A stretch of DNA of 41,432 nucleotides from a virus. Within the stretch, counting starts at the first letter, position 1. Every line of letters begins with the position of its first letter. Both the position numbers and the translations under genes were made by a program. The notes under the pieces were generated by a model. It had not been told where the DNA came from. It searched no databases and saw nothing but the letters and a program-made list of their open reading frames with translations. Where the stretch lies: positions 1 to 41,432 of IMG/VR virus record IMGVR_UViG_3300010370_000076, one strand, 5' to 3'. This document shows positions 1 to 41,432 of this stretch, in pieces.

Positions 1-3
1 CAC

Positions 4-156
4 ATGTCAGAAGCCATCACCCTCCACGACCTCGTCTACGCGATCGCCCTCCTCACCGTCGCCGCCCTCGCACTGGGTCCCATCTACGGCGCGGTCTGGG
101 AGATCTCCGCCGCACGTACCCGCCGCCGCCTCGCCGCGGAGAAGGAGCGCCAGTGA
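4..156 (+). CDS. Small single-pass membrane protein (50 aa)
   Basis: I do not recognise this protein. It has one hydrophobic segment at about residues 10-32 (LVYAIALLTVAALALGPIYG) followed by a very basic, charged tail (RTRRRLAAEKERQ), so a single membrane span with a cytoplasmic tail is likely. ATG is at base 4; the ribosome-binding site lies outside the window. Its TGA overlaps the GTG of the next gene (GTGA), making it the first of three translationally coupled tiny genes. The third is also hydrophobic, so a membrane role such as a holin- or spanin-like function is possible but unproven. Confidence 0.6.
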   Translation: MSEAITLHDLVYAIALLTVAALALGPIYGAVWEISAARTRRRLAAEKERQ

Positions 157-332
157 ACGTCCTCACCGACCACACGATCCTCCACGGCGTCCTCGTCGCC
201 TCCGCCGCCACCTCGATCGGTCACGCCATCTGGCGTCACGGACGCCGCCGCGGTCTCGAGGACGCCCGTCGCGCCGCAGAGGCGGAGGCCCTCGCTGCCT
301 CCCTGCTGCGGGACCTGGGTGACCCCAAGTGA
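153..332 (+). CDS. Small protein, GTG start, coupled (59 aa)
   Basis: Unrecognised protein starting at a GTG that overlaps the upstream stop (GTGA). The N-terminal third is mildly hydrophobic (HGVLVASAATSIGHAIW, about residues 11-27). The rest is a charged Arg/Ala/Glu helix (RHGRRRGLEDARRAAEAEAL). Its own stop overlaps the next GTG in the same way. GC-rich third codon positions match its neighbours and support coding. The arrangement suggests one short operon of membrane-associated proteins. Confidence 0.55.
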   Translation: MNVLTDHTILHGVLVASAATSIGHAIWRHGRRRGLEDARRAAEAEALAASLLRDLGDPK

Positions 333-433
333 GCGCATACGACATCTACCAACAGGTGCTGGGCGGCGTCGTCGTGGCGATCCTCGGCGCCGCCCTCGTG
401 GAGGCGCTCGTCCGCCGGACGCGGTGGATGTAG
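329..433 (+). CDS. Tiny membrane protein, GTG start (34 aa)
   Basis: The last of three GTGA-coupled genes. The 34-residue product has a central hydrophobic stretch (VLGGVVVAILGAALVEALV, about residues 10-28) and a basic end (RRTRWM), as in a single-span membrane peptide with a positive cytoplasmic tail. No family is recognised. It is followed by the non-coding, palindrome-rich stretch at 434-718. Confidence 0.5.
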   Translation: MSAYDIYQQVLGGVVVAILGAALVEALVRRTRWM

Positions 434-660
434 CGGGCGGGCCCCCTCTCGGAGGCTTCCTGCGGGCCTAGGAGGGCCCCCCTCAAAAGGGCCCCAAAAA
501 GGGCCCGGGGCCCCCCGGGGTCGGCAAGCTGTGTGGAGCCTATGCCGGGGGTGCGGGCTATGTCCCTTCAAAAAAATTTCCGGAAAAATTTCTGGGTCCA
601 AAAAGGTACCCTGCACGCCGCCTTCTCCCAAAATTTCCCGGGAAAATTTTCACAATCAAA
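434..660. repeat. Non-coding stretch packed with GGGCCC and AT-flanked palindromes
   Basis: No gene is supported between 434 and 718. The first 90 bases hold five GGGCCC units, several within larger G-run/C-run palindromes (around 437-520). From about 570 to 655 two look-alike palindromes follow, with CCGG or CCCGGG centres flanked by AAATTT on both sides (near 572-592 and 630-653). Such clusters can mark origins, packaging sites, operators or stacked terminators; the sequence alone does not decide. Confidence 0.6.
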
Positions 661-718
661 ATTACCCCTGCCTCCTACCTATGTCAGGTTTATCACTTTT
701 GACCATCTGGAGATTTAA

Positions 719-1315
719 ATGAAGCTTTCTGTTGCAATGTTACGCAAGATCATCAAAGAAGAAGTCGAGGCATCGCTCGCCGAGGCCCCCGGGTTCCTCG
801 GACGTCTCATGGGCGGATCCAAGGCGAAGAGCGGAGCTCCCGCAGTCGACTACGCGTCGATCATCAGAGCTCTCTCAGACTCGTCTGCTAAGTCAAATCA
901 GAAAGAATTCAACGCCGCAGTGACCCGACTACACGACGCCTTCGAGGGTTCAGTGGCGCGCGGCGCCAATCCGCAGGAAGAGGCCGAGGTGGTGGGTGCA
1001 GCCTTGAAGCGCGTCGGCCTCCCAGACGAAGAGATCGAGGAGGTGAAGGCCGACCTCCTGTATCGCGAGCGAAATCGTGCGGCGGCGGCTGAAAAGAGTC
1101 GTTTAAAGGGCGCGATGGAGTCGGCGATCAAGGGACTCGTCGCCGATCCAGAAACGAAGGCAGAGCTCATCGCTCTCCTCACAGCGAAGAGAGACGCGAA
1201 GGGCACCGCCCGCAAGGCGGCGTCTGCCGCCGTGACATCGTTCCTCGGACAGAAGCTTCCGGGCTTCAATCCGGTCGAGCTCCACGGAACGCTCAGCCGC
1301 CTCTACGGCCTCTGA
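719..1315 (+). CDS. Unknown helical protein with N-terminal MKI-type leader (198 aa)
   Basis: The first 23 residues (MKLSVAMLRKIIKEEVEASL and onward) match a leader found on four other proteins in this window (1845, 13638, 23181, 23359). The leader ends in L-A-E-A at residues 20-23, which resembles the T4-type prohead-protease consensus (hydrophobic-x-E then A/G). The rest is Ala/Glu/Lys-rich and predicted mostly helical, with no recognised domain. The ATG has a GGAG six bases upstream. An excellent intrinsic terminator follows at 1335-1359, so this is a discrete transcription unit. A packaged internal or head protein is an inference from the leader only. Confidence 0.75.
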   Translation: MKLSVAMLRKIIKEEVEASLAEAPGFLGRLMGGSKAKSGAPAVDYASIIRALSDSSAKSNQKEFNAAVTRLHDAFEGSVARGANPQEEAEVVGAALKRVGLPDEEIEEVKADLLYRERNRAAAAEKSRLKGAMESAIKGLVADPETKAELIALLTAKRDAKGTARKAASAAVTSFLGQKLPGFNPVELHGTLSRLYGL

Positions 1316-1334
1316 GTCGCCACGCCAATCAGAC

Positions 1335-1366
1335 GAAACGGCGCCTCCGGCGCCGTTTCTCATTTC
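1335..1366 (+). terminator. Intrinsic terminator after the 719-1315 gene
   Basis: A perfect 11-base-pair stem (GAAACGGCGCC / GGCGCCGTTTC, 1335-1345 with 1349-1359) with a three-base loop is followed by a modest T-rich tail (CTCATTTCT). It lies 20 bases after the stop codon. Confidence 0.85.
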
Positions 1367-1372
1367 TCCCCG

Positions 1373-1401
1373 TGTAAAGTGCAACCGCCGGGCTGTATCC
1401 T
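1373..1401 (+). promoter_or_regulatory. Phage promoter TGTAAA-17-TATCCT
   Basis: TGTAAA (1373-1378) and TATCCT (1396-1401) are separated by 17 bases. The start codon of the next gene begins 6 bases later, at the expected transcription start, so a leaderless message is predicted. This is one of about twenty sites of this form in the window. Confidence 0.75.
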
Positions 1402-1407
1402 GGTGTC

Positions 1408-1632
1408 ATGGACGCAATCAGCTACATCCGAACCTTCCGAGACGCCTACGAGGCACGAGACACCGTCGCGGCACGCCGCGCCGCCACACAGCTTCGCAGC
1501 GAACCGTGGCCCACCGTCGCACTCACGTGCTCGCGCCTCATGGGCCTGGGCTCCGAAGCGACCGACGAGACCCGTTGGCACGGGTCCCACCTGGGCGACG
1601 TTCTCCTGGAGGCTCACTCGAGGCAACGGTAG
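1408..1632 (+). CDS. Unknown small protein, leaderless (74 aa)
   Basis: Unrecognised 74-residue protein rich in Ala, Arg and Thr (DAISYIRTFRDAYEARDTVA at the start), probably a small helical soluble protein. The ATG lies 6 bases after the -10 box of the promoter at 1373-1401 and has no Shine-Dalgarno sequence, so translation is expected from a leaderless message. It is followed 7 bases later by a small lipoprotein gene, probably in the same transcript. Confidence 0.65.
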   Translation: MDAISYIRTFRDAYEARDTVAARRAATQLRSEPWPTVALTCSRLMGLGSEATDETRWHGSHLGDVLLEAHSRQR

Positions 1633-1639
1633 GTTCGCG

Positions 1640-1795
1640 ATGGTCGTTCGTTCGGCGGCGCTCGCCGCTCTCGTCTCCTCGCTGATTGCCTGCGATCCAC
1701 CTGATGGATCTCCGAGTCCCCAGCCGCCCGACGCGGGCGACGAGCGTCTCCCGTGCGGATGCTACCGGGGAGACCCGCTGTGCCCGTGCCTCTGA
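1640..1795 (+). CDS. Small Cys-rich lipoprotein (51 aa)
   Basis: A short basic start (MVVR) leads into a hydrophobic run and the lipobox S-L-I-A-C with Cys18 as the predicted lipidated residue. The mature part is Pro/Asp-rich and ends in a Cys cluster (CGCYRGDPLCPCL). It is most likely exported and lipid-anchored in the host envelope. Phage lipoproteins of this size can act in superinfection exclusion or as the outer-membrane half of a spanin pair; neither role is shown here. The start is supported by GGTAGG upstream. Confidence 0.6.
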   Translation: MVVRSAALAALVSSLIACDPPDGSPSPQPPDAGDERLPCGCYRGDPLCPCL

Positions 1796-1844
1796 GGTTT
1801 TTCTCGACGTGCCCCATACATAGGGAATATTCAGGAGAATTCGC

Positions 1845-2192
1845 ATGAAGATCAAGGTTGGAGAATTGAGGCGCGCGATCCGTGAAGTGGTGGCTGAGGC
1901 CTACGTCGACCCGAACGCCGCAGCCCTCAAGTCGCTCGCGAAGCTCGCCGTCGCCGACATGGCCGCGGGCGGGACGCCCGAGGACGTCTACGAGTGGCTC
2001 GTCGCCGAGACGGACCTGGGCGACGGACAGCACCGCGCCAACGCGGTCGTGGTGCTCATCAAGAAGTCGGACCCAGCCGCTGGGGCTGCGCTCGCCGCCG
2101 TGGCGAAGCCCCTGCCTCCGCCGCGCTACGTCGCGCCGTGGTCGGGAGCCTCGGGCCGCGTCGCCACGAAGATGTACGACTCCGACGTGTAA
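1845..2192 (+). CDS. Unknown protein with N-terminal MKI-type leader (115 aa)
   Basis: The start (MKIKVGELRRAIREVVAEAY) matches the leader shared by five proteins here. It contains V-A-E-A at residues 16-19, again resembling a prohead-protease site. The remaining 95 residues are Ala/Val-rich and helical, then Pro-rich (LPPPRYVAPWSG), with no known domain. A good ribosome-binding site (CAGGAG, then eight bases to ATG) fixes the start. The gene ends inside the -35 box of the promoter for the next gene. Confidence 0.75.
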   Translation: MKIKVGELRRAIREVVAEAYVDPNAAALKSLAKLAVADMAAGGTPEDVYEWLVAETDLGDGQHRANAVVVLIKKSDPAAGAALAAVAKPLPPPRYVAPWSGASGRVATKMYDSDV

Positions 2193-2216
2193 ACCTGCGT
2201 CGCCGTTGTGTATACT
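2188..2216 (+). promoter_or_regulatory. Phage promoter TGTAAA-17-TATACT
   Basis: TGTAAA (2188-2193), 17 bases, TATACT (2211-2216). The -35 box overlaps the end of the previous gene. The ATG at 2224 begins 7 bases after the -10 box, so the message is predicted to be leaderless. Confidence 0.8.
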
Positions 2217-2223
2217 GTATCAC

Positions 2224-2460
2224 ATGAACGACACAAGCACACAAATGGTACAACCGCCGCCGCACGATCTCCCTGCGCCGCCTGCTGCATACGCCGGCTG
2301 GACCGCCACAGGCCTTCTGTTGTACGTGAGTTTCATCGGCATCGCGGCGCTCGGCGCCGCACTCTGGCACGAGGTCCGGGGGCTCCGCCGCTCCGCCGAC
2401 GCACTCCTCGCGAAGATCGCGGAGACTCGCGCCTCCCTTCGACCGGAGGCGCGCCGATGA
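2224..2460 (+). CDS. Small membrane protein, leaderless (78 aa)
   Basis: One hydrophobic segment (residues about 27-47, TATGLLLYVSFIGIAALGAA) separates a Pro-rich N-terminus from a charged C-terminal helix (RGLRRSADALLAKIAETRAS), so a single-span membrane protein is likely. The reading frame is open further upstream, but this ATG is chosen because it lies 7 bases after a strong -10 box. It heads a run of coupled genes to 4227 joined by ATGA, GTGA and TTGA overlaps. Function unknown. Confidence 0.7.
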   Translation: MNDTSTQMVQPPPHDLPAPPAAYAGWTATGLLLYVSFIGIAALGAALWHEVRGLRRSADALLAKIAETRASLRPEARR

Positions 2461-2777
2461 GCGACTCCTACGACACCACCGACAAGTTCCGAGTCACCGT
2501 CCGGATGCGGAGCGGTGGCTCTCTCGAGCTCGGCACATTCGACTCCCTCGGCGAGGCGGTCGCCGCCGTCGACGATTTCAAGGCCGAGCGCGACGACGTC
2601 AAGTGGACGGTGAAGCAGCGCGGGATGGGCGAGGCGAAGACGTCGTTCGTCGCGGCGATGGGCCTCGACGGGATCACCGACCCGCAGATCGTCGTCACGA
2701 AGGTCGAGGCACGCGCCGCTCGACGGGGCGCGAGCAGCGAGTGGTACGCGGCCAACAAGCGAGGGCGTGAGCTGTGA
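2457..2777 (+). CDS. Unknown protein (106 aa)
   Basis: The ATG overlaps the upstream stop (ATGA). The N-terminal half reads like alternating beta strands (KFRVTVRMRSGGSLELGTFD) followed by a helix, giving a small alpha/beta protein. The C-terminus is basic (ARAARRGASSEWYAANKRGR), as in a nucleic-acid-binding tail, but no family is recognised. Third-position GC bias is strong, as in its neighbours. Confidence 0.65.
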   Translation: MSDSYDTTDKFRVTVRMRSGGSLELGTFDSLGEAVAAVDDFKAERDDVKWTVKQRGMGEAKTSFVAAMGLDGITDPQIVVTKVEARAARRGASSEWYAANKRGREL

Positions 2778-2977
2778 TCTCTGAGTCTCGTCTCAAGGCT
2801 CTCGAGGTGGCGTACAGCGACCTCGACGGCCTGAGAGACATGGGCATCGACGAGTTCGCAGACGACGTGCTGGGCCTCGTCTGGGAGATGCGGGGTCTCA
2901 TGCACGAGCTCACGTTCCTCACGAACAAGATCGCAGAACTCGAGGCGCTCCTCGCGATGGCGCGCCGGTCTCCCTAG
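2774..2977 (+). CDS. Small acidic coiled-coil-like protein, GTG start (67 aa)
   Basis: The GTG overlaps the previous stop (GTGA). The product is almost wholly helical with heptad-like leucines (LVWEMRGLMHELTFLTNKIA, then ELEALLAMA), so a short coiled coil is likely. It is acidic in the first half. No family is recognised. Confidence 0.6.
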   Translation: MISESRLKALEVAYSDLDGLRDMGIDEFADDVLGLVWEMRGLMHELTFLTNKIAELEALLAMARRSP

Positions 2978-2989
2978 GAAAGGAAACGA

Positions 2990-3262
2990 ATGTCACTCAA
3001 CGCGTCTCGTCTCTCTAGCTCTATGCACGAAGCGATCCTCTCCACAGGTGTGAAGGATCCCGTGGGTCAACTGAAGTCTGTGTGCGACGCGATCGCCTCC
3101 GCGATCGTTCGCGAGATCACCACCTTCGCCGAGATTCCGTCCCCGCCGCCTGTGGTCGTGCCGCCCGCCACCTTCTCGCAGGGCGCGGGTCCCGCCGCTG
3201 TCCCAAATCCCCTTCCCATCCCCATTCCAAGTCAACCCATCCCACCTGGAGGCATCAAGTGA
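2990..3262 (+). CDS. Unknown protein with Pro-rich tail (90 aa)
   Basis: Residues 1-48 form a helical segment. Residues 49-90 are dominated by proline (IPSPPPVVVPPATF, then NPLPIPIPSQPIPPGGIK), an extended linker-like tail. A Shine-Dalgarno sequence AAAGGAAAC precedes the ATG. The stop overlaps the GTG of the next gene. No function can be assigned; Pro-rich tails in phage are common on structural linkers. Confidence 0.6.
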   Translation: MSLNASRLSSSMHEAILSTGVKDPVGQLKSVCDAIASAIVREITTFAEIPSPPPVVVPPATFSQGAGPAAVPNPLPIPIPSQPIPPGGIK

Positions 3263-3546
3263 TCAGATACAGCTTCTCCGACCTCAAGTTCTCTCCCCGC
3301 TCAATGGGCGGGGGTGTGGGAGCTCGACTCACGTTTCCCAACGGCTACACCGCTTCCGTCGTGAGGGGAGACAACACGTACGGCGGCCGCAGCGGCCTCT
3401 ACGAGCTAGCAGTCCTCCACGATGGTAGAATTGTGTACGACACGCCCGTGACGTCAGACGTGTTGGGTCACCTCACTGAGGGCGACGTCACGGAGCGTCT
3501 CAACGAAGTGGCTGCGCTTCCCCGCCGCGGAGGACTTTCGAATTGA
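3259..3546 (+). CDS. Unknown beta-rich protein, GTG start (95 aa)
   Basis: It starts at a GTG overlapping the previous stop, with CTGGAGG about 9 bases upstream. The sequence alternates short strands and glycines (GGGVGARLTFPNGYTASVVR, then YELAVLHDGRIVYDTPV), as in a small beta sandwich or barrel. No family is recognised. The stop overlaps the TTG start of the next gene (TTGA). Confidence 0.6.
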   Translation: MIRYSFSDLKFSPRSMGGGVGARLTFPNGYTASVVRGDNTYGGRSGLYELAVLHDGRIVYDTPVTSDVLGHLTEGDVTERLNEVAALPRRGGLSN

Positions 3547-3728
3547 CCCCGAGACGGTGGGCTCATCCCGTGGGAAGCGTCGTTTATGTCTTCGGACGTC
3601 ACGAGTTTCTCGTCGAAGAGGTGTTCGTCTCGGGTGAGTCCACCGTGTACTTGGGGGTCCTCGAGGGACGATACAGGGCTTCTGTCGTCGGGGAGCACGT
3701 CACGCGTCGCAGGGAGACACCTGCGTGA
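3543..3728 (+). CDS. Small SH3/KOW-like beta protein, TTG start (61 aa)
   Basis: The TTG start overlaps the previous stop. The product has the strand pattern VGSVVYVFGRHEFLVEEVFV, then TVYLGVLEGRYRASVVG, resembling the small SH3/KOW-like proteins scattered through this window. Assignment to that group rests on pattern only. It sits in the coupled run 2224-4227 and ends in a GTGA overlap. Confidence 0.5.
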   Translation: MTPRRWAHPVGSVVYVFGRHEFLVEEVFVSGESTVYLGVLEGRYRASVVGEHVTRRRETPA

Positions 3729-3922
3729 GGCTCGAGCCCCGCTCGGGAGACCTGGTGATCTGGCATACGCCCGAGGGTGCTGCGATCGTCGGCATGATCA
3801 TTGCCGAGGAGACTGGATTCGGCGGCGGATCGACGGGTTGGTTCAGGGTCCTCGCGACGCTGGGCGGCCGCACGAAGACTTACCTCACGCGCGCGGGCCA
3901 AGTGGAGATACTGACGACTTGA
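3725..3922 (+). CDS. Small SH3/KOW-like protein, GTG start (65 aa)
   Basis: It begins with the motif S-G-D-L-V-I-W (residues 7-13), the same GD/ELV entry strand seen in about a dozen short proteins here. A central glycine-rich turn (TGFGGGSTGWFRVLATLGG) and a final strand (GQVEILTT) follow, giving a compact five-strand barrel in outline. Known SH3/KOW barrels bind RNA, DNA or peptides; what this one binds is unknown. GTG start, coupled at both ends. Confidence 0.55.
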   Translation: MRLEPRSGDLVIWHTPEGAAIVGMIIAEETGFGGGSTGWFRVLATLGGRTKTYLTRAGQVEILTT

Positions 3923-4227
3923 GTCGCGTTCCAACGTCACAGGAAATCGCGGAGTCCGGACCGCAGGTGGGAGAGCTCGTCCGCGTGGACGAGTGGGTGA
4001 GAAACATGATCGTGGACCACTTGCGTCTCACGGACTTTCCTTGTCCGTCTTACGACAGTCACACCGTTGCACGCCTCGAGCGCGACGACATCGCCGTGAT
4101 ACTCGACGTAGCAGTGATCGACGGCGCCGACGGCATGAGCTACGACAAGTACTACAGAATCCTCGGTCCCGGAGGTGTAGGATGGGTAGGATCCAACTAC
4201 GTCGAGTCTGCTGAGAACGACGCGTAA
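3919..4227 (+). CDS. Small SH3/KOW-like protein, TTG start (102 aa)
   Basis: The entry strand is VGELVRVDEWV and the closing segment is GPGGVGWVGSNYVE, the G-x-G-W-[VI] signature shared with the proteins at 20475 and 22915. The reading frame stays open upstream, but the TTG at 3919 overlaps the previous stop exactly as its neighbours do, so it is the likely start. This is the last gene of the coupled run and the end of the GC-rich block. Confidence 0.55.
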   Translation: MSRVPTSQEIAESGPQVGELVRVDEWVRNMIVDHLRLTDFPCPSYDSHTVARLERDDIAVILDVAVIDGADGMSYDKYYRILGPGGVGWVGSNYVESAENDA

Positions 4228-4239
4228 GATGCAGGAGGT

Positions 4240-4275
4240 GTCGCGTGGGTCCGCTTGGGAGGACCCGCAAGCGAC
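4240..4275 (+). other. Interrupted hairpin at the GC-block boundary
   Basis: GTCGC (4240-4244) pairs with GCGAC (4271-4275) and GGGTCC (4247-4252) with GGACCC (4261-4266), leaving an eight-base loop. There is no T-run after it, so it is not a textbook terminator. It begins right after a perfect Shine-Dalgarno-like AGGAGGTG. Confidence 0.45.
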
Positions 4276-4322
4276 GCCGCTGCCATCGACGTCGTCGCTC
4301 ATTTGAAAAAGCTGCTTCCTGA
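4245..4322 (+). CDS. Possible 25-residue Arg-rich peptide
   Basis: A GTG codon follows the unusually complete ribosome-binding sequence AGGAGGTG by a few bases and opens a 25-codon frame. The peptide is very basic (RTRKRRRCHRRRRSFEKAA). The same bases form the hairpin at 4240-4275, so the frame may be accidental. It is listed because the ribosome-binding site is among the best in the window and no other start follows it. Confidence 0.25.
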   Translation: MGPLGRTRKRRRCHRRRRSFEKAAS

Positions 4323-4407
4323 TCGTCTGTAAATATATTTTGATTTTCGGACCCTCCGGGTCTCTAAAAAATCGCAGCAAAAACGTTGATTCTCCGATAT
4401 CTATTTC

Positions 4408-4692
4408 GTGAGATCAATCGGCGAGAACAAGAAACCACCGAGACCCAAGCCAGGCGACCTGGTCATTGTGAACTCCGCTAACGAATTCATAAACGTCTAC
4501 ACGCCTACAGAAAAATTTTCATTTGCAAACGTGAGCTTCACAGCTCACAACGGCGAGATGGGCGTCGTCATCGACTACGCTTCAGATGAATCGGGATCAA
4601 TATTGTTCCACTATTTGAAGATACTCTTCCAGCGCGGCGCCGTCGGAATTGCCCACGGCGGTCTCATAAAAATTCTAGAAGATATCGAGTGA
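4408..4692 (+). CDS. Small SH3/KOW-like protein, GTG start (94 aa)
   Basis: PKPGDLVIVNSANEFINVYT opens the barrel. A middle strand GEMGVVIDYA and the pair LKILFQRGAVGIAHGGLIKI complete the same layout as the other PGDLV proteins in the window. The start is a GTG about 5 bases after a TATCTA box; there is no Shine-Dalgarno sequence, so it may be leaderless too, though the -35 (AGCAAA) fits poorly. Function unknown. Confidence 0.6.
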   Translation: MRSIGENKKPPRPKPGDLVIVNSANEFINVYTPTEKFSFANVSFTAHNGEMGVVIDYASDESGSILFHYLKILFQRGAVGIAHGGLIKILEDIE

Positions 4693-4701
4693 AGTGATCA
4701 G

Positions 4702-4730
4702 TGTAAACTGATGTCTGAATTTTGTAGTGT
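4702..4730 (+). promoter_or_regulatory. Phage promoter TGTAAA-17-TAGTGT
   Basis: TGTAAA (4702-4707), 17 bases, TAGTGT (4725-4730). The ATG at 4737 starts 6 bases after the -10 box. No ribosome-binding site is possible in the predicted message. Confidence 0.75.
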
Positions 4731-4736
4731 AAATTC

Positions 4737-4997
4737 ATGTTCATTCTAAGAAAAGGTGACAAGGTTGTGACCGTCGTCGAGGCCCGCTCTTTTTCTGATA
4801 CGGGAGCAAATAAAGCGCTTTCAGCAGTCAGAATTCTTCCTGCCGGGAGCACGGGAATTGTCGTGAACGTTCTGACAGATGTCTCTGGCGATGGGCGTAC
4901 TGTCGCAGCTGAATTCGACGGAGAGATTCTCTACGTTCGCGAAGATTGTCTAAAGACGATTGAAGCTGAGACCGAAGAAAGTCTTCCTAATAGTTAG
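4737..4997 (+). CDS. Small SH3/KOW-like protein, leaderless (86 aa)
   Basis: RKGDKVVTVVEAR (residues 5-17) and AGSTGIVVNVLTD (about 36-48) give the entry strand and the central G-[IV]-V-[VIL] strand of the recurrent family, and ILYVREDCLKTIE closes it. The C-terminus is acidic. The ATG is at the predicted transcription start of the promoter at 4702-4730. The gene is followed after 3 bases by a membrane-protein gene. Confidence 0.65.
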   Translation: MFILRKGDKVVTVVEARSFSDTGANKALSAVRILPAGSTGIVVNVLTDVSGDGRTVAAEFDGEILYVREDCLKTIEAETEESLPNS

Positions 4998-5000
4998 ACC

Positions 5001-5225
5001 ATGATCATTCTTCTTAGTATAATGGGAGCTGCCTATGTGTTTGGAGGTCTAGTCACATGGCTGACCACTGCAGTAGAGAGTATAGGAGAGTTGGCGCCTG
5101 GATCTTACGCCGATGTCCTGAAGGACTTCTCTCAGAGGGGTAGTCTGTACGAATTCATCGTATCGCTATACGTCTTTCTTCTCTGGCCGATTCACGTGAC
5201 CATCAAGCGGATGACAAAGCAATGA
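5001..5225 (+). CDS. Membrane protein, two hydrophobic segments (74 aa)
   Basis: Hydrophobic segments lie at residues 1-23 (MIILLSIMGAAYVFGGLVTW) and about 51-66 (FIVSLYVFLLWPIHV), with a basic tail (TIKRMTKQ). This is consistent with a two-span membrane protein with both ends on the same side. Holins can have this shape, but so can many phage membrane proteins. The stop overlaps the next ATG (ATGA). Confidence 0.6.
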   Translation: MIILLSIMGAAYVFGGLVTWLTTAVESIGELAPGSYADVLKDFSQRGSLYEFIVSLYVFLLWPIHVTIKRMTKQ

Positions 5226-5488
5226 ATGTATCCTACGAAGCGCTAAAGATAATCATGACGTCTCTTTCTCCTGAAAGAAGGGCATCGATTCAGTCCATAA
5301 CTGAGGCGATGGTCAAGCTGAAGTTGAACCACGCGACTATGGATGCCATCCTCGCCTCGATCATACTCGAGGCTGCCGAGGTTCAGTTCGTTGAAGACGG
5401 TGGTGCGATTCCCCCGGTGAGAGAATCTACGCTCGATGTCCTTCGACCCATCTTTGAATCTAAAAAGGACAAGATCAAGAAGAATTGA
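5222..5488 (+). CDS. Unknown helical protein (88 aa)
   Basis: The ATG overlaps the upstream stop. The product is helical (ALKIIMTSLSPERRASIQSI, then MVKLKLNHATMDAILASIIL) with a basic end (KKDKIKKN). No family is recognised. It runs head-to-head into the minus-strand protease gene, with 9 bases between stop codons and no clear terminator. Confidence 0.6.
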   Translation: MNVSYEALKIIMTSLSPERRASIQSITEAMVKLKLNHATMDAILASIILEAAEVQFVEDGGAIPPVRESTLDVLRPIFESKKDKIKKN

Positions 5489-5497
5489 CTGTTACTA

Positions 5498-6178
5498 CTA
5501 CTGGCAGCCTGCGTCCTTCGACTCTTTTCCTTTTTTGCCATTGATTTCATAGACCTCTTTCAGGTCTCTCTTTGTGATGCACTTCGCGCCAGGCCACGAT
5601 CCGTTCATGATGGACTTGTCGCCCTCTTTGTTGTCCTTCATCCCCCACATATGACCCAGCTCGTGGAGCATTGTCGTGTACATGACGTTTTCATTGCTCA
5701 TTCTGTCTGCGACTATTGCGATGAATTTATAGGCACAGCCTGTGAAGGTGAACGCCATGATCTGCCGCTTCTCTGCGTCGAGTGCTTGGACTACAGGATG
5801 TGATGACGTTATCCTTATGACGTAAAAAGTGCTCCTGCAGTTTTTCGACCACGGATCTGGTACTTTTGCGTCGCCCGTGAGATCCATGTCTAGAACATTG
5901 AGTGTCGGAGAATCACCTTTCATGATGATGTCATAGTACATTCCGTCTTTCTCTTCTGGGGGCAGGATCATGATGTCGCCGCGGGTCTCAGTTATCCAGC
6001 TGATGAACGCCTTGACTAGAATCGACGACTCGACTCCGCTGAAACCCTCTGTTATTAACGCGTTCGTTGTGATGAGTTGTGTATTTTCAACGGGTTTTTG
6101 GGCCTCAGAGGCGCTTATTACGCCGATGAAGGACATTACAAAGGCGATCGTAGTAGCATATTTTCCGAACTTGCGCAT
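5498..6178 (-). CDS. Secreted metzincin-like zinc protease (226 aa)
   Basis: An N-terminal signal peptide (residues 1-24, basic MRKFGKY then hydrophobic to SASEA) precedes a domain with the zinc motif HELGHMWGMKD at residues 172-182, that is HExxHxxGxxD. SIMNG at 189-193 fits the Met-turn. Metzincins usually have His as third ligand; Asp there is known from snapalysin-type enzymes. Six cysteines suggest an extracytoplasmic fold. ATG 6178 is chosen because TGGAGG lies 6 bases upstream. It is transcribed opposite to its neighbours, which suggests separate expression. A role in cleaving host envelope or virion proteins is inference. Confidence 0.75.
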   Translation of the reverse strand: MRKFGKYATTIAFVMSFIGVISASEAQKPVENTQLITTNALITEGFSGVESSILVKAFISWITETRGDIMILPPEEKDGMYYDIIMKGDSPTLNVLDMDLTGDAKVPDPWSKNCRSTFYVIRITSSHPVVQALDAEKRQIMAFTFTGCAYKFIAIVADRMSNENVMYTTMLHELGHMWGMKDNKEGDKSIMNGSWPGAKCITKRDLKEVYEINGKKGKESKDAGCQ

Positions 6179-6270
6179 CCTCAACCTCCAAGAAGTGTAT
6201 CTTAATTGTAACTAAGCAATAGAGGAATAAAAAGAGAATCTTTCTAAAAACTTGCGTCGATATTTGTGTT

Positions 6271-6285
6271 ACGGTGTAGCACCGT
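6271..6285. repeat. Short perfect hairpin between divergent genes
   Basis: ACGGTG-TAG-CACCGT in the 181-base divergent interval between the protease gene and the MazG-like gene. It could be an operator; no regulator can be named. The rest of the interval is AT-rich, with no clear match to the window's main promoter form. Confidence 0.4.
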
Positions 6286-6359
6286 GTGACACTTTGTCTT
6301 GAACACTACAGCAAATCTAAAATACATTTTCAGTACCCGCTGAGAGAAATTGGAACACC

Positions 6360-6866
6360 ATGCCAGACGAAGACTTAAAGGTTAGACTATTTGACGGTCT
6401 TTTGTGCGCCTACAACATTTCTTCCGAAACCATAAAGGCGTGGGGGGAGCCTGCGCAGCTGGACAAGACAATAGAGGAGTGCGCTGAATTGATTGTTGCA
6501 CTTCAGCATTCTAGATCGCGTACTCTCGACACACGGATCGTAGCGAGTGAGATTGCTGACGTCTTAGTCATGGTCGTTTGTGCCGCGAGAATTGTAGGTG
6601 TTGATGTCGTTTCTGAAGAAATGAGTAAAAAGCTTGCTCGCCTGAAAGGACGACTTGAAGCAGTGAAGCCTCGCGTCGATTTAGAAGAGAAGTACACAAA
6701 AGCAATTCAGCACGTGAGTGAGATGGAGACAAAGTATAGAAGAGAACTTGCTGCAAACGAGGAGCTAAGACAACAGCTTAGACTTCTCCAGAGTCAGCCT
6801 GATTCAAAAGCAGGATCTTCTGATGATGCGAGAGACTCAGAGAAAAAGTCAGTAAAGAAAAAGTAA
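6360..6866 (+). CDS. MazG-like nucleotide pyrophosphohydrolase with coiled-coil tail (168 aa)
   Basis: Residues 35-100 carry the MazG/all-alpha NTP pyrophosphatase signature: E39-E40-x2-E43 (KTIEECAELIVAL) and E64-x2-D67 (ASEIADVLVMV), the acidic Mg2+-binding residues. This family hydrolyses NTPs to NMP and pyrophosphate. Phage MazG proteins are linked to nucleotide-pool cleaning or lowering (p)ppGpp-type alarm signals. Residues 105-150 form a charged coiled coil and the tail is Lys/Ser-rich, an extension beyond the usual domain of about 100 residues. It is followed by two tiny membrane-protein frames. Confidence 0.75.
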   Translation: MPDEDLKVRLFDGLLCAYNISSETIKAWGEPAQLDKTIEECAELIVALQHSRSRTLDTRIVASEIADVLVMVVCAARIVGVDVVSEEMSKKLARLKGRLEAVKPRVDLEEKYTKAIQHVSEMETKYRRELAANEELRQQLRLLQSQPDSKAGSSDDARDSEKKSVKKK

Positions 6867-6875
6867 GTGATCATC

Positions 6876-6968
6876 ATGTTTTTTAGTCTAATTTTTGGAT
6901 TCGCTCTACTTGTAAAGCTTTTCTACGTGATAGTCAGTCAGATCATGCTCGATCTTGCGAGATGTTGA
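6876..6968 (+). CDS. Tiny membrane peptide (30 aa)
   Basis: A 30-residue frame that is almost wholly hydrophobic (MFFSLIFGFALLVKLFYVIV) and ends in LDLARC. An in-frame GTG at 6867 follows the MazG-like stop directly and would add three residues. Single-span peptides of this size recur throughout this phage, which raises its plausibility. No function can be assigned. Confidence 0.45.
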   Translation: MFFSLIFGFALLVKLFYVIVSQIMLDLARC

Positions 6969-6978
6969 TATTTAAATT

Positions 6979-7062
6979 GTGACCCTACCACTAATTCTTT
7001 TCTTCTCTGGATTTGCTGCAGGATTTTTTACACTTGCTATAGTTCTCGACTATTTTAAGTAA
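6979..7062 (+). CDS. Tiny membrane peptide, GTG start (27 aa)
   Basis: A 27-codon frame with a hydrophobic core (PLILFFSGFAAGFFTLAIVL) and a short DYFK end, typical of a single-span peptide. The GTG start has no ribosome-binding site, but a TATTTA box lies just upstream, so leaderless initiation is possible. Weak evidence overall. Confidence 0.35.
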   Translation: MTLPLILFFSGFAAGFFTLAIVLDYFK

Positions 7063-7085
7063 TACACTATAGTTAGCATAGTGAG

Positions 7086-7114
7086 TGCAAAGTTATTCAC
7101 GCGTGTGGTATGAG
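7086..7114 (+). promoter_or_regulatory. Phage promoter TGCAAA-17-TATGAG
   Basis: TGCAAA (7086-7091), 17 bases, TATGAG (7109-7114). The last -10 base deviates from T. The ATG at 7122 begins 7 bases later, matching the leaderless geometry seen elsewhere. Confidence 0.6.
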
Positions 7115-7121
7115 TGTGTCT

Positions 7122-7733
7122 ATGGTAGCAAAGAGACTTCCACGCAACGGTTCCGACTTGGTCGAAGAGATCGAGCAAAAAATTTATATGCTTGAGTCTC
7201 TCGTTCGTGAATTAATCAATGACATTGCTAGCTCCATGCAAAGAAATTTTGAATCAAGCGGAGGCTGCACGAAGTGTCTCGGTCGTGGCTGGGTTGTAAC
7301 CTGGGACACGATGGATTTTATGGACGGAAGTTGTGCAGAGTACGCTGCTTGTCCCAACGAGAACTGCACAGAAGAAACTCGCGCGGCGTCAGGCCTTCAT
7401 CCACAGCACAACAGATACGATTACAACAGAGGCGTGTCAAATCCCGTGGTTGCGCATCCTGCATATCAGTGTGTTGTCAAGCAGCTCGCAGAACAGGCGC
7501 TTGATCTCCGTTCCGAGGTATACAGGCTTCAATCCGAAAACAGGGCCTTTAAGAAGGGCGACAAAGTCGTCGTTGCTAGAGGAAGAAAAGTTCCGATCGG
7601 AACTCTGGGTAGAGTCGCTTGGATTTCTCAGAATACAGGAGGAATCCTGCTCAAACCTGAAGACAAGTGGCAAGATCGCACTGCAGACGGCGTGTGGGTC
7701 AATCCTAAAAATATTGAGCGTCTCGTCGAGTAG
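7122..7733 (+). CDS. Zinc-finger-like protein with C-terminal KOW-like domain (203 aa)
   Basis: An N-terminal helix (GSDLVEEIEQKIYMLESLV) leads to a Cys pattern C-T-K-C at about residue 48, with later Cys residues (ACPNENC) and a glycine turn (GRGW). This resembles the zinc ribbon of DnaJ-type CxxCxGxG elements. The C-terminal 55 residues (KKGDKVVVARG, GTLGRVAWIS, WVNPKNIERLVE) match the small SH3/KOW-like family, so this looks like a fusion. An ATG at 7110 is in frame, but 7122 fits the promoter spacing. A nucleic-acid or ribosome-binding role is conceivable, not shown. Confidence 0.65.
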   Translation: MVAKRLPRNGSDLVEEIEQKIYMLESLVRELINDIASSMQRNFESSGGCTKCLGRGWVVTWDTMDFMDGSCAEYAACPNENCTEETRAASGLHPQHNRYDYNRGVSNPVVAHPAYQCVVKQLAEQALDLRSEVYRLQSENRAFKKGDKVVVARGRKVPIGTLGRVAWISQNTGGILLKPEDKWQDRTADGVWVNPKNIERLVE

Positions 7734-7738
7734 CTCCG

Positions 7739-7767
7739 TGCAAACTCATCCGCATTTGAGGTATCAT
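7739..7767 (+). promoter_or_regulatory. Phage promoter TGCAAA-17-TATCAT
   Basis: TGCAAA (7739-7744), 17 bases, TATCAT (7762-7767). The ATG at 7774 begins 6 bases after the -10 box. Confidence 0.8.
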
Positions 7768-7773
7768 AAGAAC

Positions 7774-8010
7774 ATGATCAAGGTCAATCCTAAAGCACAG
7801 GTTGCAAATACGTTCTTCGATCTCTTCGGAAGCGATCATGAAGTCGAAGTTCGGGGTTCGCGTCAGCGTGCTCGTGGACTCTACCTCACGGAAATCAATG
7901 TCGACGGCAACGTCGTCGCCCGTGCGAGTCATCAAGATTGGCGAAAATCTTATAAAATGTTGAGGACAGAGGTCGAAAAATTGTACGTCGACGGCCTCGC
8001 TCTCGTGTAA
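7774..8010 (+). CDS. Unknown small basic protein, leaderless (78 aa)
   Basis: The product begins MIKVNPKAQVANTFFDLFGS and continues with a strand-rich basic stretch (HEVEVRGSRQRARGLYLTEI). The frame is open for 147 further codons upstream, but that overlaps the previous gene; this ATG is fixed by the promoter. No family recognised. Its last codons overlap the -35 box of the next promoter. Confidence 0.65.
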   Translation: MIKVNPKAQVANTFFDLFGSDHEVEVRGSRQRARGLYLTEINVDGNVVARASHQDWRKSYKMLRTEVEKLYVDGLALV

Positions 8011-8034
8011 AGTAAAAACTCTAAATGTTAAACT
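8006..8034 (+). promoter_or_regulatory. Phage promoter TGTAAA-17-TAAACT
   Basis: TGTAAA (8006-8011), 17 bases, TAAACT (8029-8034). Here the message has a leader of about 24 bases containing AAGGAG ahead of the ATPase start at 8065, so this promoter form also drives conventional leaders. Confidence 0.75.
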
Positions 8035-8064
8035 GATTTCAACAATTCAAGGAGCCTCTATCTC

Positions 8065-9195
8065 ATGTCGAACATGTCCATCAAGACCTTTCTCTCTGTC
8101 GCTGAAGTTCTCCCGATCGAGACTTCTGTTCTACTCCGTGGTCCCCACGGCATCGGCAAGAGCCAAGTGGTTCGTCAAGTCGCAAAGTCCTTCGATCTCC
8201 CGGTAATCGATCGCCGTCTTTCGCAGATGACCGAAGGCGACATGGTCGGTCTCCCAAGCACCGACGGCGAAGTGACCCGCTTCAATCCTCCTGATTGGTA
8301 CAAGCGTGCGTGCACCACGCCTGTGTGTCTCTTCCTCGATGAGCTGAACCGAGCCACCCCGGAAGTTATGCAGGCAGCCTTCCAGATCGTTCTGGATCGT
8401 GAGCTGAACGGCTGGCAGCTTCACTCGGAGACTCGAGTATTCGCAGCAGTCAATGCCTCTGCAGCCTATACCGTCAACGAGATGGATCCGGCTCTCCTCG
8501 ACCGCTTCTGGACGATCGACCTCGAGCCTACCGTTGAGGACTGGCTCACCTGGGCTCGTTCGGAAGGTGCAGACGATCAGCCTCGAGTCTACAGCGTCAT
8601 CACCGACTTCATTGCAGGCAACGAAAAGTGGCTCGACTCGCCCAAGGACGCGGAGCCCGGAAAGGTTTCTCCCAGCCGTCGTTCCTGGGAGCGTCTCTCT
8701 GACGCTCTCACCAAGGCAGGTATCGCTCAACTCGATGAACCTGCAAACAACACTCTTTTCTATCCAATCTGCCTCGGATACATCGGAACTGAAGCTACCA
8801 TCGCTCTCAACGGATTTGCGAAGACGATCGATGCTCAGGTTTCCGGTGAGCAAATCATCAACGAATACGACAAGGTTAAGAAGAAGGTCAAGAAGCTCGG
8901 CGCTGAGAAGCAAAACATTCTCATTGACAAGGTTACTACCTATGTCACCAAGGACCTGAAGACTCTCAACGACAAGCAGGGCAAGAATCTTCAAAACTTC
9001 ATGAATGATCTTAGCGAAGAACATCGGGTTTCGTGCTGGTCTAAGATGACGCAAGGCAGTGGAACTGACAATCTTGAGCTTGCTAAGTCCATTCACAAGT
9101 GGTGTGTCGAGGGAATCCTCGCTTCGTTCGGGGTTTCCGCTGACGCAGCAGTAAAGGCACTTACCGCTAGCTCGAAGAAGAAGGCAGAGAAGTGA
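8065..9195 (+). CDS. MoxR-type AAA+ ATPase (376 aa)
   Basis: Walker A is GPHGIGKS at residues 26-33 and Walker B CLFLDELNRA at about 87-96. Sensor-type sequence (VFAAVNAS) and an arginine-finger region (DPALLDRFWTIDL) follow, the order of MoxR ATPases. MoxR proteins act as chaperone-like motors that usually pair with a von Willebrand A-domain protein. A DUF2201/VWA protein is encoded 23 kb away at 32584-33960 and is driven by the same promoter form, so they probably work together. The C-terminal 130 residues are Lys-rich and helical. Start supported by AAGGAG. Confidence 0.9.
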   Translation: MSNMSIKTFLSVAEVLPIETSVLLRGPHGIGKSQVVRQVAKSFDLPVIDRRLSQMTEGDMVGLPSTDGEVTRFNPPDWYKRACTTPVCLFLDELNRATPEVMQAAFQIVLDRELNGWQLHSETRVFAAVNASAAYTVNEMDPALLDRFWTIDLEPTVEDWLTWARSEGADDQPRVYSVITDFIAGNEKWLDSPKDAEPGKVSPSRRSWERLSDALTKAGIAQLDEPANNTLFYPICLGYIGTEATIALNGFAKTIDAQVSGEQIINEYDKVKKKVKKLGAEKQNILIDKVTTYVTKDLKTLNDKQGKNLQNFMNDLSEEHRVSCWSKMTQGSGTDNLELAKSIHKWCVEGILASFGVSADAAVKALTASSKKKAEK

Positions 9196-9198
9196 GAC

Positions 9199-9741
9199 AT
9201 GGAGTTTAACTCCGAACTATGGAAGGAGAGAGCATGGGCCCGGTATACCCGGGCCGTCCAGTCGGGCCGCGCCCAAAAAATTGATGAAACAAATTGGGCA
9301 CTTGATGTGCTTGCTATCAACGATTTAGAGCTCCTGGTCAACTGGTGCAAAAATCATAAACTAAAAGTTGTCTTTGCAAAGAAGTCTAACGGAACTTATT
9401 ATCACGACGACAAGCAAATTACAATATGCTCCAACTTATCTCCCAGGAGTCAAGTCATTGTACTTCTTCACGAATGCGGTCATCACTTGATAGAAGTACA
9501 AGAGCTTCATGAGAGATTTGTCCTCGGATACTCTCAGACAGACCCAGAAATCACAAAAACTTTTGAGCATAGAATTGCTTGTCTTGAAGAAGAGTTTGAA
9601 GCATGGCATAGGGGTTGGAAGCTTGCAAGACGGTTGTGTCTTTGCGTCGATCGCGAAAGCTTCGACAAGTATCGCGTGAAGTGTCTGAGGACTTACATAA
9701 AGTGGTCGCTTAAGCCCAAAAAATTTAGTGAGGTAGACTGA
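9199..9741 (+). CDS. HExxH putative zinc metalloprotease (180 aa)
   Basis: The zinc motif HECGHHLIE is at residues 91-99 (H91, E92, H95). A run of acids further on (CLEEEFEAWHRG, E130-E134) could give the third ligand, the layout of gluzincin-type and SprT/ImmA-like proteins. There is no signal peptide, so it is cytoplasmic. It starts 3 bases after the MoxR gene and is probably in the same operon. A GC-rich imperfect palindrome lies within its first codons. Substrate unknown. Confidence 0.7.
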   Translation: MEFNSELWKERAWARYTRAVQSGRAQKIDETNWALDVLAINDLELLVNWCKNHKLKVVFAKKSNGTYYHDDKQITICSNLSPRSQVIVLLHECGHHLIEVQELHERFVLGYSQTDPEITKTFEHRIACLEEEFEAWHRGWKLARRLCLCVDRESFDKYRVKCLRTYIKWSLKPKKFSEVD

Positions 9742-10076
9742 TGCAGAGAGACGTTGTAACAATGTTCCTCATGGAGACCGTGTTCCACGAGGCGGGCGTG
9801 GCTCCCATCAAGACGATCCACCACGATTACAGTCGGATCCTCGCCGATCTCTCACCGGAGGAGGCACGGATCGCGAAGCGCAAGTTCCGCAAGCTGTGGC
9901 GTCGAACAGCCAAGTACCTCATCGAGAAGAAGATCAACGGCAGGTACATCAAGCAGACTCTCGGCATGGGTGCCAAGAGTCCCACCCGATCCCAGAAGAA
10001 CTCTCGCAAGACGATCGTTCTGGGCCACGTCCTTGACAAGGTGGTAGTTCCCATGCGAAATAAGTTGCGTAAATAA
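9741..10076 (+). CDS. Unknown basic protein (111 aa)
   Basis: A strongly basic, helical protein (RIAKRKFRKLWRRTAKYLIE, then SPTRSQKNSRKTIVLGH), plausibly nucleic-acid binding. Its ATG shares one base with the upstream stop (TGATG), so it is coupled to the HExxH protein and ends the MoxR operon. A terminator follows at 10196. No family recognised. Confidence 0.65.
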   Translation: MQRDVVTMFLMETVFHEAGVAPIKTIHHDYSRILADLSPEEARIAKRKFRKLWRRTAKYLIEKKINGRYIKQTLGMGAKSPTRSQKNSRKTIVLGHVLDKVVVPMRNKLRK

Positions 10077-10195
10077 AGATTTCCGCTCCGTGGGTTTGGG
10101 CGGACTTTTAACGGAGGATCTACTGCGTACCACGCGTCGGCTCCACCACATTATGCGCAGGTGAAATCCCCTAGGATCGTGGGGTCAGTAACCTC
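10077..10195 (+). ncRNA. Unexplained transcribed non-coding stretch
   Basis: No frame with coding character is seen between the operon end at 10076 and the terminator at 10196. The stretch is compositionally balanced, with several short complementary pieces (for example around CCGCTCC / GGAGG and CCTAGGATCGTGGGG). Because it lies upstream of a terminator it would be part of the MoxR-operon transcript. It could be a 3-prime UTR or a small RNA; no RNA family is recognised. Confidence 0.25.
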
Positions 10196-10243
10196 GAGGC
10201 CGGCCGCCCTGAAATTATGGGGGTCCGGCCTCACCCTTTTGTT
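10196..10243 (+). terminator. Intrinsic terminator after the MoxR operon
   Basis: GAGGCCGG (10196-10203) pairs with CCGGCCTC (10225-10232). Inner CCGCCC/GGGGGT extends the stem, and ACCCTTTTGTT follows. Confidence 0.8.
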
Positions 10244-10272
10244 CTCAGAATATTCGAAAAAAAGATTCTGAG
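10244..10272. repeat. Second hairpin directly after the terminator
   Basis: CTCAGAAT (10244-10251) pairs perfectly with ATTCTGAG (10265-10272) around a 13-base loop containing seven A residues. Read on the minus strand the loop carries a T-run. It may be a back-up terminator or an operator ahead of the promoter at 10306. Confidence 0.5.
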
Positions 10273-10305
10273 GGGTTACACGATTCTCGCAGGTGATTAT
10301 CTCTG

Positions 10306-10334
10306 TGTAAACTGCTGAATCAAGATGTTAGGTT
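10306..10334 (+). promoter_or_regulatory. Phage promoter TGTAAA-17-TAGGTT
   Basis: TGTAAA (10306-10311), 17 bases, TAGGTT (10329-10334). The ATG at 10341 begins 6 bases after the -10 box (leaderless). Confidence 0.8.
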
Positions 10335-10340
10335 AGGACC

Positions 10341-10673
10341 ATGAACGAGAACACGAAGCAATCCGCCGCTGCTATCCTTGAGGAAGTAACGAAGCAACTC
10401 GAGGATGCATTCGCGCTCCCTACGTCAGCATCCCCCACCGATGAAATTATTCCACACATGGGACTCGAAGTTGAGGTTGCAGAGGGCGATTGGATTCCAT
10501 CCACACAAGTTCTGTGGCGATCCTGGACAGGTCGAAGGAAGGTCTGGGGTATTGAGTACCACGGCCCAGTTTTCAATATTGACAGGGATGATTCTTCTCT
10601 GTGGACCGGGAAAAGGGTTTGCGCCTGCGACAAGTGTCAAGAGAACGTATCTTCGTCTATGAAGCCTAACTAG
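10341..10673 (+). CDS. Unknown protein, leaderless (110 aa)
   Basis: An N-terminal helix (KQSAAAILEEVTKQLEDAFA) is followed by a strand-rich segment with tryptophans (GDWIPSTQVLWRSWTGRRKV) and a CDKC pair near the C-terminus (VCACDKCQEN), possibly a small metal site. No family recognised. It is a single-gene unit between two promoters of the same form. Confidence 0.65.
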   Translation: MNENTKQSAAAILEEVTKQLEDAFALPTSASPTDEIIPHMGLEVEVAEGDWIPSTQVLWRSWTGRRKVWGIEYHGPVFNIDRDDSSLWTGKRVCACDKCQENVSSSMKPN

Positions 10674-10687
10674 CTAGCTTAAACGCG

Positions 10688-10716
10688 TGCAAAGATACAC
10701 TCTTCCGTGGTAGGGT
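10688..10716 (+). promoter_or_regulatory. Phage promoter TGCAAA-17-TAGGGT
   Basis: TGCAAA (10688-10693), 17 bases, TAGGGT (10711-10716). The ATG at 10723 begins 6 bases later (leaderless). Confidence 0.8.
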
Positions 10717-10722
10717 AGACAC

Positions 10723-11130
10723 ATGAGGAAGATTCGAAAGATCAACTGGACTCCTGAGGCTAAAATGGAGAAGAAGATCACGCCGCCGCATCCCCTCGTT
10801 CCTGAGCGGCCCCTCGATGAATACATCAACTACGAATCTCTGAAGGCAGGTATGAACATTGGAGCGCTGTGGTTCACCCACTGTCGCCTCTCTGAAGATA
10901 AGAGGTACGTGAACGCAGGCTACATGCCTCATGAGTTTCCGTACGTCGTCTACTCAGCCTTCGACAAACCGACGTTTCCTCCACAAACACCTGCCATCTA
11001 CATGGGAACGGTGCGGGTTGAGGAGGAATCCCGTAACGGCAACCTCACTCGCGTTCTTCGCCACTCCTTCCTCATCGGTGGAAAGCGATATATCACCTAT
11101 GACATCGGCAAATGCTTCTATCCGGCATGA
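10723..11130 (+). CDS. Unknown protein, leaderless (135 aa)
   Basis: Basic N-terminus (MRKIRKINWTPEAKMEKK), Pro-rich linker, then a strand-rich region (NIGALWFTHCRLSEDKRYVN, then AIYMGTVRVEEESRN) that may be another small beta barrel. It heads an operon of four genes to 11853 joined by ATGA/GTGA overlaps. Function unknown. Confidence 0.65.
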   Translation: MRKIRKINWTPEAKMEKKITPPHPLVPERPLDEYINYESLKAGMNIGALWFTHCRLSEDKRYVNAGYMPHEFPYVVYSAFDKPTFPPQTPAIYMGTVRVEEESRNGNLTRVLRHSFLIGGKRYITYDIGKCFYPA

Positions 11131-11387
11131 GGCGGTTTCGCAGGTGGCTTCGCTTCCTCTTCGGAAATCTGAAGCGGTGGCACAAGCCTTTCATGCGTCA
11201 GTGGCCCGTGTACGAGGGGGGTGAACTTGTGGAGTGTAACGGCAAGATGTATGTAATACTCCATCCTTCACTTAGGATTGATGGGCGACCGGCGGGCGGG
11301 TTAGGTGGACCCGCATGCTACCTTGCACTCAACTCGTTCGGCGTGATGGAATCGATCAACAACTGGGAAACTCGGGGGCTTCAGTGA
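11127..11387 (+). CDS. Unknown small basic protein (86 aa)
   Basis: The ATG overlaps the previous stop (ATGA); in-frame codons upstream are ignored for that reason. The first 25 residues are very basic and aromatic (MRRFRRWLRFLFGNLKRWHK), as in a membrane-surface or nucleic-acid-binding segment. The remainder is strand-rich (GKMYVILHPSL) and glycine-rich. No family recognised. Confidence 0.6.
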   Translation: MRRFRRWLRFLFGNLKRWHKPFMRQWPVYEGGELVECNGKMYVILHPSLRIDGRPAGGLGGPACYLALNSFGVMESINNWETRGLQ

Positions 11388-11734
11388 TCGCAGAGATAAC
11401 GTTCTTGGCTTCCCTCGCAACTGCGACGGTCGCCTACGCATTGCATCGGAGGGCCTCGGCAGGCCAACCACATGCTCCACAGCTGGAATTGGTTCCCGAG
11501 ATTGAAGTGGAAGTTATGACGGAGCGCAAGATGGGTGAGGTGCTTATGTATCCATTTGGGCCCCATGTATGTTTCCACGATTGCTACGCAGTGATCGTTC
11601 TGGAGGATGTAAGTGGTGGTTTCTACCGCGTGCGCACCTTCCACGAGGCGCCTAAGGAACTAGTTCTCCACACCTCACAACTCTACACGAAGTCGGAAAT
11701 AGAGCGCAGGTCCCGATTAGTTATCGGAGCATGA
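11384..11734 (+). CDS. Membrane-anchored SH3/KOW-like protein, GTG start (116 aa)
   Basis: The GTG start overlaps the previous stop. Residues 3-18 are hydrophobic (AEITFLASLATATVAYAL), giving a possible N-terminal anchor. The rest (KMGEVLMYPFGPHVCFHD, YAVIVLEDVSGGFYRVRTF, ELVLHTSQL) follows the strand layout of the small SH3/KOW-like proteins. An anchored version of that family would be unusual here; the assignment is by pattern only. Confidence 0.55.
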   Translation: MIAEITFLASLATATVAYALHRRASAGQPHAPQLELVPEIEVEVMTERKMGEVLMYPFGPHVCFHDCYAVIVLEDVSGGFYRVRTFHEAPKELVLHTSQLYTKSEIERRSRLVIGA

Positions 11735-11853
11735 TATTAATTGTAATACAATCCTTCTTAGTTGCAGCGATTGCTTACGCGATCTTTGCTCTTCCCGCAG
11801 TCTTTCTTATTAAGGAGCCCCACATCTCAAAGATAGGCAAGAAAAGAAAATGA
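11731..11853 (+). CDS. Tiny membrane protein (40 aa)
   Basis: ATG overlaps the previous stop (ATGA). Residues 2-27 form one hydrophobic span (MILIVIQSFLVAAIAYAIFA) and the tail is Lys-rich (SKIGKKRK), the positive-inside pattern. It belongs to a large set of single-span mini-proteins in this phage. Function unknown. Confidence 0.6.
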   Translation: MILIVIQSFLVAAIAYAIFALPAVFLIKEPHISKIGKKRK

Positions 11854-11862
11854 TTTAGATAC

Positions 11863-12027
11863 GTGCCAGAGACTGTTCGCTGGCTAGTGTCACCAGACGC
11901 AAATAGAAGGGAGCTGAACTTCCCACTGGTTTCTGTTCCCCGGAGATTAAAGGGGAGGCAACCTGATATGCCACAAAGACGTGCAAGTCGTCGCATCAGG
12001 AAGCGTTCCACCACGCTGAAAAGTTGA
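11863..12027 (+). CDS. Possible small Arg-rich protein, GTG start (54 aa)
   Basis: An open frame of 54 codons starting at GTG, nine bases after the previous stop. It is strikingly basic (RRLKGRQPDMPQRRASRRIR), as in a DNA- or RNA-binding peptide. No Shine-Dalgarno sequence is seen at the expected distance. A strong terminator follows 27 bases after the stop, which supports the stretch being transcribed. Confidence 0.4.
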   Translation: MPETVRWLVSPDANRRELNFPLVSVPRRLKGRQPDMPQRRASRRIRKRSTTLKS

Positions 12028-12053
12028 GCCGTCAATGGTCACAGGTGGATAAG

Positions 12054-12097
12054 CTGCACTCCGTGGAAATGGCCACCACCGAGTGCAGTGATCTTTT
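12054..12097 (+). terminator. Intrinsic terminator of the 10723-12027 operon
   Basis: CTGCACTC (12054-12061) pairs with GAGTGCAG (12081-12088), with further pairing CGTGG/CCACC inside and a T-run (TCTTTTTG) right after. Confidence 0.85.
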
Positions 12098-12110
12098 TGA
12101 GAGAGAGAAG

Positions 12111-12140
12111 TGTAAAGGTTTGCATCAAGTATTGTATATT
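12111..12140 (+). promoter_or_regulatory. Phage promoter TGTAAA-18-TATATT
   Basis: TGTAAA (12111-12116) and TATATT (12135-12140), spaced 18 rather than the usual 17. A leader of about 44 bases with AAGGAG precedes the secreted hydrolase gene. Confidence 0.7.
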
Positions 12141-12190
12141 AGAAAAGTTCCACATATGTGGATCCATTAACAAACCCGCAAGGAGTTATC

Positions 12191-12946
12191 ATGAACATCA
12201 AGAACATCATCATCGCAACTGTCCTCACCACCTCCCTCGCCCATGCAGATGTTTACGTGCACGGCAAGGGAACCAACACATACCAGCGCGGTCTCACGCA
12301 GGATTACGGTTACTGGGGTGGTTACGCAGCCACCAACGTTTCCGGCACGAAGTATGCTTGGAATTGGGACGGCGATAGCGAAGTAATCACCAACAACGCA
12401 GTAGTTTCTGCTTATAATTCTGCGCTCCCTGCCAAATCTGTGGTTCGTTGTCACAGTGCCGGCTGCCTCATCACGGCTCGCGCACTTTATCTCTACGGAA
12501 CTGGTAAGTTCTCTCGAGTTGTTGCAGGTGCATCAGCAGAGGGTGGCAGTGAGCTCGCATCGATCGGTTCTCTCGGTGGAGCAATTGGTGGCCTCAACAA
12601 CTCTCTCCGCCCGAATGTGGCTCGTTCCTTCACACACAACACCACAGTTGCAACATACCATGGAGGTGGCTCGAGCTCTGAGGCGGTTCCAACTTGGGGC
12701 CTGCTACTCAGTCCTGTAACATCCGCAACCCTTCCGGGTGAAGATGATGGCGCAGTTGCATACCACTCCACCCTCGGTAAGGCAACCACTGGAACCTGGT
12801 GCGATACTGATTCTGTCTGGTACAATCCTGCAACATACGGTTGTACAGCATGGAACAAGGGCACGCAGTACAGTGGCCACGTTGTTAGGGAAGTTCAATA
12901 TTGGGGACACTCGCCCTCTGCAGCTTTTGCTGCTCGTGGATGGTAA
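12191..12946 (+). CDS. Secreted alpha/beta-hydrolase-like protein (251 aa)
   Basis: Signal peptide: MNIKNIIIATVLTTSLAHA, cleaved about 19/20. The nucleophile elbow C-H-S-A-G-C is at residues 87-92 (Ser89), a GxSxG variant with Cys in place of the outer glycines. The rest fits a lipase-like fold (VYVHGKGTNTY near the start; LPGEDDGAVAYHS and YWGHS near the end could supply Asp and His). Export to the host periplasm or outside is expected. An esterase or lipase acting on host membrane is plausible. The upstream in-frame ATG at 12158 is rejected because AAGGAG lies just before 12191 and the signal peptide starts there. Confidence 0.75.
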   Translation: MNIKNIIIATVLTTSLAHADVYVHGKGTNTYQRGLTQDYGYWGGYAATNVSGTKYAWNWDGDSEVITNNAVVSAYNSALPAKSVVRCHSAGCLITARALYLYGTGKFSRVVAGASAEGGSELASIGSLGGAIGGLNNSLRPNVARSFTHNTTVATYHGGGSSSEAVPTWGLLLSPVTSATLPGEDDGAVAYHSTLGKATTGTWCDTDSVWYNPATYGCTAWNKGTQYSGHVVREVQYWGHSPSAAFAARGW

Positions 12947-12949
12947 GAC

Positions 12950-13042
12950 ATGGTAACATTCAATCTCTTCATGCTGGGAATCGCTAACATCTTCGCATCG
13001 ATCTTGATGGGAGCGATATTTAATCCCCGTGAAGCTGGTTGA
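12950..13042 (+). CDS. Tiny membrane peptide (30 aa)
   Basis: ATG 3 bases after the hydrolase stop. One hydrophobic span (FNLFMLGIANIFASILMGAI) and a short polar end (NPREAG). It overlaps the next gene by 14 bases. One of the recurring single-span mini-proteins; function unknown. Confidence 0.45.
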   Translation: MVTFNLFMLGIANIFASILMGAIFNPREAG

Positions 13043-13214
13043 AGGGTTAGATTACGAGTGGGATGAGGAGGGGAACCTGGTGTTCTCCTCCTCGTTTCTT
13101 TTGGCCCGAGGAAATTGTTGCAAAAATGGTTGCAGGAATTGCCCCTACGGGTTTAAAAGATATAATTACACGCATGACGAAGTTAACGGAAGAAGAGATC
13201 CAAGCGATCCGTGA
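13029..13214 (+). CDS. Small Cys-rich protein, DUF5522-like (61 aa)
   Basis: Central motif G-N-C-C-x-N-G-C-x-N-C-P-Y-G-F at about residues 28-42, preceded by a strand pair (NLVFSSSFLLARG). The CCxNGCxxCPY pattern is what I associate with the DUF5522 family, a probable metal-binding mini-domain found in many bacteria. Start is a GTG and somewhat uncertain. It overlaps the following gene by about 40 bases in another frame, so the extreme C-terminus may not be conserved. Confidence 0.6.
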   Translation: MKLVEGLDYEWDEEGNLVFSSSFLLARGNCCKNGCRNCPYGFKRYNYTHDEVNGRRDPSDP

Positions 13215-13635
13215 GGCTAATGATGCTCACTACGTCTCGATACCCGGTGCGCGGAATTGTGTTTCGCACAGGCTGAGGGTTGATACCTTACGAAGCATGA
13301 TTCAGCAAGAGATCACTGACAACTACACACACATGCTAGGTCCTATTCAGTTTGCTGAAGACTCCCTGTGGGGATTCATCCGCGAGGAGGTTGCTCTCCA
13401 GAAAGAACAGGGTCTGAAGAACCTGCACTCGAAGCACGAGCAAACAGTGGATTCGAAGCGCGTTCTGGAGATGATGGCTAAGAGCAGGGGTGTGATGCAA
13501 TCGATCAAGAAGATCGATAACTCACATGAGCTCCTCGCGCTTCTCCAGGCGATTATTGATGCCTCAGGAGTTGCCGATAAAGGTACCGTGCTGAAGGCAC
13601 TCACGAAGTTGCAGGGCCACGAGAAGAAGGGTTAA
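13174..13635 (+). CDS. Unknown helical protein (153 aa)
   Basis: Wholly helical and charged (KLTEEEIQAIREANDAHYVS, then EQTVDSKRVLEMMAKSRGVM), no recognised domain. The ATG at 13174 lies 7 bases after a perfect TATAAT (13161-13166), again the leaderless geometry, but with a sigma70-like TTGCCC 16 bases upstream rather than TGYAAA. It is followed 2 bases later by an MKI-leader protein, so the two may be expressed together. Confidence 0.65.
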   Translation: MTKLTEEEIQAIREANDAHYVSIPGARNCVSHRLRVDTLRSMIQQEITDNYTHMLGPIQFAEDSLWGFIREEVALQKEQGLKNLHSKHEQTVDSKRVLEMMAKSRGVMQSIKKIDNSHELLALLQAIIDASGVADKGTVLKALTKLQGHEKKG

Positions 13636-13637
13636 TC

Positions 13638-14111
13638 ATGAAGATCACAGAAGCGCAGTTACGAGAGATTATCCGAGAGGAAGTTATCAGGGAGCAACGC
13701 GAGTCAATTCGCCAAGAGATGCTCCGCGAAGGTTTGTTAGATGCGATCAAATCTGCTGTGGGTTCCGGCGATGATTCCGGTAGCAATGTGAAGGCTTCGG
13801 CAGGGTTCACAGCTATCGCGAAATTGTTCTCTGGGCTTGCAGAACGCATATCATCGGATGTTAACAAGATCCAAACTGCACTTCCTGCCTCTAAAGAGCC
13901 CACAGATGCAGTTGGAATTGCCCACGCTATTATCAACGGATTTATCTCGGGTGGCCTCGGATCCCTCGGGCAGATGAACAAAGATCTTGGACTGATCGCA
14001 AAGGCTTTCGAGGGAGCCGCAAAAACGGTGGATTCAGACCCCGAGGGAACGAAGAAGAAGCTCTGGAGTACTATCCAGAACAATCTCGGCAAGGCAACTT
14101 CTTCCGGCTGA
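13638..14111 (+). CDS. Unknown protein with N-terminal MKI-type leader (157 aa)
   Basis: The start MKITEAQLREIIREEVIREQ matches the leader shared with the proteins at 719, 1845, 23181 and 23359. It continues as a longer charged helix to L-R-E-G at residues 30-33, which fits a prohead-protease-like site. The body is glycine/alanine-rich (GIAHAIINGFISGGLGSLGQ). No domain recognised. AAGGG precedes the ATG. A capsid-internal protein is my inference. Confidence 0.75.
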   Translation: MKITEAQLREIIREEVIREQRESIRQEMLREGLLDAIKSAVGSGDDSGSNVKASAGFTAIAKLFSGLAERISSDVNKIQTALPASKEPTDAVGIAHAIINGFISGGLGSLGQMNKDLGLIAKAFEGAAKTVDSDPEGTKKKLWSTIQNNLGKATSSG

Positions 14112-14112
14112 G

Positions 14113-14141
14113 TGCAAATTGATCTCTCGCCGGTGTAGAAT
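14113..14141 (+). promoter_or_regulatory. Phage promoter TGCAAA-17-TAGAAT
   Basis: TGCAAA (14113-14118), 17 bases, TAGAAT (14136-14141). A leader of about 20 bases with GGAGCGAGAG precedes the ATG at 14169. Confidence 0.75.
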
Positions 14142-14168
14142 GGAACCTACAAAGCAACGGAGCGAGAG

Positions 14169-14339
14169 ATGAGTTTTGATGATGTAATGATGGTATGCAT
14201 GCTCGGCCTCGGCCTCGCTGTTTTCTACGCGGGGCTATACAAGTTCGGAGCATTCTACCACACTCACCAGATCGAAAAGTCGAAGGAAGTCTTCAAGGAA
14301 GGACTTCACAAGCCGCACTTCTTCGGAGATGGTCAATGA
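14169..14339 (+). CDS. Small membrane protein (56 aa)
   Basis: One hydrophobic span (VMMVCMLGLGLAVFYAGLYK, residues 6-25) followed by a His/Lys-rich tail (HTHQIEKSKEVFKEGLHKPH). GGAG precedes the ATG. It overlaps the next gene by ATGA, and both come from the promoter at 14113. Function unknown; a two-gene membrane pair. Confidence 0.6.
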   Translation: MSFDDVMMVCMLGLGLAVFYAGLYKFGAFYHTHQIEKSKEVFKEGLHKPHFFGDGQ

Positions 14340-14479
14340 GTTCTGTATTTCGTCAACGCGCCATGCTCGTCGTGTTAGGCCTCGGTTTTCTCGGATTGGG
14401 ATCCAGCGATCCTGAAAAGCGAGAACTGGCGATCCAGATGGTATCGTTCTTCGCTGTTACATTACATGTGATTCCGTGA
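14336..14479 (+). CDS. Small membrane protein (47 aa)
   Basis: Two short hydrophobic stretches (AMLVVLGLGFLGLGS and MVSFFAVTLHVIP) around a charged turn (DPEKRE), so it may form a hairpin in the membrane. The frame is open upstream, but the ATG overlapping the previous stop (ATGA) is the likely start. Confidence 0.55.
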   Translation: MSSVFRQRAMLVVLGLGFLGLGSSDPEKRELAIQMVSFFAVTLHVIP

Positions 14480-14481
14480 GG

Positions 14482-14510
14482 TGTAAAATCTCTTAAACGT
14501 AACGTATATT
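14482..14510 (+). promoter_or_regulatory. Phage promoter TGTAAA-17-TATATT for tRNAs
   Basis: TGTAAA (14482-14487), 17 bases, TATATT (14505-14510). Transcription would begin about 5 bases before the first tRNA, so tRNA genes use the same promoter form. Confidence 0.8.
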
Positions 14511-14521
14511 GTTTCTCACTT

Positions 14522-14603
14522 GGAGGGTTACCCAAGTAGACAAAGGGAGAAGACTGTAAATCTTCCGGCTCCGCCTTCGTAGGTGCAAATCCTTCACCCT
14601 CCA
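14522..14603 (+). tRNA. tRNA-Tyr (GTA)
   Basis: Acceptor GGAGGGT/ACCCTCC, anticodon stem GAAGA/TCTTC with loop CTGTAAA (anticodon GTA), a long variable arm as in bacterial tRNA-Tyr, and discriminator A. The T-arm has one mismatch and a TGCAAAT loop. CCA is not encoded. Confidence 0.85.
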
Positions 14604-14613
14604 CTCAATTTCA

Positions 14614-14698
14614 GGAACGTTGGCCGAGTGGCTAATGGCAGCTGTTTACTAAACAGCCGTGGATAAAACCACCGCAGGTTCGAATCCTGCACGTTCCG
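14614..14698 (+). tRNA. tRNA-Ser with anticodon ACT
   Basis: Acceptor GGAACGT/ACGTTCC, anticodon stem GCTGT/ACAGC with loop TTACTAA (anticodon ACT), a long variable arm closed by GTGG/CCAC and discriminator G, all as in tRNA-Ser. The T-arm GCAGG-TTCGAAT-CCTGC is perfect. An A at the wobble position for AGU/AGC codons is unusual in bacteria and phages, where GCT is normal. CCA is not encoded. Confidence 0.85.
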
Positions 14699-14714
14699 CG
14701 AAAGAAAGATATCA

Positions 14715-14930
14715 ATGCTGATAGGAATCCTCTTCTACACAACGTACATGCTCGTGGCCGCCTGCACCGCATGGGCATCTCAGGCGGTTTTTGGAGCACA
14801 CATATCTGCACATCCAAAAACACGAGATCTTGGGTTAGAATGGATCTCATGGCCGCTCGGCGTTCTCTCTGGTATTACGTGGCCTATCACTATTCCCGTT
14901 GCAATCATCATCGCAGGAGTTATGAAGTGA
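14715..14930 (+). CDS. Membrane protein, two spans (71 aa)
   Basis: Hydrophobic segments at residues 2-28 (LIGILFYTTYMLVAACTAWA) and about 46-70 (ISWPLGVLSGITWPITIPVA) separated by a short His/Lys loop. It follows the tRNA pair by 16 bases and is probably co-transcribed with it. The stop overlaps a GTG start. Function unknown. Confidence 0.6.
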   Translation: MLIGILFYTTYMLVAACTAWASQAVFGAHISAHPKTRDLGLEWISWPLGVLSGITWPITIPVAIIIAGVMK

Positions 14931-15181
14931 AAGAATCTAGAGTTCCAAAGGAATCGATCATGAAAGAAGATCGAGAAGAAGCTGCTCGTTTTTATTTTCA
15001 TTCCCTCACGGGACTGCAAAATGACTGGGTCGAAAAGGGTGTCTGTGAAGAGAGCATGGATCCTGATACAGTTGCTCTGGCGGGGATCATCTCAAAGGTT
15101 AGGAGACATGCTTATCGTGAGGGATTTCTTGCAGGTACTGCTGCTCTCGTGAAAACAACTGAGAAGCTTAAAAAGAGATAG
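14927..15181 (+). CDS. Unknown protein, GTG start (84 aa)
   Basis: The GTG overlaps the previous stop and has CAGGAG upstream at a suitable distance; an in-frame ATG at 14960 with AAAGGA is the alternative. The product is acidic then helical (KEDREEAARFYFHSLTGLQN) with a basic end (EKLKKR). The layout EEAARFYFHSLTG...AYREGFLAG looks conserved, like other phage orphan proteins, but no name can be given. Confidence 0.6.
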   Translation: MKESRVPKESIMKEDREEAARFYFHSLTGLQNDWVEKGVCEESMDPDTVALAGIISKVRRHAYREGFLAGTAALVKTTEKLKKR

Positions 15182-15185
15182 ATCA

Positions 15186-15458
15186 ATGAGCAAACCATTG
15201 GATCATTGGGCCTGGGTACGAACGAGCAAAGGAAAGAGCCTACACTGTGTCCCAGACGTTCTCAGCGAGACAGGATCGTGGACTGATTCATTCGTCGAAG
15301 ATCCTGGGATGGAAGCTGTCGCGGTATGTGGTCGTTCAACCAGATTCTACGCTCCCGGCATCTTCACACGGATGTATGCACCTCGGTGTGGTTCATGCTG
15401 CGACGCTCTCGGTCTGCAACATGGCTACGGGACTCCGCGAAATGAGAAGCACGTATAA
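15186..15458 (+). CDS. Unknown protein with Cys cluster (90 aa)
   Basis: The first half reads like strands (HWAWVRTSKGKSLHCVPDVL) and the second contains a CGSCCDALG cluster with nearby His, a possible metal site. It is preceded by a stop 5 bases upstream and probably belongs to the operon from the tRNA promoter at 14482. No family recognised. Confidence 0.55.
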   Translation: MSKPLDHWAWVRTSKGKSLHCVPDVLSETGSWTDSFVEDPGMEAVAVCGRSTRFYAPGIFTRMYAPRCGSCCDALGLQHGYGTPRNEKHV

Positions 15459-15476
15459 TTATGGGAGAGGTGCACA

Positions 15477-15716
15477 ATGAAGATGGAAGAAGCTCCTACA
15501 AGGCTAGTTGAATCTGTTGCGGAAGGCATGTGGTGCCTTATCCGGGATGTCTGGGAACATGATTGGGCATGGTGTATTAAGAATGATCCTATCACTGCTG
15601 ATGAACTTCGCTATCGGGCCCGCTGCGCAATCGTGAGAGCAGCAGTACCTGCGCCAGGTGATCAGCCTGCGCGTCTTGATCTCACCTTTAAAAAGGTATT
15701 TGTGGAGGGATTGTAA
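15477..15716 (+). CDS. Unknown protein (79 aa)
   Basis: A helical N-terminus rich in Trp (VAEGMWCLIRDVWEHDWAWC) and a basic C-terminal part. GAGAGG precedes the ATG by 7 bases. Its stop TAA shares a base with the next ATG. No function can be assigned. Confidence 0.6.
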   Translation: MKMEEAPTRLVESVAEGMWCLIRDVWEHDWAWCIKNDPITADELRYRARCAIVRAAVPAPGDQPARLDLTFKKVFVEGL

Positions 15717-15796
15717 TGGATCGATCATCGCTAGCATTGTGGATTGTGGCAGCATTGGCGCTTGTTGTTCGATACGTTTATCACGTGCGAGAGTGA
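15716..15796 (+). CDS. Tiny membrane peptide (26 aa)
   Basis: TAATG overlap with the preceding gene and a TGGAGGG ribosome-binding site inside that gene's end. One span (SSLALWIVAALALVVRYVYH) with a short basic end. Member of the recurring single-span mini-protein set. Its stop overlaps the -35 box of the next promoter. Confidence 0.5.
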   Translation: MDRSSLALWIVAALALVVRYVYHVRE

Positions 15797-15822
15797 AAAG
15801 TTACTCGATTGCGGTATAGAGT
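15794..15822 (+). promoter_or_regulatory. Phage promoter TGAAAA-17-TAGAGT
   Basis: TGAAAA (15794-15799), 17 bases, TAGAGT (15817-15822). The -35 third base is A instead of C/T. The ATG at 15829 begins 6 bases after the -10 box (leaderless). Confidence 0.65.
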
Positions 15823-15828
15823 TTATTC

Positions 15829-16086
15829 ATGCCGATCATCATCGTAGTAATTCTCGCGCTAGCAATCTCATACTTTTTTCCGAGCATTGCAAATGCTCTT
15901 GTGTGGATTCTCACGCTAGCTTTCATTATTCCTTTTTTCACTTTTGTTGGAGGAACTTTTGCTTGGGCCCTCGCAAATATTATCACAGGCGCATCTTTCT
16001 GGGGTTGGGCAGGCTGGTGGAGCTTCTGTACTTTTGTCGGACTTCCTACGGGAATTTTGGCTGCCTTCTGGGTACACGCTGACTAA
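15829..16086 (+). CDS. Membrane protein, leaderless (85 aa)
   Basis: Almost entirely hydrophobic, with probably three spans (PIIIVVILALAISYFFPSIA; ALVWILTLAFIIPFFTFVGG; WWSFCTFVGLPTGILAAFWV). Its size and layout would fit a class I holin, but other small membrane proteins look the same and the endolysin is 9 kb away. The ATG sits at the predicted transcription start. Confidence 0.65.
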   Translation: MPIIIVVILALAISYFFPSIANALVWILTLAFIIPFFTFVGGTFAWALANIITGASFWGWAGWWSFCTFVGLPTGILAAFWVHAD

Positions 16087-16089
16087 CAG

Positions 16090-16395
16090 ATGATCATCTA
16101 CGCACGTGAACTCAAACCTGGGGACATGTTCCTTGTGGATCCTATCGGGATCCCTCCTCTCAACCGCGAGAACACGAAGCTCGATCTCTACTTCGTGATC
16201 GATGTTCGGCAGGAGGGGAGGATCGCGGATGCATGGTACCACTTCAAGATCCTCCGCATGGATCACGATGGATCACCGATGATCTTGGATTTAACCGCGG
16301 GCAGAGGCGAGGTCTTCACGAAGACTGCCACCCCTCTCCGATTCCAGGAGATGGGCCTGCACCTATCAGACCCCGTCCCAGAATATTCTATTTAA
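16090..16395 (+). CDS. Small PGDM-type beta protein (101 aa)
   Basis: Begins MIIYARELKPGDMFLVDPIG, the PGD entry strand typical of the small SH3/KOW-like group. Further strands follow (LYFVIDVRQEGRIADAWYHF, then VFTKTATPLRFQEMG). In other phages and bacteria such starts occur in short barrel proteins of unknown role. Only 3 bases separate it from the upstream membrane protein, so it is in the same leaderless transcript. Confidence 0.6.
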   Translation: MIIYARELKPGDMFLVDPIGIPPLNRENTKLDLYFVIDVRQEGRIADAWYHFKILRMDHDGSPMILDLTAGRGEVFTKTATPLRFQEMGLHLSDPVPEYSI

Positions 16396-16462
16396 TTCGT
16401 GCGAGGTTTCCACCATCCCGCCTCAAAGTTAATTCTGTAAGATCGTATATGATCTCTCCCGG

Positions 16463-16491
16463 TGCAAAGTTGGGGAGGGATGTTATATCCT
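16463..16491 (+). promoter_or_regulatory. Phage promoter TGCAAA-17-TATCCT
   Basis: TGCAAA (16463-16468), 17 bases, TATCCT (16486-16491). A leader of about 28 bases carries ATGAGG ahead of the GTG at 16526. Confidence 0.75.
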
Positions 16492-16525
16492 GTAGTTGTT
16501 CAACCAACAACGCAATGAGGTTACC

Positions 16526-16864
16526 GTGATCCGCGAATGCATCCACTGTGAAGGCACTTTCGATACCGATTCTCCTGCGAAGAAGCGCGCAGGCGGCCGC
16601 ATCAACGAGTGCCCCGAGTGCACCGGCGAGGATGTTCCTCGGTACCTCGGTGTTGCCTCGGGTGATGGCAAGATGGCCTCCATCTCGATCCTGGCGTTCA
16701 GTAACAAGGCAGATCGCGAGCAGTACAAATCTTTCTGGCAGAACAACTCCGGCCTCCACAAGGGCAAGGAGTGCCAGCTCGGTTCTCACACCTCTGTCAA
16801 TCCTGGTATTAAGTTCCGCACCGTTACACAATCGGGCGCCATGAATCACAAGGGCCGCCTATAG
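16526..16864 (+). CDS. Zinc-ribbon-type conserved phage protein, GTG start (112 aa)
   Basis: Two Cys pairs, C-I-H-C at residues 5-8 and C-P-E-C at about 29-32, bracket a basic turn (SPAKKRAGGRINE), giving a zinc ribbon. The C-terminal part (KADREQYKSFWQNNSGLHKG) is of a type I recall from other phage hypothetical proteins, without known function. GTG 16526 is preferred over in-frame TTG 16496 because ATGAGG lies 5 bases before it and TTG would be at the transcription start. Confidence 0.65.
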   Translation: MIRECIHCEGTFDTDSPAKKRAGGRINECPECTGEDVPRYLGVASGDGKMASISILAFSNKADREQYKSFWQNNSGLHKGKECQLGSHTSVNPGIKFRTVTQSGAMNHKGRL

Positions 16865-16871
16865 TTATGGC

Positions 16872-18065
16872 ATGCCCATAAAGATCAAAAAGAGTTCTAA
16901 GTACTCAGGCACAACCATCAAGACTCGGGCTTCTGCTTTGGGTGTTGGTGGTTTCATTTTAATGCTTGCATGCTCATCCGATAGGTACCTCGAACCTGTT
17001 GAGATTAATGCGTCAGGCACAGGCTTTCAGCTCTCCAAGTCCCACAGGCCCTTCGAAGTGTGGGGATTCAACTATTTCAGACGCCCGAGTACGTCTGATT
17101 CAACAGAGTTAATCCTCGAAGAATATTGGAACGATTACGCGCTGGTCCTCAACGATCTCTTAGAAATTAAGGATCTCGGCGCGAACACAGTTCGAATCCA
17201 CTTGCAGTTCGGGAAGTTCTTTCCGAACAGTAATTTGGTTCCCGATTCAGCACAGCTGGGACACCTGCTCCAGTTTGTTACGATGGCAGAGAACGTTGGT
17301 CTCTACGTGCAGATCACAGGCCTCGGATGCTACTACACCTCGGTGAATCCCGCCTGGTACATGTCGCTTGGTGAGGATGATAGACTCACCGCACAGGAAA
17401 CTTTCTGGGACACGATATCGTCCACCCTCAAGGGCAGGAACGCAGTTTTCGCATATGATCTAATCAATGAGCCTACGATACCGAATGAGGGAGAAACTCG
17501 CACCAACTGGCTCACTGATAGCAATTTTGGAGGATCTTACTACGTGCAGTACCTCGCTCTCTCGAGGAACGGTAGAACGCCCACGCAGATCTCCAAGGCA
17601 TTCTTCGATCGAATGGCGGCTGCAATCCGCCAGCACGATCAGAAAACCCTCATTACGACAGGCATTATACCGATCACCAAGGGATGGTTCTATGGAGGCG
17701 GAACGGATGCGAGTCTCGACTTCGCAGATTTCCACTACTACCCGACATCCGGAGGAATGGAGAGCGAGATCGCTGAGCTGAACTCCCTCCGGACAACTTA
17801 CGGCAAGCCCGTGAGTGTAGGAGAAACATCGAATCTGTTTGTGGGTGGACCGCAACTAGAGTACTTCATCGATAGCACTGCGGCAGCCACAAACGGGTAC
17901 TTTGCTCACTACTGGGGGTGGCGGCCCGAGGAATACGAAGGAGTGCCTGGTATCATACCTGCGATTGTGAAGCAACTCCTCTACGGATGGAGATCTTGGG
18001 GGCCTCGATTCCGTGCTCCCGCTGGAAACGAATTAAAGTATTTTTCAGCCGGGAAGTTCATGTAG
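16872..18065 (+). CDS. Lipoprotein with glycoside hydrolase family 5-like domain (397 aa)
   Basis: The N-terminus is a lipoprotein signal (basic start, then GVGGFILMLAC; Cys34 lipidated). The domain has TIM-barrel features of cellulase-like family 5 enzymes: GANTVRIHL near residue 107, the acid/base in DLINEPT (Glu200) and the nucleophile in SVGETSN (Glu318). Such enzymes cleave beta-mannans or beta-glucans. Here the protein should be exported and anchored in the host envelope, an unusual place for a phage glycosidase. A TATAGT box 6 bases before the ATG suggests leaderless expression, though no TGYAAA is present. Confidence 0.8.
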   Translation: MPIKIKKSSKYSGTTIKTRASALGVGGFILMLACSSDRYLEPVEINASGTGFQLSKSHRPFEVWGFNYFRRPSTSDSTELILEEYWNDYALVLNDLLEIKDLGANTVRIHLQFGKFFPNSNLVPDSAQLGHLLQFVTMAENVGLYVQITGLGCYYTSVNPAWYMSLGEDDRLTAQETFWDTISSTLKGRNAVFAYDLINEPTIPNEGETRTNWLTDSNFGGSYYVQYLALSRNGRTPTQISKAFFDRMAAAIRQHDQKTLITTGIIPITKGWFYGGGTDASLDFADFHYYPTSGGMESEIAELNSLRTTYGKPVSVGETSNLFVGGPQLEYFIDSTAAATNGYFAHYWGWRPEEYEGVPGIIPAIVKQLLYGWRSWGPRFRAPAGNELKYFSAGKFM

Positions 18066-18073
18066 AGCAATCG

Positions 18074-18102
18074 TGCAAAGTTTCACCTCCGCGATTTACA
18101 AT
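18074..18102 (+). promoter_or_regulatory. Phage promoter TGCAAA-17-TACAAT
   Basis: TGCAAA (18074-18079), 17 bases, TACAAT (18097-18102). The ATG at 18110 begins 7 bases after the -10 box. A GGAGGTG just before the ATG would lie upstream of the predicted start of transcription. Confidence 0.75.
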
Positions 18103-18109
18103 GGAGGTG

Positions 18110-18832
18110 ATGAAACACTTCAACATCGATGCGTACACGCCCACGTATGATCCACCCTTCAAGCTTCCGAAGCGGGCAACGAAGACAGATAAGCTCAATC
18201 ACGCTCGGGCATCACGAGTTCATACTGCCGGTCCATCGTATCGCAGTACGATTCGCGCGCCTGGCGCGGATCCGAAGAAGGTACTCGATTGGCGAACCCT
18301 CGAGCGCAGATCCTCTCAGTTGTGGGCGCAGTGGCTCGATGCGAACAACAAGTTCTGGGATGCGATTCGTTCCGCTCGGCGTGAGCGCGGTCTCGCACGA
18401 AACCAGGATCTCTACATCTTCGTGGAGCCTCAGTGGGTGCTGCAGTGCCACGAGGATGGATTCTCCCACCAGGATGCAGTGTACATCACCAATGAACTCT
18501 TAGCAGGGAAACGGAATCACCAAGAATTTATGGTGATGCGGCTAGAAGAAGGCGGCAGAGAGATCGGCATCCTCAACCGCAAGGCCAACTTCCTGCAGAA
18601 GTGCGCAGGAGTTTACGAGCGAATTCTAGAGCGTGCCCTTCGAGATCGCCTCCAGCTGTACCTCGATTCCATTCGGGATGTGCAGGCATCCCGCTCTTAC
18701 TTTCCTCCTCAGATCTACATCATCGAGAACGAAGGGCGCGCTCGTGTTGCCCACTCCGATTCACTCGGGAGGCTCACGTGGATGAACGGAGATGTATTGT
18801 GCACCTCGAAGGGTGTAGGATGTGAAGCATGA
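18110..18832 (+). CDS. Unknown protein (240 aa)
   Basis: The N-terminal 60 residues are basic and Pro-containing, probably disordered (PTYDPPFKLPKRATKTDKLN). The rest is mainly helical (WAQWLDANNKFWDAIRSARR, then ERILERALRDRLQLYLDSIR) with a strand-rich end. No family recognised. It heads an operon to 20458 (ATGA, TTGA, ATGA overlaps) containing a zinc mini-protein and a nucleotidyltransferase-like protein, so a role in nucleic-acid metabolism is possible. Confidence 0.65.
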   Translation: MKHFNIDAYTPTYDPPFKLPKRATKTDKLNHARASRVHTAGPSYRSTIRAPGADPKKVLDWRTLERRSSQLWAQWLDANNKFWDAIRSARRERGLARNQDLYIFVEPQWVLQCHEDGFSHQDAVYITNELLAGKRNHQEFMVMRLEEGGREIGILNRKANFLQKCAGVYERILERALRDRLQLYLDSIRDVQASRSYFPPQIYIIENEGRARVAHSDSLGRLTWMNGDVLCTSKGVGCEA

Positions 18833-19026
18833 AGAAACAGAAGCTGGTTCGCAACGTTGCCCGGTGTGCCAAGTGCAACGCTGTGATCGAATCTCGTTAC
18901 ACACACGAGTTCGTGTGGTGTGAGTGCAAGGCCATTTTCACCGATGGCGGTACGGATTACATCCGGAGAGGCGGCGAGCTCGAGGCCCTCATCGATCTCA
19001 GTGAGTTCGTGGAGGTGGAGGCTTGA
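18829..19026 (+). CDS. Small zinc-binding-type protein, DUF7695-like (65 aa)
   Basis: C-A-K-C at residues 13-16 and W-C-E-C at about 30-33, with the spaced text IESRYTHEFVWC and DGGTDYIRRGG. This is a pattern I associate with DUF7695, a short family of unknown function common in phages and bacteria. ATGA overlap upstream, TTGA overlap downstream. Confidence 0.65.
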   Translation: MKKQKLVRNVARCAKCNAVIESRYTHEFVWCECKAIFTDGGTDYIRRGGELEALIDLSEFVEVEA

Positions 19027-19919
19027 ACTTGGAATCTCTGAGGAGTAACTGGCTCACAGAAGCTCTCATCGGTGGCGGCATCACCTCGCATCAGGTAGAA
19101 GTGTTCAATGCTGCATGGGATCACGGAGGTTACATTGCCGGTGGTTTCGGGCGGATGGTTGGTGTCCTCAATGCCCGGGCGTGCGAGGGAATGGCGCTGT
19201 ATCCCGCGTGGAGGGCTCGCGAAGGCTGGAGGGGTCTTGCACAATACACAGAGATGATGATGGAACCGCCCAGACCCCCGTGGGAGGGTAAGGCTTCAGG
19301 CAACTGGAAGTGGAGGGGAACCATCGGTGATATAGATCTCTTCTTTCCGAACGAGGCAGCCGCATGGGTTGCCATTAATCGAGTGAAATCACGTTTTGGA
19401 GCAGGAATCTACCACACAGCCACGAAGGCTGGTTACGCTCAGGAGCTTGTAATCGATCGGTGTCGATACCAGTTCATCACGAAGGTGAACGGAACACCCG
19501 AAGAGGTTCTCGGTTCCTTCGATCTCACCAACGCGAAGGTGGCACTCCTGCCCGATGCGATTCTCACTGCCCCCGAGTGGAGAGAGCTGGAAGAGAAACG
19601 TACCATCGGGATCGATGTGTGGAGCAAGCCCAACCTGTTGTGGCGAGTGTGGAAGTGGGCGAAGAAACACACTTACCTCAAGCTCCGCTCGAGCGATGAA
19701 GATCGCTTCGTGAATGTGGTGTTCGATGCCCTCGCAGCCACGAAGGATGGCTCTCTTAAACGGTGGGATCGCCCTGTTACGAAGCACGAGGTCCAGCGGT
19801 TCGCGAAGATGTTCATCCATTCCTTCGAACCCTCCTCAGCCCTTAAGGCCGCGATGATTCTCGATGATTACGACAGGATGAACGTGATGAGAGACGTAAT
19901 GAGCAAAGGTGTCAAATGA
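19023..19919 (+). CDS. Nucleotidyltransferase-superfamily-like protein, TTG start (298 aa)
   Basis: Residues 37-45 (YIAGGFGRM) and 100-108 (TIGDIDLFF; D103, D105) match the GG-x-D-x-D core of polymerase-beta-type nucleotidyltransferases. A strand and the phrase SFDLTNAKVALLPD near residue 165-180 may give the third carboxylate. Family members add nucleotides to RNA, proteins or small molecules; the substrate here is unknown. The N-terminal 36 residues and C-terminal helices are lineage-specific. The TTG start overlaps the preceding stop. Confidence 0.65.
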   Translation: MNLESLRSNWLTEALIGGGITSHQVEVFNAAWDHGGYIAGGFGRMVGVLNARACEGMALYPAWRAREGWRGLAQYTEMMMEPPRPPWEGKASGNWKWRGTIGDIDLFFPNEAAAWVAINRVKSRFGAGIYHTATKAGYAQELVIDRCRYQFITKVNGTPEEVLGSFDLTNAKVALLPDAILTAPEWRELEEKRTIGIDVWSKPNLLWRVWKWAKKHTYLKLRSSDEDRFVNVVFDALAATKDGSLKRWDRPVTKHEVQRFAKMFIHSFEPSSALKAAMILDDYDRMNVMRDVMSKGVK

Positions 19920-20458
19920 TCAATGACGATGCTGTTAACATCACAGATCTGAAGCTGTGCTACGTTTGTCCCCGTGATCGGTTCGCGTGGTTCACCTCCA
20001 TTCCGCTGGAATCGCAGTGGGGTGATGATTGGAACGATGCCCCCTATGAGCACAATGCAGGGGATCCTTACAGTGAACACAAGATTGATGGGAAGTACGT
20101 GTCCCACCATCTCGTGAAGGTGGCGTGGGATGGACCCTACAGTACTCCTGCGGACCTCGCAGGAATCAATTCCTTCTGGAGCGTACAGGGCATCAACCGT
20201 GGCTGCGTTGCGTGGCTTGTTCCCGATGGCTGGGGATCAAAGGATGATGCACGACCGATTCCGGCAGGAATCTCTCTCATTGGTTTCATCGGAGCGATCG
20301 AGGGCGCAGGTGGTAACGTGTACCTTCCTCGCAACATCTCTTGCCAGATCAATGCAATCGTTCGGGATAATCACCTGATCTCCCAGGATTTTGAGGAGTC
20401 TGGCGATGAGCAACATGCAACAAATCTGGAAGCAGTTATGCTGAGCAAGAGGAAGTGA
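19916..20458 (+). CDS. Conserved-looking unknown protein (180 aa)
   Basis: The ATG overlaps the previous stop. Notable is a Trp/Asp/Asn-rich segment (WGDDWNDAPYEHNAGDPY, residues 35-52). The hydrophobic segment ISLIGFIGAIEGAGGNVYL near residue 120 is too short for a clear membrane span. I have the impression of a family found in other phages but cannot name it. Confidence 0.6.
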   Translation: MINDDAVNITDLKLCYVCPRDRFAWFTSIPLESQWGDDWNDAPYEHNAGDPYSEHKIDGKYVSHHLVKVAWDGPYSTPADLAGINSFWSVQGINRGCVAWLVPDGWGSKDDARPIPAGISLIGFIGAIEGAGGNVYLPRNISCQINAIVRDNHLISQDFEESGDEQHATNLEAVMLSKRK

Positions 20459-20474
20459 GGATAGTTATGTATTT

Positions 20475-20738
20475 GTGCAACACAGAAGAAGAGAATCTCA
20501 GTTCTACATCGGTGAGCTTGTTCGACCAAGTTTTGGTAACGAGTCAGTTTACTTATTTCCGTGTGATCCCACACAAACTTTGGCGGTGGGAGAAATCATT
20601 AACAAATTTGGACCTCCGTGGCCACGTAATTCTACCGGAATCGTTCTGGACTTCAGAGACGGCGGATGGGTGAGGCTGGTGGTTCCGGGAGGCGGTCTCG
20701 GCTGGATCGGTGACTGGAATATAGTTCGCGTGGAATGA
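20475..20738 (+). CDS. SH3/KOW-like small protein, start uncertain (87 aa)
   Basis: IGELVRPSFGNESVYLF, NSTGIVLDFRDGGWVRLVV and GGGLGWIGDWNIVRVE reproduce the three signature strands of the recurrent family, so this frame is preferred. The listed GTG has no proper ribosome-binding site. An ATG at 20467 with GAGGAT at a good distance opens a different frame without the family signature. The start, or a sequencing shift near 20470-20500, deserves checking. Confidence 0.55.
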   Translation: MQHRRRESQFYIGELVRPSFGNESVYLFPCDPTQTLAVGEIINKFGPPWPRNSTGIVLDFRDGGWVRLVVPGGGLGWIGDWNIVRVE

Positions 20739-20765
20739 TACTTACCTTTAGAGGTAATATCATTC

Positions 20766-21032
20766 ATGAAGATAGGTTCTCTCGTGACATCAAATGAAAT
20801 TGTTTACCTCGATCCACCTGAAATGGTCGTAGGAGAGGATGGAGAATCTTCGTGGAGCGAAATCTTGGAAAGAGATTTCAGAGACATTCCATTTGGTCCA
20901 AACCAAGTCGGTGTTGTAATAGACATTAGACCTACGAGTATAATGAATCACACATTTTGGATTAAGGTTCTTACTCCTCGTGGCGTTGGTGTCTGTTTTT
21001 CCGATGAATTAGATGAAATTGTATTGATGTAA
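20766..21032 (+). CDS. SH3/KOW-like small protein (88 aa)
   Basis: KIGSLVTSNEIVYLD, NQVGVVIDIRP and FWIKVLTPRGVGVCFSDELD give the same strand order as its upstream neighbour, so the two are probably tandem paralogues. A TAATAT box ends 5 bases before the ATG and there is no Shine-Dalgarno sequence. An imperfect inverted repeat (GATACTTACCT / AGGTAATATC) spans the upstream 25 bases. Confidence 0.6.
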   Translation: MKIGSLVTSNEIVYLDPPEMVVGEDGESSWSEILERDFRDIPFGPNQVGVVIDIRPTSIMNHTFWIKVLTPRGVGVCFSDELDEIVLM

Positions 21033-21061
21033 TCTTTCAATCTTCGATATAGAATGGTAAC

Positions 21062-21499
21062 ATGATCCCAGATTATGAGGACATCCTCTCTAGAATTCCT
21101 GAACCGCCCAAATGGTGGGATGCTCATGGAACTCCTCGATATTGTGAGTTCCATCCTACTGAAAGTTCTAATCCGTACGCTCGTGAAGTTGCTCTCTTGA
21201 GGATTGCATGTCAAGGGTGTGGACATGAATTTGATGTGGAGATGAACTGGTGGGAACATTCACGTCATTGGAACGGTGACAGACTTGATCCACTTTCTAC
21301 TCCCTCGCGCTTAAAGGAATTGCACTATGGAGACCCGCCAAATATCGGCTGTTGTCTCGTGGGGCACACAATGAACTGTATAGACCTCAAGGTCCTTCAG
21401 TTTTGGGCACGCGAGCGCTCCCGATGGGAGCGGTGTCCTGAGCTGGAGATTAACCTAGAAAAATTGGAGGATTACTTTGGAGATAACATCAAATTCTAG
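21062..21499 (+). CDS. Cys/His-rich conserved phage protein (145 aa)
   Basis: Contains C-E-F-H and C-Q-G-C-G-H clusters in the first half and NIGCCLVGHTMNC in the second, so one or two zinc sites are likely. The phrase around GDPPNIGCCLVGHTM followed by a helical end is one I recall from other phage hypothetical proteins. A TAGAAT box ends 6 bases before the ATG (predicted leaderless); its -35 (TGTAAT, 16 bases away) is a near match. Confidence 0.6.
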   Translation: MIPDYEDILSRIPEPPKWWDAHGTPRYCEFHPTESSNPYAREVALLRIACQGCGHEFDVEMNWWEHSRHWNGDRLDPLSTPSRLKELHYGDPPNIGCCLVGHTMNCIDLKVLQFWARERSRWERCPELEINLEKLEDYFGDNIKF

Positions 21500-21800
21500 C
21501 ACAGAGGGAATCTCTGGGTCTTACGTCAAATCTAACAACTTCCACAGATTTGAGTGTTCTTGCACAAGTTTTGATCACAACATTAGATTCGAAGTGGACG
21601 AGGAGATGGGCCACATCTCTATTTCAGTGCCACTTAACCACTGGTTGCCTTGGTGGAAGCGGCTATGGCTTGCTGTAAAGTACGTATTCAAGCGTACTGA
21701 GAGATATGGTCACTACGATACAGTAATGCTCAGTCCACACGATTACGATCGTATTCGGGCGCTGCTTGATGATTCACTCGAAAAAATGAGGGCATGGTAA
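21477..21800 (+). CDS. Conserved-looking phage protein, TTG start (107 aa)
   Basis: It starts inside the end of the preceding gene (23-base overlap) at a TTG after AATTGGAGG. A Cys-x-Cys pair in the N-terminal part (ECSCTSF) precedes an acidic strand region and a Trp-rich stretch (LNHWLPWWKRLWLAVKYVFK). This arrangement downstream of a Cys/His protein seems to be a conserved pair in phages. Function unknown. Confidence 0.6.
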   Translation: MEITSNSSTEGISGSYVKSNNFHRFECSCTSFDHNIRFEVDEEMGHISISVPLNHWLPWWKRLWLAVKYVFKRTERYGHYDTVMLSPHDYDRIRALLDDSLEKMRAW

Positions 21801-21801
21801 T

Positions 21802-22044
21802 ATGAAGTTCTATAAGCTACGTGACATGACGAACGGGAAGTACTCCTCGGGTGGAAATGAGCCTACCTGGAGTGAGGATGGAGGTAAGGTGTGGATGAAG
21901 TTGAAAGACTTAAAGGGACATCTCACCATGTGGAAGGAGAATAACAAGCAACAGATTTCACCCTTCTGGGAGGTGATCGAGATGGAGGTTACTGAAGCTC
22001 AAGCTTACCCAGCATCTGCAATTGTGGGAGAAAAGAAGAAGTGA
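21802..22044 (+). CDS. Unknown small protein (80 aa)
   Basis: Starts one base after the previous stop. The sequence (MKFYKLRDMTNGKYSSGGNE, then KVWMKLKDLKGHLTMWKENN) gives a strand-then-helix mini-domain. It ends in a Lys run whose codons overlap the next start (GTGA). I cannot name a family, though the KFYKLRD...GK.S.GG opening recalls short phage proteins that display grid-like conservation. Confidence 0.55.
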   Translation: MKFYKLRDMTNGKYSSGGNEPTWSEDGGKVWMKLKDLKGHLTMWKENNKQQISPFWEVIEMEVTEAQAYPASAIVGEKKK

Positions 22045-22424
22045 GTTTTGTCTCCAAATTTCCAAGCCTTTACAAGGGTCCGTATCCTGAAGAGCAGGTT
22101 TCCGAATGGAAGGATATTCGTGAAGTTCAAGAAAAACAACATCCCTATGATCGGGATGTCTTCTGTCGCGAGGTACCACAATCCGACGGGAAACTAAGTC
22201 CAACTCACTTCACAGTAAAAGTACCCGCCAACACCCTTGTCATTTACTACCCCAACCCAGATGAGCACACAATCTTCTCCCACTTTCGACCTGGTGAGAT
22301 GGTTCTCTACCTTGGAGAGCTACAAGGTATGCCTAATCATGGCGTTTTTGTAGACCGCGACGGACGAATTCGTGACGGATACCACTTGTGGAGTTTTCGT
22401 GTAATTCCTCACGACGAGCTGTGA
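22041..22424 (+). CDS. SH3/KOW-like protein, GTG start (127 aa)
   Basis: The C-terminal half holds the family pattern: RPGEMVLYLGELQGMPNHGV, then FVDRDGRIRDGYHLWSFRVI. The N-terminal 70 residues are charged and helical, an extension not present in relatives here. The downstream gene (22437) repeats the same last strands (FLNRDGKLERLLNELHIYSV), so the two are likely paralogues. Confidence 0.55.
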   Translation: MSFVSKFPSLYKGPYPEEQVSEWKDIREVQEKQHPYDRDVFCREVPQSDGKLSPTHFTVKVPANTLVIYYPNPDEHTIFSHFRPGEMVLYLGELQGMPNHGVFVDRDGRIRDGYHLWSFRVIPHDEL

Positions 22425-22436
22425 TACTTATGGGGC

Positions 22437-22655
22437 ATGCGCCCTGGGGACCTCGTGCTAGTTACGCAGAGAAGAACTGGTGTTCGAGAGATTATGGTGA
22501 GCATAGATCCTTCTTGCACATTTGAGAGAATATTCTCAGGTACTTGTACTTACTCTGTATTTCTAAATCGAGATGGCAAGCTAGAGAGGCTTCTTAACGA
22601 ACTACACATTTATTCTGTTATCCAAACAGTGACAAGTGACACGCAAGGTGCGTAG
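22437..22655 (+). CDS. SH3/KOW-like small protein (72 aa)
   Basis: Opens RPGDLVLVTQRRTGVREIMV and continues with YSVFLNRDGKLERLLNELHI, a minimal member of the family. The upstream box TACTTA ends 6 bases before the ATG and no ribosome-binding site is seen, so leaderless translation is again possible. Function unknown. Confidence 0.6.
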   Translation: MRPGDLVLVTQRRTGVREIMVSIDPSCTFERIFSGTCTYSVFLNRDGKLERLLNELHIYSVIQTVTSDTQGA

Positions 22656-22687
22656 AATATTCAGCAGAACAAGAGGATATCACCCCC

Positions 22688-22921
22688 ATGCCCGTAGAAA
22701 AGAAGAAGATAAAGAAGAAAGAACTGCTTAGGCGCATCGAAGACTTAGAATTTAAGCTCAGTGTATTACGAGACAGAGTGTCTAGCATTCGGGAGCAGCC
22801 CCTGCTGAACCCAGATACTCTTCTCACAAGACCTATAACTAAGTGTGGTCAGTGTGGAAATGAACCAGGCGGTGTTTGCATGAGCGTAAACTGTCCCTAT
22901 GGCGTAAAAGTTACATGCTGA
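22688..22921 (+). CDS. Small coiled-coil protein with C-terminal zinc motif (77 aa)
   Basis: A Lys-rich start and heptad helix (LLRRIEDLEFKLSVLRDRVS, residues 14-33) followed by C-G-Q-C-G ... C-M-S-V-N-C at residues 53-69, a plausible four-Cys zinc site. Reminiscent of small DNA- or RNA-binding adaptors, but no family is recognised. Its end overlaps the next start by 7 bases. Confidence 0.6.
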   Translation: MPVEKKKIKKKELLRRIEDLEFKLSVLRDRVSSIREQPLLNPDTLLTRPITKCGQCGNEPGGVCMSVNCPYGVKVTC

Positions 22922-23169
22922 ATCAATTAGCACCCAAAGTAGGCGAGATGATCATGGCAAAGTATGGTCACGTTCACGTGTGGGACGAGAACCTGGACGA
23001 CGAGGTCGATGAATTGAACAAGGGTGAGATCATGATCGTACTTGCCATCTCTCATCCCACGAGGAAGAAGCGACTCAATCCCGATCTGTATCGCAAGGTC
23101 CTCACGCAAGGCGCTCGAGTGGGATGGGTCCACTTGGACAATTGTTCTGAGGTTGACGTAGGTCACTAA
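22915..23169 (+). CDS. SH3/KOW-like small protein (84 aa)
   Basis: KVGEMIMAKYGHVHVWDENL, KGEIMIVLAISHP, and KVLTQGARVGWVHLDNCSEV carry the family entry strand, central strand and the G-x-G/V-W signature. ATG 22915 overlaps the previous stop. It is the last of the 20475-23169 cluster of such proteins. Confidence 0.6.
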   Translation: MLNQLAPKVGEMIMAKYGHVHVWDENLDDEVDELNKGEIMIVLAISHPTRKKRLNPDLYRKVLTQGARVGWVHLDNCSEVDVGH

Positions 23170-23180
23170 TACTTAAAGAC

Positions 23181-23378
23181 ATGAAGATCCGGTTATCAGA
23201 ATTAAGAAGAATTATCCGTGAGACCCTGGTTGAACAGGGTTGGGTTCCTGGACGTTGGTATCCTGGTTCGGGGGAGCCTTTGTCTGACGAAGAAGTCCAT
23301 TCCATGGAGCATGGTGGCCTGGGTGTAGAATCTGAAGCGGAAGAAGAAAAAGATGCCGATGAAAATTCGGATCTCTGA
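23181..23378 (+). CDS. Short protein with N-terminal MKI-type leader (65 aa)
   Basis: MKIRLSELRRIIRETLVEQG is the leader, with L-V-E-Q at residues 16-19 where relatives have x-x-E-A/G. The rest is short, acidic and probably disordered (VESEAEEEKDADENSDL). The gene overlaps the next one, which carries the same leader, so this is a tandem pair. No ribosome-binding site; a TACTTA box lies 5 bases before the ATG. Confidence 0.65.
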   Translation: MKIRLSELRRIIRETLVEQGWVPGRWYPGSGEPLSDEEVHSMEHGGLGVESEAEEEKDADENSDL

Positions 23379-23667
23379 GCTTCGAAAGCTAATTAGAAAA
23401 GTCTTGTCCGAAGGACCAGCTGGGCCTGCAATTACTGCAGATCCTACAGACGTGAAGGGTTTCTATCCTTACGAGATAGAACGCGGAACAGACATATTCG
23501 GATACTGGTATAAGTCTCCGGGTGACAAAGGTAGTAACGACCCCGGGCGCCCCGAAGACGCCGCCGAATATATTGGATTTAAGACAAAGGGAGCGACTCC
23601 GGAAGACGCCGCAGAGGAGGCTGCTCCCGAAGTAGAAGAAGTTCCTTCTGAACCTTCTGAAGTGTAA
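23359..23667 (+). CDS. Acidic protein with N-terminal MKI-type leader (102 aa)
   Basis: MKIRISELRKLIRKVLSEGP is the leader, with a clean prohead-protease-like L-S-E-G at residues 16-19. An ATG two codons earlier (23353) is possible, but the aligned leaders all start at the M of MK. The body is Gly/Asp/Tyr-rich then Glu/Pro-rich (EEVPSEPSEV), low in structure. Near-identical leaders in overlapping neighbours point to duplication or to strong selection on the leader itself. Confidence 0.65.
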   Translation: MKIRISELRKLIRKVLSEGPAGPAITADPTDVKGFYPYEIERGTDIFGYWYKSPGDKGSNDPGRPEDAAEYIGFKTKGATPEDAAEEAAPEVEEVPSEPSEV

Positions 23668-23691
23668 AGTTAGATACACATAATTTAATGT
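23663..23691 (+). promoter_or_regulatory. Phage promoter TGTAAA-17-TAATGT
   Basis: TGTAAA (23663-23668), overlapping the upstream stop, 17 bases, TAATGT (23686-23691). The ATG at 23698 begins 6 bases later (leaderless). Confidence 0.75.
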
Positions 23692-23697
23692 TGTGAC

Positions 23698-23883
23698 ATG
23701 CTCAACGCAAAAGACATTTCTAAACTAAAGAATTCTGTTTGGGAAGTTTTAAGATCTCCCAGAACTGTTGCTTTTCTTAAGCTGGGGGCCGCAGTAATTG
23801 GTGTAATTCACGCAATCGATGAGTTGAGGGAATCACCTGGTGCAAAGAAACAAATTGGTTTCCATCTTGATGAAGAAAATTGA
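23698..23883 (+). CDS. Unknown small protein, leaderless (61 aa)
   Basis: An amphipathic helix (ISKLKNSVWEVLRSPRTVAF) followed by a hydrophobic stretch (LKLGAAVIGVIHAIDEL) and a charged tail. It may be peripherally membrane-bound. No family recognised. A sigma70-like TTGAAC-17-TAGAAT directly after it (23880-23908) probably drives the tRNA-Asn gene. Confidence 0.6.
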   Translation: MLNAKDISKLKNSVWEVLRSPRTVAFLKLGAAVIGVIHAIDELRESPGAKKQIGFHLDEEN

Positions 23884-23908
23884 ACGTCTAGAAGTTATAT
23901 TGTAGAAT
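23880..23908 (+). promoter_or_regulatory. Sigma70-like promoter before tRNA-Asn
   Basis: TTGAAC (23880-23885), 17 bases, TAGAAT (23903-23908), ending 10 bases before the tRNA. Its -35 box resembles the bacterial consensus rather than TGYAAA. Confidence 0.5.
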
Positions 23909-23918
23909 AGTTCAACAT

Positions 23919-23991
23919 TGACCGGTAGCCAAATGGTAAGGCAGGGAGCTGTTAACTCCCCTACGTGTAGGTTCGATTCCTACCCGGTCAG
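23919..23991 (+). tRNA. tRNA-Asn (GTT)
   Basis: Acceptor TGACCGG/CCGGTCA, D-arm GCC...GGC, anticodon stem GGGAG/CTCCC with loop CTGTTAA (anticodon GTT), T-arm GTAGG-TTCGATT-CCTAC, discriminator G. CCA is not encoded. Confidence 0.95.
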
Positions 23992-24002
23992 CAAAGGTAA
24001 AA

Positions 24003-24245
24003 ATGGCAAGAGTTAATAATTTTGATACCAAGGCAGAAACACCTCTACCAGAGTTACAAAAAGCTTTGGCTTCTTTGAAGCCTGGTGAAAAAGTGAAATG
24101 TCCGAGTTCGAAATTAGAAATTCTCAAGGTTCAAGAGAACATTACAAAAAGAAGACATGAGATACCAGGTGCAGATTCACACCTCGAATATATTGAAGCA
24201 ATGATCATTGCAGAAGCAGAAGGCAAGTTAGAGTTTAGGAAGTAG
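24003..24245 (+). CDS. Unknown small protein between tRNAs (80 aa)
   Basis: Starts 11 bases after the tRNA with AAAGG upstream. Mixed charge, helical second half (LEYIEAMIIAEAEGKLEFRK). A PGEKVKCPSSKLEIL strand-like segment recalls the small barrel proteins, but the fit is weak. No function can be assigned. Confidence 0.55.
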   Translation: MARVNNFDTKAETPLPELQKALASLKPGEKVKCPSSKLEILKVQENITKRRHEIPGADSHLEYIEAMIIAEAEGKLEFRK

Positions 24246-24259
24246 AGATACTTCATCTT

Positions 24260-24345
24260 GGAAGTTTGGCCGAGTGGTTTAAGGCGTCAGTCTTGAAAAC
24301 TGAAGTGGTTAATAGCCACCGCGGGTTCGAATCCCGCAGCTTCCT
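24260..24345 (+). tRNA. tRNA-Ser (TGA)
   Basis: Acceptor GGAAGTT/AGCTTCC, anticodon stem TCAGT/ACTGA with loop CTTGAAA (anticodon TGA), long variable arm GTGG...CCAC, T-arm GCGGG-TTCGAAT-CCCGC. The discriminator position reads T rather than the usual G. CCA is not encoded. Confidence 0.9.
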
Positions 24346-24440
24346 CTCCAATTCCCTGAAGGATTGGACACGCGTTCCTTCGTGTTAATTTCTTGTAGGT
24401 GAAAGCGATCAAGGAACAATAGATCGTGAGTAACCAATCT

Positions 24441-24513
24441 GGAACCGTAGCTCAGGTGGTAGAGCTGCGGACTTTTAATCCGTAGGTCGTGGGTTCGAAT
24501 CCCACCGGTTCCA
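24441..24513 (+). tRNA. tRNA-Lys (TTT)
   Basis: Acceptor GGAACCG/CGGTTCC, D-arm GCTC...GAGC, anticodon stem GCGGA/TCCGT with loop CTTTTAA (anticodon TTT), T-arm GTGGG-TTCGAAT-CCCAC, discriminator A. CCA is not encoded. Confidence 0.95.
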
Positions 24514-24533
24514 CTATAGACTATAATAGAAAC

Positions 24534-24728
24534 ATGCCTACATACGATTACAAGTGTTTAGTTTGTGAAAAGGAATTTGAATCAGTTCAGTCAATTAAGG
24601 ATGATCCTCATTCAACTTGTCCTAACTGCAAAGTTGAATGCTATAACCGCCTCATCTCAGGAGGTACTTCATTCGTCCTGAAAGGAAGCGGTTGGGCTGC
24701 AGACAATTACTCTTCTAAGAAGTCTTAG
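24534..24728 (+). CDS. FmdB-family zinc ribbon protein (64 aa)
   Basis: MPTYDYKCLVC (Cys8, Cys11) and TCPNC (about Cys29, Cys32) followed by RLISGGTSFVLKGSGWAAD match the FmdB-type putative regulatory zinc ribbon, a widespread family of uncertain role suspected in transcription or translation control. A TATAAT box (24522-24527) ends 6 bases before the ATG, so leaderless expression is likely. The longer upstream frame runs through the tRNA and is rejected. It converges with the endolysin gene, the stops overlapping. Confidence 0.8.
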   Translation: MPTYDYKCLVCEKEFESVQSIKDDPHSTCPNCKVECYNRLISGGTSFVLKGSGWAADNYSSKKS

Positions 24729-25432
24729 ACCTTCTTGAGCTCGTCGAGGAGTGCCTGCGGAGCTCCCTTGGAGAGGTCACCGACTTTAATGCTCTTCTGT
24801 CCTGCGAAAGTGGTGAGCCCACTGTTCGTACCAGGACCCCAGATGCCGTCCACTTTCCCTTTATACAAACCAATCTTGGCAAGCTTCTGCTGAGCTGATG
24901 ATAAACTATTTTTATTCCATGGTATTACAGTTGCCTGCATCTCAGGAGACCATACAGGATTTATTCCGCTGCCAAGGAGGAATAGTTCTCCCTCAGATTT
25001 TCGACGCGAATACAGCCCTGGTACTATCTCCTTCTTTCCATTGATCGTTGCTTTGCACCAGTCGAGGAGCCTCTCAGGCACTACAGCAAAGTTACTTGCA
25101 TTGGTCTCGCGTGCCACGCCTGAAGTTGAGTAGACTCCGACGCCACAGTTGAAACCAAACGATATGAGAGCATCAAACATGTTCTGCGTGAGTTGAACCT
25201 TGATGTTCTTCTTGATGGAGTCTTCACACTTCTTTACCTCTTCACGAAGCAAGTCATATGCCTTGTCCTTAGTGATTGCGACTCCGTCTGGAAAATTGTC
25301 CGTCGGCTTGATGAGATATCCGATTCCAATTGTTCGGAGACCGGCAACATCCTTGTATGGGGTGAGTACACAACCTTCCCATTTCTCGATGAATTGAAGA
25401 CCGTTGAGTGAAGTTACCAGTTTATCGTTCAT
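24725..25432 (-). CDS. Endolysin: GH24 lysozyme plus peptidoglycan-binding domain (235 aa)
   Basis: Residues 12-175 are a T4-lysozyme-type muramidase. Glu19, Asp28 and Thr34 are spaced as the catalytic E-x8-D-x5-T of T4 lysozyme, followed by IGIGY. Residues about 185-225 (SAQQKLAKIGLYKGKVDGIW, then TFAGQ) form a type 1 peptidoglycan-binding domain. The enzyme cleaves the glycan chain to release progeny; without a signal peptide it depends on a holin. ATG 25432 follows a TATTTA box by 6 bases on the minus strand, again without a Shine-Dalgarno sequence, so it too may be leaderless. Confidence 0.9.
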   Translation of the reverse strand: MNDKLVTSLNGLQFIEKWEGCVLTPYKDVAGLRTIGIGYLIKPTDNFPDGVAITKDKAYDLLREEVKKCEDSIKKNIKVQLTQNMFDALISFGFNCGVGVYSTSGVARETNASNFAVVPERLLDWCKATINGKKEIVPGLYSRRKSEGELFLLGSGINPVWSPEMQATVIPWNKNSLSSAQQKLAKIGLYKGKVDGIWGPGTNSGLTTFAGQKSIKVGDLSKGAPQALLDELKKV

Positions 25433-25544
25433 GATCTTTAAATATCGAAAAACAAATAAATTTGTACGCTCTAGTCTTGTATTGTAGATTGATCTTGTTG
25501 TTTGGAATTTGCCAATCAACTTTGTCTTTCAACTTGTCAACCAG

Positions 25545-25573
25545 TGTAAAGGTCATCTCAGAGTTGTTATACT
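25545..25573 (+). promoter_or_regulatory. Phage promoter TGTAAA-17-TATACT
   Basis: TGTAAA (25545-25550), 17 bases, TATACT (25568-25573). The ATG at 25586 lies 12 bases after the -10 box, giving only a few bases of leader. Confidence 0.75.
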
Positions 25574-25585
25574 GAGACTACCAAC

Positions 25586-25945
25586 ATGGCTTCCGATAAA
25601 AAGATGTTAGCTGAGGCAGCTTCTGCTGCGATCAGGAGCAAAGACATTCGTACCTTCCTCCTCGGAGCTGTGGGTCTTCGTGCAGACGGTGTCTTCGTGT
25701 CATCGAGGAACATTCCTGCGCCTGAAGCGACTTTCGAGAGGAACCACCACGCTGAGACCCGCCTCGCTCGGAAGTTGACCCCCGGTTCCACGGTGTGGGT
25801 CGCGCGCGTGGCTCGCCGAGATGGTTCGTGGGCGATGGCGAAACCTTGCCGAGGATGTGAACGCCGTCTTCGAATCGCTGGTGTCTCTCGCATCGTCTAC
25901 ACCATCGGACCGAACGAGTGGGGAGTGATCTCATGCGAATCTTGA
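25586..25945 (+). CDS. Cytidine-deaminase-superfamily protein (119 aa)
   Basis: HAE at residues 55-57 and P-C-x-x-C at 87-91 (PCRGCERRLRIAGVSRIVYT) are the zinc and catalytic motifs of nucleoside/nucleotide deaminases. The length fits a compact, single-domain deaminase. Substrate (dCMP, cytidine, or a nucleic acid) cannot be told from sequence; phage members often supply dUMP for thymidylate synthesis. It overlaps the next gene by 13 bases. Confidence 0.75.
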   Translation: MASDKKMLAEAASAAIRSKDIRTFLLGAVGLRADGVFVSSRNIPAPEATFERNHHAETRLARKLTPGSTVWVARVARRDGSWAMAKPCRGCERRLRIAGVSRIVYTIGPNEWGVISCES

Positions 25946-26301
25946 TTCTTGATGATGAACGTGTTCGTCATGAACACTTTTCTGAGGTCTACCGGGATCA
26001 CGATGTTGTCCACGTCGAGACTTACTCGCAGTTTGTTCATGAACTTGAGCGAGGTTCTCCGTGGGACTTGATCCACTTGGATCACGATCTGGGACCGGGA
26101 GATTCTTATTTAGATGGGTGGGGTGACATGCAGTTTTTTACAGGACTGCATGCAGCAATTCGAGTTTGCGAATTGCATGATCATCAATTGCCGATCGAAG
26201 TGATCGTTCACAGCGTGAATCCGCTGGGCGCGCAGTACATGATGGACGACTTAAGGAGCAGAAGAATTCAAGTGAAGTGGCAACCTTATACAAAAACATA
26301 G
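25933..26301 (+). CDS. Receiver-like protein of the cyclic-phosphate-processing (cREC) type (122 aa)
   Basis: MRILILDDERVRHEHF opens with the strand-DD of a response-regulator receiver fold, and the acidic pocket continues at LIHLDHDLGPGD. The combination LDDER...LDHDLG is what I associate with the cREC receiver-like family, predicted to act in nucleic-acid end (cyclic phosphate) processing. GGGAG precedes the ATG. It directly follows the deaminase. Two-component signalling is unlikely because there is no output domain or kinase here. Confidence 0.65.
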   Translation: MRILILDDERVRHEHFSEVYRDHDVVHVETYSQFVHELERGSPWDLIHLDHDLGPGDSYLDGWGDMQFFTGLHAAIRVCELHDHQLPIEVIVHSVNPLGAQYMMDDLRSRRIQVKWQPYTKT

Positions 26302-26323
26302 CGGAATTAATGGGACACACAAC

Positions 26324-26443
26324 ATGCAAACTATAGATCCAAATGATAAGATACCGAAGAAACCAATACTCCTGCTAGTAGGAGCAATTGTGGCAGCAGC
26401 AGTAGTTTACGTGATCATCAAGAAGAACAACTCTAACAAGTGA
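26324..26443 (+). CDS. Tiny membrane protein (39 aa)
   Basis: A polar start (MQTIDPNDKIPKK), one hydrophobic span (PILLLVGAIVAAAVVYVIIK) and a Lys/Asn tail. Stop is 10 bases before the next ATG. One of the recurring single-span mini-proteins; no function can be assigned. Confidence 0.6.
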   Translation: MQTIDPNDKIPKKPILLLVGAIVAAAVVYVIIKKNNSNK

Positions 26444-26453
26444 GAAGAAGAAC

Positions 26454-26759
26454 ATGAAGAAGAACAAGAAGAACAGCAATGACTTTGTTGGCGGTTTTGA
26501 AAATCACAATCTTCCGAGCGTAGTTGACATGGACGCACTTTCTTACTACGACGATGAACACCTCGACCGATATCACAGTCACCTACAGGCGGAACGTGAA
26601 AAGGTCGCACATGTCGGAGGAAATTCTCATGCATGGGAGGTTGAAATTTGTTATGCTCAACGCGAAATGAAGATTCGTAATGCTCGAAGGATTGCACACG
26701 AAAAGTACGTTCGAATGAACCCAGATCTCTTCCAGGACAACAGCTTCTCTTACGAATGA
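26454..26759 (+). CDS. Unknown charged protein (101 aa)
   Basis: Basic N-terminus (MKKNKKNSND), then a long helical segment (YYDDEHLDRYHSHLQAEREK, later CYAQREMKIRNARRIAHEKY) typical of a short coiled coil. GTGAGAAGAAGA lies upstream. It directly precedes the sigma-factor operon. No family recognised. Confidence 0.6.
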   Translation: MKKNKKNSNDFVGGFENHNLPSVVDMDALSYYDDEHLDRYHSHLQAEREKVAHVGGNSHAWEVEICYAQREMKIRNARRIAHEKYVRMNPDLFQDNSFSYE

Positions 26760-26789
26760 TTTTTAACTACCCTGACAAAGGTAAACTAT

Positions 26790-27608
26790 ATGTCTTCTAA
26801 AATCGCAGCGAGCGATGCTGGTACGCTTGGCGCTTATCTAAAAGATCTTAGGTCTCATCCTCAACTTAAGCACCCAGAAGTAATTTCACTTTTTCAAGCT
26901 TACGAGGCAGGCGGCACTGCAGGCGAAAGAGCTCGAAGAAAGCTTGTTGAAAGCAATCTTCGTCTTGTAATATCGATTGCTAAGAAGCAAAAGGGGCACA
27001 CTATTCCGCTGGAGGATCTCATCCAGGAAGGAAATATGGGGCTTCTTAAAGCGATCGAAAGATTTGATTACAAGAAGGGATTTCGCTTCTCGACGTACGC
27101 GACGTGGTGGATTAAGCAGGCAATTAGTCAACACGTGCTAAAGCACAAGCGAATGATTAGACTCCCTGCTCACGTCGCCGGCATCCAGCGTAAGCTTCTT
27201 CAAGAGACTGAAAAATTCAGAAAGATGACGGGTGAGGAACCTACCCAGGAGGAGCTCCGTACGCTCGTAGATGCATCTGAAACCATCATGAAGGCCACGA
27301 TCGCATCGGGATACAATATCGTTTCTCTCGATCAGACTTGGAGCAACGGAGGTTCACCGAGCGCTGACACCAAGACTATCGGAGAGAGCATAGAAGATTC
27401 TGATAAAAAGAAGGATCCTTTCTATAACGTTTCCTCCAAAGAGCTCATGGAAGTCGTTAGGCACGTCCTTTCAAGCCTCTCGGAGAAAGAGGCTGCAATT
27501 CTCAAGTTAAGGTTCGGTCTCTTTGATGAAGAAGAAGTCACAAGCGAAGACTATCTTCTTACAGAAGAAGAAGCTGAAGATTTGACGAATGGAATCCCAC
27601 TCAAATGA
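26790..27608 (+). CDS. Phage RNA polymerase sigma factor lacking region 4.2 (272 aa)
   Basis: Region 1.2 (residues about 10-45) and region 2 (50-126) are well kept: [35 protein letters not shown], and the -10-reading [12 protein letters not shown] then RMIRLPAHV. Region 3 spans about 126-182. Region 4.1 is present ([19 protein letters not shown], 226-244), but an acidic tail ([19 protein letters not shown]) stands where the region 4.2 helix-turn-helix that reads the -35 box should be. Region 4.2-like sequence is encoded two genes downstream. It likely redirects host RNA polymerase to phage promoters. Confidence 0.9.
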
Positions 27609-27817
27609 CACCTTCACTGCTGAATTACATAGAATTACCGATCTTGGGTCTTTTGTTAATCCAGCAATTTCGAATTCAAAGAAAAATCGATTCTTTGACA
27701 GACATCCTTGAAGATCTCGTTGAATCTCAGCAATCTTCAGCAGGAGCAGAGCAAGACTTAAATAGAAGACTTGCCGAGATACAGACAATGAGATTCTCCA
27801 GCATGGTGCACAAATGA
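27605..27817 (+). CDS. Small membrane/coiled-coil protein inside the sigma operon (70 aa)
   Basis: ATGA-coupled to the sigma gene on one side and to the helix-turn-helix gene on the other. A hydrophobic N-terminal segment ([15 protein letters not shown], residues 7-21) precedes a coiled-coil-like helix ([20 protein letters not shown]). It could anchor something at the membrane or bridge the two sigma pieces; nothing in the sequence decides this. Confidence 0.6.
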
Positions 27818-28098
27818 AAAAGAGCAAAGACAACAATTCGGTTTACGCAACTGTCACTTTTGAAGAAGGCGTAAACTATAGAGAGATTGCTGAGATGATG
27901 ACAGAGATTGGTTTTAAGATGAACCACTCCTCTGCTAGAAACTACGTTTTGCGTGTAATGCGAAAGTTTGCAGAAGCGCTATGCGAAAGCTGGGATTTAG
28001 ATTTACCTGATCACAAGCTTGATAAGATTGTAAAATCTCCCGCCTTTCAAGCGGCAATTTGTGAAATTCTTCAAAAGCTAGACGAGAGCGGGGAATAA
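27814..28098 (+). CDS. Sigma region 4.2-like helix-turn-helix protein (94 aa)
   Basis: Residues 19-52 (GVNYREIAEMMTEIGFKMNH, then SSARNYVLRVMRKFAEAL) follow the layout of a sigma-70 region 4.2: a first helix with REIA, a turn, then a recognition helix followed by a basic helix, where the bacterial consensus has EEIG...TRERIRQIEAKALRKLR. It is a free-standing gene coupled (ATGA) two positions after a sigma factor that lacks this part. I infer it is the -35-reading module or co-activator of that sigma. The C-terminal 40 residues are acidic/helical. Other helix-turn-helix roles remain possible. Confidence 0.7.
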   Translation: MKKSKDNNSVYATVTFEEGVNYREIAEMMTEIGFKMNHSSARNYVLRVMRKFAEALCESWDLDLPDHKLDKIVKSPAFQAAICEILQKLDESGE

Positions 28099-28099
28099 A

Positions 28100-28462
28100 A
28101 TGCGACTCCAAAAGAAAAGTCTTTCTAAAATAAATCTAACAGACCTTCTAAGAAAAAAGAGATCGAACCTAGAAATTTTTCTAAAGGAGACGGGTATCTT
28201 CTCGTATGAGCTTCTTGTTTCTAGATGCGCTTCCATCGGTGTTGTACCTCCTTCAGAATCAGAGTTTCTTAAGATCAGAGGAAACAATCCAACTCCTTCT
28301 GTGTCTTCTCCTACGGAAGGAATCGTAGTTCTAGCACCGATCGAAACAGACGAACCAGAACCTTCTGAAGAAGTAGAAAATTCTTCTATCGAAGAAGAAG
28401 AAAATCATGTAATTTCTGACTCTTCTGCAAAGAAGCGCCGAAAAAATCGGCCAAAAGAATAA
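28100..28462 (+). CDS. Unknown protein with basic head and acidic tail (120 aa)
   Basis: The first 35 residues are very basic (MRLQKKSLSKINLTDLLRKK). The middle is helical and the rest Ser/Glu/Pro-rich and probably disordered (EPEPSEEVENSSIEEEENHV), ending in KKRRKNRPKE. One base separates it from the helix-turn-helix gene, so it is the last gene of the sigma operon and could modulate transcription. No family recognised. Confidence 0.55.
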   Translation: MRLQKKSLSKINLTDLLRKKRSNLEIFLKETGIFSYELLVSRCASIGVVPPSESEFLKIRGNNPTPSVSSPTEGIVVLAPIETDEPEPSEEVENSSIEEEENHVISDSSAKKRRKNRPKE

Positions 28463-28463
28463 T

Positions 28464-28482
28464 ACACAATGCTACATTGTGT
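28464..28482. repeat. Perfect hairpin after the sigma operon
   Basis: ACACAATG-CTA-CATTGTGT, 8 base pairs with a three-base loop, directly before a TATAGT box (28483-28488). No T-run follows; an operator for the next gene is as likely as a weak terminator. Confidence 0.45.
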
Positions 28483-28556
28483 TATAGTTAGTAGCTCGAT
28501 TTGAAGTAATTCTTCAAAGAGAATTAACAAGAATCGAACAAGGAGAGATGTAAATA

Positions 28557-29132
28557 ATGACTAATTTGGCTATTGCACTGACGCTAGCATTACAGGCAGC
28601 TTTGCCTGGCATCAGGCAAGATCGGCTAAGAGTTGTGTCAGAAGACATGGTCTCGGTCGTAAATAATGAATTTTCTAGTAAAAATTTGCGAAGCAATATC
28701 GCGCAAGAGGAAGCTTTGCACATGCTTGCAGCAGTTGCTGTAGGAGAGTCTGCTCTGCGGAGAGACATTGAAAATTGCAAAGTCTCTGGTGACGGAGGTA
28801 AATCAGTAGGTCTCGGTCAAGTCATGAGGGGACCTAACTGGAAGGGTTATACCCGTAAGGAAATCTGCAGCAATAGAAAGATTCAATTGAAGCTTGCGCT
28901 TCACGTGATTGACGCATGCTGGATGAGATCTCCTGACACGGAATCTTCTTTTCGATGCTACACAACCGGCAACCCAGAGAAGAATTCTTATGCTGCAAGA
29001 CACGAATATTCGATGTACAGAAAAGTGAAGCAGAAGGTCGGAAAGCACATGTTTAGTCAAAAAATTGACACATGCAATCTCGAGAGCCTCTCTACTTTCT
29101 ATGTGCGTGAAATTAACACGTGCGAACTATAA
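28557..29132 (+). CDS. Lytic-transglycosylase-like protein (191 aa)
   Basis: AVGESALRRDI (Glu64 as the likely catalytic acid) followed by GDGGKSVGLGQVM (residues 78-90) is the ES...G.S.GL.Q signature of SLT-type lysozyme-fold enzymes, with CYTTGNP near residue 138 further on. Such enzymes cut the glycan strand of peptidoglycan; in phages they assist DNA entry or lysis. Hydrophobic residues 3-16 (NLAIALTLALQAAL) look like a signal or anchor, so it may be exported. AAGGAGAGATG lies upstream. Six Cys fit an exported protein. Confidence 0.7.
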   Translation: MTNLAIALTLALQAALPGIRQDRLRVVSEDMVSVVNNEFSSKNLRSNIAQEEALHMLAAVAVGESALRRDIENCKVSGDGGKSVGLGQVMRGPNWKGYTRKEICSNRKIQLKLALHVIDACWMRSPDTESSFRCYTTGNPEKNSYAARHEYSMYRKVKQKVGKHMFSQKIDTCNLESLSTFYVREINTCEL

Positions 29133-29143
29133 AAATCTGCTTG

Positions 29144-29172
29144 TGAAAAGTTAATTTCCGGCTTGTTATGAT
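29144..29172 (+). promoter_or_regulatory. Phage promoter TGAAAA-17-TATGAT
   Basis: TGAAAA (29144-29149), 17 bases, TATGAT (29167-29172). The third -35 base is A, as at 15794. The ATG at 29180 begins 7 bases later (leaderless) and coincides with the start of a signal peptide. Confidence 0.65.
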
Positions 29173-29179
29173 CATGATC

Positions 29180-29371
29180 ATGAAGACAATTTTCTTTATG
29201 ATCATGATTTTTTCTATCAACTCACGTGCAGGTACAGCGACATGCTCTCAAATTCACAATCATGATTCTCGCATGATGTGTTTTGCGACGTCGACAGGTA
29301 ACTCGTCTTACTGCGGCTTCATTAAAGATCACGACACTAGAATCAAGTGCTACGCCGCCTCAGGAAAATAA
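29180..29371 (+). CDS. Secreted small protein with duplicated Cys motif (63 aa)
   Basis: Signal peptide MKTIFFMIMIFSINSRAGTA (an in-frame ATG at 29168 would only add MIMI). The mature part contains two copies of C-x2-I-x2-HD-x-R-x2-C-x-A (CSQIHNHDSRMMCFA and CGFIKDHDTRIKCYA). Each copy has two cysteines, so disulphides in the periplasm are likely. Similar short Cys-repeat proteins occur in other phages and bacteria, function unknown. Confidence 0.65.
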   Translation: MKTIFFMIMIFSINSRAGTATCSQIHNHDSRMMCFATSTGNSSYCGFIKDHDTRIKCYAASGK

Positions 29372-29372
29372 T

Positions 29373-30092
29373 ATGCTCCAAGAGATCGAAAGACAAGATA
29401 CTAAAAAGATCATCTCTAGACTCGTCTTGCAAAAGATTTTGCAGCACGAAGTATGCAAGTTTCTCGACAAGCGGCGCTATGAAGAGCTAGGGCAATCTTT
29501 TCTCTCCAGTGAGCCTGACAGAGAGCAAAGATTCGACTTTAAGCTTCAGAAGAATGTTGCAGACAAGTACTACGCTGCCATTGCTGACTTAACAATCAAG
29601 TGGATCAGCGATGATATTGAAAATCAAGATCCTGACGGAAATGTCTGGAAGACTTGCACGCTAAAGCTCATTACTGGTATGTCTTCGCGCTGGAACTCTA
29701 ACGTTTTTGAACTTGCAGAGAGAGCTGAGTGCATTGGACTTCTTTCTTCTCTCGCTTCTGAATTGTACGAACTCGCAGGACACCCGCTTCAGATTCAGGT
29801 CCTCAACAATGATCAAAGAATCGCCAGAGATCTTAAAAGAAAGTACGATGCCGCCTGCGACGAGATCTCCAGGTTCATCCGGTGGCAGGCTCCCGATCTT
29901 CGCCGAGGATTGCGACTCGGAGGCAAGGCACGCACATTCCAGCGTGAGATCTTTGCGAAGATCAAGGTTGAACCTGGACACTACGAGTTCAGCGTGAACG
30001 ATGGATCCAACAAAAGCCCGAAGTACAAGAAATACTCCGTCACGATCCCGGAAAATCCCGCCTATCTCTGTGCGATCAAGCGCGTCTCGTAG
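29373..30092 (+). CDS. Unknown protein (239 aa)
   Basis: Starts 1 base after the preceding stop, with AGGAAA upstream; the longer upstream frame is ignored. Mostly helical and charged (EIERQDTKKIISRLVLQKIL, then AACDEISRFIRWQAPDLRRG), with a strand-rich basic C-terminus (KVEPGHYEFSVNDGSNKSPK). No recognised domain. The codon pattern becomes more GC-rich towards the end, matching the following ligase gene. Confidence 0.65.
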   Translation: MLQEIERQDTKKIISRLVLQKILQHEVCKFLDKRRYEELGQSFLSSEPDREQRFDFKLQKNVADKYYAAIADLTIKWISDDIENQDPDGNVWKTCTLKLITGMSSRWNSNVFELAERAECIGLLSSLASELYELAGHPLQIQVLNNDQRIARDLKRKYDAACDEISRFIRWQAPDLRRGLRLGGKARTFQREIFAKIKVEPGHYEFSVNDGSNKSPKYKKYSVTIPENPAYLCAIKRVS

Positions 30093-30121
30093 TGCAAAGT
30101 CACACTCAAAGAGAATATACT
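30093..30121 (+). promoter_or_regulatory. Phage promoter TGCAAA-17-TATACT
   Basis: TGCAAA (30093-30098), beginning right after the previous stop, 17 bases, TATACT (30116-30121). The ligase ATG at 30129 begins 7 bases later (leaderless). Confidence 0.85.
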
Positions 30122-30128
30122 GAGAGTC

Positions 30129-31466
30129 ATGGAATCCGTCATCGACATCCTCGAATCCCTGGAATCTGACAACTCCCGCCTTTTCAAGGAAGAGGTACTC
30201 CGAAACAACGCTGGGCGGAAGCTCTTGAAGCAGGTCTTCGTCGCGGTCGGTGATCCTTACACGAACTTCTACGTCAACAAGTTCAAGGCTCCGAAACCGC
30301 TCCTACAGGCTACGACGTCGGACGACGGAGTAGTCATGGCGTTCCTCGATCTACTCTACAACGATCTTGCTACTCGCAAGCTCACGGGCAATGCTGCCAA
30401 ATCTGCCGTGGAATCGTTCTTCGCTGGGCTTGATGCTCGTCAGACGAAGTGGTGCACTCGCATTCTCCTCCGCAACCTTCGAGTCGGCGCCTCCGAATCT
30501 CTCGTGGACAAGACGTGGCCCGGTGCGATCTCCAAGTTCTCTGTTCAGTTGGCGGAATCCCTCGAGGCCCATCACGAGTCCGGCAAGGGCATCGTGATCG
30601 CAGAGCCGATCGATTATCCGGTTCGAGTGGAACCCAAGCTCGACGGTCTCCGTTGCATCGCGATCAAGCGCAACGGCGAGGTCACCATGTTCACCCGCAG
30701 CGGTTCCCCAATCGAGACCCTCCCTACGATCAAGTCGGCGCTCGAGGCAGCACCTTGGGATGATTTCGTCCTCGATGGTGAAGCCATGGGACGAGATTGG
30801 AACGAGTCCGCATCTGTGGTCATGTCTCACAAGACTGCAAAAGACGATTCCGGCATGGTGTACAACGTATTCGATGCGATGGTATTCGATGATTGGCGCG
30901 ATCAGGCGAACGATTCGCCTCTCGATGATCGGATCGCTCTCGCCAAGGAGCTCGTGGCCCAGGTTGCCTCGGAGCATGTGGTTCAGGTTGGTGGCATCAC
31001 CGCGAAGGATCAGGATGCCCTCCTCAAAGCCTACGGCAGTGCCATCGAGAACGGTTTTGAAGGCATCATGGTGAAGAAGCTCGGATCCCCGTACATCTTC
31101 AAGCGATCCGATTCGGTAATGAAGCTGAAACCGGTAACCACATACGAAGGCGTGATTGTAGGCCACTACGAGGGCAACCGTGGTTCCAAGCGAGAAGGCC
31201 TGTGGGGCGGCTTCCTCGTTGTGATGCCTAATGGCGTTGTAACGAAGGTGGGTGGTGGGTACAACGACAAGATCCGCGCAGAGATCTCCATCGATCCCGA
31301 TTCATGGATCGGCAAGATCGTGGAGGTGGAAGGTCAACCCGATCCCCTCACCGCCGATGGCCTCACGGCCGATGGCAAGGTTCGTTTCCCCGTGTTCTGT
31401 CGAGTTCGCGATCCGCGCGATGTGGATCCCAAGGTGATCGCGGCGGGAGAGGCGTACCTCAAGTGA
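30129..31466 (+). CDS. ATP-dependent DNA ligase (445 aa)
   Basis: Motif I EPKLDGLRC carries the adenylated Lys170. DGEAMG (motif III region), EGIMVKK (motif IV) and MKLKP (motif V) follow, then an OB-fold domain ending near VRDPRDVDPK. The N-terminal 150 residues are the helical DNA-binding domain seen in T4 gp30-type ligases. It seals nicks during phage replication and repair. The message is predicted to be leaderless, which shows that a core replication gene uses that mode. The stop overlaps the GTG of the next gene. Confidence 0.95.
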   Translation: MESVIDILESLESDNSRLFKEEVLRNNAGRKLLKQVFVAVGDPYTNFYVNKFKAPKPLLQATTSDDGVVMAFLDLLYNDLATRKLTGNAAKSAVESFFAGLDARQTKWCTRILLRNLRVGASESLVDKTWPGAISKFSVQLAESLEAHHESGKGIVIAEPIDYPVRVEPKLDGLRCIAIKRNGEVTMFTRSGSPIETLPTIKSALEAAPWDDFVLDGEAMGRDWNESASVVMSHKTAKDDSGMVYNVFDAMVFDDWRDQANDSPLDDRIALAKELVAQVASEHVVQVGGITAKDQDALLKAYGSAIENGFEGIMVKKLGSPYIFKRSDSVMKLKPVTTYEGVIVGHYEGNRGSKREGLWGGFLVVMPNGVVTKVGGGYNDKIRAEISIDPDSWIGKIVEVEGQPDPLTADGLTADGKVRFPVFCRVRDPRDVDPKVIAAGEAYLK

Positions 31467-31699
31467 AGAACGAGCAGGACTTCAAGGATTCCGCGCATCT
31501 ACACCGGCTCCTCATGAAGCCCGAAAACGAACCTGCGAGGCGGGCGTACTCGAAGATGTACCGAGCGCTGATGACCTGCACTTCCGCGCTCGATCGAATC
31601 CGAAGGCGGGATGTGTATGGTTCCCTTCAAGTGGAGGTGGACGAGATGCGCCAGATTGCGTATGATGCATTCAGGGAAGCGTTTCCCGAGGAGGAGTGA
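31463..31699 (+). CDS. Unknown small helical protein, GTG start (78 aa)
   Basis: The GTG overlaps the ligase stop (GTGA). The protein is short, charged and helical (EVDEMRQIAYDAFREAFPEE at the end). No family recognised. It sits between ligase and the FGE-like gene in one operon. Confidence 0.6.
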   Translation: MKNEQDFKDSAHLHRLLMKPENEPARRAYSKMYRALMTCTSALDRIRRRDVYGSLQVEVDEMRQIAYDAFREAFPEEE

Positions 31700-31701
31700 G
31701 C

Positions 31702-32511
31702 ATGTTACTTTCCACGATCGCAAAGAGTTCGCTTGGGTTTCTCATCACAGGTGCGTTCCTACTCACCGATCCCGACCCGAACGATTTCGAGTTTCTTCGG
31801 GCGAAGAGTTGCCCCGTAGGAACAGTGCGTGTGAAGGGTATGGCACTTCCTGCAGGATCCGATATGGTGGAGGTCCTCCAGGATTCCACCTGCTATGAGT
31901 GGATCTCCACCCAGTTCCCAGCCAGGTGTGCCAGGTTTAATCGAGAGAAATGGATCAAGGTTACCGACGGCCTTAAATCGAAGCGTCACCAGATGGACTT
32001 CTGCATGGACACGTATGAGTGGCCTAACGAGGTGGGAGCCACACCTGTGGTGTTCATCGATTGGTACTCCGCCAAGAAGACCTGCGAACTCGCCGGGAAG
32101 AGATTGTGTACAGAGGAGGAGTGGACCTTCGCCTGCGAAGGTGAGGAAGGTCTTCCTTACCCTTACGGTTACGATCGTGATGCCACAGCCTGCAACATCG
32201 ATCACAAGTGGATCGCACCTGACGTTGATGCGCTACAGAATCCTTCGAAGCGCGGAGAAGAGCTCCTCAGACTATGGCAAGGAGTTCCCAGCGGAACGAT
32301 GGATAGGTGCGTGAGCCCGTTTGGCGTCCACGACATGACGGGCAATGTTGATGAGTGGACTAGTTCCACAAGGAAGTCTGGGTATCGGTCGATCCTGAAG
32401 GGCGGGTACTGGTCTGTGGTGCGCAACAGGTGCAGACCGTCAACTAGAATTCATAACGAATCTTTTGCCTTCTATCAACAGGGCATGAGATGTTGCACTG
32501 ATGTCAGATAG
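31702..32511 (+). CDS. Formylglycine-generating-enzyme (FGE-sulfatase)-like protein (269 aa)
   Basis: An N-terminal hydrophobic stretch (SSLGFLITGAFLLT) is a likely signal or anchor. The domain then shows the family landmarks: CMDTYEWPN, GKRLCTEEEWTFACEG, MTGNVDEWT, LKGGYW, and FYQQGMRCC. Family members activate sulfatases, or serve as ligand-binding domains (as in phage diversity-generating receptors) when catalytic Cys are missing. Several Cys are present here, but I cannot map the catalytic pair. ATG 31702 is chosen over GTG 31696 because GAGGAG lies at the right distance. Confidence 0.8.
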   Translation: MLLSTIAKSSLGFLITGAFLLTDPDPNDFEFLRAKSCPVGTVRVKGMALPAGSDMVEVLQDSTCYEWISTQFPARCARFNREKWIKVTDGLKSKRHQMDFCMDTYEWPNEVGATPVVFIDWYSAKKTCELAGKRLCTEEEWTFACEGEEGLPYPYGYDRDATACNIDHKWIAPDVDALQNPSKRGEELLRLWQGVPSGTMDRCVSPFGVHDMTGNVDEWTSSTRKSGYRSILKGGYWSVVRNRCRPSTRIHNESFAFYQQGMRCCTDVR

Positions 32512-32548
32512 TTGGAATTTTCCTTTATATTTATAAGATGTGCAGCAG

Positions 32549-32577
32549 TGCAAACTTGGCACAGATTAGGTTAAGGT
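32549..32577 (+). promoter_or_regulatory. Phage promoter TGCAAA-17-TAAGGT
   Basis: TGCAAA (32549-32554), 17 bases, TAAGGT (32572-32577). The ATG at 32584 begins 6 bases after the -10 box (leaderless). Confidence 0.75.
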
Positions 32578-32583
32578 AAGACC

Positions 32584-33960
32584 ATGGCTGAAGAAATCAA
32601 AAACGAAGAATCCGCACAGACTGTCGGCAGTTTCGAATCTTGCGAAACTGACTTCAACCTTGGACGGCACCTGATTAGCTTTCTGCAGGACAATCCTTTC
32701 TTTGCAGAGCTGTCCCGACACATTCAGAAGACTTCGACGAAGTCGCTTCCGACTGCAGCTGTAGCTTTCAACGAGAAGACGGATGAACTGACTCTCCTCT
32801 GGAATCCCGACTTCTTCTCGAAGCTTTCTCAGTGGGAAGTTCGCGGCGTTCTCACGCACGAATATTACCACCTCGTGTTCGGTCATCTCTATGGCCGCCG
32901 CCGTCAGCCTCCACAGCTTTGGAACATTGCTACTGATCTTGCTATCAATAGCGTGATCATGGATGCTGCAAAGCACGGAAACGGAAATCGCTTGCAAGGT
33001 GAACGACCCCTCCCGGAGTTTTGTTTGATTCCGGGTTTTAGGCCCAAGCACCCTGAAGGTCGTGAATACACGAAGGATGAAGAGCAAGCTCAAAAACTTG
33101 CTGCAATCATTGAAAAGCTTCCTCCCATGAAGGCTTCCGAGTGGTACTTCGAGAAGATCAAGGAGGAGTCTGATAAGGACAAGGCTAACGGCGGAGATGG
33201 TTTTGACGGCGAAGGCGATGGAACCGAATATGTGATCGGCACGCTCGACGAGCACGGAACGTGGCAGGAAATTCCTGACGACAAGAAGGAATACGTTCAG
33301 GGCAAGGTAAAGGCAATCGTCGAGAAGGCAGCCAAGCACGCCGACTCTCAGGCCAACGGATGGGGTAACATTCCAATCGATCTTGCAGATCAGATTCGAA
33401 AGTCTGTGACGAGTGTCATCAATTGGCGAAATGTCCTTCGTCAATTCGTCGGTTCAATCACACGCGGCGGGCGGTCCACGTCGATTAAGCGGATCAATCC
33501 GAGGTATCCGTACATTCATCCGGGCATCAAGCGTGGCTACACTGCTAAGCTTCTAATCGCAATCGATCAATCGGGATCAGTATCAAATGAAATGCTCTCT
33601 GACTTCTTTGCTGAGCTTAGCACTCTGACGAAGAAGGTCTCTATTGACATTCTTCCTTTTGATACGGTTGCCTTTGAAAAAGATCTCTACGAGTGGCGTC
33701 GTGGAACTAACCATCCTGCGAAGCGCGTCCGCGGCGGCGGAACCGACTTCAATGCACCGACGAAGTTCGCGAATGATCCGCGTAATCGAGGTCGCTGGGA
33801 CGGTCTTCTCATCATGACCGACGGTGAATGTGATTCACCCGGACCTAGCAGGATCAAGCGCGGATATGTCCTGGGTAAAGGACAAAAATTGTTCTTTAAT
33901 ACGAATGATATTGTCATCAAGATGGACGAAGTAAACACCACGGAAGGCTCGTGGCGTTGA
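32584..33960 (+). CDS. DUF2201-type protein: HExxH-like domain plus VWA-like domain (458 aa)
   Basis: The N-terminal domain has LTHEYYHLVFGH (H92, E93, H96), the putative metallopeptidase motif of DUF2201. A charged linker (about 185-290) leads to a VWA-like domain with IAIDQSGSVSN (D328-x-S-x-S metal site) and a later MTDGE. DUF2201/VWA proteins are usually partners of MoxR AAA+ ATPases. The MoxR gene lies at 8065-9195 and shares the promoter form. Together they may remodel or mature a phage or host complex. This is inferred from the family pairing. Confidence 0.85.
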   Translation: MAEEIKNEESAQTVGSFESCETDFNLGRHLISFLQDNPFFAELSRHIQKTSTKSLPTAAVAFNEKTDELTLLWNPDFFSKLSQWEVRGVLTHEYYHLVFGHLYGRRRQPPQLWNIATDLAINSVIMDAAKHGNGNRLQGERPLPEFCLIPGFRPKHPEGREYTKDEEQAQKLAAIIEKLPPMKASEWYFEKIKEESDKDKANGGDGFDGEGDGTEYVIGTLDEHGTWQEIPDDKKEYVQGKVKAIVEKAAKHADSQANGWGNIPIDLADQIRKSVTSVINWRNVLRQFVGSITRGGRSTSIKRINPRYPYIHPGIKRGYTAKLLIAIDQSGSVSNEMLSDFFAELSTLTKKVSIDILPFDTVAFEKDLYEWRRGTNHPAKRVRGGGTDFNAPTKFANDPRNRGRWDGLLIMTDGECDSPGPSRIKRGYVLGKGQKLFFNTNDIVIKMDEVNTTEGSWR

Positions 33961-34664
33961 TCAATCAGCCTCTCACTCTCGCAACTCCAAGGCCTCCCGT
34001 GGTGATGATTACCTGTCCCACGGGAGGTTCCATTCATACTGACACGGTCAAGTCTCTCTTGATGCTTCAAGCAGACATGCAAAGGAGAGGTCTTCGCCAT
34101 TACTTTAACTTCTCCAAGAGTTCTTTCCTTCCGCACGGCCGCGCACAAGTGTGCGGAGCTTCTCTCGAACGAGGAAAGTACCAACAACCGTACAATACGA
34201 AGGAGATCACTCACATCTTTATGGTAGACAGTGACATCGAGTTCAAACCAGAAGATTTCTGGCGATTATGGAGTCACAATGTCGCTGTAGTTGCAGGAGC
34301 ATACTGCTACTCTACAGAAGCACTTTCTTCGGAAGAAGAAAAGCGGATAGTTGCAGGTACGTGGGACATCGATTTCTTTAAGACTCATTACACTTTCCCG
34401 GCATACACACTGGGTCAAGCCAGAAATCTGGCGAATCCACTTCTCGAAGTCGACTGGCTTGGTCTTGGATTTGCTCTGGTTAGGACAGAAGTATTCTCGA
34501 AAATTGAGTACCCGTGGTTCAATTCAGAATTAATCGTAATTGACGATCTGCGCGATACAACGTCGGAGGACGTTGGATGGTGCCGAAAAGTGAAGGCAGC
34601 AGGATACAAGATTATGCTTGATCCTGCTGTCAAGGTGGGACATCAGAAGACTGTAACGATTTAA
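33951..34664 (+). CDS. GT-A-type glycosyltransferase-like protein (237 aa)
   Basis: MVDSDIEF at residues 91-98 gives the D-x-D metal/nucleotide-sugar site (D93, D95) of GT-A enzymes. SEDVGWCRKVKAAGYKIMLD near the end fits the acceptor-side ED motif. Phage enzymes of this kind modify DNA bases, virion proteins or host surface sugars. The start is GTG 33951 or TTG 33957, both overlapping the preceding gene's end, so it is coupled to the VWA protein. Its stop overlaps the tail-fibre stop on the other strand. Confidence 0.75.
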   Translation: MALINQPLTLATPRPPVVMITCPTGGSIHTDTVKSLLMLQADMQRRGLRHYFNFSKSSFLPHGRAQVCGASLERGKYQQPYNTKEITHIFMVDSDIEFKPEDFWRLWSHNVAVVAGAYCYSTEALSSEEEKRIVAGTWDIDFFKTHYTFPAYTLGQARNLANPLLEVDWLGLGFALVRTEVFSKIEYPWFNSELIVIDDLRDTTSEDVGWCRKVKAAGYKIMLDPAVKVGHQKTVTI

Positions 34665-37600
34665 GGCAGACTTGACTTTATCGATTCAATCTCTCGCTTT
34701 AACGTCTCGTTTTCTTGCTTAAGTTGCTTCAAAGCATCTACAATGTAAGGAATGAGATCGTCTTGATATATTGTCTGAGTAACCATAGATCCGTCTTCTG
34801 CGGTTGCATCTTTGCTTCCTGAAACAAGATTTGGGAATACTTCTTGCATTTCATGTGCAATAAATCCAACTCTCGTTCCGAGCTTCTCTGGTTGGTTGAC
34901 GAAGTTATTGTATTCGTACGTTACTGGGTTGAGGTTGATCAACTTTTCAAGTGATCCCGTAAGAGAAGTGACATTTTTCTTTGTCCTATAGTCCGAAAGG
35001 CTTGGATAAGAGTAAGAATAGACAGCAGCCCATGCAATATTTACTCCCCACTGCAGACCAAGAACGTATGTGTTATCAGCATTAGGTAGTATGCTGTTTG
35101 TGTAGAACACACCTCCCGGATCCATGGTTACCTTTTCTGCACCACCGATATACCAGGAGTGTCCATTTCCTGCTGCGACGCTGTAGTCCATTTTACCTGA
35201 GGACACACCGATTCCCATTACAGTTCCCACTCCGTCATCGTAGAGCCTTAACTTAGAGTTCGCACCTGCGGTGCTACTGTATGTTCCTCCTAGCGATATT
35301 GCATCAGGAGTCGATGTAGAAGCCGGGGTATTCGATCCAATCTGTAGATTTTGAAGCGGATTTGTCGTTCCAATTCCGACCTTACCGGCCACACCATTCT
35401 CTGCAGTTATGACCATTCCTACTGTCGGAGTTGAAGAGCTCCCACCAGTCAAGAATCTCAAGGATTTTCCTGATTCTGATGTGTAACAGCTCAGCTCTGT
35501 ATTTCCTGAAGAAGTAACAGAAAGAGATCCCGCTCTCACAACAGGACCGCTAGGATTATATGTTGCAAAATAATAACCAGAGGTAACATTGTTGCCATCT
35601 TTTGTACCTACACCGTAGGTAAGAACAGAAGCATTATTGTTGTCCCTATAGACGGTCAAGGACGTGCCAGCCACTGCTGAAGTACCAATTCCAACGTCAC
35701 CGCTTCCGCTAATATGAAACAGTGATGTTCCACCTGAGTTCTGTACGTTCACAACAGGAAGGTCTGATCCGTTTGCCACATTGTGGCGAACCAAGAGAGT
35801 TGTGTCAGATCCCGTGGAGGTTCCTTGAACGTGAAGTCTTGCCGCCGTTATCGTTGAAGTTCCTATTCCAACACCCGAGGCATTAATTCTCATTGCTTCA
35901 GTAGTATCAGCTAGCTGAAAAAGATGATTCTGTGCCTTATAAGTGTTTATTGAGGATCCATACTGCTGACCCACAATTAGAGCAGAAGCCAAATTACCAG
36001 TATAGCTGCTTGAAACATAAAGCCTTATGAGAGAAAGCCCTGAATCATTTGTTCCGATTCCGACGCCTCTGCTACCGCTAGCATATAAAATAGGAGAGCC
36101 TGAAGAGTCTTGGACATCTAGTACTCCTACGCCCGCCGCAGAATTTACTCCTGCTCGGACGACCACTGTTGGTGCTGTAGATGATGACGAACCTGAAACG
36201 TAAAGACGAGAACTATAAGAATAAGTTCCGATTCCAACATTACCGCTCGTGTCTATTCTCACTCTTTCAACGTCGCTTGTCGTATTAGTGAAGACGATTG
36301 GTCCACTATCAAGATTCTTGATGAGAAGTTGTCCTTGATACTGAGAGACAAAGGCATTTTGAGTTGCAGAACCGCCTCTATTCAGTTGCAGATATGAGCC
36401 GTCTGAGCTACCGTCGAGAACTACGTAGGAGTTACCCGTCCCATCCGCTCTAAGAGAACCGACTACGTGCAGCTTATTTACAGGATTAGAGGTTCCAACA
36501 CCAACGCTTCCGGCGGAGTTTATCCTCATTAGCTCTGTACCAGACCCCCAGTTGCCGCTATACCACCTGAAGGATCCGTCTCCTTCTGATCCCACGTGCC
36601 AGTTTTGTGTGTTAGTGGAACTATCTCCAAACTGTGCATATCCATACCCGCTACCGGCCGCATGATTGAGCTTTAGTGCGGGGGAAGAGCCTCCGTAGCC
36701 TGAAGAGCCGATGTGCAGTCGAGCATCTGGGACTGCAGTTCCGATACCAACGTTCCCTCCAGAAGTAATTCTCATCTTCTCTGCATTTGCCGTCCCTAGA
36801 ACGAGAGGTTCTGATTGAACTGCGAGAAGAGTCAAAGCTCCAACGCCGTTGCCGCCGTACAAGTTCATGTATGCAGTTCCTGCGTGTGAGAGCCTGATGT
36901 CCGGAATTCCGTTGCTTTTACTCACATCGAGTGCAGCTCCAGGCGATGTGTTTCCGATACCTATTTTTCCATCACGAGTAATGCGCAGTCTCTCTGTAAG
37001 TGATGTACTTGACGTGCTCGATCGAGTAGAGACAGCCAGGTCACCTGTTGTATTCCCTGAGCCATCGTAGAGCAATCCTTTTATAGCGGCGAAGCCAACA
37101 GAATTTGCGTTGTCTCCCTGATAGTTGGTGAAAAGGATGCCACCGCCCGAACCCTGCGTGTTATCGTTGTGACTTATTCGAATGAAGCTTCCCCTGTCAC
37201 CCGCATCCGTTATGGCTGCAGTAGTCTGACCATTTCCGAAAACATGCAGCTTGCTCCTCACGGCCGTTGTGCCGATTCCTACGTTTTGTGAAGCATTAAT
37301 TCTCATGGCTTCGACGCCGCCCGTGTCGAACGCCATATTGCTCGCCACCAGACCACCCCAGATTCTCCACATCGATTGCAGGTCATCAAGCTCGTCTCTA
37401 TAGAGGCTTGACAATTCATTGGTGGACGCACCGCCTGGGGCTTCGGTATTTCCTCCCACCAAGTAAACCTTGGACCCGTAGTCTGCTCCCGCTTGCTCAA
37501 ATTTTACTCTTAGATCAGCGAAGTTTGTCGTTTGGTATACGTTGAGTTTGTAAGAAGAATCGTGAGAAGTCGATCCAATTCCAACACTTCCTGTCGCATA

Positions 37601-38863
37601 GACAAAAGCAGATGATGGTGAAGACCAGTATTCAGGAGATGACCCGCCGCCCGAAGCAGTAGACGAAATTGTCACTGAACCATTTGAACCTGTCGTGATC
37701 GTGACGTTACTGCCTGCTACAAGATATGATGAACCATCAGTTAGCTTCGTAAGAGAACCACTTAGACCACTACCACTTACGAATATTATTGAGTTTCCTT
37801 GATAGTCTTTGATGTCAAGAAGCGCGCCCGTAGGTGAAGAGACGCCTGATTTATAGACTATTCCCTGATCTGTTGCTGTTGAGGATCCTGAGACTAGAAA
37901 TCTTGCTGTATTTGCAACAAACCCGAGGTTCCCGCCAGCAAGAATGTTGCCGTTACTGTCGATTATTAGGCGCTGTGTAGTTCCGTCGCCTCCATAAAAA
38001 GTGTGCTGCAGAGACGTGTATGTGCTGGTTGCAACCCCAAAGACGTTTGGTTCTCCTACCTTAATTCCAAATGAAGATCCTGCATATGTTCCCGATACAT
38101 GAAACAGGGCACTTGGCCTATTTGTACCTATACCTACACGCCCTCCGATCGTCGCGCGGGTGCCCGACACGAAGAGAATTGATGTTCCTGAAGAATTCTG
38201 AACATCAAGTAGACCAACATTACCCGTAGGAGAAATAACTCCTCCCTTTATTACAGCGGTAGGTTGAGATGCAGTCGAAGACCCTGAAACATAAAGGCGT
38301 CCTGTTGCTGAATTAGTACCTATTCCAACATTAGACCCGTCGTCGCTCACGATGCTGTTGCCAATCGTGCCTGCAGCAGTAAATTTAGAGACAAATCCTG
38401 AAGTTCCGCTTCCGCCCACGCCGCCGCCTGCGCCAGAAAATTGCGTCCAAGACATTGCAGTGACGTCCACAGATATTTCTCCCGTGGTCGACATTATGTA
38501 AATTTTTCCTGAATTAGTGCTGCCTTCTTCGACGTACGTAGTTGCACCGCAGCTTATTGTTCCTGATCTTGCATCAGATGCTCTAGTAAGAACATAGCTG
38601 TTCTCCGTCACTTCATAGAAGTAAATTCCATTTTCGCTCCCAGAGCTTTGATCTTTTAGGAGGACTCTATCTTCGTCTGAGAGCGTCACGTCGTCTATAA
38701 CAAGTGGAGTCGAACCCGCGAGGGCGACGCTGGTGGTCGAAGCAGCTCTTACAGACTTCTTCCAGTCTAGTGTTTCGTCAACTATAACCTCTAGCAGTTC
38801 AGTTTTTGGTTGAACTCTATAATACGAGTAGGTTTTCCTATATCTTTGAGAATCTCTAGACAT
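34661..38863 (-). CDS. Tail fibre with C-terminal intramolecular chaperone (Peptidase S74) (1400 aa)
   Basis: Residues about 40-140 match the tail-fibre entry domain (DRVLLKDQSSGSENGIYFYE). The long shaft is built of repeated VGIGT..(P/S)...LHVSGS units, typical of trimeric beta-structured fibres. The C-terminal 115 residues are the S74 chaperone, with LSDYRTKKNV holding the auto-cleavage Ser and Lys, later TRVGFIAHEMQEVFP, and a terminal coiled coil (LKQLKQENETLKREIESIKS). The chaperone trimerises the fibre and cuts itself off. The fibre probably determines host binding. By far the largest gene in the window, on the minus strand. Confidence 0.95.
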   Translation of the reverse strand: MSRDSQRYRKTYSYYRVQPKTELLEVIVDETLDWKKSVRAASTTSVALAGSTPLVIDDVTLSDEDRVLLKDQSSGSENGIYFYEVTENSYVLTRASDARSGTISCGATTYVEEGSTNSGKIYIMSTTGEISVDVTAMSWTQFSGAGGGVGGSGTSGFVSKFTAAGTIGNSIVSDDGSNVGIGTNSATGRLYVSGSSTASQPTAVIKGGVISPTGNVGLLDVQNSSGTSILFVSGTRATIGGRVGIGTNRPSALFHVSGTYAGSSFGIKVGEPNVFGVATSTYTSLQHTFYGGDGTTQRLIIDSNGNILAGGNLGFVANTARFLVSGSSTATDQGIVYKSGVSSPTGALLDIKDYQGNSIIFVSGSGLSGSLTKLTDGSSYLVAGSNVTITTGSNGSVTISSTASGGGSSPEYWSSPSSAFVYATGSVGIGSTSHDSSYKLNVYQTTNFADLRVKFEQAGADYGSKVYLVGGNTEAPGGASTNELSSLYRDELDDLQSMWRIWGGLVASNMAFDTGGVEAMRINASQNVGIGTTAVRSKLHVFGNGQTTAAITDAGDRGSFIRISHNDNTQGSGGGILFTNYQGDNANSVGFAAIKGLLYDGSGNTTGDLAVSTRSSTSSTSLTERLRITRDGKIGIGNTSPGAALDVSKSNGIPDIRLSHAGTAYMNLYGGNGVGALTLLAVQSEPLVLGTANAEKMRITSGGNVGIGTAVPDARLHIGSSGYGGSSPALKLNHAAGSGYGYAQFGDSSTNTQNWHVGSEGDGSFRWYSGNWGSGTELMRINSAGSVGVGTSNPVNKLHVVGSLRADGTGNSYVVLDGSSDGSYLQLNRGGSATQNAFVSQYQGQLLIKNLDSGPIVFTNTTSDVERVRIDTSGNVGIGTYSYSSRLYVSGSSSSTAPTVVVRAGVNSAAGVGVLDVQDSSGSPILYASGSRGVGIGTNDSGLSLIRLYVSSSYTGNLASALIVGQQYGSSINTYKAQNHLFQLADTTEAMRINASGVGIGTSTITAARLHVQGTSTGSDTTLLVRHNVANGSDLPVVNVQNSGGTSLFHISGSGDVGIGTSAVAGTSLTVYRDNNNASVLTYGVGTKDGNNVTSGYYFATYNPSGPVVRAGSLSVTSSGNTELSCYTSESGKSLRFLTGGSSSTPTVGMVITAENGVAGKVGIGTTNPLQNLQIGSNTPASTSTPDAISLGGTYSSTAGANSKLRLYDDGVGTVMGIGVSSGKMDYSVAAGNGHSWYIGGAEKVTMDPGGVFYTNSILPNADNTYVLGLQWGVNIAWAAVYSYSYPSLSDYRTKKNVTSLTGSLEKLINLNPVTYEYNNFVNQPEKLGTRVGFIAHEMQEVFPNLVSGSKDATAEDGSMVTQTIYQDDLIPYIVDALKQLKQENETLKREIESIKSSLP

Positions 38864-38902
38864 TTTTCTTTTCTTTCGTCTTTAATTACACTGAAGTTAT
38901 TT

Positions 38903-38931
38903 TGTATACACTTGCTGCGTACTGTTATAAA
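38903..38931 (+). promoter_or_regulatory. Variant phage promoter TGTATA-17-TATAAA
   Basis: TGTATA (38903-38908), 17 bases, TATAAA (38926-38931), one base away from the TGTAAA form. The TATAAATA text also resembles a T4 late promoter. The leader to 38986 contains AGGAG. Confidence 0.5.
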
Positions 38932-38985
38932 TAAGATTCGCGGACAGAAATTTAACTATCTTTGCCGCATAGGAGAAAAAAGATT

Positions 38986-39240
38986 ATGAAGTCATTTACA
39001 GGTTTATTCTTACTCGTTGCAGCTTTTGCTCTTGTTGGATGCGAGAAGAAGGTTGAAGTTCAGGTTGTTGATGCAGCAGTCGTAGAAGCAGTCGACGCAG
39101 GTGTTGTCGCTCCCGCTTGCTGCGAGGCTGATGGCGCGCCTGCCGTTGCTCCGCTTACTGCTCCAACTGCAGCCCCGGCTGAAACTGTCAACACTCCCGC
39201 GGCTCCGGTTGTTGTTCCGACAACGACGATCAAGAAGTGA
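38986..39240 (+). CDS. Ala/Pro-rich lipoprotein (84 aa)
   Basis: Signal MKSFTGLFLLVAAFALVGC with lipobox LVGC and Cys19 as the lipidated residue. The mature part is Ala/Val/Pro-rich (ADGAPAVAPLTAPTAAPAET), a flexible spacer, and ends in KK. TAGGAG lies upstream of the ATG. As an envelope lipoprotein near the tail-fibre gene it might block superinfection or act in lysis; both are guesses. Confidence 0.7.
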   Translation: MKSFTGLFLLVAAFALVGCEKKVEVQVVDAAVVEAVDAGVVAPACCEADGAPAVAPLTAPTAAPAETVNTPAAPVVVPTTTIKK

Positions 39241-39310
39241 CCCACCAGGCCAGCAGTTTGAGGGAACGCCTCCGGGAGGAGTGGGATTCGATGCCCACTT
39301 GGGCCTCCAG

Positions 39311-39757
39311 ATGACCGATAGAAAAATAATCGATTCCTTCACATTGGCATCAGGGTACGCTTTTCTGTCCAATTTCCATCCTTCAACCATATGGATAGAC
39401 GGGAAGAGTTATCCCACAGTGGAACATGCCTATCAGGCTCACAAGACCCTCAATGAGGAATCTCGAGAGCTGATTCGAAAAGCCAAGGATCCTGCCATCG
39501 CCAAAAAGCTTGGGAGAGGTGTGGAGATGCGCCCTGATTGGGATTTGGTGAAGGAGGGGTTGATGCGGGACTTCATCCAAAAGAAGTTTGAATCACCGTT
39601 CCTGGCTGACCTGCTCTTGAAGACAGGCGATGCCGAATTGGTGCATAACAACAATTGGAATGATCGTGTGTGGGGCGTGTGTAGAGGTTCCGGACAGAAT
39701 CTCCTCGGAAAGATCCTGATGGAGGTTCGTCAGGAGTTGAAGAACTCCTCCAGTTGA
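39311..39757 (+). CDS. NADAR-domain protein (148 aa)
   Basis: FLSNF (18-22), TVEHAYQAHK (36-45), NNNWNDRVWG (113-122) and GQNLLGKILMEVR (129-141) are the landmarks of the NADAR/YbiA family (DUF1768). Known members are N-glycosidases acting on riboflavin-pathway intermediates or on ADP-ribose conjugates, including removal of ADP-ribose from nucleic acids and counter-defence. The ATG has a weak ribosome-binding site; in-frame GTG 39281 is an alternative. The last 28 bases overlap the patatin gene on the other strand. Confidence 0.85.
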   Translation: MTDRKIIDSFTLASGYAFLSNFHPSTIWIDGKSYPTVEHAYQAHKTLNEESRELIRKAKDPAIAKKLGRGVEMRPDWDLVKEGLMRDFIQKKFESPFLADLLLKTGDAELVHNNNWNDRVWGVCRGSGQNLLGKILMEVRQELKNSSS

Positions 39758-40800
39758 TCGTGCATCTTCTCAGCCTCATCGTATCCCGCCTTAAGTAAGA
39801 CCTGTACATAAGGTTGAAATATCAAAAGAAAAGAAAGCGAAGATATCCAGTTAGTTGGGAACAGTTCCCACGCAATTTCTTTCTGTACGCTACCAGCTAG
39901 TGCATCTAGAGAAGTCGAGGGCCTTACCACAAGAAGGTCTAGCTTTCTGTACTTTCCATATGATTCTGTGCCAAGGGTGTCGAGGAAGTCGTTGATTGCC
40001 TTTGCCTTCGCGACATCTTGCATGATTTGATTGACAGTAAGAGCTTCAAACATGCGTGACGTCTGCGTGAGCATTGTAGGCTCGCTCGTCCACTCCTGTT
40101 TCACGTCTGGTTCGGGCAGGGTAAGCACCAGAATTTTTACTCGAGGATCACTTGACGTGTCTGGATTTGACGATCTGTCTTCATAAAAAGACATGAGAAT
40201 GGGGGCTATGGGCGTATTTTCACACAAACCGCCGTCGACGTGCCATCCGCCGTCATCCAGCTGTTGCGATCTAAAGGCAATTGGTACAGCTCCTGAAGCC
40301 ACGGCGTGTTCTCCACTTAATTCCTGCTTCTTTGTAATCCACGCAGGAGAATCGTACGTTTTGTTGTCCTTCGAGTCGACCCACATGTGAAGCCGCTTCG
40401 TGGTAAGTTCAGTCGTCGCGAGGACGTTTGCTGTGACAACACCCTCGTCTATATTTTTCCTATATTGTTCCAGATTAAGATTTTTATTCACAAATTCTAG
40501 CAGCGGAGAATTATCGAGTACTGAATAGAATCTTAGATGGAATATGTCACTCCATGGAACCTTTGCGACCTGTCCAAAACTTATTTTGTTCCACGGATCC
40601 ACAATTGCATCAGGCAGCTTCTTTTCATCGTGAGCTGCAGCACAATAAACTAGACCATTGAGAGCCCCAATAGAAGCTCCCGAAACTGTTTCAAATTTAT
40701 GCCCCCATCTCTCTGCTATGTACTTTAGGAACCCAGCCTCCCAGGCTCCTTTTACGCCTCCCCCAGAAAGAACTAATGCAAACTTCTTGTTATCTTTCAT
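39730..40800 (-). CDS. Patatin-like phospholipase (356 aa)
   Basis: GGGVKG at residues 13-18 forms the oxyanion hole, GASIG at 41-45 holds the nucleophile Ser43, and DGG at 189-191 supplies the catalytic Asp. No signal peptide is seen, so it acts in the cytoplasm or reaches membranes with the lysis machinery. A C-terminal hydrophobic stretch (SSLSFLLIFQPYVQVLL) may bind membrane. Phage patatins are known but rare; lipid breakdown at lysis or acting as a toxin-like effector is possible. GGAG precedes the ATG. Confidence 0.9.
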   Translation of the reverse strand: MKDNKKFALVLSGGGVKGAWEAGFLKYIAERWGHKFETVSGASIGALNGLVYCAAAHDEKKLPDAIVDPWNKISFGQVAKVPWSDIFHLRFYSVLDNSPLLEFVNKNLNLEQYRKNIDEGVVTANVLATTELTTKRLHMWVDSKDNKTYDSPAWITKKQELSGEHAVASGAVPIAFRSQQLDDGGWHVDGGLCENTPIAPILMSFYEDRSSNPDTSSDPRVKILVLTLPEPDVKQEWTSEPTMLTQTSRMFEALTVNQIMQDVAKAKAINDFLDTLGTESYGKYRKLDLLVVRPSTSLDALAGSVQKEIAWELFPTNWISSLSFLLIFQPYVQVLLKAGYDEAEKMHDQLEEFFNS

Positions 40801-40934
40801 GGTGACGATCTCCGATCTTATGATTACTTATGAAAGGTAGAAAATTTGATTCAACAAACATTCAATCAAGAAAATTTTACCACTTTGTCAAAAGTATCTT
40901 AAATTAATGTAGATGTAGAAGTTAGGAGGTCAGT

Positions 40935-41321
40935 ATGTCCAGCGATCTGAAGCAAGTCATCCTTGTGCGTCAAGATCTGAAAATGAAAAAATCCCAGGTT
41001 GCATCACTGGTTGCAAAGGCTTCTACAGAGTTTTTTCTGGTTAATGATGAATCTGAACGGGGAGATACCCTATCGGTTCGTCTCACACCAGAAGAGACTG
41101 ACTGGATTAATAGCGGCTCTATCAGGGTGGTCCTCGGCGTAGGTTCTGAGACAACTCTTAAAAGTCTTACTTTTAAAGCCGAACTTGCAGGACTTCAATG
41201 CTACCCCGTGGAAGGAAAAATGTTTGGAGAAGAAGGCTATGCAGAGACGCTTTGCGTGGCAATTGGACCCGACGAATCGCGAAAGATCGATGAGATAACT
41301 CGTAACTTAAAGTTGTTGTAA
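40935..41321 (+). CDS. pth2: Peptidyl-tRNA hydrolase 2 family protein (128 aa)
   Basis: KQVILVRQDLKMKKSQVASL opens as in Pth2 (strand then basic loop then helix), and CVAIGPDESRKIDEITRNLK closes with the family's GPD...ID.iT..LKL end. These enzymes release peptides from peptidyl-tRNA stuck after abortive translation. Pth2 is typical of archaea and eukaryotes; bacteria normally use the unrelated Pth1, so a phage copy is notable. TTAGGAGGTCAGT gives a strong ribosome-binding site. The gene lies just before a tRNA gene. Confidence 0.8.
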   Translation: MSSDLKQVILVRQDLKMKKSQVASLVAKASTEFFLVNDESERGDTLSVRLTPEETDWINSGSIRVVLGVGSETTLKSLTFKAELAGLQCYPVEGKMFGEEGYAETLCVAIGPDESRKIDEITRNLKLL

Positions 41322-41345
41322 AGTTAGCTCAGTATAGGGTAAGTT
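41317..41345 (+). promoter_or_regulatory. Phage promoter TGTAAA-17-TAAGTT before tRNA-Leu
   Basis: TGTAAA (41317-41322), overlapping the Pth2 stop, 17 bases, TAAGTT (41340-41345). The start of transcription falls about 6 bases before the tRNA. Confidence 0.65.
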
Positions 41346-41357
41346 AATATCATCAAG

Positions 41358-41432
41358 GCCGCTCTGGTGGAACTGGCATACACTCCGGATTCAAATCCCG
41401 GCGCCGAAAGGCATGTGGGTTCAACTCCCACG
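41358..41432 (+). tRNA. tRNA-Leu (CAA), cut by the window end
   Basis: Acceptor 5-prime strand GCCGCTC, anticodon loop TTCAAAT (anticodon CAA) between CCGGA and CCCGG, with one mismatch at the base of the loop. A long variable arm (GCCGAAAGGC) marks a class II tRNA, and the T-arm GTGGG-TTCAACT-CCCAC is complete. The 3-prime acceptor strand lies beyond the window. Confidence 0.85.

What the first reader, a model, noticed from the sequence alone, without database searches (positions are those of the whole stretch)
719..23667. A shared N-terminal helix on five unrelated proteins, possibly a capsid-targeting leader
The proteins at 719, 1845, 13638, 23181 and 23359 begin with MK(I/L)-x4-LR-x-(I/A)-I-(R/K)-E-x-(V/L) and then diverge completely. 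Four of them soon show hydrophobic-x-E followed by A or G (LAEA, VAEA, LREG, LSEG), the T4 gp21 prohead-protease consensus; the fifth has LVEQ. T4 internal head proteins are delivered by a short N-terminal capsid-targeting sequence that is then cleaved. By analogy this leader may load proteins into the head for injection.
Basis: partly seen in the sequence, partly recalled or inferred. Interest (0 to 1): 0.8.

Follow-up and report, generated by a model that had tools for sequence, protein, structure and literature searches.

The report
Capsid-loading tag on phage cargo proteins
Five different proteins of this uncultured phage begin with the same short helical tag, which hundreds of unrelated proteins in large T4-like environmental phages also carry, and which is probably a cleavable address label that loads proteins into the virus head, most likely so that they are injected into the host.

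Summary
With a profile built without the window, the five leaders are the top five of 2,313 start sites (20.8-37.6; next best -7.2; best of 54,477 random viral starts 3.9). The leader is a large undescribed family: 348 non-redundant proteins, 283 body families, up to 21 genes per phage, often in tandem arrays. It is nearly confined to large T4-like phages: 22 of 25 leader-bearing records of at least 90 kb encode the T4-type (S77) prohead protease, and the other three lack the whole head module. L/I-x-E, the T4 gp21 cleavage rule, follows the helix in 167 of 325 proteins (expected 67±6), only for E and best at that spacing. The same junction (L-R/K-E|S/A/Q) ends the capsid-protein propeptide of these phages, and related helices ending L-x-E|G/A/S head a core protein encoded beside the protease. 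Internal leader copies are preceded by such sites. Cargo includes Fic, zeta-toxin-like, poly(A)-polymerase and M23 domains. Best reading: a capsid-targeting sequence working like that of T4 internal proteins, removed by the prohead protease. Targeting and cleavage are inferred from sequence; injection is by analogy. The window is a 41-kb fragment without a head module.

The parts
719..1315 (+). Leader protein 1 (198 aa): leader helix plus helical body
   Evidence: ATG, GGAG upstream; AlphaFold2: helix 5-19, disordered 17-41, confident helical domain from about 45
719..784 (+). Leader of protein 1 (22 aa), candidate cleavage L20-A-E22|A23
   Evidence: Profile score 20.8 without window training
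1845..2192 (+). Leader protein 2 (115 aa)
   Evidence: AGGAG upstream
1845..1898 (+). Leader of protein 2 (18 aa), candidate cleavage V16-A-E18|A19 (P3 V, off the strict L/I rule)
   Evidence: Profile score 25.7
13638..14111 (+). Leader protein 3 (157 aa); homologues in L007 (99%) and L088 (89%) with leader and both sites intact
13638..13694 (+). Leader of protein 3 (19 aa) to candidate site I17-R-E19|Q20
   Evidence: Profile score 37.6
13695..13730 (+). Second segment of protein 3, ending at candidate site L29-R-E31|G32; the downstream EG(L/F)(L/F)D(A/T)IKSA is shared with the leader protein encoded next to gp23 in relative G013
23181..23378 (+). Leader protein 4 (65 aa), conserved small-protein family (GWVPGRWYPG)
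   Evidence: Homologues in at least 11 other loci, all with the leader
23181..23234 (+). Leader of protein 4 (18 aa), candidate cleavage L16-V-E18|Q19
   Evidence: Profile score 36.0; P1 E is Q in homologue L111
23359..23667 (+). Leader protein 5 (102 aa), overlaps the end of gene 4; same gene pair in G013
   Evidence: 71% identical homologue at G013 33367-33708, there LQEG for LSEG
23359..23412 (+). Leader of protein 5 (18 aa), candidate cleavage L16-S-E18|G19
   Evidence: Profile score 20.8

Best explanation
The leader is a capsid-targeting sequence. It is a basic amphipathic N-terminal helix of about 16 residues (consensus MKITKRQLRRIIREE) followed by a short flexible stretch with the prohead-protease site L/I-x-E. 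During head assembly the helix would bind the prohead core, as the T4 internal-protein CTS does, and so trap many unrelated proteins in the prohead. The S77 (gp21-type) protease would then cut after the E, freeing the body in the head, from which it is ejected into the next host cell with the DNA. Shown by sequence: the family, its restriction to S77/gp23 phages, the L/I-x-E site, the same junction in gp23, and related helices in a core protein encoded beside the protease. Inferred: binding to the core, cleavage, packaging. By analogy only: injection and an effector role of the cargo.
For: Family and placement: strictly N-terminal, e.g. 21 start hits against 3 of 236,509 non-start positions in G013; 348 non-redundant proteins, column composition back to background after residue ~23; 283 body families among 337 bodies. 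Genomic link: S77 in 22/25 leader records >=90 kb and gp23 in 20/25, against S77 over cut-off in 4/10 random contigs of that size, none with a leader (Fisher p=0.007). The three exceptions also lack gp23 and T4 portal, i.e. the head module; for one, the MAG bin holds S77 on another contig. Cleavage site: strict L/I-x-E with E at 17-26 in 167/325 vs 67±6; with P1' A/G/S/Q/N 99 vs 22±4.5; D in place of E is depleted (16 vs 30); spacing x1 gives z=17.6. The gp23 propeptide junction is L-[RK]-E|[SAQ] in most of 21 relatives. Core protein beside S77: 16 of 17 end the helix in L-x-E|[GAS]. Internal leaders: hydrophobic-x-E within 6 residues upstream in 15/26, background 3.6±1.7. Structure: helix, disordered site region, separate folded body. 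Cargo: PolyA_pol, Zeta_toxin, Peptidase_M23, Fic. T4 precedent: L/I-x-E rule, 10-19-residue CTS (PMC9026906).
Against: No virion proteomics or cultured host: no convincing leader protein was found in cultured INPHARED phages searched. About half of leader proteins lack a strict L/I-x-E at 17-26, and 1845 has V at P3. In the 23181 family the P1 E is lost once (L111) and conservation runs straight across the site. The closest cultured relative by protease, Microcystis phage Mel-JY01, has S77 but no leader family, so S77 does not imply the leader. No late-promoter signal distinguishes leader genes. A few leader copies sit at C-termini.
Confidence: 0.75

Rival explanations
1. The leader marks components of the prohead core itself. 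These proteins help build or size the head and are degraded or expelled at maturation, as T4 gp67/gp68 and gp22 are, rather than being delivered to the host.
For: Leader-like helices occur in the proteins encoded between protease and scaffold, the T4 gp67/68-like position; several leader proteins carry more than one L/I-x-E (e.g. 13638).
Against: 283 body families with enzyme domains (Fic, zeta-like, poly(A) polymerase, M23), large differences in number between related phages (G013 21, G007 7, G018 1) and tandem arrays of 16-17 genes look like accessory cargo, not scaffold.
Confidence: 0.15
2. The helix is a docking tag for another phage structure (replication complex, membrane, nucleus-like compartment, host machinery), and the L-x-E excess is a by-product of helix chemistry.
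For: The motif is an amphipathic basic helix, a common kind of interaction tag; no direct binding data exist.
Against: The excess is specific to E and strongest at one spacing, D is depleted, P1' residues match the gp23 junction, internal leaders also have a site upstream, and leader-bearing contigs carry S77/gp23 head modules.
Confidence: 0.06
3. The shared start is a recombination module that lets small genes be swapped behind one start region, without a protein-level role.
For: Leader genes lie in tandem arrays with unrelated bodies.
Against: Conservation is at protein level: the five leaders in the window use different codons. Nucleotide exchange would not produce the L/I-x-E excess downstream of the conserved block.
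Confidence: 0.03

Closest known systems
T4 internal proteins IPI/IPII/IPIII and Alt with the capsid-targeting sequence (CTS), cleaved by gp21
   Same: Short N-terminal peptide shared by otherwise divergent proteins; followed by L/I-x-E; S77 protease, gp23 and core genes in the same phages; some cargo domains typical of host-directed enzymes.
   Different: The helix MKITKRQLRRIIREE is not claimed to be the T4 CTS sequence (10-19 residues in reviews); up to 21 leader genes per phage; tandem arrays; internal and C-terminal copies preceded by sites. Packaging and injection not tested.
SPN3US / phiKZ-like ejection proteins with propeptides (PMC5694885)
   Same: Prohead protease removes propeptides from head-packaged proteins; SPN3US gp53 and gp54 share an identical N-terminal 15 residues although the rest has diverged.
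   Different: Mostly long propeptides (over 100 residues), cleavage motifs A-x-E or S-x-E, and no broad family of tagged small proteins described in the passages read.
Polyvalent proteins of phages and conjugative elements (PMC5512222)
   Same: Predicted to be packaged in the capsid and delivered with DNA.
   Different: Multidomain proteins of 2-15 domains; here mostly small proteins (median 114 aa) that share only the leader.

Membership tests
T4-type capsid-targeting sequence (CTS) | Short N-terminal peptide shared by otherwise divergent proteins | tested here: met
   348 non-redundant leader proteins, 283 body families
T4-type capsid-targeting sequence (CTS) | Followed by the gp21 site L/I-x-E | tested here: met
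   167/325 vs 67±6, E-specific and strongest at spacing x1; not every member has it
T4-type capsid-targeting sequence (CTS) | S77 prohead protease encoded by the same phage | tested here: inconclusive
   Met in 22/25 long leader records; the window is a fragment without a head module, its nearest relatives G013 and G007 have it
T4-type capsid-targeting sequence (CTS) | Sequence homology with the T4 IP propeptide | not tested
   No alignment with T4 sequences was made; common descent is not claimed
T4-type capsid-targeting sequence (CTS) | Peptide sufficient to package a foreign protein | not testable with these tools
   Needs an experiment
T4-type capsid-targeting sequence (CTS) | Propeptide removed after the E in the mature virion | not testable with these tools
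   Needs virion mass spectrometry
Prohead core protein (gp67/gp68 type) | Encoded in the head module between portal, protease and scaffold genes | tested here: not met
   The five window proteins lie outside a head module; related helices do occur there in G013 and other relatives

The most novel reading that the evidence does not exclude
A widespread group of uncultured large T4-like phages uses one exchangeable helix-plus-protease-site tag as a general loading system for a large protein payload. Whole arrays of genes (16-17 in a row), and polyproteins in which internal tag cassettes are preceded by protease sites, supply up to about 20 different host-directed proteins per virion.
Probability: 0.5. 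Interest if true: 0.9.

Novelty: new variant of a known kind. Interest (0 to 1): 0.8.

Why it matters
If right, a simple sequence signature reads out which of the hundreds of unknown small genes in environmental jumbo phages are packaged in the virion, a question normally answered only by proteomics of cultured phages. It would give a large catalogue of candidate injected proteins (283 body families from a partial scan) and a loading tag that can be tested with reporters. It would also show that T4-style loading, known from a handful of proteins, is used on a much larger scale. No paper in the library searched prints the core leader strings.

Tried and rejected
Prohead protease in the window: none, as expected for a 41-kb fragment. 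Pfam and PHROGs on the five proteins: nothing convincing, no Pfam cut-off reached. Homologues in cultured phages: none for the leader, the 13638 protein or the core protein; two weak hits at E=2-3, one of which, the 484-kb uncultured phage LR756508, does carry leader-like genes and S77. Mel-JY01 checked as the closest cultured relative by protease: only one weak leader-like start. Leader in cellular genomes: 12 stretches in 257 Gb; inspection shows leader arrays in two MAG contigs that look viral, one further contig (L173) with two leaders, and weak or no profile hits in the others. Fold search of the 719 model against viral and PDB libraries: no significant match. AlphaFold2 of 13638: low confidence. 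Late-promoter motif upstream of leader genes: no significant enrichment. A script timed out and was rerun. Helix-chemistry artefact as the source of the L-x-E excess: rejected by the residue and spacing controls, though L/I-x2-E is also enriched (z=8.2; I infer from LL-x-E) and L/I-x-N modestly.

Full report
Observation. The five ORFs exist as described, all starting with ATG. A leader profile trained on other contigs, excluding the window and its near-identical homologues, ranks them first among 2,313 start positions with a gap of 28 bits to the sixth, and no start among 54,477 in random viral contigs scores above 3.9. The bodies are unrelated to each other.

The window. It is a 41,432-base virus record. 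Twenty of its ORFs match G013, a 278-kb record, and twelve match G007, a 200-kb record, at up to 71% identity. Gene pair 23181/23359 is conserved in G013 with leaders and sites. The window lacks a head module, so the protease question has to be asked of relatives.

A large family. Two of those contigs (PBIO01000025, NHDW01000006) carry arrays of leader genes and look viral; L173 has two leaders; the others show weak or no profile hits. In five large records read nearly whole, 1 to 21 start codons carry the leader, whereas at most 3 of 110,000-238,000 non-start positions per record do. Collecting leader proteins gave 348 with non-redundant bodies; columns 2-15 are strongly conserved and composition returns to background after about residue 23. 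The 337 bodies tested form 283 families.

Link with the T4-type head. Of 25 leader-bearing records of at least 90 kb, 22 encode Peptidase_S77 over the Pfam cut-off and 20 encode gp23. Of ten random contigs of that size, four have S77 over the cut-off and none has the leader. The three leader records without S77 also lack gp23 and T4 portal, so they lack the head module; in one case the MAG from which the contig comes has S77 on another contig. In G013 the order is terminase, a small gene, portal, an unknown gene, S77, two small leader-like genes, a 164-aa gene, gp22-like scaffold, gp23, leader protein. A small gene downstream of S77 belongs to a family found in 17 of the 22 loci; it starts with a degenerate leader helix and in 16 of 17 has L-x-E|[GAS] right after it (MAKISKSMLKGIVKECLVEILAEG...); one has LLDA. 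In G018 the only leader gene lies within three genes of S77.

The cleavage site. T4 gp21 cuts after L/I-x-E (PMC9026906). In 325 leader proteins, L/I-x-E with E at residues 17-26 occurs in 167, against 67±6 when residues are shuffled within columns; with A, G, S, Q or N after the E, 99 against 22±4.5. The excess is largest at spacing x1 (z=17.6); replacing E by D gives depletion (16 against 30), while K, Q and S show no excess and R is below expectation. In T4, Asp at the cleavage position inhibits processing but not targeting (PMC9026906). P1' after these sites is enriched in A, G and Q and depleted in L and I relative to the same motif in the bodies. Independently, the propeptide junction of gp23 in 21 relatives is L-[RK]-E followed by S, A or Q in most, with L-H-E|V and L-D-E|A in two divergent ones. 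This is why LVEQ in window protein 23181 fits the rule of this phage group.

Internal copies. Twenty-six leaders lie inside longer ORFs. In 15, a hydrophobic-x-E ends within the six residues before the leader, against 3.6±1.7 at random places in the same ORFs; 22 have an E in the last positions, against 10.8±2.4. Some lie at C-termini. This fits precursors processed on either side of the helix; T4 Alt is reported to be cut at both ends (PMC9026906).

Structure and cargo. AlphaFold2 of protein 719 alone predicts helix 5-19, pLDDT below 50 over 17-41 (which contains LAEA), and a confident helical domain from about residue 45, without a significant match in viral or PDB fold libraries. Pfam domains in 30 of the longer leader proteins include poly(A) polymerase (2e-36), M23 peptidase (1e-21), Fic/DOC (3e-9) and zeta toxin (1e-8); most have none.

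Interpretation. The leader most likely works like the T4 capsid-targeting sequence: it addresses proteins to the prohead core and is then removed by the prohead protease. A T4 review describes internal proteins as a highly diverse set of defence proteins with only a conserved CTS (PMC3012670), which is the same architecture. The leader sequence itself is not claimed to be homologous to the T4 CTS. Packaging and cleavage are inferences from sequence; ejection into the host and function there are by analogy.

Limits. There are no virion data and no cultured leader phage in the collections searched. About half of the leader proteins lack a strict site near the helix, so some may be cut elsewhere or not at all. 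The contig control is small (10). Shuffling controls do not remove all relatedness among sequences. The profile used included the window's leaders; one search did not. Promoter analysis was uninformative.

Noticed in passing
L175 (PBIO01000025.1) and L179/L177/L182 (NHDW01000006.1): GenBank MAG contigs labelled Halobacteriovorax and Methylococcaceae carry 16-17 leader genes in a row within 8 kb and look like phage contigs binned with bacteria.
   Followed up: partly
L065, L023, L092, L036: Several leader-bearing ORFs end in the same C-terminal motif (I/V/L)GHT, e.g. ...APFGSGMKQAKLDKDQKKIVGHT; an unknown small family.
   Followed up: no
L156 and L162 (record G001, 293 kb): Two adjacent gp23-type major-capsid genes in one phage.
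   Followed up: no
L146 (record G005): The gp23 match region contains one in-frame TAA according to the search output; frameshift, alternative decoding or alignment overrun not examined.
   Followed up: no
L365 (LR756508.1 around 156507-158102): In a 484-kb uncultured huge phage the S77 domain is matched in two parts within a 576-aa open frame, so the protease may be fused or split by an insertion.
   Followed up: no
window 8065-9195 and 32584-33960: A MoxR-type AAA ATPase and a DUF2201 metallopeptidase/VWA-like protein, both conserved in G013, G006 and G011; probably a functional pair.
   Followed up: no
window 34661-38863: 1400-aa tail-fibre-like protein with a C-terminal S74 chaperone domain; its N-terminal part matches PHROG head-decoration and virion-structural families.
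   Followed up: no
window 14522-14699 and 23919-24514: Five tRNA genes (Tyr, Ser-act, Asn, Ser-tga, Lys) in two groups.
   Followed up: no
L038:10719-12341: A 541-aa poly(A)-polymerase-type nucleotidyltransferase with the leader at its N-terminus; if packaged, an RNA-tailing enzyme would be delivered at infection.
   Followed up: partly

Follow-up and report, generated by a model that had tools for sequence, protein, structure and literature searches.

A phage sigma factor that ends before its -35-reading helix-turn-helix (HTH) raises the question of how the -35 region of its promoters is recognized. Such a protein is encoded in IMG/VR virus record IMGVR_UViG_3300010370_000076, a 41,432-nt (41.4-kb) stretch of DNA which was analyzed over its full length and is referred to below as the window. 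An earlier note on this DNA proposed that the sigma protein stops soon after region 4.1 with an acidic tail, that the missing region 4.2 is supplied by a stand-alone HTH protein encoded in a coupled downstream gene, and that this division could explain an unusual TGYAAA -35 box (Table 1).

The 272-aa product of the sigma gene is a member of the sigma-70 family without a complete region 4. It matches Sigma70_r2 (Pfam PF04542, 1.6e-22), and it matches Sigma70_r4 over profile positions 1-22 of 50 only, i.e., the 4.1 half. The protein ends about 29 residues past the region-4.1 motif LRFG, in an acidic tail devoid of the 4.2 HTH, exactly as had been claimed. Region 2, which binds the core enzyme and reads the -10 box, is found in all 45 sigma relatives, and region 3 (PF04539) is detected in 43 of them. 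About 130 viral homologues stop at about the same point and all the relatives are truncated, while the 80 closest bacterial sigma factors all have a complete region 4.2 (e.g., TLEEVGK..VTRERIRQIE). The region-4.1 residues L230, E234, I237, L240, R241, F242 and G243 are invariant among the truncated proteins, which is expected if region 4.1 still packs against a 4.2 module.

The sigma-anchored search of IMG/VR gave 80 loci (called fam1), and an HTH homologue is encoded just downstream of the truncated sigma in every one of them. Searches anchored on the HTH protein found a truncated sigma just upstream and on the same strand in 105 of 105 loci; the two sets share contigs and contain near-duplicates. 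There is no sigma-HTH fusion among these 105 loci, and no single ORF matches both proteins. A second clade, for which "marine" is a working label only, was reached through a divergent member (L110). Its HTH gene directly follows the truncated sigma in 51 of 51 cases, so that the pairing holds for 131 of 131 truncated-sigma loci in IMG/VR. The same search found no HTH gene beside five phage sigmas that have an intact region 4.2, and none occurs at 80 bacterial sigma loci with an intact region 4.2. The presence of the separate HTH gene is therefore perfectly complementary to that of an intact region 4.2. Since it is kept in all the close and all the distant relatives, the pairing is not due to chance.

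In the window, the sigma gene, the small gene that follows it and the HTH gene are coupled by ATGA overlaps at both junctions (27605-27608 and 27814-27817). The small genes that start at 26454 and 28100 have homologues in both clades, and the core cassette thus consists of the upstream gene, the sigma gene, the HTH gene and the downstream gene. The membrane/coiled-coil gene that the earlier note placed between the two sigma parts is indeed present in the window and in fam1, but it is absent from the marine clade, where the sigma and HTH genes are adjacent and abut or overlap. Being restricted to one clade, it does not belong to the core cassette. Its 70-aa product has an N-terminal hydrophobic segment (15-residue hydropathy of 2.0 in the window and mostly 1.8-3.0 in relatives), followed by a coiled coil and by a conserved C-terminal motif, DLNxRLxxLQxMRFS.

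Table 1. Features of the split sigma locus and GTGYAAA promoter sites in the window.
Feature	Position	Strand	Basis or remark
Conserved small protein upstream of sigma	26454..26759	+	homologues in fam1 and 25 marine ORFs
Phage sigma-70 factor, regions 1.2-4.1, no region 4.2, acidic tail	26790..27608	+	Pfam, homologues
70-aa membrane-anchored coiled-coil protein between the two sigma parts, fam1 only	27605..27817	+	hydropathy, motif, ATGA overlaps
94-aa HTH protein, proposed trans-acting region 4.2, recognition-helix core KMNHSSARNYVLRVMRKF	27814..28098	+	AlphaFold2, profile, linkage
Conserved small protein downstream of HTH gene	28100..28462	+	homologues in fam1 and 29 marine ORFs
Promoter GTGYAAA-N17-TANNNT	1372..1401	+	ATG 6 nt after -10
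Promoter GTGYAAA-N17-TANNNT	2187..2216	+	ATG 7 nt after -10
Promoter GTGYAAA-N17-TANNNT	4701..4730	+	ATG 6 nt after -10
Promoter GTGYAAA-N17-TANNNT	7738..7767	+	ATG 6 nt after -10
Promoter GTGYAAA-N17-TANNNT, before ATPase gene at 8065	8005..8034	+	motif scan
Promoter GTGYAAA-N17-TANNNT	10305..10334	+	ATG 6 nt after -10
Promoter GTGYAAA-N17-TANNNT	10687..10716	+	ATG 6 nt after -10
Promoter GTGYAAA-N17-TANNNT	14112..14141	+	motif scan
Promoter GTGYAAA-N17-TANNNT, before tRNA-Tyr (start 14522) and tRNA-Ser	14481..14510	+	motif scan
Promoter GTGYAAA-N17-TANNNT	16462..16491	+	motif scan
Promoter GTGYAAA-N17-TANNNT	18073..18102	+	ATG 7 nt after -10
Promoter GTGYAAA-N17-TANNNT	23662..23691	+	ATG 6 nt after -10
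Promoter GTGTAAA-N17-TATACT heading sigma operon	25544..25573	+	motif scan
Promoter GTGYAAA-N17-TANNNT, before DNA ligase gene	30092..30121	+	ATG 7 nt after -10
Promoter GTGYAAA-N17-TANNNT, before gene at 32584	32548..32577	+	ATG 6 nt after -10

Sequence comparisons make it likely that the 94-aa protein is homologous to sigma region 4.2. AlphaFold2 models it with a mean pLDDT of 81 and with helices at residues 22-31, 38-60, 66-74 and 76-92. The predicted succession of a scaffold helix, a turn, a long recognition helix and C-terminal helices is the region 4.2 layout that had been proposed. The profile of the HTH family matches the combined profile of sigma region 4 with a probability of 77% (E 2.1e-5, score 31), a value that is suggestive only, since, in this test, known sigma-4 profiles also match HTH families unrelated to them. 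The maximum score of column-shuffled nulls is 17. Sigma region 4 is the best of the HTH families tried (GerE 10%, HTH_3 0.4%, HTH_7 0.3%), although group-1 region 4.2 alone gives a weak match (probability 1.4%). A significant assignment to sigma region 4 came from no HMM library and from no PDB sequence or fold comparison: there was no convincing match in Pfam (none above cutoff), PHROGs, PDB sequences, or PDB and BFVD folds. In the PDB, no fold matched the model at E <= 0.001 and no sigma chain was among the matches, which may be explained by the small size of the HTH domain and by its longer turn. No homologue was found in cultured phages or bacterial genomes.

In the profile alignment YREIAEMM is aligned to TLEEVGKQF and MNHSSARNYVLRVMRKF to VTRERIRQIEAKALRKL, a register which corresponds to helices 3 and 4 of sigma-4 with an HTH turn about 5 residues longer. 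A genuine region 4.2 with a long turn (TLEETGADMGKEFGKAITRERVRQIQ) occurs in the sigma factor of Vibrio phage VAP7 (L438), and it could represent an intermediate form leading to the HTH family. In sigma-70, the contacts with the -35 bases are usually credited to R584, E585 and Q589. If the register is right, H38, S39 and N43 of the HTH protein would be their counterparts, and this replacement fits a changed -35 box.

The window contains 15 exact GTGYAAA-N17-TANNNT sites, compared to 0.05 expected, all of them on the + strand, which is also that of the sigma gene. When the spacer is varied from 8 to 26, there is a sharp peak at 17 only. An unbiased scan of 5-mers and spacers over 48 non-redundant fam1 loci puts GTGCAAA-N17 at the top (z 20.6). 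In the same scan, the marine clade has GTGTAAA-N16 as its top element for TATAMT, and bacterial DNA, used as a positive control, yields TTGACA-N17. In 24 fam1 contigs (1.90 Mb) the N17 motif is matched 201 times vs. 6 for a reversed-pattern control, and in nine phages with an intact region 4.2 (1.91 Mb) 8 times vs. 6. Similarly, the N16 motif has 166 matches vs. 28 for the control in 28 marine contigs, and 8 vs. 12 in the nine phages with an intact region 4.2; GTGYAAA-N17 is near background in the marine clade, whose spacer is 16. The -35 element thus lies 16-17 bp from the -10 box, within the 16-18 bp taken for a region 4.2. Host-type TTGACA promoters show no spacing peak in the window or in fam1, and no second -35/-10 class was detected there. 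The -35 box therefore goes together with the split pair in two clades that differ in base composition, the link with the HTH protein being correlative. The unusual box of the earlier note is thus real, and its proposed origin in a missing module supplied as an extra gene is supported by the complementary distribution of the two parts and by the presence of the box in both split-pair clades and its absence from phages with an intact region 4.2.

An ATG lies 6-7 nt past the -10 hexamer at 10 of the 15 sites of the window and at 28 of 52 fam1 sites, so that leaderless mRNAs are probable for many of these genes. In 31 of 62 fam1 relatives, a motif occurs 1.0-1.5 kb ahead of the sigma gene; together with the site that heads the sigma operon in the window, this suggests autoregulation. 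Among 67 aligned sites, cytosine is nearly missing from the four positions that directly precede TANNNT, which suggests an extended -10 contact. The window also carries five tRNA genes (Tyr, Ser, Asn, Ser, Lys) at 14522-14699 and 23919-24514, the first pair of which follows a GTGYAAA promoter. The 1400-aa tail-fibre gene (34661-38863) is on the - strand, where there is no GTGYAAA-N17 promoter, and late genes may use another promoter class.

The reading we favor, with a probability of a little under 0.8, is that the sigma and HTH genes encode a single two-subunit phage sigma factor which is split inside domain 4 and whose HTH part reads the -35 box. The 272-aa protein, with regions 1.2-4.1, would bind the host core RNA polymerase, read the TANNNT box through its region 2 and open the DNA. 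The cut in its domain 4 would separate helix 2 from helix 3. The 94-aa protein would contribute the HTH and a C-terminal helix, dock on region 4.1 and so complete domain 4 on the beta-flap, from where the HTH would read GTGYAAA in trans, upstream of the -10 box by about the length of a sigma-70 spacer (16-17 bp). The resulting holoenzyme is predicted to transcribe the replication-type genes of the phage and also its own sigma operon, in a positive loop.

An alternative which is improbable, but the best of those considered, is that the HTH protein was recruited separately, as an activator binding to the -35 region and contacting a sigma factor devoid of region 4, in the manner of T4 MotA with remodelled sigma-70. 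A phage activator can indeed replace the -35 contact (PMC2988021), and standard libraries give no significant sigma region 4 match for the HTH family. In the T4 system of MotA and AsiA, as is proposed here, a phage protein newly contacts the -35 region. However, MotA works with the remodelled host sigma-70 and its box is 12 +/- 1 bp from the -10 element (PMC2988021), whereas here the sigma factor is that of the phage and the spacing of 16-17 bp corresponds to sigma-4. A recruited activator would also not be expected to be encoded always beside sigma, exactly where region 4.2 is missing, nor to align with sigma-4 in the register of helices 3 and 4, and the conservation of region 4.1 in the truncated sigmas argues in the same direction.

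It is slightly less probable still that the GTGYAAA-N17-TANNNT sites are early promoters read by the host holoenzyme, that the sigma-HTH pair serves another class, and that the correlation between the two merely reflects shared hosts. Start-up would then be simple, since the sites lie ahead of replication-type genes and of the sigma operon itself. In the two-subunit reading, if the sigma operon is on the same promoter as the genes it controls, something else must start the positive loop; as this start-up is unexplained and no host-type promoter class was detected, the use of these promoters by a host sigma keeps some probability. Against it, GTGYAAA is not a usual -35 box (the bacterial control gives TTGACA), it is common to two clades whose base compositions are very different and not to the phages with an intact region 4.2, and there is no sign, in the window or in fam1, of the second promoter class that the pair would then serve.

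The possibility that the sigma factor works without any -35 recognition, the HTH protein being an anti-sigma factor or an unrelated regulator, is a distant one. The late promoters of T4 (PMC2988020) and of a kayvirus (PMC7698491) do lack a -35 box, but the promoters described here have a strict one, at a fixed spacing. A programmed frameshift that would join sigma and HTH into one full-length sigma is the least credible proposal: many marine pairs overlap by 4-14 nt, but a separate 70-aa gene intervenes in the window, and a conserved frameshift is rejected because the marine junction offsets represent all three frames, gaps included.

The proposed two-subunit sigma can be compared with several known systems. 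The term split sigma has been applied to T4 gp55/gp33, in which gp33 occupies the sigma-4 site on the beta-flap, reads no DNA sequence and is encoded far from gp55 (PMC2988020). Both T4 and the present phages thus have a sigma factor without a normal domain 4 and a small second protein, but here the second protein has an HTH, there is a -35 box, region 4.1 is kept and the genes are adjacent. The HTH protein has no sequence similarity to T4 gp33 or T4 DsbA. As in Bacillus phage SPO1, whose accessory protein gp33 and divergent late sigma gp34 are encoded side by side, the two genes are neighbors; unlike here, SPO1 gp33 has no HTH, gp34 retains a weak, degenerate region-4.2-like C-terminus, and the HTH protein shows no similarity to SPO1 gp33.

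In Bacillus subtilis SigO/RsoA, the functions of sigma-2 and sigma-4 are divided between two co-encoded proteins (PMC8103513). The split of SigO/RsoA falls between domains, whereas here sigma-2 and sigma-4 are not simply on separate proteins: the cut is inside domain 4 and the 4.2 HTH is on the small part. Membrane regulation of SigO/RsoA is reported in a work cited in PMC10141391 (its ref. 46), and this recalls the membrane gene between sigma and HTH in fam1, whose product is possibly, by analogy, a membrane regulator of the sigma factor. The phages Synechococcus S-H34 and S-CREM2, Vibrio VAP7 and Microcystis MaAM05 also have sigma factors of the sigma-70 family, but these keep a recognizable region 4.2, have no HTH-family partner beside sigma and lack the GTGYAAA promoter class. 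In none of the T4, kayvirus, SigO/RsoA and SPO1 systems is domain 4 cut internally, with a separate gene for the half that reads the -35 box, and the open-access literature, to which the survey was confined, gave no description of such a sigma system.

Domain 4 of sigma is regarded as a single folding and flap-binding unit. It is reasonably probable, if less so than the two-subunit reading itself, that widespread uncultured phages have a sigma factor split inside this domain, with the -35 HTH as an independent, co-encoded subunit that has its own GTGYAAA code, so that recognition needs a composite domain made of two proteins, coupled in one clade to a membrane-anchored third protein. A natural 4.1/4.2 split kept across many phages would, if true, show -35 reading to be a function that an exchangeable subunit can carry, and GTGYAAA-N17-TANNNT would be the target of a two-part orthogonal promoter system. 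A review on T4 asks why a fused gp55-gp33 sigma does not exist (PMC2988020), and the phages with a split sigma would be an intermediate which makes this question testable. The analysis also proposes a function for an HTH protein family that is missing from Pfam and PHROGs, and it offers a promoter model for the annotation of these phages.
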